Source: Chromera velia
Taxonomy: Eukaryota; Sar; Chromeraceae
Direction: 5' to 3'
Assembly (NCBI GenBank): GCA_018398765.1
Contig: JAHBMJ010001610.1
Location: forward strand, 1-28,062
DNA: 28,062 nt
Shown: positions 1-28,062 of the stretch, piece by piece
Numbering within the stretch: the first letter of the stretch is position 1
Layout of the letters: every line of letters begins with the position of its first letter
The notes under the pieces: generated by a model
Database searches by the model: none
Told to the model about the DNA's origin: nothing
Seen by the model: only the letters and a program-made list of their open reading frames with translations
Made by a program: the position numbers and the translations under genes

Positions 1-163
1 CCCCCCCCCCCCCTCTCATGTGTACGTGAGCCCTCCGCGCGCGTCTCTAACGTCTTCGATCCCATGACACGTACGCTCCTTCACCTTCAAGCGAGATCGA
101 ATGCAAGTTTGTACAGACTCCTGGTACGAACAAATGCATAAGATCTAGTCTAGTCTTGCCAAA

Positions 164-2303
164 ATGAAGCGACCTCAGTTTGGGCTCCTCTGCTTTCTTT
201 TCTGTAGCTGCTTGTGTGTAGCAGCGTCGGGCCCTGTCGCGGACTTGACGAAGGCACAAAAGGAAAGAGACGCGAGACCGTGGTCTTCTTCTAGGCCCTC
301 AGCGCTTTTGCATCGCCCTGGAACAGTTGTCCCCAAAACTTCAAGGACCGCTCTCCGACTTTCCGCAGGTGGCGCTGCAGGTCTGAAGATGTCAGCTCTA
401 ACGCAGGGCCTCATTCAAAGTGGCCTGGTGGCCTTGGTTAGTCTTTTCATGTGGCTGCCCTTTAAGTTCTTTGAAGGCGTCTCCTTTAATCTGTATCAAT
501 CTGGTTCTGCTCCCTGCAGGGAGCGAATAGTATCGGATACCTGATCACGCGCTTGACGGACACGCACAAAATCACCGATCTCGTTGGTCAGTCGCCATGT
601 TCTGCTCAGGAGTGCTTTGGCAGCGTGGGGGGAGAGAACGCCATTCACTTTCCGTCTCCGTTTTGCCGTCTCCTTTGTTTGACCGTGTCCCTCGATTTGC
701 TCCTGCTGCTGCTGCTGCAGGTACGGGCTCTTTTGTGGCGACTGCACTGGCGACACAATGGCGCACTGGCGTGTACACTCCGCGTGCTCTTCTGATGACA
801 GGTGCCATTTCTTTCTGGGGTACCCGCCTGGCTTCGTTTCTGTTCGCTCGGGTGCTGAAGCAAGGGGACGACGCCCGTCTCGGGGCCGTGTTCAAGAAGC
901 CGGGGGGCATGGAGGGATTCTGGACGATTCAAGCAGCCTGGGCCTGGATCTGTATGGTTCCCCACACACTCCTGCTTTACGGGGCCAAGTCCATGGCTGC
1001 AGGGTCTGCTGCGATGGCTTTGGGGCCTCTCGACGCAATTGCGGCGGTGGGCAGGGGGGAAGGATACTGCTTGCCTGTCACCAGTTGGCCTTGTTTTGTT
1101 CTTCTGATTCGACGTTCAAACTGATTGTTCAACAGGTCTTCCGTGCTCTCTTTCTTTCTCATTTTCTGACTGCATGACTTCGGATGGTGTATGATTGAGT
1201 CAGTATCGTGGTTGAAGAGAGATCGACATGCAGTCCGTTGGCTTCGCTTGACGTGACAGTCAATTTGCACGTGACTGCCTGCCTGCCTGCGTGCAGACGA
1301 TTATGATCGGAGGCATTGTGTTCGAGTCTGTAGCCGACTGGCAAAAGTGGAAACACAGATTTGACCCTAGCAAGAAGGGAACTTTTTGCAAGACAGGTAA
1401 GCGACCGATGGTCTGGGCATTTCGGTATAGACAGGAGGGGGAACGATGCAGGAGGAAAGAAATAAAAGAATGAAAAAGGGGGGGATCCAGAAGAAAGTCT
1501 AAGACAGAACCAGAATGGTAAGAGATTGGGTAAGGAGGTGCAGTTTTTTTTTTTTTTTAGAAGAGGCTGAGTGCGTGGAGGGCCGAGAGGGGGCAGGGGT
1601 GGAACGGCTGAGAAGAGAAGCCTACCTGGCTTGAGGATGGATCTCGTTCTGTTCTGGCTGTGTTTCTAGAAGTATTTATGAATATGCCCTCCTGAGTTTC
1701 CGTCGATAAGATTCGAGTCTTCTTTGATTTGACTCACCGAATGTGGCCTCGTCATTCCGTCCTTGGACTCCTCTTCGATCTTCGAAAGCCGGCTTTTCTT
1801 TCTTCCTGCTTTCCTTTCTCTCGTCTCATGCAGGTCTCTGGTCCCTCTGCCGACAGCCGAACTACTTCGGAGAGTGCATGCATTCATTTTCATACATGGT
1901 CCCTGAAGAATAATTCTGTATGAAAATGGATGCATGCACATGCAGGTCTCTGGTCCCTCTGCCGACAGCCGAACTACTTCGGAGAGCTTTGCACCTGGTG
2001 GGGCGGGTACTTCCTTGCCCTTCCGGGTCTCCTCGCGGGCCCCTGGGGATGGAAGGCGGTAGGTACGTCAGTGGGGGTGGGAGGGAGAACAAGAAAGAGA
2101 AGAGAACGTACAGCCACACGCACTCACGCACAGGTGACCGCATTGAGAACATCGCAAATGCCTTTCTTGACGAGAAAAAGAAATGGGCATGCTCCCTAGA
2201 CTGTGTTCGAATGATTGCAACTTGTGGAAGCGTCGGCATGCAGTTTTCTTCTCTTCTCTTCTCTTTCACGCGCATCCATAATCTAGGATGCGTGTCTGTA
2301 TGT

Positions 2304-2339
<36 letters not shown>

Positions 2340-2755
2340 GCACACGCATACACACACACACACACACAGACGCTCTAGACCAGCCGCTGTCTTTCGGATA
2401 TTTCCCTTTCTCTGTCTCCTGTCCCTTGGCTGTAGCGTAAGTGTTCATCTGCATAGAAGCACTCATTCTCCTTCCGCGTCTGCAAGCCTTCTCAATATCC
2501 TTCGGTCTGTATTTCTTTTTCTTCCTCCTTCTCTTCTTCATCTTCTGTTTCTTCTTGTTCTCGCAGGCTGCTCTGGGCGTTGTGTCCCCTCTGTGGATCC
2601 AGTTTTTGCTTCTGTTCGTTTCAGGCATTCCCTTGTCGGAGAAGGGCAACGAGAAGAAGTACGGGCAGATGGAGGAATACAAGCAGTACAAAAAGGACAC
2701 ACCGCTGCTCATCCCCAAAATTTCAAATGCCTTCAAGAGCAGCAAGCAGAGTTAG
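164..2755 (+). CDS. DUF1295 / steroid 5-alpha-reductase-like integral membrane protein with a secretory and transit-like leader (6 exons)
   Basis: Coding exons: 164-436, 520-586, 721-1046, 1297-1396, 1946-2058, 2567-2755. All phases close, giving about 355 aa ending at TAG 2753-2755. The family signature is split over exons 4-5: the segment VADWQKW is followed by a TG-LWSLCRQPNYFGE motif and WWGGYF, matching the conserved cofactor-side region of DUF1295 and related 5-alpha-reductase/ICMT-like enzymes. Several hydrophobic segments lie before it (GLVALGANSIGYLI, the exon 3 stretches) and one after it (PLWIQFLLLFVSGIPL). The N-terminus (residues 1-21, MKRPQFGLLCFLFCSC...) is a strong signal peptide. 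A Ser/Arg/Thr-rich, acid-poor stretch follows to about residue 75, which suggests a bipartite plastid leader; an ER location is the alternative. ATG 164 has AAA just before it. For exon 1 I chose donor TTG|gttagt (437) over GGC|gtctcc (479) because it joins into a family-like LVALG..SIGYLITRL helix. The substrate cannot be read from sequence. Exon 5 has a duplicated acceptor (see 1827-1986). Confidence 0.82.
1827..1986. mobile_element. Short inverted-repeat element E1 with 48-bp host duplication at the exon 5 acceptor
   Basis: Copy 1 (1827-1874) and copy 2 (1939-1986) are identical over 48 bp. They contain the branch-side CATGCAG acceptor plus the first 41 bases of exon 5 of the DUF1295 gene. 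The 64-bp insert (1875-1938) has 21-bp ends (1875-1895 and 1918-1938) that are inverted copies with one mismatch, each containing the TTTCATAC/GTATGAAA core. Use of copy 1 as the acceptor would run into element sequence and a stop codon. Copy 2 restores the conserved NYFGELCTWWG reading frame, so it is taken as the functional acceptor. Confidence 0.85.
2305..2369. repeat. (CA)n microsatellite, interrupted
   Basis: Alternating CA with a few CG and TA interruptions, inside intron 5 of the DUF1295 gene. Apparent ORFs across it on both strands are dipeptide-repeat artefacts. Confidence 0.95.
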
Positions 2756-2996
2756 AGCACTGGTGACGTTGTCTTCGTGAATGTCGCTATTGACGTTTGA
2801 TCGTCGGAGGCAGTTTGAATAAGAAGTGCAGTGACAGTCTGAGTAAGTCGATCTGGGTGTCAGCCACATGAAATGGAGTTGGTAATCGATTGTCAAAGTG
2901 AGCGGCCCATTCTTCAGTCAGGAAGGTTGAAATCTCTGCATGGACGGCGTTTTAGACCACTTGCGCCTGACACGGTGCGGCGTCAGATTTGTTTTC

Positions 2997-3002
2997 AATA
3001 AA
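2997..3002 (+). terminator. Possible polyadenylation signal AATAAA
   Basis: A canonical AATAAA lies about 240 bp past the stop codon of the DUF1295 gene, just before base composition changes to AT-rich. Whether this organism uses AATAAA is not known from the window. Confidence 0.35.
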
Positions 3003-3500
3003 GTTGAAACGTCATAGTGGTACCGTATATTACGGCGTATAATACCGTACAGAAAATTTGCTGCTAATCCTACTAGCACTTCATGTAGAGAAATAGCCAG
3101 ATTAAGCTAGATAAACAGTCTCAAGTTAACTCTTTGAGTAGATCAGCTTCAAACTTTAAAGGCCTTAAGCTTACTAATTAGGCGTCATAGTAGGTCTTAT
3201 AAGCAGTTAACTTTAAAACTGAAGTCACTGACAGTGATAAATTCCACCCAATTGACTGTTTGATAATGAGTTTATTATAAATCTAGTCAGAGAGTTAGTT
3301 TAATTTATCGTCTAATCTAGCGTCTATAATTTATCATGGTGATGAATTTATCATTTATCTAGTACATTAGTTTACTCCAGTTGAAAACTGTACCGTGGCA
3401 GACTATACGTCTATACAGATAGAGGTTTATATTCTAGGTTTATATTACTAGACCTACTACTAGACTTAATGATAGCTGATCGGTAGCCTGAATCTCAAAC
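3003..3500. other. AT-rich gene-free block
   Basis: Strongly AT-rich sequence with many short CTAG, TTAT and TAAT words. A small palindromic segment near 3021-3050 carries inverted TACCGTA/ TACGGT words. No ORF with coding character, no splice pattern and no RNA gene is visible. The composition contrasts sharply with the near-balanced exons on either side and resembles the blocks at 17290-17880 and 26130-26700. Confidence 0.7.
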
Positions 3501-4049
3501 AATTTCTATAAGCCTCAACGTGCATGCAATGGTAGTAAACATCGAACAAACCACCGGTACGGTCCGACTTGTTCGCTGTAGCTCCTGTGTGCATGAAGCC
3601 AGACCGCCGTCACCAGTGACTCATTCCGCTCATGCAATCAATCCCATCTGTCAGATTCATCAGCCAGTGACAGCCAACCATACCGTACTGCACGTATGTA
3701 CCGTACACGCGAAATCGGTGTCACGAAATCGATCGGATAATCAGATTTGTATTCAATGGATTCATGTTGCATCTCTCGACCATGCAAGCAGAACACATCC
3801 ATGCAGTCATTCGAATGCAATGAATTTGGTCACCGAGATTCAGCGACCATGCCGATCAGCTGAATCCTTTTTTGCGTTCCCCCAGAGAGTGCGATTGGGT
3901 GTGCGTGAACGAGGAAGGAGAATTTGCATGAGAAGCTTTCAACGACCAAATGAACACATGCACATCCACATGCGTACCTACCTCGTTCAAGACTCCATGA
4001 TGCATGCCTCACTTGCTCACTCGCCGATACGTCAACGAGGGCGCTCTGC

Positions 4050-4175
4050 TCTTCTGACACACCCACGTAGACCCAACAGCAAACAAGCAAACAAATCTTC
4101 TGACACACCCACGTAGACCCAACAGCAAACAAGCAGACACACCCACGTTGACCCAACAGCAAACAAGCAAGCAAG
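4050..4175. repeat. 46-bp tandem repeat, about 2.7 copies
   Basis: Units start at 4050 and 4096 and are near-identical over 46 bp (TCTTCTGACACACCCACGTA then GACCCAACAGCAAACAAGCA). A shortened third unit begins near 4133 with one substitution (ACGTAG to ACGTTG). The run ends in AAGC repeats. Confidence 0.85.
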
Positions 4176-4429
4176 CACCCAAAGGAAAACTTAAGCACAC
4201 TCCGAGGCAACATCAAAGTGAATCCGTCTCAATGAATTTCGCCTGTGAAAGAAATTCACCGAAGCAAGAAGGGGAAGAGCAGAATGGTCCCTCCAGTCGG
4301 TCGGTCAATCGGCCAGGCACGTTTTGATTCCATTCATTTAATGATCGAAAAACAGGCGAACATTCATTCGATCAGTCAGTCTGCTTGCATCCCTTCACTC
4401 GTTTACTCAACCACACAGCCAGACTCAAA

Positions 4430-4620
4430 GACAGAAAGAAAAGAGTAAAGAAAGAAAGAAAAAAGCAAAGAAAGAAAAGGGTAGAAATGAAGAAAGAGAA
4501 AGAGAAAGAGGAAGAGCAAGAGAGAAAGGAAGGAAGGGAAGGAAGGAAGGAAGAAAGAAAGATACCAAGACACCAAGGCACAACGAAAAGAAAGAAAAGC
4601 GGAAAGAAGGAAACATCAAG
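4430..4620. repeat. Polypurine tract (GAAA/GGAA-rich)
   Basis: About 190 bp almost entirely A and G on the plus strand, built from AAAG, AGAG and GGAA words, just downstream of the minus-strand NGTDW-repeat gene. It reads as a polypyrimidine run in that gene's sense. Low-complexity proteins predicted here are artefacts. Confidence 0.85.
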
Positions 4621-4844
4621 ACTCGCCAAGCCACCCAAACAATTCCTCGCTTGCTCTTCTTTTCTCTCCCAGTCCACACGCACGCAAACAACCGCACCCG
4701 AAAGAGTACAACGATCATTCCACCCAGACAGAACAGCGAAAGAGAAAGTGGCCACACAAGGGGCGAACCGACAACAGAGAGAGAAACGACTTGACTCAAA
4801 GGGACTGCATGGAAGGATGAGTGAAAGCAAAGCACTCAAATCAC

Positions 4845-5978
4845 TCAATGACATCCAACCGGAATGGCTGCACACTTCACCTCCAATTGTTTGTACCTCT
4901 TCTCGGCACTCACACACCCAGCAGAAGCACTCCCGGAAACCCGCAGATTCCCCAACGGCCCCCTGCCCACATTCCCAGAGGCCGTACCAAAGCACAAACG
5001 CCGGTAGTCAGAGTAGGCGCTGTTCTTCTCTCTGCAAGCTGCCACGTACTGATTGCACCCAACCCCACCAGAAACCACCTGCGTGTTCAACAGACGGCGC
5101 TCATCATCATCATCCTCCTCCTCTTCCTCTCCATACTCATCAGAGTCTCCATACTCATCTCCTTCTTCGCCCTCAAACTGAAGGAGCCTGTGGGCAGAAT
5201 CGCTCCCAGTCTCCTTGTCCTTCTGCGAACCTCCGAAGAGAGACTGGAGAAACGCGCCGGCACCGTCAGAGAATTTCTTCCCCTCAGCGCTGGCATCACT
5301 GACAATCTTCTGCCAGTCTGTGCCATTGGTGAACTTTTTCACCGCATCGCTGTTCACAAACTTCTGCCAGTCTGTGCCATTGGTGAACTTTTTGAACTCT
5401 GGGCTGTTGACGAACTTTTGCCAGTCGGTGCCGTTGGCGAATTTCTTGAACTCATCGCTTTTCGCGAACTTCTCCCAGTCTGTACCGTTGGTGAGCTTCT
5501 CAAACTTGGCAGCGACGGCCTTCGCAGCGGCCTGGGGGTCCTTCGCGTCGTCCTTGGAGGTTTCGGACGAGGAGGCGGAGTTGCCGTCTCCGTCTCCTGA
5601 GGCTCCAAGGAGACGGCCCCCAAAGAGACCTCCTACAAAGGAAGAGGCGTCACGGAATGCGTTGCCAACAGCCTGACTGGCCTTGGTGGCACCCTCCTTC
5701 GCAGAGTCTGCCACCTTCTTTCCTGCGTCGGAGGCATCGGAAGAGGCGGAGAGAAGGCGACTTCCCTTCTTCTCCTTCTGGTTGCCCGAAAAGAGATTCT
5801 CCCAGAACTGGGCAGTTCTGTTGCCGAACTTCTCAAAGTCTTCACTGATCTGCTGCCCAACGGACTTGGCATCTTTCTCAACAGTTGCTTCGATGTGAGA
5901 GCGGGTATTGTTGGCAGTTGCCGCCTCTGACAGCCCACAGGCGGAAAGTCCGAGAAGGAAGAGGATTTGAAGCTTCAT
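4845..5978 (-). CDS. Secreted modular protein with NGTDW repeats, RLL motifs and a cysteine-rich tail (377 aa, single exon)
   Basis: The start is ATG at 5978-5976; the frame stays open a little further upstream, but without another ATG. It encodes a clear signal peptide, MKLQILFLLGLSACGLSEA, with likely cleavage after residue 19. Residues 164-222 hold four NGTDW(E/Q)K units at an exact 18-residue spacing (164, 182, 200, 218), each an N-glycosylation sequon. RLL motifs fall at about 74-76, 122-124, 264-266 and 295-297. Three of them follow an LF(S/G)G motif by 2 to about 15 residues. Residues 270-293 are very acidic (Glu/Asp/Tyr/Gly). The last 70 residues contain six cysteines. I do not recognise a known family; the layout suggests an extracellular or vesicle-targeted glycoprotein that may be cut at RLL sites. 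It is the only intronless gene in the window and is divergent from the C2-domain gene. Stop TGA is at 4847-4845. Confidence 0.85.
   Translation of the reverse strand: MKLQILFLLGLSACGLSEAATANNTRSHIEATVEKDAKSVGQQISEDFEKFGNRTAQFWENLFSGNQKEKKGSRLLSASSDASDAGKKVADSAKEGATKASQAVGNAFRDASSFVGGLFGGRLLGASGDGDGNSASSSETSKDDAKDPQAAAKAVAAKFEKLTNGTDWEKFAKSDEFKKFANGTDWQKFVNSPEFKKFTNGTDWQKFVNSDAVKKFTNGTDWQKIVSDASAEGKKFSDGAGAFLQSLFGGSQKDKETGSDSAHRLLQFEGEEGDEYGDSDEYGEEEEEDDDDERRLLNTQVVSGGVGCNQYVAACREKNSAYSDYRRLCFGTASGNVGRGPLGNLRVSGSASAGCVSAEKRYKQLEVKCAAIPVGCH
5307..5515 (-). repeat. 54-bp in-frame tandem repeat encoding the NGTDW units
   Basis: Repeat units begin at 5307, 5361, 5415 and 5469, exactly 54 bp apart, on the plus-strand reading (CTTCTGCCAGTCTGTGCCAT and close variants). 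The two units at the 3' end of the gene are most alike; those nearer the start are more diverged. Confidence 0.9.
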
Positions 5979-6637
5979 GGTTATGTTGGGACAATTCAAA
6001 AGATTCAGCGATCACGTACGTCACAATCAGGAAGCTCACAGAGGCGTGTAAGAGAGCTATGAACAATCAGAATCACAAGGGTGATGAGTCTGCAAACGAT
6101 GCGATTTGACAGCTTTGGCATTGGAATCTGCACAAGTTTACATGGGAGGAGAACAGCGGCTGGAAGGCTGCAAAGAAGTCTTTTTTGAAGTCTTTGCATG
6201 CACCCTCCAATTTCTTTCGCGCGATGCCTCAAAAAGAAATTCGCGTGGAGGACTTGCGCGGGCGGCGGGCGGGGCTCACCTATACCCGCGGCCGGCTAGC
6301 TCAGTGCACAGCTAGCCGGGCCCCGGGCCGAGACCCGCGGCCCGGCCGGCGCGCCGCCGCGCGTTGAGCTAGGTCGGCTGCACAAAGCAAACCTTCGATC
6401 GCCGTGAATTAATGCGTGATACGTCGGAAGATGCCCCGACGCTTTCCTATTCAATGTTAGCGCTGTCCTTGAGTGCATGAACATTTTTTCTGCATAAGCA
6501 AGTGGGTATTCTTCAAGCTGAGCCGACGAGAGGATCGTCAGTGTGTCCAAAGTGGTGGAACCATCTAGCCGGTGTAGTTGCTCGAGCAAGTGTTGCTCAG
6601 TAGGAAGGCAAGTGTCTGACCTTCGAAGGAGAATCCA
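5979..6637. promoter_or_regulatory. Shared upstream region of two divergent genes
   Basis: 659 bp separates the start codons of the minus-strand NGTDW gene (5978) and the plus-strand C2-domain gene (6638), so both promoters should lie here. No TATA box stands out. The only conspicuous structure is the GC-rich hairpin cluster at 6252-6365. No coding segment is supported, although an upstream non-coding exon of the C2 gene cannot be excluded. Confidence 0.5.
6252..6365. repeat. GC-rich hairpin cluster
   Basis: A stretch of roughly 110 bp, mostly G and C, in a region of balanced composition. It contains a perfect 10-bp stem (6292-6301 with 6310-6319, CCGGCTAGCT / AGCTAGCCGG, 8-nt loop) followed by a second stem (6324-6330 with 6338-6344, CGGGCCG / CGGCCCG), then GGCCGGCGCGCC-type sequence. 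Confidence 0.85.
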
Positions 6638-9600
6638 ATGGCCTGGTCAGTCAGTCCCTTTCCCTCCCTGCTCGCTTGAAATCTTTGTGCATCCAAAGAA
6701 ATTCTCCTTTGCCTTTGTCTGTGTGCAGCTGCACGAGTCGAGATGCAGCCAGCCTCCAGCTGGAGAAGGACAGACAGGACATGATTCGCAGGAGGGACTT
6801 GGCCCTCTCCAACAAGCCAACAATCCAGAAAGTATCCCACGGGGGTATTCTGAAGAATAACGAACAGAAGGAGGAGGACGTGCCCCTCATTGTCAACGCC
6901 AGAATGCAGAACAAGCGTCCTTCCATGCGCTCTGTCCCTGAGACAGGCGACGTGGACGATGATTCGGATGACGAACAGGAGGACGCCGGAGGAAAGATAA
7001 AAGAAACACGTCAGTGTGTGACGACATGAGAGAGACATACGCCTATCTCATCACCCGGCAGCCGTCTACGTTTCAGAGCTGTCATCAAGCACACGGTATG
7101 GCTCCACCTGGTTCGGCAGGAGAGCAGACACATTCTGCGAACTGCCAACTCTACGCTCTCCTCGATCCTTCCTCTTCGCTGTCCCTTTCTCTGCTGTTTA
7201 GAGTCGGTAGACGCACACTTGCCAGGGAACGCACATTTCAGCTGCTTCCTCCTCAACAGCACATGATCTTGTCCGGGTAGCTGTAGACTGACCACCCCCG
7301 GAGTTCGTCTGTTCCAAGAACCCTGCTCAGGGCGTCGACATTTTTTCTCTCACACTCGCACGTACAGATGTACACTTATACACACATACGTACACACGCA
7401 GGTGAACGTGTCTATACCTGCCTCTCCCCTTGCAAGCAATCAACCGCCCCCCCCCGTTGCATGCAGCTCTTGTGTATCACTCTGCTCGGGACATCGTCCG
7501 TGTGGCCTCCGGCTGCCGTCTACCCTGGATGGAGGAGGCAGAGCGAGAGAAGGAGGAAGAGGAGATCAAGGAAACCCGAAAACTGCAGCCTAGAAAAAGC
7601 GTGGTGGACATCCGAAAGGAGAGGGAGGAGATGCAGAAGGACAAGGTTGGTAGGCAGTCTCTGCTTGAGAGCGGAAACTTGAGAGAGAAATAGGGGAAGG
7701 CAACAAAGAAGTAGGTGCCTGAATGGATCACTGAGAGGGCAAATAAATGACTAGATGAGTGAGTGACGTCATGAGAGAGTCAGTCTGCGCCTCCGAGACG
7801 TTGTTGGTCTCCAACCGAATCCGAGTAGGAAACTCTGTGTGTGCGTGTTATCTGAAGTGCGTATCTGCATGAGTGCATGTGTTCACGCAAGATCGATCGA
7901 TCGATGGTCCTCTAACACACACATAGATTGATGGCATCTCTGGTCCTGCCTGAGTATATTCAGAATTCCCCTTCTCTCCTCTGTCTCCTGTTTCCATCCC
8001 CCCCCAGCGCGAGGAGGCGAAGGACTTCATTCTCTCCACAGTCCGCTACCTGAAGAAGAAGCCGACAGAGGCGGACCTCAAGAGGACGGACGTGGAGCTC
8101 GGCAATAGGGATCCTTTCTCGAGGGCCCACTGCATTCTGGAGCCCCAAAGAGCTCTGGAAAGAAATGTGAGTGATCGAGTGGAAGAACGAAGGGGGAAAG
8201 ATACAGAAGGAATAGAAGAGGCCTAAACATGACTGTCGTGTCCGTCGAAGTTTTTTCCTGCTTTTTTACTCGACCGAGGGACTCCGGCGTTGCATGTATC
8301 TCATCTCCCACTGAATGTGTCGTTCTCCGTTTGTCCCTCTGCATACATTCGTCTCTCTTTTTAATGCCCTGTTTGTGCAGGAAGGCTTTGCTGTGCTGAA
8401 ACTGCTGATCGTTGGCGCTCGGAACCTGAAAACCGCAGAGTACCAAAAGCATCCGGGGATCTCCAGAACACCTGACCCGTTCTGTCAGTCAGTCTCTTTG
8501 TCTGCCTGTCTGTCCATCAGTCTCGGGAATATGACAGAGAGCAAAACGAGATGGAGGCGTTCGACATGCAGAGGCTGTTTCTGCCGAGATAGTCGAAATG
8601 GGAGAAAGGAAGAGGAACCAAGGCGCTGAACGCGGTTCAGTCAGAGTCCCATCTCACCCCCCCCCCCTCTTTCTCTCTGTATGCATGTGTAATGTCCGTG
8701 CCCTCTCCTCTCTCCGTCCCTCCGTCCTTCCCTCTCCCTCTGTCCGCAGTCAAGGCTTCGCTGAACGGTGTCGTCTTCTTCCGCTCTGCCGTGTACGAGC
8801 AGCAGTCAGAGCCGAGATTCGACCAGGAAATTCACATGCAGGTAGGGGGGTTAACTAAGCTCCTCATGCAGGCACATTGACAGACAGACCCTCTGTCGCG
8901 TACTTAGAAGGATGGCTGCATGGGAACGGCATGTGTCTCTTCCCTTCCCTTTCTCTCGAGGTACTGGTGACTCTGTCGCTAGATCTTTTTATCTGTCATG
9001 CCTTCTTTCTTTCTTTCTTTCTTTCTTTTGTGCGAGTACCTGTGTTTGTGTTAATATCTGTCTGCCTGTCTTTCCGTCTGTCTGGTGCAGATCATCCAAC
9101 CGCAAAGCACAGTCCGTGTGGTGTTCTTCGACAGGGTCGGTCGGTCGGTCGGTCAGACTGTTGTTTGGTTGGTGGGTTGACTGAGGCAGTCAGAGAGCTA
9201 ATCAACCAGCCGACTCAAATCGCCGAACGAGAGTGATCGTCAATGTGGATGGCACAGGAAATGTGGCCCAAGGAGGGCTGACCATCTACCTCGAAGATGG
9301 TCATTGAATGCAGCAGAGCAGGACACCCTTCTCCCTTTGTGTCTCTGCCTTCTCGGTTCCTGCTACATGAGAAAGTGAGCACACACACACACACACACAC
9401 GAACGTTCACACAAATACAAAATCACAGATAAACACATGCAGAGAGACAGAAAGAGAAAAAGACGAATTTTGCTTCCTGGTGTCTCCTCTTCTGTCTTTG
9501 CTCTCCTTCCTTGTTCGAATGTAACCTCGTTTCTCCAGTCTGTGTGACCAACTCACGTACTAGAAAAAAGAAAGACACCTAGCTCCTTCGACACCTCTCC

Positions 9601-10195
9601 CCCCCCCCATGTGCAGGACAGCGAAGTCCTCCAAGGAGACGACGAGCTGGGCTTTGTGGAAATTCCCGTCGAGACTCTGCAGGCAGAGAAGGTCGAAAAG
9701 ATGTGGTTAGTTAGTTGATTCAAGGAGAACAGAGAGTAGATTGTGTCAGTTTCGGGGCCGTTTAGATTGAAGCAAAACATCTATCTGGCTGTCGAGAAGA
9801 AGAAGAAGAAGACTCAAAACGAGAAAAATGAAAATTCTGCTCTTCTCAGCTCTTGTGCGAGGGGTGCTACCACCATAAGTAGCCGCAACTCATCCGGACG
9901 TTGCGCGCATGATGAATGAAGAAGTAAAGCCAGGAGCGACTGACTAAATCTCCCTCTCCATTCTTTCCCCCCCCCCGTTCCTGCCTGCCCGCAGGCTTCC
10001 CCTCTCTCCCCCCCAGTCCACTCTTCTCTGCCCTGAAGAGGAGGCTCAGGCCAAACTCAACTCGCAGGTGAGCTTCGGATGCACATGCAAACCACAATGC
10101 CTCCCTCCCTCTCTTCGTTTTGTCCGTTTGACTCTCTGCTTCTTTCTCGATCTATTAATCTCGTCGTCTATCTGCTGGAAATTCCGACCCCTTCC

Positions 10196-10230
<35 letters not shown>

Positions 10231-13200
10231 CTTCCCTTCCCCGGCCTTTCTGTTCATCATAACCCTTTGTTGCTTGCTTGCTTTCAGGCCTCTGGCGCCC
10301 AGGCCCAGGTTCTGGTGGCAGTGAAGCTCGAGAGGCTGGCAGGGCTTTGGGGGACAGTCTGCGCACACACACTCCCAGAACCTGAGGTCGCAGGGGCCAA
10401 CCTGACTATGCAGGTCAGTCATTCATTTTCATACAGAACAAATAAATGTATGAAAATATTTTGTATGAAAATTCATGCAAGAACCTGAGGTCGCAGGGGA
10501 CAACCTGACTATGCAGGACAGTCAGTTAGCCAGTTAGTCAATCAGCGAGGGGGGTGTAAAGGTCGATCGGTCGTTTGATTGCACTGGCTCTCTACCAACG
10601 AGACGAAAACCTTTTATCTTTTTGTCCGCATTCTGTTCTTCCTTCCCCTGACAAATTGTTCTGCAGATGAGCATGGCCCTTTTATTTTCATACAGATTGC
10701 TTGTCTGACTGATTAATTAATTCTGCAGATGAGCATGGCCCAGCAGCCCCTCGACGTCGCACAGCTGTACCTGGAGATTTCGGGCGTTCGTCGCGTTCTT
10801 TTCGGCCGTCTCCTGCTGCCTCTCCTGGCCGTGCTGAAGGACCTGGTGCAGTGGAGACATGGATACGCTGGCCTGGTTCCGTGGGTGCTCATATGGTCCG
10901 TCCTTCCTTGAGCTAGTCAGCGAGTAAGTGAGTGTCTGTCGGGCTTTCAAACTAATACAGGGAATGATTTTCTGAAATGCGAAAAGTCCACAGAAGCGCA
11001 GAAGGAACTGAGCGAAAATCGAGGGTAGAAAAATGTTCGGTCCAACGAGTCAGAAAAAATGGTAGAAGAGAAGAGTGGCTCACAAGCTGCCGTGAGAGGC
11101 TTTGCCTGTCGTCTCAAGAAAGCCTCGGGAGGTTCCCCTCCCTTTGCCGATGTCCCTCTCTGTCTGTTTGTTTGGCTTTCATTGTGCAAGAACGACAAGC
11201 ATGCGAGACAGGCACGCGCTTTCTGCATGGAGTACAGTGCCTCGCAATCTGTATCCTTAAGACTCCAGCTGTCGGCTCCCTCTTTCTCCATCCTTCCCTT
11301 CCACCTTTTCCCTTTTCTCTCCTCCCTCCTTGATTACTCTGCAGTGCATGGTTCTGGATGCCTCTCTACCGGTGCGCTGCGTTCTATGCCATCGCGGTGA
11401 GTCTCACTCCGTCTCCCTCTTCTGTTTCTGTCTGTGCATGTTCCACGTGAGAAAGCAAAGCAAAAATGCAATGCACTTGGCTTGAGATGGCATCAGAAAG
11501 GAAGGTTCTCTGATCGATCGATCGGTGTCACATGGGGGTTCTTGCATTTACTGTACGAACAAGAATTCTGTATGAAAGGTAAATGCATGCGATGTCACAT
11601 GGGAGTTCTACGTCGACGTGCGCGGGTGAAACCTTGCCGGTGGCTGGCTGCTTTCCGACTTCAATCTTGCCTTTTGCTATTGCGGGCAGTAGAGAGAATG
11701 GTTGTGGGGCCCTAGGCGTTGGTGTGGGTCTCTCAAGCTCGAGTGGTTGCGCATACCTCGAGTTACATATCTATCCTCCATGGAGATGCATTTAAAGTTG
11801 GACCGACCCTTTCTTGACTCATTCCATCCTGTTCGTGTTTCTACCTGTCTGTCTGTTTTTCTGTCTGTTGTCTGTCTGTCTGTCTGTATGTATGTATGGA
11901 CGTATGTTTGTTTCTGTACCTTCCTTCAGGTGATTTTTCTGAGCACCTGGCCGGTGAAGCCCCTGTCTGGCTCTGGCAGGGACAGCACGAGCAACTCTCC
12001 GGACAGTGCAGCGACAGGGAGCGGCAAGGAGCCCAAGGAAGAAGGGGTGGAGGACACAGGACAGACGCCATCGAGAGGTCAGGCTCTCTCTAGCTCGGTC
12101 TTTCTTTATTTCTGTCTTTCTGTCTGTCTGTCTGTCTGTATATTTATTTATTTCTTTTTTTTGCTCTGGCAGAGAGGCAGGCAGGCTAGCTGTTTACTTG
12201 ATCGAAAAAAAAGAGGCTGGTGCCGAAATGAAATGAGGCAATGAACCGGAAGCCAAAAAGCGGCTGGAGAGTTCAAAAGGCAGGAACGCCAAAACGTTAG
12301 AGAGAAGAAGCGATCAAGCAAACAAATGAAATTGCAGGAAGAGCCTTCATTCCGATGAGTGAACAAACTCACGATGATGATGAAGAAGAAGAACCTAGCC
12401 AGCTGTCCAACCGAGAGGAAAACTCTTCGCTCGTGCAAAAGAGAGAAGAGTCTACCGGTTTCCCTCTAGCTGTCTCGTTGTCCCTACCGTGTTTCTTTGT
12501 CTTCCTTTCTGCAGCAAGCCGTCTCTCAGTAGGCCCAGGTGGAACCGGACACAGGAGAAGCCACAGCAGGGGGGGAGCGCCTCTTCCCAAAAAGTCAGCG
12601 GGAGACGAAAGGAGGAAGGAAGGAAGGAAGGAAGGAAGGAAGACTTCGTCCTTATCTTCATTCATTAATTCATTCATTCATTCACTCATTCATTCATTCA
12701 TTCATTCATTCATTCTACAGGCAGCGAGACAGAAAGAGAATGCCATTACGGAGCCACTCGATCGCGTGGGGGTCTCAAGCAGAGTCGACTGGATACCCTC
12801 ACACTACTAGCCAGAGAAGAGAATTGGGATCTCTGAATTTGAATTTGAATTGAATGTCCACATGAAATGGATGGAGGGGACACGGGAGACTGATTAAATG
12901 GATGGGTGCACAGGCCCGCATCTTTTGTCTCCTCTCTTCTTGCCTTCCGCCTTTTGAATCTTTGACTCCATTCATGCCCTTTCTTACTCATATTTCCGTT
13001 TCCCTTTCCTTTCCCTTTCTTATGTGCAGCTCCTTCATCAGCGAAGGCATCTCCTCGATCCAGGGGGCAGGTCTGAGACGTTCGATGACAAGCAACAATA
13101 TGGGGGTCAGTCAACCAACTAATCAATCAACCAACCAATCAATCAATCAGTCAACCCAGTCAGCCAGTCAGTGAGTCAGGGAGTCAGCTAGCTAGCCAGT

Positions 13201-13880
13201 CAGTCAGTCTCAATAGGGGCAGGGATCCGAGCGCGGGTGCCTACAGGCTTACAGGGGGACCTCCGCACAAGCTATGCATGTACTTTCTCCCTTTCTTCCT
13301 CTCTCCTCCCTTGCAGCAGAACGGGGGGGGGAACAGGGACGTCCTTTTGGTCAGTCAGTCGGTCGGTCAGTCAGTCAGTCAGTCAGTCAGTCAGTCAGTC
13401 AGCGGGACGGCCAATCAACAATCAATGCTCTCTCTCAATCACTCATGCATTGAGTAGAGCAGTCAGCAAGTTCTTTCGGGGGATCATCAGGAAATCAGAA
13501 AGTCTGCATGGATCGGAGAAGCACAAACAGAGAAGGAAAGGAAGACAGACAGACAGTCAGTCAGTCAGACAGACAGACCGACAGACAGACAGACAGTAGA
13601 CAGGGAAACAGAAAAAAACGCGGATCGATCGTTTCATGAAGGCAATTGGAGCCGCCTCCTCATTCAAACAGCCAGAACTAGCTGATTGAGTTTGGTGATG
13701 CATTTAAAGTTGCCTCTTGATGTTTTTCTTCTTTGACCGATCTGCCGCTGTCGCTCGTTTGGTTTGTGTGTGGAACGCTGTCTTTCTCAATATTCCTGCC
13801 TGGCTGTCTCGCTGCCGCCACCTCTTGCATGATCATACGCGTATGTGCGTAGGTGCGTGTGTGTATGATGTGTGTGTGTC

Positions 13881-13914
<34 letters not shown>

Positions 13915-15285
13915 TGTGTCTGCAGAGGCGGCAAAGCAGTCTCCACGTCGACAAGGCAAAGGAATTTGAGATCAAGAAGACTCCTGAATACTTGGAGGTC
14001 AGTGATCTCGGCTGAATGGGAGGGAAGGAGTAAGACACACATGAATACACACATGCGTGGTTACATAGAAAGACCGATACGTCTATACACACGGAGATGT
14101 ACTGAAATGACGATCGAGGTTTTTTTTAAACGGAAATGAGACCCCATCAGCCCTCAGTAAGGACACAGCGAGCGCTCCGACCCATTGTTTCGTTTGTCAT
14201 GCACAGAGATTGATGAGTGCCCTTGATCAGCTCAAATAATCGTCTGTCAATCGTCTGTCAGTCGAATGTTCTTTCTGATTCAACTTACGTACTCCTCCAG
14301 CAGTTGTCTGTCCGTCCGTCCTAGCTGTGGCTCGTAAACGACATCCATCACCCTGTGCTTCATTCTCCTTCTTTGAACTGGCTGCAAGTGCCTGAGGGAG
14401 GGAGTGGGTTAGTCAGTCAGTGAGTGAGCGAGTATCTGTGTGCACACCTGCAGGCCGAGAAGGATGTGGAGGTGATGGTGACGGTGGCTGCGATGATCAT
14501 CCCGGACGTTGTGGCTCTCCGCCGAGGCCTTCTGGCACTCAGGACGCCTCTCCTGCACTTCACAGGGTGGGCCTGAGGGGGAAAGGGAGACAATGAAAGG
14601 GGAAGGAGAAAGGAAGTAAGCGAGATATTTGCTGTGGATTGTATAAGCTGATTCATTCAGCAGCTGAGATTATTGGATTGAGGGATCGATGGATGAATAG
14701 AAATGTGCGCATTCACAAGTGCGCACTGTCAAATGCTTGATTTGCTCGATGATGATGATGATGATGCGTGTGCAGATACACTTGAATGTTGATTGCTCTT
14801 CTCGATGTACAGTGTACAATGATTCTCTGTTGCTGCTTTTAGTCCTGGCTTTTTCCTCCCTTTTTTTGCCTCAGAAGAATGTCTTTCGTGTTAGAAGGAA
14901 GCTTTTTGCCTGCACATTTCCTTTCTTGATGCTGCACATTTTTACTCCATGTACGTCTTTCAAAGTCCTAGACACGAAAATGGAAACAAAAAAAAAATCC
15001 CGGAAATTTACTGCTTGCTCGAATGATTTTCTGTTCTGTTCTGTTCATGCAAGAATATGGGTACTCACCCGTTTTGGAATGGAATGAACAGAGTCACTCC
15101 TGACCGCTTTTCTTTTCTTGAGTCACCCATTTTCGTTCCTCGATTGTCATCATGCCATCCATCACGCATGCGATGAATCTGTATTTACTCTCCTCATGTG
15201 TGCATCTGTTTGTCTGCAGAACACTGAAGGGGATCGATCGGTTCCTCACAGAGAAGGGCACAGCCATGCATTCTCTGGTCTGTCG

Positions 15286-15316
<31 letters not shown>

Positions 15317-16524
15317 AGTAGGCTTCTTAGGGCCCTTCCGGCGATCGATACATATGACACAGACCCACCCAACACGCAGCCCAAGAAAAAAGAGTTCAAC
15401 AAACAACCTACTGACAATCGCTTCACTGAAGAGACTTCCTTTGAAATTCTTTTGGTGTCATTTCTGCTTTCATTTGTCGCTTCCTTCTGTTTGTTTGTTT
15501 GTTCCTTTCTTCGACCTTTCTCGTCATTTTCGCTCTTTTTCTGTTTCCCTTCTTTTTATGATTTCCTCCTCCAGGTGAGTGGAGCGTTCCTTCTCCTGGC
15601 GTGCGTCAACTTCCTCTTCCCCTCGACGTTCAACCCCATGCACCACTCGGCTTTGTTCATTGGACGTCAGTCAGCAGGAGAATATGTGTGTATGTGTGTG
15701 TGTGTGTGTGTGTGTGCATGTATGTGAGTGTGTGTAAGTGTGAGTGTGTGTAAGTGTGAGTGTGAGTGTCTGTGTATGTGTGTGTGTTCATTTTCCTTGT
15801 TTCTTTCGTATTTGATGGACGTTATCTCTCTCTCGACTTCTTCTCATGTTTATCATTTGGGCGCTTGCCTCTCCTCTCATGAGTCTGCATTCTTGGCCGG
15901 GAGAGAAAAGAAGCACAGAGTAGTGTGCTGTCTTGTCCGTCTTCACCAAGAGCTTTCTGCCCTTTCTCTCTTGCTTGAATTTCTCTCTTTTTTTTCTGTC
16001 AATTCCAAAAGTTTCGATCGCTTTGTTGATTCCCCTTGATTATAATTTCTACGCTTCTAGAAGACTTTTCTCTCTTTGTATCCCTTCTGACGGACGGCCT
16101 CGCTGGATAGTGTTTGGCCCTTTTTCTCTTGTGATCACTTCACTCAGTAATTTGTTTTTCTTTTCGTCGCCCTCTTTTTTCTTTTTGTCATCTAGTTGGT
16201 CTGTTCTCCTTTCAGTCCACTAGCCTTCATTCCCTCCCACTGGCTTCCTTCCTGCAGTGTTCCTTCTCTTCGCGTCCTTCTCTCCGCCCGGGCGTCTCTT
16301 CTTGGCTTTCCTGAATTTCCTCCAGACTCCTAGGAAGGGTCAGTCAGGTAGTGAGGGGTAGGTAAATCTAGGTTGAGAGGGAGGGGGGGCGCTGTTTAGG
16401 AGAATCAATGGACGAAGGGGGTCTTCAAGGAAATGCATCCTTCTTCTTTATCTCTTCTTGATCTTCACTGGCGGTCACAGGGGTAACCTGTCTTCTTGTT
16501 TTTTTTTAACTCATTTTTTTCTTT

Positions 16525-16555
<31 letters not shown>

Positions 16556-16734
16556 CTTTTTGTTTTTTTCTACCTTTCCTGTCTCTGCGTCAACCGATCT
16601 TCACAACTTTTTGGCTCTTGTGCCCTGCATGCATGCGCGCAGGACTTGCGGGCGTTCCTGGGGCCCTTCCGGCGTCTGAGGCCGAGGTGGGGGGGGGGGA
16701 TCGACGGGATGGGCCGGGAGGGTCCCGGTGGTAA
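6638..16734 (+). CDS. C2-domain protein with C-terminal multi-pass membrane region, MCTP/ferlin-like (about 22 exons)
   Basis: Exons: 6638-6645, 6729-7009, 7467-7645, 8008-8166, 8381-8483, 8750-8841, 9091-9135, 9617-9705, 9995-10067, 10288-10413, 10729-10895, 11345-11396, 11930-12077, 12515-12538, 13030-13070, 13317-13349, 13926-13997, 14454-14566, 15220-15277, 15575-15665, 16258-16338, 16643-16734; about 708 aa. All junction phases agree. The 8-nt first exon (ATGGCCTG) is chosen because it joins in frame to give MACCTSRDAASLQLEK. Residues 85-160 are highly charged and probably coiled coil. Residues 210 to about 370 form a C2 domain: LKLLIVGARNLK, then DPFFKASL, then VVFFDRDSEVLQGDDELGFV, which retains typical calcium-loop aspartates. 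Hydrophobic hairpins follow (VLFGRLLLPLLAVL; LVPWVLICAWFWMPLYRCAAFYAIAVIFL), then a Ser/Lys-rich linker (about 470-560), then a second hydrophobic pair (SGAFLLLACVNFLF; LFLLFASFSPPGRLFLAFL). Inferred role: calcium-dependent membrane tethering. The last exon is uncertain: splicing 16686 to 17050 would instead end at 17109. Confidence 0.75.
9001..9028. repeat. (CTTT)n microsatellite
   Basis: Short run of TTTC units in intron 6 of the C2 gene. Confidence 0.9.
9380..9400. repeat. (CA)n microsatellite
   Basis: Uninterrupted AC run in intron 7 of the C2 gene. Confidence 0.9.
10199..10229. repeat. (TC)n microsatellite
   Basis: Uninterrupted TC run in intron 9 of the C2 gene, about 60 bp before the acceptor at 10287. 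It may serve as an extended polypyrimidine tract. Confidence 0.9.
10377..10524. mobile_element. Short inverted-repeat element E2 with 45-bp duplication of an exon end and its donor
   Basis: Copy 1 (10377-10421) holds the end of exon 10 of the C2 gene and its donor ATGCAG|GTCAGT. Copy 2 (10480-10524) repeats it inside the intron with two substitutions, one of which changes the donor GT to GA. The 58-bp insert (10422-10479) has TTTTCATAC at its left end and GTATGAAAATTCATGCA at its right, as in E1. Confidence 0.85.
10659..10741. mobile_element. Short element E3 with 21-bp duplication of an acceptor and exon start
   Basis: The sequence TTCTGCAGATGAGCATGGCCC is present at 10659-10679 and, identically, at 10721-10741, separated by 41 bp starting TTTTATTTTCATACAGATT. 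The left arm matches the E1/E2 core; the right arm is not recognisable. Copy 2 leads into exon 11 of the C2 gene. Copy 1 would hit TGA after 13 codons. Confidence 0.75.
11526..11609. mobile_element. Short inverted-repeat element E4 with 17-bp duplication, mid-intron
   Basis: Direct copies at 11526-11542 and 11593-11609 match at 16 of 17 positions (TGTCACATGGGGGTTCT vs TGTCACATGGGAGTTCT). The 50-bp insert starts TGCATTTACTGTAC and ends with AATTCTGTATGAAAGGTAAATGCATGC, read as two inverted arms. It lies within intron 12 of the C2 gene, away from splice sites. Confidence 0.75.
12613..12718. repeat. (GGAA)n followed by (ATTC)n microsatellites
   Basis: GGAA units at 12613-12641 and ATTC units at about 12661-12716, both in intron 14 of the C2 gene. 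Confidence 0.9.
13350..13402. repeat. (GTCA)n repeat starting exactly at a splice donor
   Basis: GTCA/GTCG units begin with the donor of intron 16 of the C2 gene (TTTTG|GTCAGTCAGTCGG) and continue in the same 4-bp register to about 13402. Confidence 0.85.
13547..13596. repeat. (ACAG)/(TCAG)n repeat
   Basis: GACA and GTCA tetranucleotides in intron 16 of the C2 gene, a second array within the same intron. Confidence 0.85.
13869..13915. repeat. (TG)n microsatellite
   Basis: TG run, pure from 13883 to 13912, ending just before the acceptor CTGCAG of exon 17 of the C2 gene (exon starts 13926). Confidence 0.9.
15278..15317. repeat. (GTCT)n repeat starting exactly at a splice donor
   Basis: The donor of intron 19 of the C2 gene (TTCTCTG|GTCTGTCGGTCTGTCT) is the first unit of a GTCT array that runs to about 15317. 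Confidence 0.85.
15683..15787. repeat. (TG)n-rich microsatellite
   Basis: Imperfect TG repeat with TGAG and TGTA units, in intron 20 of the C2 gene. Confidence 0.9.
16519..16556. repeat. (CTTT)n microsatellite
   Basis: TTTC units in intron 21 of the C2 gene, forming an extended pyrimidine-rich stretch upstream of the acceptor at 16642. Confidence 0.9.
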
Positions 16735-18556
16735 TAGCCCTACCTGGCGGGGCATGGGTTCATAGCATCAGGGGGAGGGGGGGGTCAGCGAGAAGTGTTC
16801 ACATAGACATGGGAAGGGAAGGGGGGGTTTGAACGACTTGAGGTGCAGGTGTCCCTTTCCTGTCTCCTCTCTCCTCCCCTCTTCTCTTTCTTTGTGTGTG
16901 AGGTTTTGATGTTTGATGGTCAGATGGCATTGAGTGAGTGAGTGAGTGATTTCCGATTGAAGAAAAGACCCTGAATAAATTCGTCAGGAAATACGAGAGG
17001 CAGAGTTTGCCGAGTTCCTGTCTTCTCACCTTGCGGCTGCTGCTTTCAGTTCCATCAGTCCGCCCTTGTCCCAGCACCCAAGGGTGGGCTGGTCTTTCTG
17101 CCTACCTAAGTTTTCAGGAACTGAGAGGCACCAGACCTCTCGCATCCACGCACGAAGCCCAAACGAAAGCCGACAAGGAAGGTTTTGGTCGGCACACAGC
17201 GCCACGTGAACTCGTGAGGAAGTGAGAGAGAGATAGGGCTGCATGCCATCTGTGCATGTATACGGTTTTTTTTTTTTCTATCATCATCAGCTGCATATCA
17301 GCTACAGATAAAACAGATCAAGCAGGCCAGTTGATCAACGTGCATCCGTGTTTGTTTAGCTCTGATAACAAACTTCTAAGCTGTAATTCAATTTAATATT
17401 TAAAGATTGCCTTAGATCTTTTAAAAAATAAATTTAATGAATTTGATATGTATCCAATTTAGTCTGGAAGATTGCTTTAGATGATTAGTTGTAGATGCAT
17501 GATATTACTTTGAATTTTATTATAGAAAAACTAATTAGTTATTATAAACGTACGTATGAACACAAGTTATATAAACAAAAAGACTATGCACAGACTGGTT
17601 AATTTATTAATTTTAAGTTATATATTTTAAAAGGTTATCATTTATAGCGGCTCACTGACATAAACCAAAAGTAGGCTAAGAAGGGCTTAAATAGCTAAAC
17701 TGATATTTTTTATAATTCAAGGCAGTTAGATTGACGAGTATACCACTGTAAGGCAGAAAGAGGGGAAAAAGGGGGGTAGATCGTATACTGAGAGGTAGCG
17801 CTTTCTTACGGTCTCTTATGGAGAATACTACAGAGTTAAAAGTCTGAAACATACAAAAAGGCGCAAAAATGCGAAGAAAAAACCTTAGACCACCTGTTTG
17901 AAGCTGTTTCAGGCTTTGAGCTAGTGTTTGAGTGCCTTTTTGCTACCTTTTGTACCTTTTGCAACACTACTGCCCATAATGGTGGCATAACCGCCCATAA
18001 ACTTGTGTGGGGCTACGCGCGAACGTGTATTGCGCGCGGATTTTTTGTCTTTTGATTTTTGCCGCAACATTTTGCGCAGTAACTTGCGAGACGGCAGTGT
18101 TTTTTTTTTGTATCTTCTCGCTCCATTCCTGCATATTCCTGCTCCTCGATTCTCACGATCTCTCACGCATTTTAATTGACCCTCTTTCTCGTATACCGGC
18201 CTGCAATTCTTCGTATTTGTTTGCTCGGAAGAGGTGGCCCAGTGGTTGCATGTGCAAGGAAGTACTCTTGAGAAAGAGGGAAACGGGATCTGTCGATCTG
18301 TTAAGTCTCCCTCAATCTACCAGAAGGCCTCCTTGAAGGAAGAAGGGAATCCAGCGGAGGGTCGATGAGGTCCCAGCGGTGACGCGCCTCCTCCACTGGC
18401 GTGTTTTGTCTTTCGAGTCTCCGGCTCTTCTGTCTCAGCAGACAGGTACAGCGAGGGTCTGCCGGAGGTAAAGTTGTCGAGGGGCAGAAGCAAAGGGAGT
18501 GGTTCTTGTGCTTGAGTGGCTTCACCGTCTCTGACTCAGACCAAGCGCACCGGACC
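16735..18556. other. Intergenic region with a central AT-rich block
   Basis: 16735-17290 has balanced composition and may hold an alternative last exon of the C2 gene (17050-17109, after the acceptor GCTTTCAG). 17290-17880 is strongly AT-rich with no ORF. 17881-18556 is again near-balanced. A short Lys/Arg-rich minus-strand frame (17921-18166) has no family I recognise. No RNA gene is visible. The promoter of the EF-hand gene should lie in the last few hundred bases. Confidence 0.6.
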
Positions 18557-21500
18557 ATGTTGTTAACAGCTTGTGCCATCTCAGCGGTCGCACTCTTGCG
18601 AGGGGTCAGTGGCAACTTTGGTAGATCCCTTTCCATCCGTTGGTGCTTCTTTTTGGCCCTTGAAGGCATCTTTTCCCTTTTCACCGAGGGGGAGGATACA
18701 CGGTCTTCCTTCCTGCCTCTGTGGAAGACCATAAGTGGACCGTCACCTCACGTTCCTTTTCTTCTCTCTGTATTGCCCTTGGCTGTTTGTTGCGTGCTCG
18801 TTTGAGAATTCCCCATCTTCCTTATGGCTGATTCTATCGCTGCATGCAGGCCGCTGCACTCGGTCACTCCAAGTACCAAAAGGCCCTCGAACAAAGTCAG
18901 TCTGACAGGCAGACAGTAAGCCGGAGTGGACAGGAAGTGAAGGATGAAAAAGGAAAAAATACCCGGGAGACAAGGCGGTGGGCCTCCCGATAGTTCCCCT
19001 TCCGGAGGAGACGGCAATGATTGATCTTCTCTCTTTCTCTTCTCAACGTCTTAGCCTCCCTCACCCATGACTGAGGCCTCTGGTCGATCTGCCTGCCTGT
19101 CAGCGTGTCGCCCTGTCTGCTTGCACACACACACACACACACACACACGCGCGCGCGCGCGAACACCTCAGTTGACGCCTGCGAAAAAAAAGTAGGACGG
19201 GGAATGTTTGACTTTCGTCTTTTGCACCCATACCATACCTGTGAGGGATCTGGAGTAGAGAGAGATCTGGTAGATCCAGTCAGAAAGAAAAATGGATGTC
19301 TCTTGATTCCACCCCACCTGAGATCTGCTGATCTTCATCACGCATACAAGATTCGAAATGTGCGATTGAACAAAAGATCTTTCATGCGCTCACTGTGACT
19401 GACGGATCAACTGACTGACGCAGGTGATCTTGAATATGCTTTCGGAAACTTCGACAAGGGACAGTGTGCGTCTGAGCTGTCGGAGCTTGACCTCAAAATG
19501 TCCGACGATGAGTTGAAGCACGAGGCCTACATGAAGTGTGCAGACCTCGTGAATCCCTCAGGATACCATGTGTGCTCCTTCGCTGCCGACAGGGTGCTTT
19601 GGTCAGCATGGGCCCTCCCTGGTCTTCTTTCTGTCTGTCTGTGGCTTTTTTTTGTTTCACTCGAATTCGTTGCTCTTTCTTCTGCATCAGAAGAGTAGAA
19701 GAGGTGGTCCCGGCGACGGTCAGGGATCCATGGTGTTCCTTCTGTTCTGTTAAAGCGGGAGGGATGCCGGTGCAGTCTTTGTTTGGTCTCTTGGTGGACG
19801 GATGGGTGAAAGGGACGACGCTTGTTTGTGTCCAGGTTCCACACAGGTGCATGGAAACGCACGCACACACGCGCACACAGGGAGCAGGAGGTCGATCTGT
19901 CGCGTGCCCACGAATTTCTTTTTGCTTTTGTGCTCAAATTGCTGGGGGGTGGGGGTGGATGAAATGATCTCTTCATTTGTGGAGCTGCCTGCCTCTCTCT
20001 CTCTCCCTCTGTGTGTGTGTGCCTGTGCCTGTGTTTGTGCAGGTACGCGGAAGAGAAGAAAAAGGGTGTGTTGCCTGAGGAGCTGCTGACTCCCGAGAAA
20101 TTCTGTCAGCACATCGACAACACTTTTTCTTGTGCGAAGATGGCCTACAAAGTTCTGAAGTCGGACTTCTTGGGGGACTCTGCGTTCGGCCTCTGCTTCC
20201 GAGAAAGGAAAGACGCGGTGGGTTAGTGAGTGGGTGGGTGCGTCGTTGGGGTGTTCAATGCGTGTGTGTGTGTGCGATTGAGCCTGGGTTGGGTCTTTGG
20301 TTCTTTTCTGCTGAATTGTTCTTTTGCATTCGCCAGAAGTGATGGTCTGTCTAGGTTCATTGAGCGTCGTTGTGGGTGCCGTTCCTTCATTCTGCCGTTG
20401 TCGTGCGTGATTCGAGTCTTCAGGCAGCTAGAACAACTGTATTCTTTTTTCGTTTTTCTCTGTACTTTTCCGGTTTGAGTGTGGACAGACGCAGACAGAC
20501 ATTTGCTTTCTCTGCTTTGCTGGAGCAAAATGTTCTTCGGGCTCGATGCAGTCGGTTCACCTATGAATGTGTGCTTCCACATGGATGCTTTTGTTTGATC
20601 GTTTGGAGTGTGTGTGTGTGTGTGTGTGCACGTGAATGGCCATGCAGAAGTTCTGCAATACGTTCCACAACGTGATCAAGGAGACGGCAGACAGCGACGA
20701 CATCGATTTCCTCAGTGCCTGTCTGAAGGCACACGAGCCCGTGGTGGCAGGGCTGAAGGCTCCGGAAGCTGCACCAGCGGAGAAGCCGTTCGGGGTCGAG
20801 GAGCCGAAGCCAAAGCCGAAAGAGGCAGGCGGCTTTGGCTCAGGGGGCGCCTCAGGAGGCCCGCCTCCCCCCAAGCCCAAAGAAGAAAAGCCGAAGGAAC
20901 CAGAGCCACCGGTGGGTGAGAGAGAGGGCCTCCAGGGTTGGGTGGGATGATGAGTAGAGGGAAAGGACAGGAGGGTAAGACAGGGAAGCAGGGAGGACAT
21001 TGATGGCAGGCAGCAGAAAGGAAAGGATCGTCTTTGCTTGATGGTTCTACACGAAGAGAGAGGATGCTTGCTGTTATGTCGTCTGTCTGCCTGAAGTCAG
21101 GTTGCACAAAAAATAAATCTCTGCCACTAGCTGTTGCTATGGTCACTCACACCGTTGATGCACCACTTGCTGTTCCTTTTCATTGCCTCGCGTCTTCTGT
21201 CTTTCTGCGTGTGGCCCCATCTCTTCTCCATTTCCCGTTGTACTTGCTGCCTTTCCCTCCCTTCCACGGCATCATCGCACATCCATGAATGCAGAAGGGG
21301 CCGATCATCATCAGACCCTGCATTTACTTTCATACAGAATTTTTTTTTTGCATTTTACCCCTGTATGGGTGGATGCAAAGTAAATGCATGCAAAGATTGC
21401 ACATCCATGAATGCAGAAGGGGCCGATTATCATCAGACCCAAACACGGAGAGCCTCCTGAGGGCCCCCCCATGTCCGGGTCTGTGGCCGGCAATCTGGAG

Positions 21501-23328
21501 GGAAGCAACTTCGATAAGGTAAGTAAGTAAGTGTGTCTGTCAGTCTGTCAATCTGTCTCCGGTTCGGTATTGCTTCCTGTCAGACATGCCACACACTCTG
21601 GAAGAAAACGGCGATGCATGAATCACTGCAGAAGAACGCTGTAAGGAGGGGATTTTTTTTTTTCGGATTCCAACATCCTTTTTTATTCGGATGTTCTCCT
21701 TCCTTTTTCCCCTCCTTGCATGAATGTAATCAATCTGTCGATAGCCGCGGATGTAAAGGAGAATGAATCACTGAAGGAGGGTTCGTTCAAACCTTCCAGA
21801 GTGCGAATCTCAACGAAAATCACCAAGCAGACCAAGACAATGTCATGCAGTGCGGCTCTATTCCTCTGGCTCAGCTGAGGCACTGGATGCGATGTGCATG
21901 TGTTCATTCTTCGTTCATTACATTCCATTTGATACCGACACAGTCTGTATGTATGGACGGATGGACTGACTTAATTCATTCATTCATTCACATTGCGTTC
22001 AGACTCCCGCGAACGTTCCGGACAACGAGGCCGCCCGCATTGCCCGCCAGATGATGGCCGGGAAATTTGCAAAGAATTCCCACGAGGCGCACATCGGCAT
22101 CGACGCTGATGATGACGGGTGCGTGCGTTCGTTCGTTCGTTCGTTCGTTCGTTCTTCGGTCCTTCCATTCTCTCTCTCTTTGTTGAGTTGACTGGATACA
22201 GCCAGCAGCTGTGCGCCACGAGGCGCGATTGGGGTTGCATCATCGAGGGACGTTTTGCTAGAAAGTAGAGCTCACTTTGCTGTATGTATGGATCTGTCTG
22301 AGCGGTGTGTGGAGACCCAAAGCGGCCTCGTGAGTTCGTCTTGTTGGTCAGAGGCGATACAAATTCGCATCACGTGTGTGAGTGCCCTTTTATGTAACAG
22401 GCAGTCACGAGACCTTTTTTATGGTTGCTTTTCTCATATAGTGTGCTTGCCTGTCTATTCTCTCCTCTATTCTCTGCAGGTTTGTCGACAAGAAGGAATT
22501 CCTGGAGGGTGCCCGAGGTCTGGGATACGACACGGCGGGTCTGGGTGACGTTTTTGAGTCTGTGGACGTGGACAGCGACGGGAAACTTTCCAAGGGGGAG
22601 TGGAAGAAGGCTGTGGAGAGTCAGTGAGAAGAGGGGAGGACGGGGGTTGCTTCTTCTGCTTTTGCTTTGGCTGCCTCGTCCCCCAATAGCTAGCTTTCCT
22701 TCCATGATCCAATCAATTAAAATTCATCATAGGGTCCTCCGTACCGATTAGAGGACCGCTTAGGGCCAGTGTGCTTAACGTGAGAGCGTCATGGAGAATG
22801 AAAAATCGGTCTCCAAGTTTGATCTCTCGATCTCTCGCGCTGGTTAGATAGATTTTACATGTTCGTTTGTTATTCTGGGAGTGCACTCACTTCTCCCTGA
22901 GTGCCCATCATCGCAGCTTCATTCGTGTGTCCTCACTTACTTGTGTTTGTTTCCTTTGTTGTGTGTTTGTTTGTCCCTTCCCCTTCCCTCCTTCCTTGCT
23001 TGCTGCCTGCAGTCTGGAAGAAAAAGGACGCGTCCAAAAAGGAGTCGGGGGAGTGGTCAATTTTCGGAGCGGGGGAGGGCGAGGAGGGGGAGAAGTCGGG
23101 AGGGACAGGGACCAAAAAGGAGAAGGAAGCCCCACCTCCACCTCCTCCTAATGGAGAGGCAAACGGAAAAAAGGTGGGCGGCAGGATAATGCAGACAGGA
23201 GAAATAGAGAGAAACACACCTGCTGTATGACTCAAAAAAGATTGCTGTCGCTTGTCTGCTTGGACATAAGTCCACACACGAAGTCAAGTAGCAGACAACC
23301 GGGTTGTCCTGACTCTATTTTCATGATC

Positions 23329-23364
<36 letters not shown>

Positions 23365-24582
23365 AGTTCTCCACTCCTTTCAGGACGCCCATGCAGAATG
23401 CTCTTAATCAACATCCACAAACACCCGGAAGAACACACTCACAGATACCCTCGCTCTCTCTATTCGATTGAATTGCTGTGCGTGCAGTATGCTGAGAAGT
23501 ACGGCAAGCAGGCCGGCCACGAGGCGGGGGCCTCGACAGGATCGGAAATCGGGAAGAAGATGGGGGGAGATGTGGGGGGGCCGGCGGGCGAGAAGGGGGC
23601 CTATGACGCCATCAAGGCAGCCGAGCCAAGTGACGTTGACACAGAGGCAGAGGCAAAGAAGGTGGCGGAGGACGCTGCGAAGACCCACGGGGCTGCGGCG
23701 GCGCACGGGGCCCTTGGGAGCGACGAGCCCCCATCCGGCGCCATCGTTTCGAAATTGGGCACTCACCCAGAGACGGTCCCAGCTGCTGCACTCCCCGCTT
23801 CCGGGGCATCTGCAAATTCCGTTTCCTCAACTAAAGAGAAAGAGAAGGGGAAGAAGGCGTTGCCTGGACAGACCGCACCTTCCTACTCGAAGGTTGATGC
23901 TTTAGGTGACTCGTGGGTCCATTATTTGAACGCTCGTCCGGACCCGCTCGCTCTCTCGAAGAAGCAACAAGCAGCAGATCAACAGCACCAAGCAGAAGCC
24001 AGAAAGAAGGCTTCTCCCGTTCACACCGTCACTGACAGAGATGCCGTCATGCACATACCCATTCCCGTCTCTGCGCCTGCCTCGTTCCATGCATCCACAC
24101 CCGCTGAAGTCCAAATCCACCACGAAGACCCCCCCGCATCCCAGCCCGACACGCCCTCCTCCGATGTCTCCTCCCCCCTACCCGGGTTCCAATGGGACTC
24201 TCTGATGAACAAACTTTCCGGGACCACCAACCAAGATGCTGAGGCAGCAGCAGCAGCTACCCCCCAGACTCCCGTCTTCACCAAGCCTTCCTCCCGCTCA
24301 TCTGTCGCCATGCCCTTCTTGTCAGTCACTCCCTCAGAGACTGGAACAAGGTTTGTGGGGGAGGCCCACCCAGGCCCCCTTCCCTCCCAAACTGCCGGGG
24401 CCCCTTCCGCAGACGATGCCGCCATAGCCTCTCTCGATGCCTACCTGAGCCGTCACGCTGCCAAGCCAGGAGCAGCAGCAGCGCTCCCGCAGACGGGCAG
24501 CCGCACTGAGGTCCGACAAGGGACGCGTTCTGCACCCCCTGCGACCTCCGGCATGTCCAAATTTCTGGCTAGTAAGATCTGA
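18557..24582 (+). CDS. Secreted EF-hand protein with Cys-rich N-terminus and long low-complexity tail (10 exons)
   Basis: Exons: 18557-18604, 18850-18895, 19424-19601, 20043-20217, 20648-20911, 21417-21518, 22003-22118, 22480-22619, 23013-23173, 23488-24582; about 774 aa, phases closed, stop TGA 24580-24582. The N-terminus MLLTACAISAVALLRG plus AAALG from exon 2 reads as a signal peptide. Residues 20-195 contain about eight cysteines in an alpha-helical, charged domain I cannot name. Residues 200-237 are Pro/Lys/Gly-rich. Two canonical 12-residue EF-hand loops follow: residues 305-316 (DADDDGFVDKKE) and 339-350 (DVDSDGKLSKGE), spaced as a normal EF pair, so calcium binding is likely. Residues 411-440 have a glycine-zipper-like pattern (AGHEAGASTG...GKKMGG). 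The remainder to 774 is Ala/Pro/Ser/Thr-rich with no domain seen. For exon 3 the donor TTTG|gtcagc was chosen over AGG|gtgctt because only it keeps the frame open. If intron 8 were retained, the protein would stop two codons later (TGA 22625-22627). Exon 6 has a duplicated acceptor (21277-21440). Confidence 0.78.
19123..19161. repeat. (AC)n(GC)n microsatellite
   Basis: CA repeat passing into a short CG repeat, in intron 2 of the EF-hand gene. Confidence 0.9.
21277..21440. mobile_element. Short inverted-repeat element E5 with 42-bp duplication at the exon 6 acceptor
   Basis: Copies at 21277-21318 and 21399-21440 match at 41 of 42 positions and contain the acceptor ATGAATGCAG plus the first 26 bases of exon 6 of the EF-hand gene. 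The 80-bp insert (21319-21398) begins TGCATTTACTTTCATACAG and ends with AAAGTAAATGCATGCAAAG, giving inverted TGCATTTACTTT ends. Copy 2 keeps the downstream frame (KGPIIIRPKHGEPPEG). Copy 1 would read into element sequence and shift the frame. Confidence 0.87.
22119..22154. repeat. (GTGC)/(GTTC)n repeat starting at a splice donor
   Basis: Intron 7 of the EF-hand gene begins GACGG|GTGCGTGCGTTCGTTC and continues in GTTC units to about 22154. Confidence 0.85.
23332..23361. repeat. (GA)n microsatellite
   Basis: Uninterrupted GA run in intron 9 of the EF-hand gene. Confidence 0.9.
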
Positions 24583-25499
24583 TCAGGTTCCTTCCACGCA
24601 CGTTCAAGAAACACACGCACACAAACAGACAGAAAAACAAGCAAACAGAGCTCTTAGAAAGCCATAACGAGGAGGGAATGACGGTCAGGGAGGGAGGTGA
24701 AGCTAGAGGGAGAAATCTCAGATGTTTCTTTCTTCACTTCGGTCATGTAGGGTGAAATTTCGACTTCGGCAGCTCTGCATGCCTCTCTGGTTTGCCCTCC
24801 TTCCGCCCGCTTTATGGTCACGTTTGGTGGTCCTTTTTCATTCCGTCTCTGCTGTTTTCGTTCATCTTTTCTTCCTTCCAAATTGCAATTAAGAGGTCAC
24901 GCAGTGGGGGGGGATGGGGGTACCCTGTCGGGATGGGTGCTTGAGGAGGGGGGCGTGCATGGGGCGGGGGGGGAGGGGTTGATGTGACCTCCCGACCATG
25001 AGGTGCATCACTGGGGGTCTGCATGGGAGCGTGGGTGGGGCTGTTGTTTGATTCGGTGGGTGCTTGTCGACGCACGCAAGCATGCAGAAGCAAAAGAGGG
25101 CGAGGTCTGCAAAGATTGAGGATTGACCTCATTCCAATCTAATGGAAGTGAACAGCTCGAGCTAGACAAAAGGAGAGAATTAAGAGAAAGGAAGCGCATG
25201 CCCTATGGATGCACTCCCCCACTATCGGCAGGGCCGCGTGATCGCCTGCCTGCCGAGTGGGGACTGCAGAGAGGGGTTGATTGTTCAAGTTTGTTGTTCC
25301 TTCCTTTTCAACTTCAAACCGGCCAGCACCGATCACTTCACTCATCAATGAGCCATCATCATCCTCACCATCATTTGGTAATGCACCATCGATCATCGGT
25401 CTGTAGGCTAGTTCTAGTCTCAGTACTATCCTGTTTGCGGGCAAATTGCCGCTAAGTAGGCCGTCATCATCATCTTCATTCATTGGTTGTAAGTAGGGT
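24583..25499. other. 3' flank of the EF-hand gene and intergenic sequence
   Basis: The first part is likely 3' UTR. G-rich runs lie near 24905-24980. A minus-strand frame (25139 to about 25505) could encode an acidic, Asp-rich peptide beginning MLEPYLQPMNEDDDDG. It lacks a recognisable domain, sits next to repeat-rich DNA and may be a fragment of a mobile-element protein. No gene is called. Confidence 0.5.
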
Positions 25500-25595
25500 T
25501 CTAACATTAACAACTAATTATTATTAATATCACCTGACTCACCTCACTGGCACTACAAGCCACTTAAAATTTTTTTCGGCAAATTTTCGCTCTGA

Positions 25596-25792
25596 CGGAT
25601 AGACTTGAAAGTCCATGCCGCAAGCGTGGACTATGTCTTGAAAGTCTGCACCGCAGGCGCGGACTATGTCTTGAAAATCTACGCCGCATATACGTGGACT
25701 ATATCTTGAAAATCTACACCACATGCGCGGACTATATGTTTTAAAAATCTGTGCCGCTGCGCTGCCGCAAGTACGGACTATATGTCTGGGGG
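25596..25792. repeat. 33-46 bp tandem repeat, about 5 units
   Basis: Units beginning GGACTAT(G/A)T(C/G)TT start at 25628, 25661, 25696, 25729 and 25775 (spacings 33, 35, 33, 46). Each carries TTGAAA(A/G)TCT and a GCCGC/ACCGC core followed by GCGC. The minus strand is open across the first units and would encode an 11-residue repeat (around CGVDFQDIV), but indels break the register, so no protein is called. Confidence 0.8.
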
Positions 25793-26879
25793 GCATTGAC
25801 TTAAAGTTTGTTCCTAGCATCTGGCCTATGCGTTTTTCATCTCTTCCTTCTGTCCTGGTTACTGCTATCACTGCTAGCTCTCTCTCTCATATCTTGAATC
25901 TGAGTTCAATTTGAAGATCTGAGCTCAATCTGAAGATAATATACTTATGACGGTTTGCAACATAGCGTATCGATGGCCTCCTTTGATCACCTTACATGAG
26001 CCGCGGGGCTACTAAGGGCTATATTCTGAGTCGCTTTCGCGGACGACTTGATTACTGGCAGCCGCGCCGCAGGGCCGCGCAGCGCAGGCGCGGATGGCCA
26101 GACTAGCTTGATCAGCCATGCCGCTGATACGGATGAACTTGAATGTTCTGCTTTCAAGTGTATGGCTCGTAGTATCAGAGAGGTGATTAATATACTGGAT
26201 TTAATATATAGTACAATTTATACTGTCACTCTCTTCTTAGATGATAAGACACTATGGCCTTCTTTTCCTATGCCATATGCAGCGTATTTGGTGACTATTC
26301 AAGTTAATTAACTTGACCTTATCTAGCTAAAAGCCCTAGTCCAAAGGTGTTTAATCATAGAATATATTTATTCACTAGTTACTCACTTCAAAAGTAATAT
26401 AATCAGGAATATATTCAGGAATATATTCCTAAATTAATTAAGGGAAAGTCCAGGGGGCGGAGCCCCCCAGCCCCCGGGCTACATTTTTGATTTTTTTTTT
26501 AATATAGTTTATGACTATAAAAAATTGGTTTTGAAAAAGATAAACAGGGGCTATCTAGCTGTTAGGCACTGTTAATAGGCAGTAGTGTTACTATACTAGA
26601 CTGTGTTACAGTGTTACTAGAATTTTATAAAATCTTATAATTTATAAACTTATTAAACTAGCAAGTAACATATCATATGAATACGCGGTTGAAAGTTTAT
26701 ACACGTTCCCATTGCATAAACATGTACACAAGTTGTAACACAACACCTTATGTTTGAAACTCATGCATGAAGACCTAATTTTTGATGCAACATGTACAAT
26801 CGGCTATTCGGCTCTGAATGCATGCACTGATGGCCGCGGCCGCTAGTAGGAGCAGTAGGCCATGCCGGTAGTGACCATG
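25793..26879. other. Gene-free AT-rich region with GC-rich patches, probably mobile-element debris
   Basis: Mostly AT-rich with no spliceable coding structure. Contrasting GC-rich patches occur near 26058-26100 (CCGCGCCGCAGGGCCGCGCA-type) and at 26452-26480. A palindromic AGGAATATATTC repeat lies at about 26405-26430. A plus-strand frame (26048-26311) has no recognisable domain. Confidence 0.5.
26452..26480. repeat. GC cluster forming a compact hairpin
   Basis: AGGGGGCGGAGCCCCCC folds into a G/C stem around a short loop, followed immediately by AGCCCCCGGGCT. It is isolated in AT-rich DNA, with a T-run (ACATTTTTGATTTTTTTTTT) right after it. Confidence 0.75.
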
Positions 26880-28062
26880 TTTGATTTGATTTGATTTGAT
26901 TTGATTTGAGGTAGGGCTTAAGCTCAAATCAAATATCCAGTTAGGGAGGACCTAGTGTTTAAAAACCTATCAAATACGATCAAATATTTGATCAATATGA
27001 CTTTCAACCTCAAATATGAAGGTCCTGAAAAAACTTTTGCAAGTACCGATCCGTCACGCATGCTGATTCAAATGAAAAAACCTAAATTTTGATGGTTTGC
27101 TGCCCACGCGCAGTCGTGTGGTGTTGCAGCAAGCCCTTTATATTGCAGCCTTTCTGGATCTCCGTTCAAACCTTCTTGCATTTTCCCCCTTCGAACAGGC
27201 TGCGCGAGGTGAGAGAGAGGTGCAGAGCATGTTTGAACAGTTTTATTTGCGAGGGTTGGTGGAGGCACAGGGAGGGGTTTTCAGAGACGAGAGTGAGGTG
27301 GGTGGGTCTGGAGGTCCCTAGGGTGAAACCCTTGAGGATTTTTTTGGTGACGAGATGTATTCGCCAGCTGAACTCGGTCTGACAGATACCCAGTCAGCAG
27401 ACGTCCAGGCAGGCACGGTCCAAGGAGCTGAACTTACCAACTCTGGATGCTTAGCTGCCCAGAAACAGGACGGTTCCAACACCAACAGCAATAGCAAACG
27501 TGTGCGCGGTTCTCCGTCTCACCCTGTTATCATCTCTCCGCAACCGAATAGAAGCCCACGAGCACCCACTCCTGGAAAGCCGAAAAGCTAGAGAAAAAGC
27601 TCTCAGCAGCTTCCATCACCGATCGATTCGATTCATATTGAAGAAAGTGATCATGAAGAAGAGGAAAAGGAAGTGCCATAAAGCTGAGTGATTGTCACCT
27701 CAATTTTGGTACGTGCTCTAACTTTATCGTATCAACAAAAAGTCATATGCAATTTCAAATCTATCAATTTTACGTTCTTAATCTCTATTAGTACTAGAGT
27801 GAGTCTCAGTGACTAGTGTATATACACTGCCACACAGGCATATTTTTTTTACGGAACTGATAAGTTATAATTTTATATATATTTTTTTAAATTTTTGAAA
27901 CACACATCAGAAATGTTCTGATAACTATTGTCATGAGAAAAATGATCAGAGTGACAGTAAGTCAGTGACTCAGTGAGGAACCCTAAGAGGTTAACCTCAA
28001 ATCTTACCTCAAATATCAAATATTTGAGGTTGAAGCTCAAATCAAATCAAATCAAATCAAAT
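26880..28062. mobile_element. hAT-like DNA transposon remnant bounded by inverted TTTGA arrays (right end at or beyond window edge)
   Basis: The left end is a run of TTTGA units (26880-26909) followed by GGTAGGGCTTAAGCTCAAAT. The right end carries the inverse, GAAGCTCAAATC followed by ATCAA/ TCAAA units running to base 28062. Subterminal ATCAAATATTTGAT-type palindromes occur near both ends (26978-26993 perfect 16 bp; stem 28007-28029). Between them lies a broken transposase-like frame (27097-27591). The target duplication cannot be checked because the right boundary is not in the window. Confidence 0.65.
27097..27591 (+). pseudogene. Fragment of a hAT-type transposase with an in-frame stop
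   Basis: One reading frame runs from about 27076 to 27591, interrupted only by TAG at 27319-27321. Before the stop, the peptide contains ALYIAAFLDLRSNLLAFSPF then EVQSMFEQFY, which matches the spacing and residues of the conserved hAT segment usually read as AAFLDPR(Y/F)K...F. After the stop the same frame continues ETLEDFFGDEM, typical of the acidic linker that follows in hAT proteins, then a Ser/Thr/Pro/Asn-rich tail. The N-terminal zinc-finger part, most of the catalytic core and the C-terminal dimerisation region are not visible, so this is a remnant. The family call rests on pattern recognition alone. Confidence 0.55.

What the first reader, a model, noticed from the sequence alone, without database searches (positions are those of the whole stretch)
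1827..21440. A family of tiny inverted-repeat elements with very long, variable flanking duplications, all in introns
Five insertions (1875-1938, 10422-10479, 10680-10720, 11543-11592, 21319-21398) share arms built from TGCATTTAC/TTTCATACAGAAT and its inverse GTATGAAA..AAATGCA. They are flanked by direct duplications of unique host sequence of 48, 45, 21, 17 and 42 bp. Cut-and-paste elements with inverted ends normally give fixed duplications of 2-10 bp. Variable duplications of 15-50 bp are typical of target-primed reverse transcription, but those products lack inverted ends. The combination suggests an unusual insertion mechanism, such as widely staggered nicks or template switching around a hairpin, and perhaps an undescribed class of element.
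Basis: partly seen in the sequence, partly recalled or inferred. Interest (0 to 1): 0.9.

Follow-up and report, generated by a model that had tools for sequence, protein, structure and literature searches.

The report
Tiny hairpin elements with long duplications
An unidentified intron-rich eukaryote carries many copies of a tiny hairpin-shaped mobile DNA element whose insertions are flanked by an unusually long and variable duplication of host sequence (about 16 to 62 bases), which does not fit the usual rules for how such elements insert.

Summary
All five window elements have the stated arms and flanking duplications (48, 45, 21, 17, 42 bp). In the 178-Mb source genome the arm TTTCATACAGAA occurs 2,177 times against 12 for the reversed control. 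Of 83 distinct arm sites scored, 73 have a flanking duplication, against 85 of 1,500 random positions. In 56 clean single insertions the duplication is 16-62 bp (median 34) and the element 31-101 bp (median 67). Protein homology (SDHA, J-domain, USP, kinase, adenylate kinase, EGF, DUF1295) indicates that one copy of the duplicated segment is ancestral. Element ends are ragged and share excess microhomology with the target; the three main arm subtypes pair only with themselves; elements fold strongly; some loci are tandem arrays. The duplicated segment is about 3-fold enriched for the 3' splice motif TGCAG, so 'in introns' is too simple. A second, unrelated hairpin family may share the architecture. 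Best reading: a foldback element joined or copied into widely staggered breaks with microhomology, not classical cut-and-paste; the mechanism is inferred. Published introners have 3-9 bp duplications; the nearest precedent for long ones with inverted ends is the bacterial IS1202 group.

The parts
1827..1874 (.). Element 1, host copy 1 (48 bp; contains 3' splice motif CATGCAG|G and the first coding bases of a DUF1295 exon)
   Evidence: identical to 1939-1986
1875..1938 (.). Element 1 (64 bp foldback, CAT-type arms on both sides)
1939..1986 (.). Element 1, host copy 2, continuing into the exon RQPNYFGELCTWWGG
   Evidence: PF06966, E 2.7e-8
10377..10421 (.). Element 2, host copy 1 (45 bp; inferred exon end ATGCAG|GTCAGT, keeps GT)
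10422..10479 (.). Element 2 (58 bp)
10480..10524 (.). Element 2, host copy 2 (donor GT reads GA in this copy)
10659..10679 (.). Element 3, host copy 1 (21 bp; inferred TTCTGCAG|ATGAGC 3' junction)
10680..10720 (.). Element 3 (41 bp; only the left arm is recognisable)
10721..10741 (.). Element 3, host copy 2, continuing into an open frame
11526..11542 (.). Element 4, host copy 1 (17 bp)
11543..11592 (.). Element 4 (50 bp)
11593..11609 (.). Element 4, host copy 2 (16 of 17 identical)
21277..21318 (.). Element 5, host copy 1 (42 bp; inferred ATGCAG|AAGGGG 3' junction)
21319..21398 (.). Element 5 (80 bp, TAC-type left arm)
21399..21440 (.). Element 5, host copy 2, continuing into an open frame KGPIIIRPKHGEPPEGPP..DK|GTAAGT

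Best explanation
E is a non-coding foldback (hairpin) mobile element of about 70 bp that depends on functions supplied elsewhere. New copies are joined or copied into a target opened by two nicks on opposite strands 16-62 bases apart. Because both ends of the opened site carry the intervening host segment, filling in leaves that segment (H) on both sides: H-E-H. The ends of E are matched to the broken target ends by a few bases of microhomology, often from its TGCA-rich termini, instead of being cut and joined at exact ends by a dedicated transposase. After insertion, exchange or slippage between the H copies gives (H-E)n arrays. Copies persist in introns, or at exon edges where H spans a splice junction so that an intact exon and splice site remain. 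SHOWN: the family, H-E-H, H length and its variation, ancestral single H at several genes by homology, ragged ends, microhomology, hairpin folding, arrays. INFERRED: opposite-strand nicks, repair-type joining or copying, dependence on outside functions, and selection at exon edges.
For: Duplications 16-62 bp, mean 34.7, no clear correlation with element length (-0.16), copies 95.4% identical, 17 of 56 perfect; 73 of 83 sites against 85 of 1,500 controls. Four further arm sites, fetched for another purpose and so blind to this question, are all H-E-H with 23-35 bp (4 of 4). Ends ragged. Microhomology at the 53 of 120 ends that could be scored: 75 bases in all, 39 of 53 ends with at least 1, against 36.7 (sd 7.4) and 23.3 (sd 3.6) under a null that includes boundary ambiguity (reached by 1 and 0 of 4,000 simulations). 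E folding z mean -4.9 against -0.16 for flanks. Single H by homology: Pfam matches that run over an H boundary for DnaJ, UCH, Pkinase, FAD_binding_2 and EGF and DUF1295, PDB alignments for SDHA and adenylate kinase. EGF paralogues run through H uninterrupted in 3 of 33 non-self matches. Arrays. Long duplications around other fillers, and a second hairpin family, hint at a general route rather than one transposase.
Against: No enzyme, intermediate or polymorphic empty site was observed. Ragged ends could partly be decay of old copies, an inner arm taken for the outer one, or imprecise H boundaries. Of 42 elements with both arm subtypes readable, 21 agree and 21 do not (mostly minor or decayed types), and agreement is expected from ordinary subfamilies too. 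10 of 83 sites show no duplication at the threshold. Microhomology also occurs at target-primed reverse transcription junctions (recalled). No sharp nick motif at the H ends. Coding potential at H is not significantly above the flanks (p 0.055), and pattern-defined acceptors and donors are only 1.3-1.6 and 1.4-fold enriched, so the exon-edge part rests mainly on TGCAG and a few genes.
Confidence: 0.5

Rival explanations
1. A MITE-type TIR DNA element moved by an unseen transposase that makes very wide, flexible staggered cuts, with duplications like those of the bacterial IS1202 group.
For: Inverted ends, with the three main arm subtypes pairing only with themselves (20 of 20); exact 22-mers ending in TGCATT.. 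recur 138, 42 and 106 times; IS1202-group elements give 16-28 bp duplications (PMC10132070, passages).
Against: Duplications vary 16-62 bp within one family; ends are ragged and microhomologous; the two pairs of facing arms tested as ends of a long element were separate small elements. I did not search for transposase genes.
Confidence: 0.2
2. Retroposition: a short hairpin RNA is copied by target-primed reverse transcription, which gives long variable duplications.
For: Variable duplications of this kind and junction microhomology are typical of that route (recalled); DNA-transposon pieces moved by LINE machinery are known as retro-DNAs (PMC11195612, passages); E would be a stable RNA hairpin.
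Against: By eye no shared poly-A or fixed 3' tail in the 56 (L060 ends A-rich) and no clear nick motif; truncation is on both sides rather than one; retro-DNAs are reported to lack inverted ends.
Confidence: 0.2
3. Template switching in replication: the polymerase leaves its strand, copies E, and returns upstream by the length of H.
For: Microhomology at the junctions; variable H; palindromes stall forks (recalled).
Against: Should also give insertions with deletions or without duplication; only 10 of 83 sites lack a duplication at the threshold. Hard to separate from the best explanation on sequence alone.
Confidence: 0.15
4. E inserts with a short or no duplication, and H copies arise later by tandem duplication.
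For: Tandem arrays exist, and plain tandem repeats are common here.
Against: A later tandem duplication that includes E would give two Es; the 56 clean cases have one E between two Hs, and the 4 blind ones too.
Confidence: 0.05

Closest known systems
Introners (Gozashti et al. 2022, PMC9860276, passages; Amoebophrya introners, PMC7789003, passages)
   Same: Short, repeated, often with inverted ends and flanking duplications; associated with genes and splice sites.
   Different: Their duplications are given as 3-9 bp (Amoebophrya 3-5 nt); ours 16-62 bp. That E is spliced out as a new intron is not shown here; at the genes with homology the splice junction seems to have been there before.
IS1202 group of bacterial insertion sequences (PMC10132070, passages)
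   Same: Inverted ends together with unusually long duplications (16-28 bp, across different elements).
   Different: Bacterial elements that code for their own transposase; ours is about 70 bp, non-coding, eukaryotic, with duplications up to 62 bp that vary within one family, and ragged ends.
Retro-DNAs in primates (PMC11195612, passages)
   Same: DNA-element sequence with longer duplications than its class should give.
   Different: They are reported to lack inverted ends, and some have poly-A tails; ours has inverted ends and no evident tail.
Daphnia neointrons from staggered double-strand breaks (PMC4202315, passages)
   Same: Staggered-break repair leaves direct repeats around an insertion in a gene.
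   Different: Exon-derived repeats there are 4-12 bp; ours are longer and the insert is a recurrent hairpin family.
MITEs / foldback elements (general knowledge, recalled)
   Same: Tiny, non-coding, inverted repeats, many copies.
   Different: A short duplication of fixed length is expected, which is not met here.

Membership tests
MITE / TIR DNA transposon | terminal inverted repeats | tested here: met
   TTTCATAC (either strand) in 59 of 60 elements; both arms (up to 1 mismatch each) in 38 of 60; perfect inverted arm of 12 or more in 29 of 60
MITE / TIR DNA transposon | short target duplication of fixed length | tested here: not met
   16-62 bp in 56 insertions
MITE / TIR DNA transposon | precise element ends | tested here: not met
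   arm offsets 1-21 nt (50 of 60 left ends found) and 4-25 nt (52 of 60 right ends found); excess microhomology. Age and inner arms may add to the spread
MITE / TIR DNA transposon | autonomous relative with the same ends and a transposase | tested here: inconclusive
   two facing-arm pairs tested, all four ends were separate small elements; no search for transposase genes was made
Introner | insertion creates a new spliced intron | not testable with these tools
   no RNA data; several H lie at exon edges that look older than the insertion
Introner | duplication in the published range of 3-9 bp | tested here: not met
   against the range read
Non-LTR retroposon (target-primed) | long variable target duplication | tested here: met
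Non-LTR retroposon (target-primed) | poly-A or fixed 3' tail | tested here: not met
   by eye on the 56; L060 has an A-rich end
Non-LTR retroposon (target-primed) | preferred nick motif at one end of the duplication | tested here: inconclusive
   only weak base preferences (at most 39% for one base), both ends pooled
IS1202-type long-duplication IS | related transposase | not tested
   no search for it was made
Staggered-break filler insertion (Daphnia type) | short (4-12 bp) repeats | tested here: not met
   16-62 bp; the insert is a recurrent family, though other fillers also occur

The most novel reading that the evidence does not exclude
A host-wide insertion route in this lineage that captures small DNA or RNA hairpins of any sequence (at least two unrelated families, TTTCATACAGAAT and ACGCACGCAAGGA types) into breaks with 16-62 base staggers, favouring 3' splice-site regions, so that hairpins spread without a transposase of their own and enlarge introns by copying exon edges.
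Probability: 0.3. Interest if true: 0.88.

Novelty: new variant of a known kind. Interest (0 to 1): 0.7.

Why it matters
Target-duplication length is a signature used to classify mobile DNA. A eukaryotic hairpin family with inverted ends and 16-62 bp duplications, ragged ends and microhomology breaks that rule and points to capture by repair or template copying. The frequent presence of a 3' splice motif in the duplicated segment offers a way for introns to grow and splice sites to be duplicated, which bears on the open question of how introns gain sequence. Copies are numerous and part of them recent (17 of 56 with identical H copies), so comparing strains would test it directly.

Tried and rejected
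Assembly artefact: unlikely, because the H copies differ in 39 of 56 cases and each locus has its own H and loop. Known RNA: no Rfam family in the window at gathering threshold. Larger autonomous element: two facing-arm pairs, in C1386 and C1427, were separate small elements. Viral contigs: exact 22-mer in 0 (the tool may leave out records near the window's own genome). General exon preference: not significant. Splice-site patterns were probably swamped by pyrimidine repeats; TGCAG was more informative. A first microhomology test used too weak a null and was redone with boundary ambiguity included. Kinase locus L024: no paralogue, self only. Decay of TGCAG in one H copy: only two loci differ, too few to tell. 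Organism: not identified. Amorphochlora amoebiformis does not fit (214 Mb, GC 27%; passages of PMC12730881; the window has GC 47-52%). Chromera velia was considered because of size and low-complexity richness (193.66 Mb in 5,953 scaffolds, passages of PMC4501334, against 177.8 Mb in 4,040 contigs here), but not tested. The HERV-K, wheat, flagellate and Arabidopsis papers were seen only as listings.
Full report
What was checked. Writing H for the duplicated host segment and E for the element, each locus reads H-E-H, with H of 48, 45, 21, 17 and 42 bp. Three of the five H pairs are not identical (43/45, 16/17, 41/42), so they are duplications that have begun to drift.

Genome-wide. The window lies in an unnamed eukaryotic assembly of 177.8 Mb in 4,040 contigs. 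The pattern TTTCATACAGAATN{2,32}GTATGAAA has 197 + 237 hits with 0 for the reversed control (elements with two perfect arms count on both strands). Exact 22-nt arms occur 57+81, 22+20 and 41+65 times for three subtypes, all with control 0. The 12-mer TTTCATACAGAA occurs 1,076+1,101 times against 9+3.

Duplications. Eighty-three distinct arm clusters were scored for a flanking direct repeat; 73 reach score 14, against 85 of 1,500 random positions treated alike. Ten of 83 do not. Of the 73, 17 were dropped from the length statistics because the repeat ran into the arms (nearly all tandem arrays; L026 is a single insertion with a long imperfect repeat) or the element was an array (L020). The remaining 56 give H of 16-62 bp (mean 34.7, median 34), E of 31-101 bp (median 67), 95.4% identity between copies, 17 of 56 perfect, and no clear correlation of H with E length (-0.16). 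One of the 56 (L037, first site) is doubtful, because its H itself holds arm sequence. Four more places, fetched to test whether two pairs of facing arms bound a long element, turned out to be four separate H-E-H insertions with H of 32, 23, 35 and 32 bp: a small blind test, 4 of 4.

The element. With window elements 2-5 there are 60 in the working set. TTTCATAC is present on either strand in 59 of 60, GAATTC in 49, GAATTCTTTTTC in 18, CAGGGAG in 6; both arms with up to one mismatch in 38; a perfect inverted arm of 12 or more in 29. An alignment of the 21 that have 50-85 nt and a TTTTTC or CAGGGAG core gives a shared form T.CATTTATTTTCATACAGAATTCTTTTTCA...loop...ATTCTGTATGAAAATAAATGCAT. Elements fold far better than shuffles (mean z -4.9, 48 of 60 below -2; flank control -0.16, 3 of 60). 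The three bases next to the arm could be read on both sides in 42 of 60. The main types pair only with themselves (TAC 9, CAT 8, TTC 3; no mixture of these three); overall 21 of 42 agree and 21 do not, the latter with a minor or decayed type on at least one side, such as TAT/CAT (3) and TAG/TAC (2). Some loci hold arrays of (H-E) units: L020 (six), C663 (six), C353 and C3293 (five each in the list), C1 (five).

Was H single before insertion? The two flanks were joined with one H and translated. Ten peptides were scanned (nine from joined sites, one of them window element 3); seven matched Pfam at E below 0.1 (DnaJ 8.7e-13, UCH 3.4e-10, Pkinase 6.1e-11, FAD_binding_2 3.1e-20, EGF_3 9.7e-12, ADK_lid 2.1e-10, and WD-repeat models below their cut-offs), three matched nothing. 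The ADK_lid match itself lies outside H, but the adenylate kinase peptide aligns over 56 residues, H included, to a PDB chain; the SDHA peptide aligns over 92 residues without a gap to succinate dehydrogenase. Element 1 of the window lies at a DUF1295 exon (2.7e-8). Apart from the ADK_lid match these alignments run over one boundary of a single H, so the second copy is extra; each tests only one side. In a DNA search with the joined EGF locus, 3 of 33 non-self matches run through all or nearly all of H into the exon in one piece (the tool scores only the best candidates). The kinase locus has no paralogue at this level. No orthologous empty site could be examined.

Ends and microhomology. The distance from the edge of E to its arm (found with up to 2 mismatches in 50 left and 52 right ends of 60) varies: 1-21 nt on the left, 4-25 on the right, with 9 nt, the full TGCA end, the commonest (13 and 9). 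Some large values may be an inner arm. At 53 of 120 ends where the arm is clear, the bases of H next to E match what the arm would have had there: 75 bases in total, 39 of 53 ends with at least one, 19 with two, 10 with three. A first shuffle test overstated this, because a chance match also shifts the apparent boundary; a simulation with that effect included gives means of 36.7, 23.3, 8.3 and 3.1, and at most 8 of 4,000 simulations reach any observed value in any of three settings.

Place of insertion. TGCAG or CTGCA is 2.95 times as dense in H as in the flanks (29 in 1,941 against 333 in 65,672 bases; 22 of 56 H). Read inward from either end, TGCAG starts 22 times in the first 16 positions of H (120 ends) and 6 times in the 30 positions outside. 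In all, 26 of 60 H have the motif in at least one copy. At genes with homology the H seems to span an exon edge: 3' side in USP (L022), adenylate kinase (L084) and window element 1; 5' side in SDHA (L052), kinase (L024) and J-domain (L007); the exact junctions are inferred from GT/AG, not from RNA. In window element 2 the upstream copy keeps the donor GT and the downstream copy has GA, as expected if only the first is used. Against an exon preference: coding potential at H is not significantly above the flanks (p 0.055), and simple acceptor and donor patterns are enriched only 1.3-1.6 and 1.4 fold. So enrichment of a 3' splice motif is supported; its cause, targeting or survival, is open.

Is E special? 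In about 168 kb of flank of 65 loci, 10 further H-X-H had E arms, two of which (L009, L013) had themselves been search targets, and 13 had other fillers, of which about half are plain or coding tandem repeats. A few other fillers look real, for example a TAA-rich one in L023 and an A-rich one in L002. One, in L091, is a different hairpin, ACGCACGCAA..TTGCGTGCGT, between 33-bp duplications. That pattern has 55 places in the genome, control 0, many with GGACGCATC inside, and tandem runs of 82-94 bp period, such as five copies in C74 (64 bp in C401). If single copies too have long H, the duplication length belongs to the host's insertion route and not to one element.

Mechanism. A fixed-stagger transposase is disfavoured by the spread of H, the ragged ends and the microhomology. 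The simplest account is two distant nicks on opposite strands, with E joined or copied in by microhomology and both H strands filled in. Target-primed reverse transcription of a hairpin RNA, a flexible long-stagger transposase, and replication template switching remain possible; sequence alone does not separate them.

Comparison with print. Introners are reported with 3-9 bp duplications (PMC9860276, passages) and 3-5 nt in Amoebophrya (PMC7789003, passages). Long duplications with inverted ends are reported for the bacterial IS1202 group, 16-28 bp (PMC10132070, passages); longer duplications of DNA-element sequence without inverted ends for primate retro-DNAs (PMC11195612, passages); staggered-break repeats of 4-12 bp for Daphnia neointrons (PMC4202315, passages); direct repeats near introns of 4-30 bp (PMC11782384, abstract only). 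My searches listed no eukaryotic inverted-end family with duplications of this length; most listings were capped (for example 20 of 273 papers, 10 of 2,834) and the library is open-access only, so this is not proof of absence.

Noticed in passing
L091:1861-1977 and 55 places genome-wide (e.g. C74:16114-16516, C57:123441-123654, C2402:9327-9452): A second, unrelated hairpin family (ACGCACGCAAGGACGCATC..) that may share the long-duplication and tandem-array architecture; one locus read, the rest known by coordinates only.
   Followed up: partly
L023:212-349, L002:21-152, L037:472-598, L045:2325-2412: Long direct duplications (24-47 bp) interrupted by fillers without the E arms, some A-rich or TAA-rich.
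   Followed up: partly
window 4845-6011 (minus strand), repeats at 5302-5517: Stop-to-stop frame of 388 aa with a hydrophobic start (MKLQILFLLGLSACG) and 18-residue repeats (..FTNGTDWQKF..); no Pfam match above its cut-off.
   Followed up: partly
window 23365-24582 (plus strand): 405-aa open frame; the 312-residue part scanned has no Pfam match.
   Followed up: partly
window 25592-25745; related repeat at L013:9-67: 33-35 bp tandem repeat GGACTATGTCTTGAAA; a related CTATGTCTTGAAAAGC repeat lies in another contig.
   Followed up: no
window 4050-4173: Tandem repeat (GACACACCCACGTAGACCCAACAGCAAACAAGCA) with almost no filler.
   Followed up: no
L007:about 1116-1400: J-domain exon segment of about 57 bp repeated around two copies of a very decayed E-like filler, upstream of a younger E in the same gene.
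   Followed up: no
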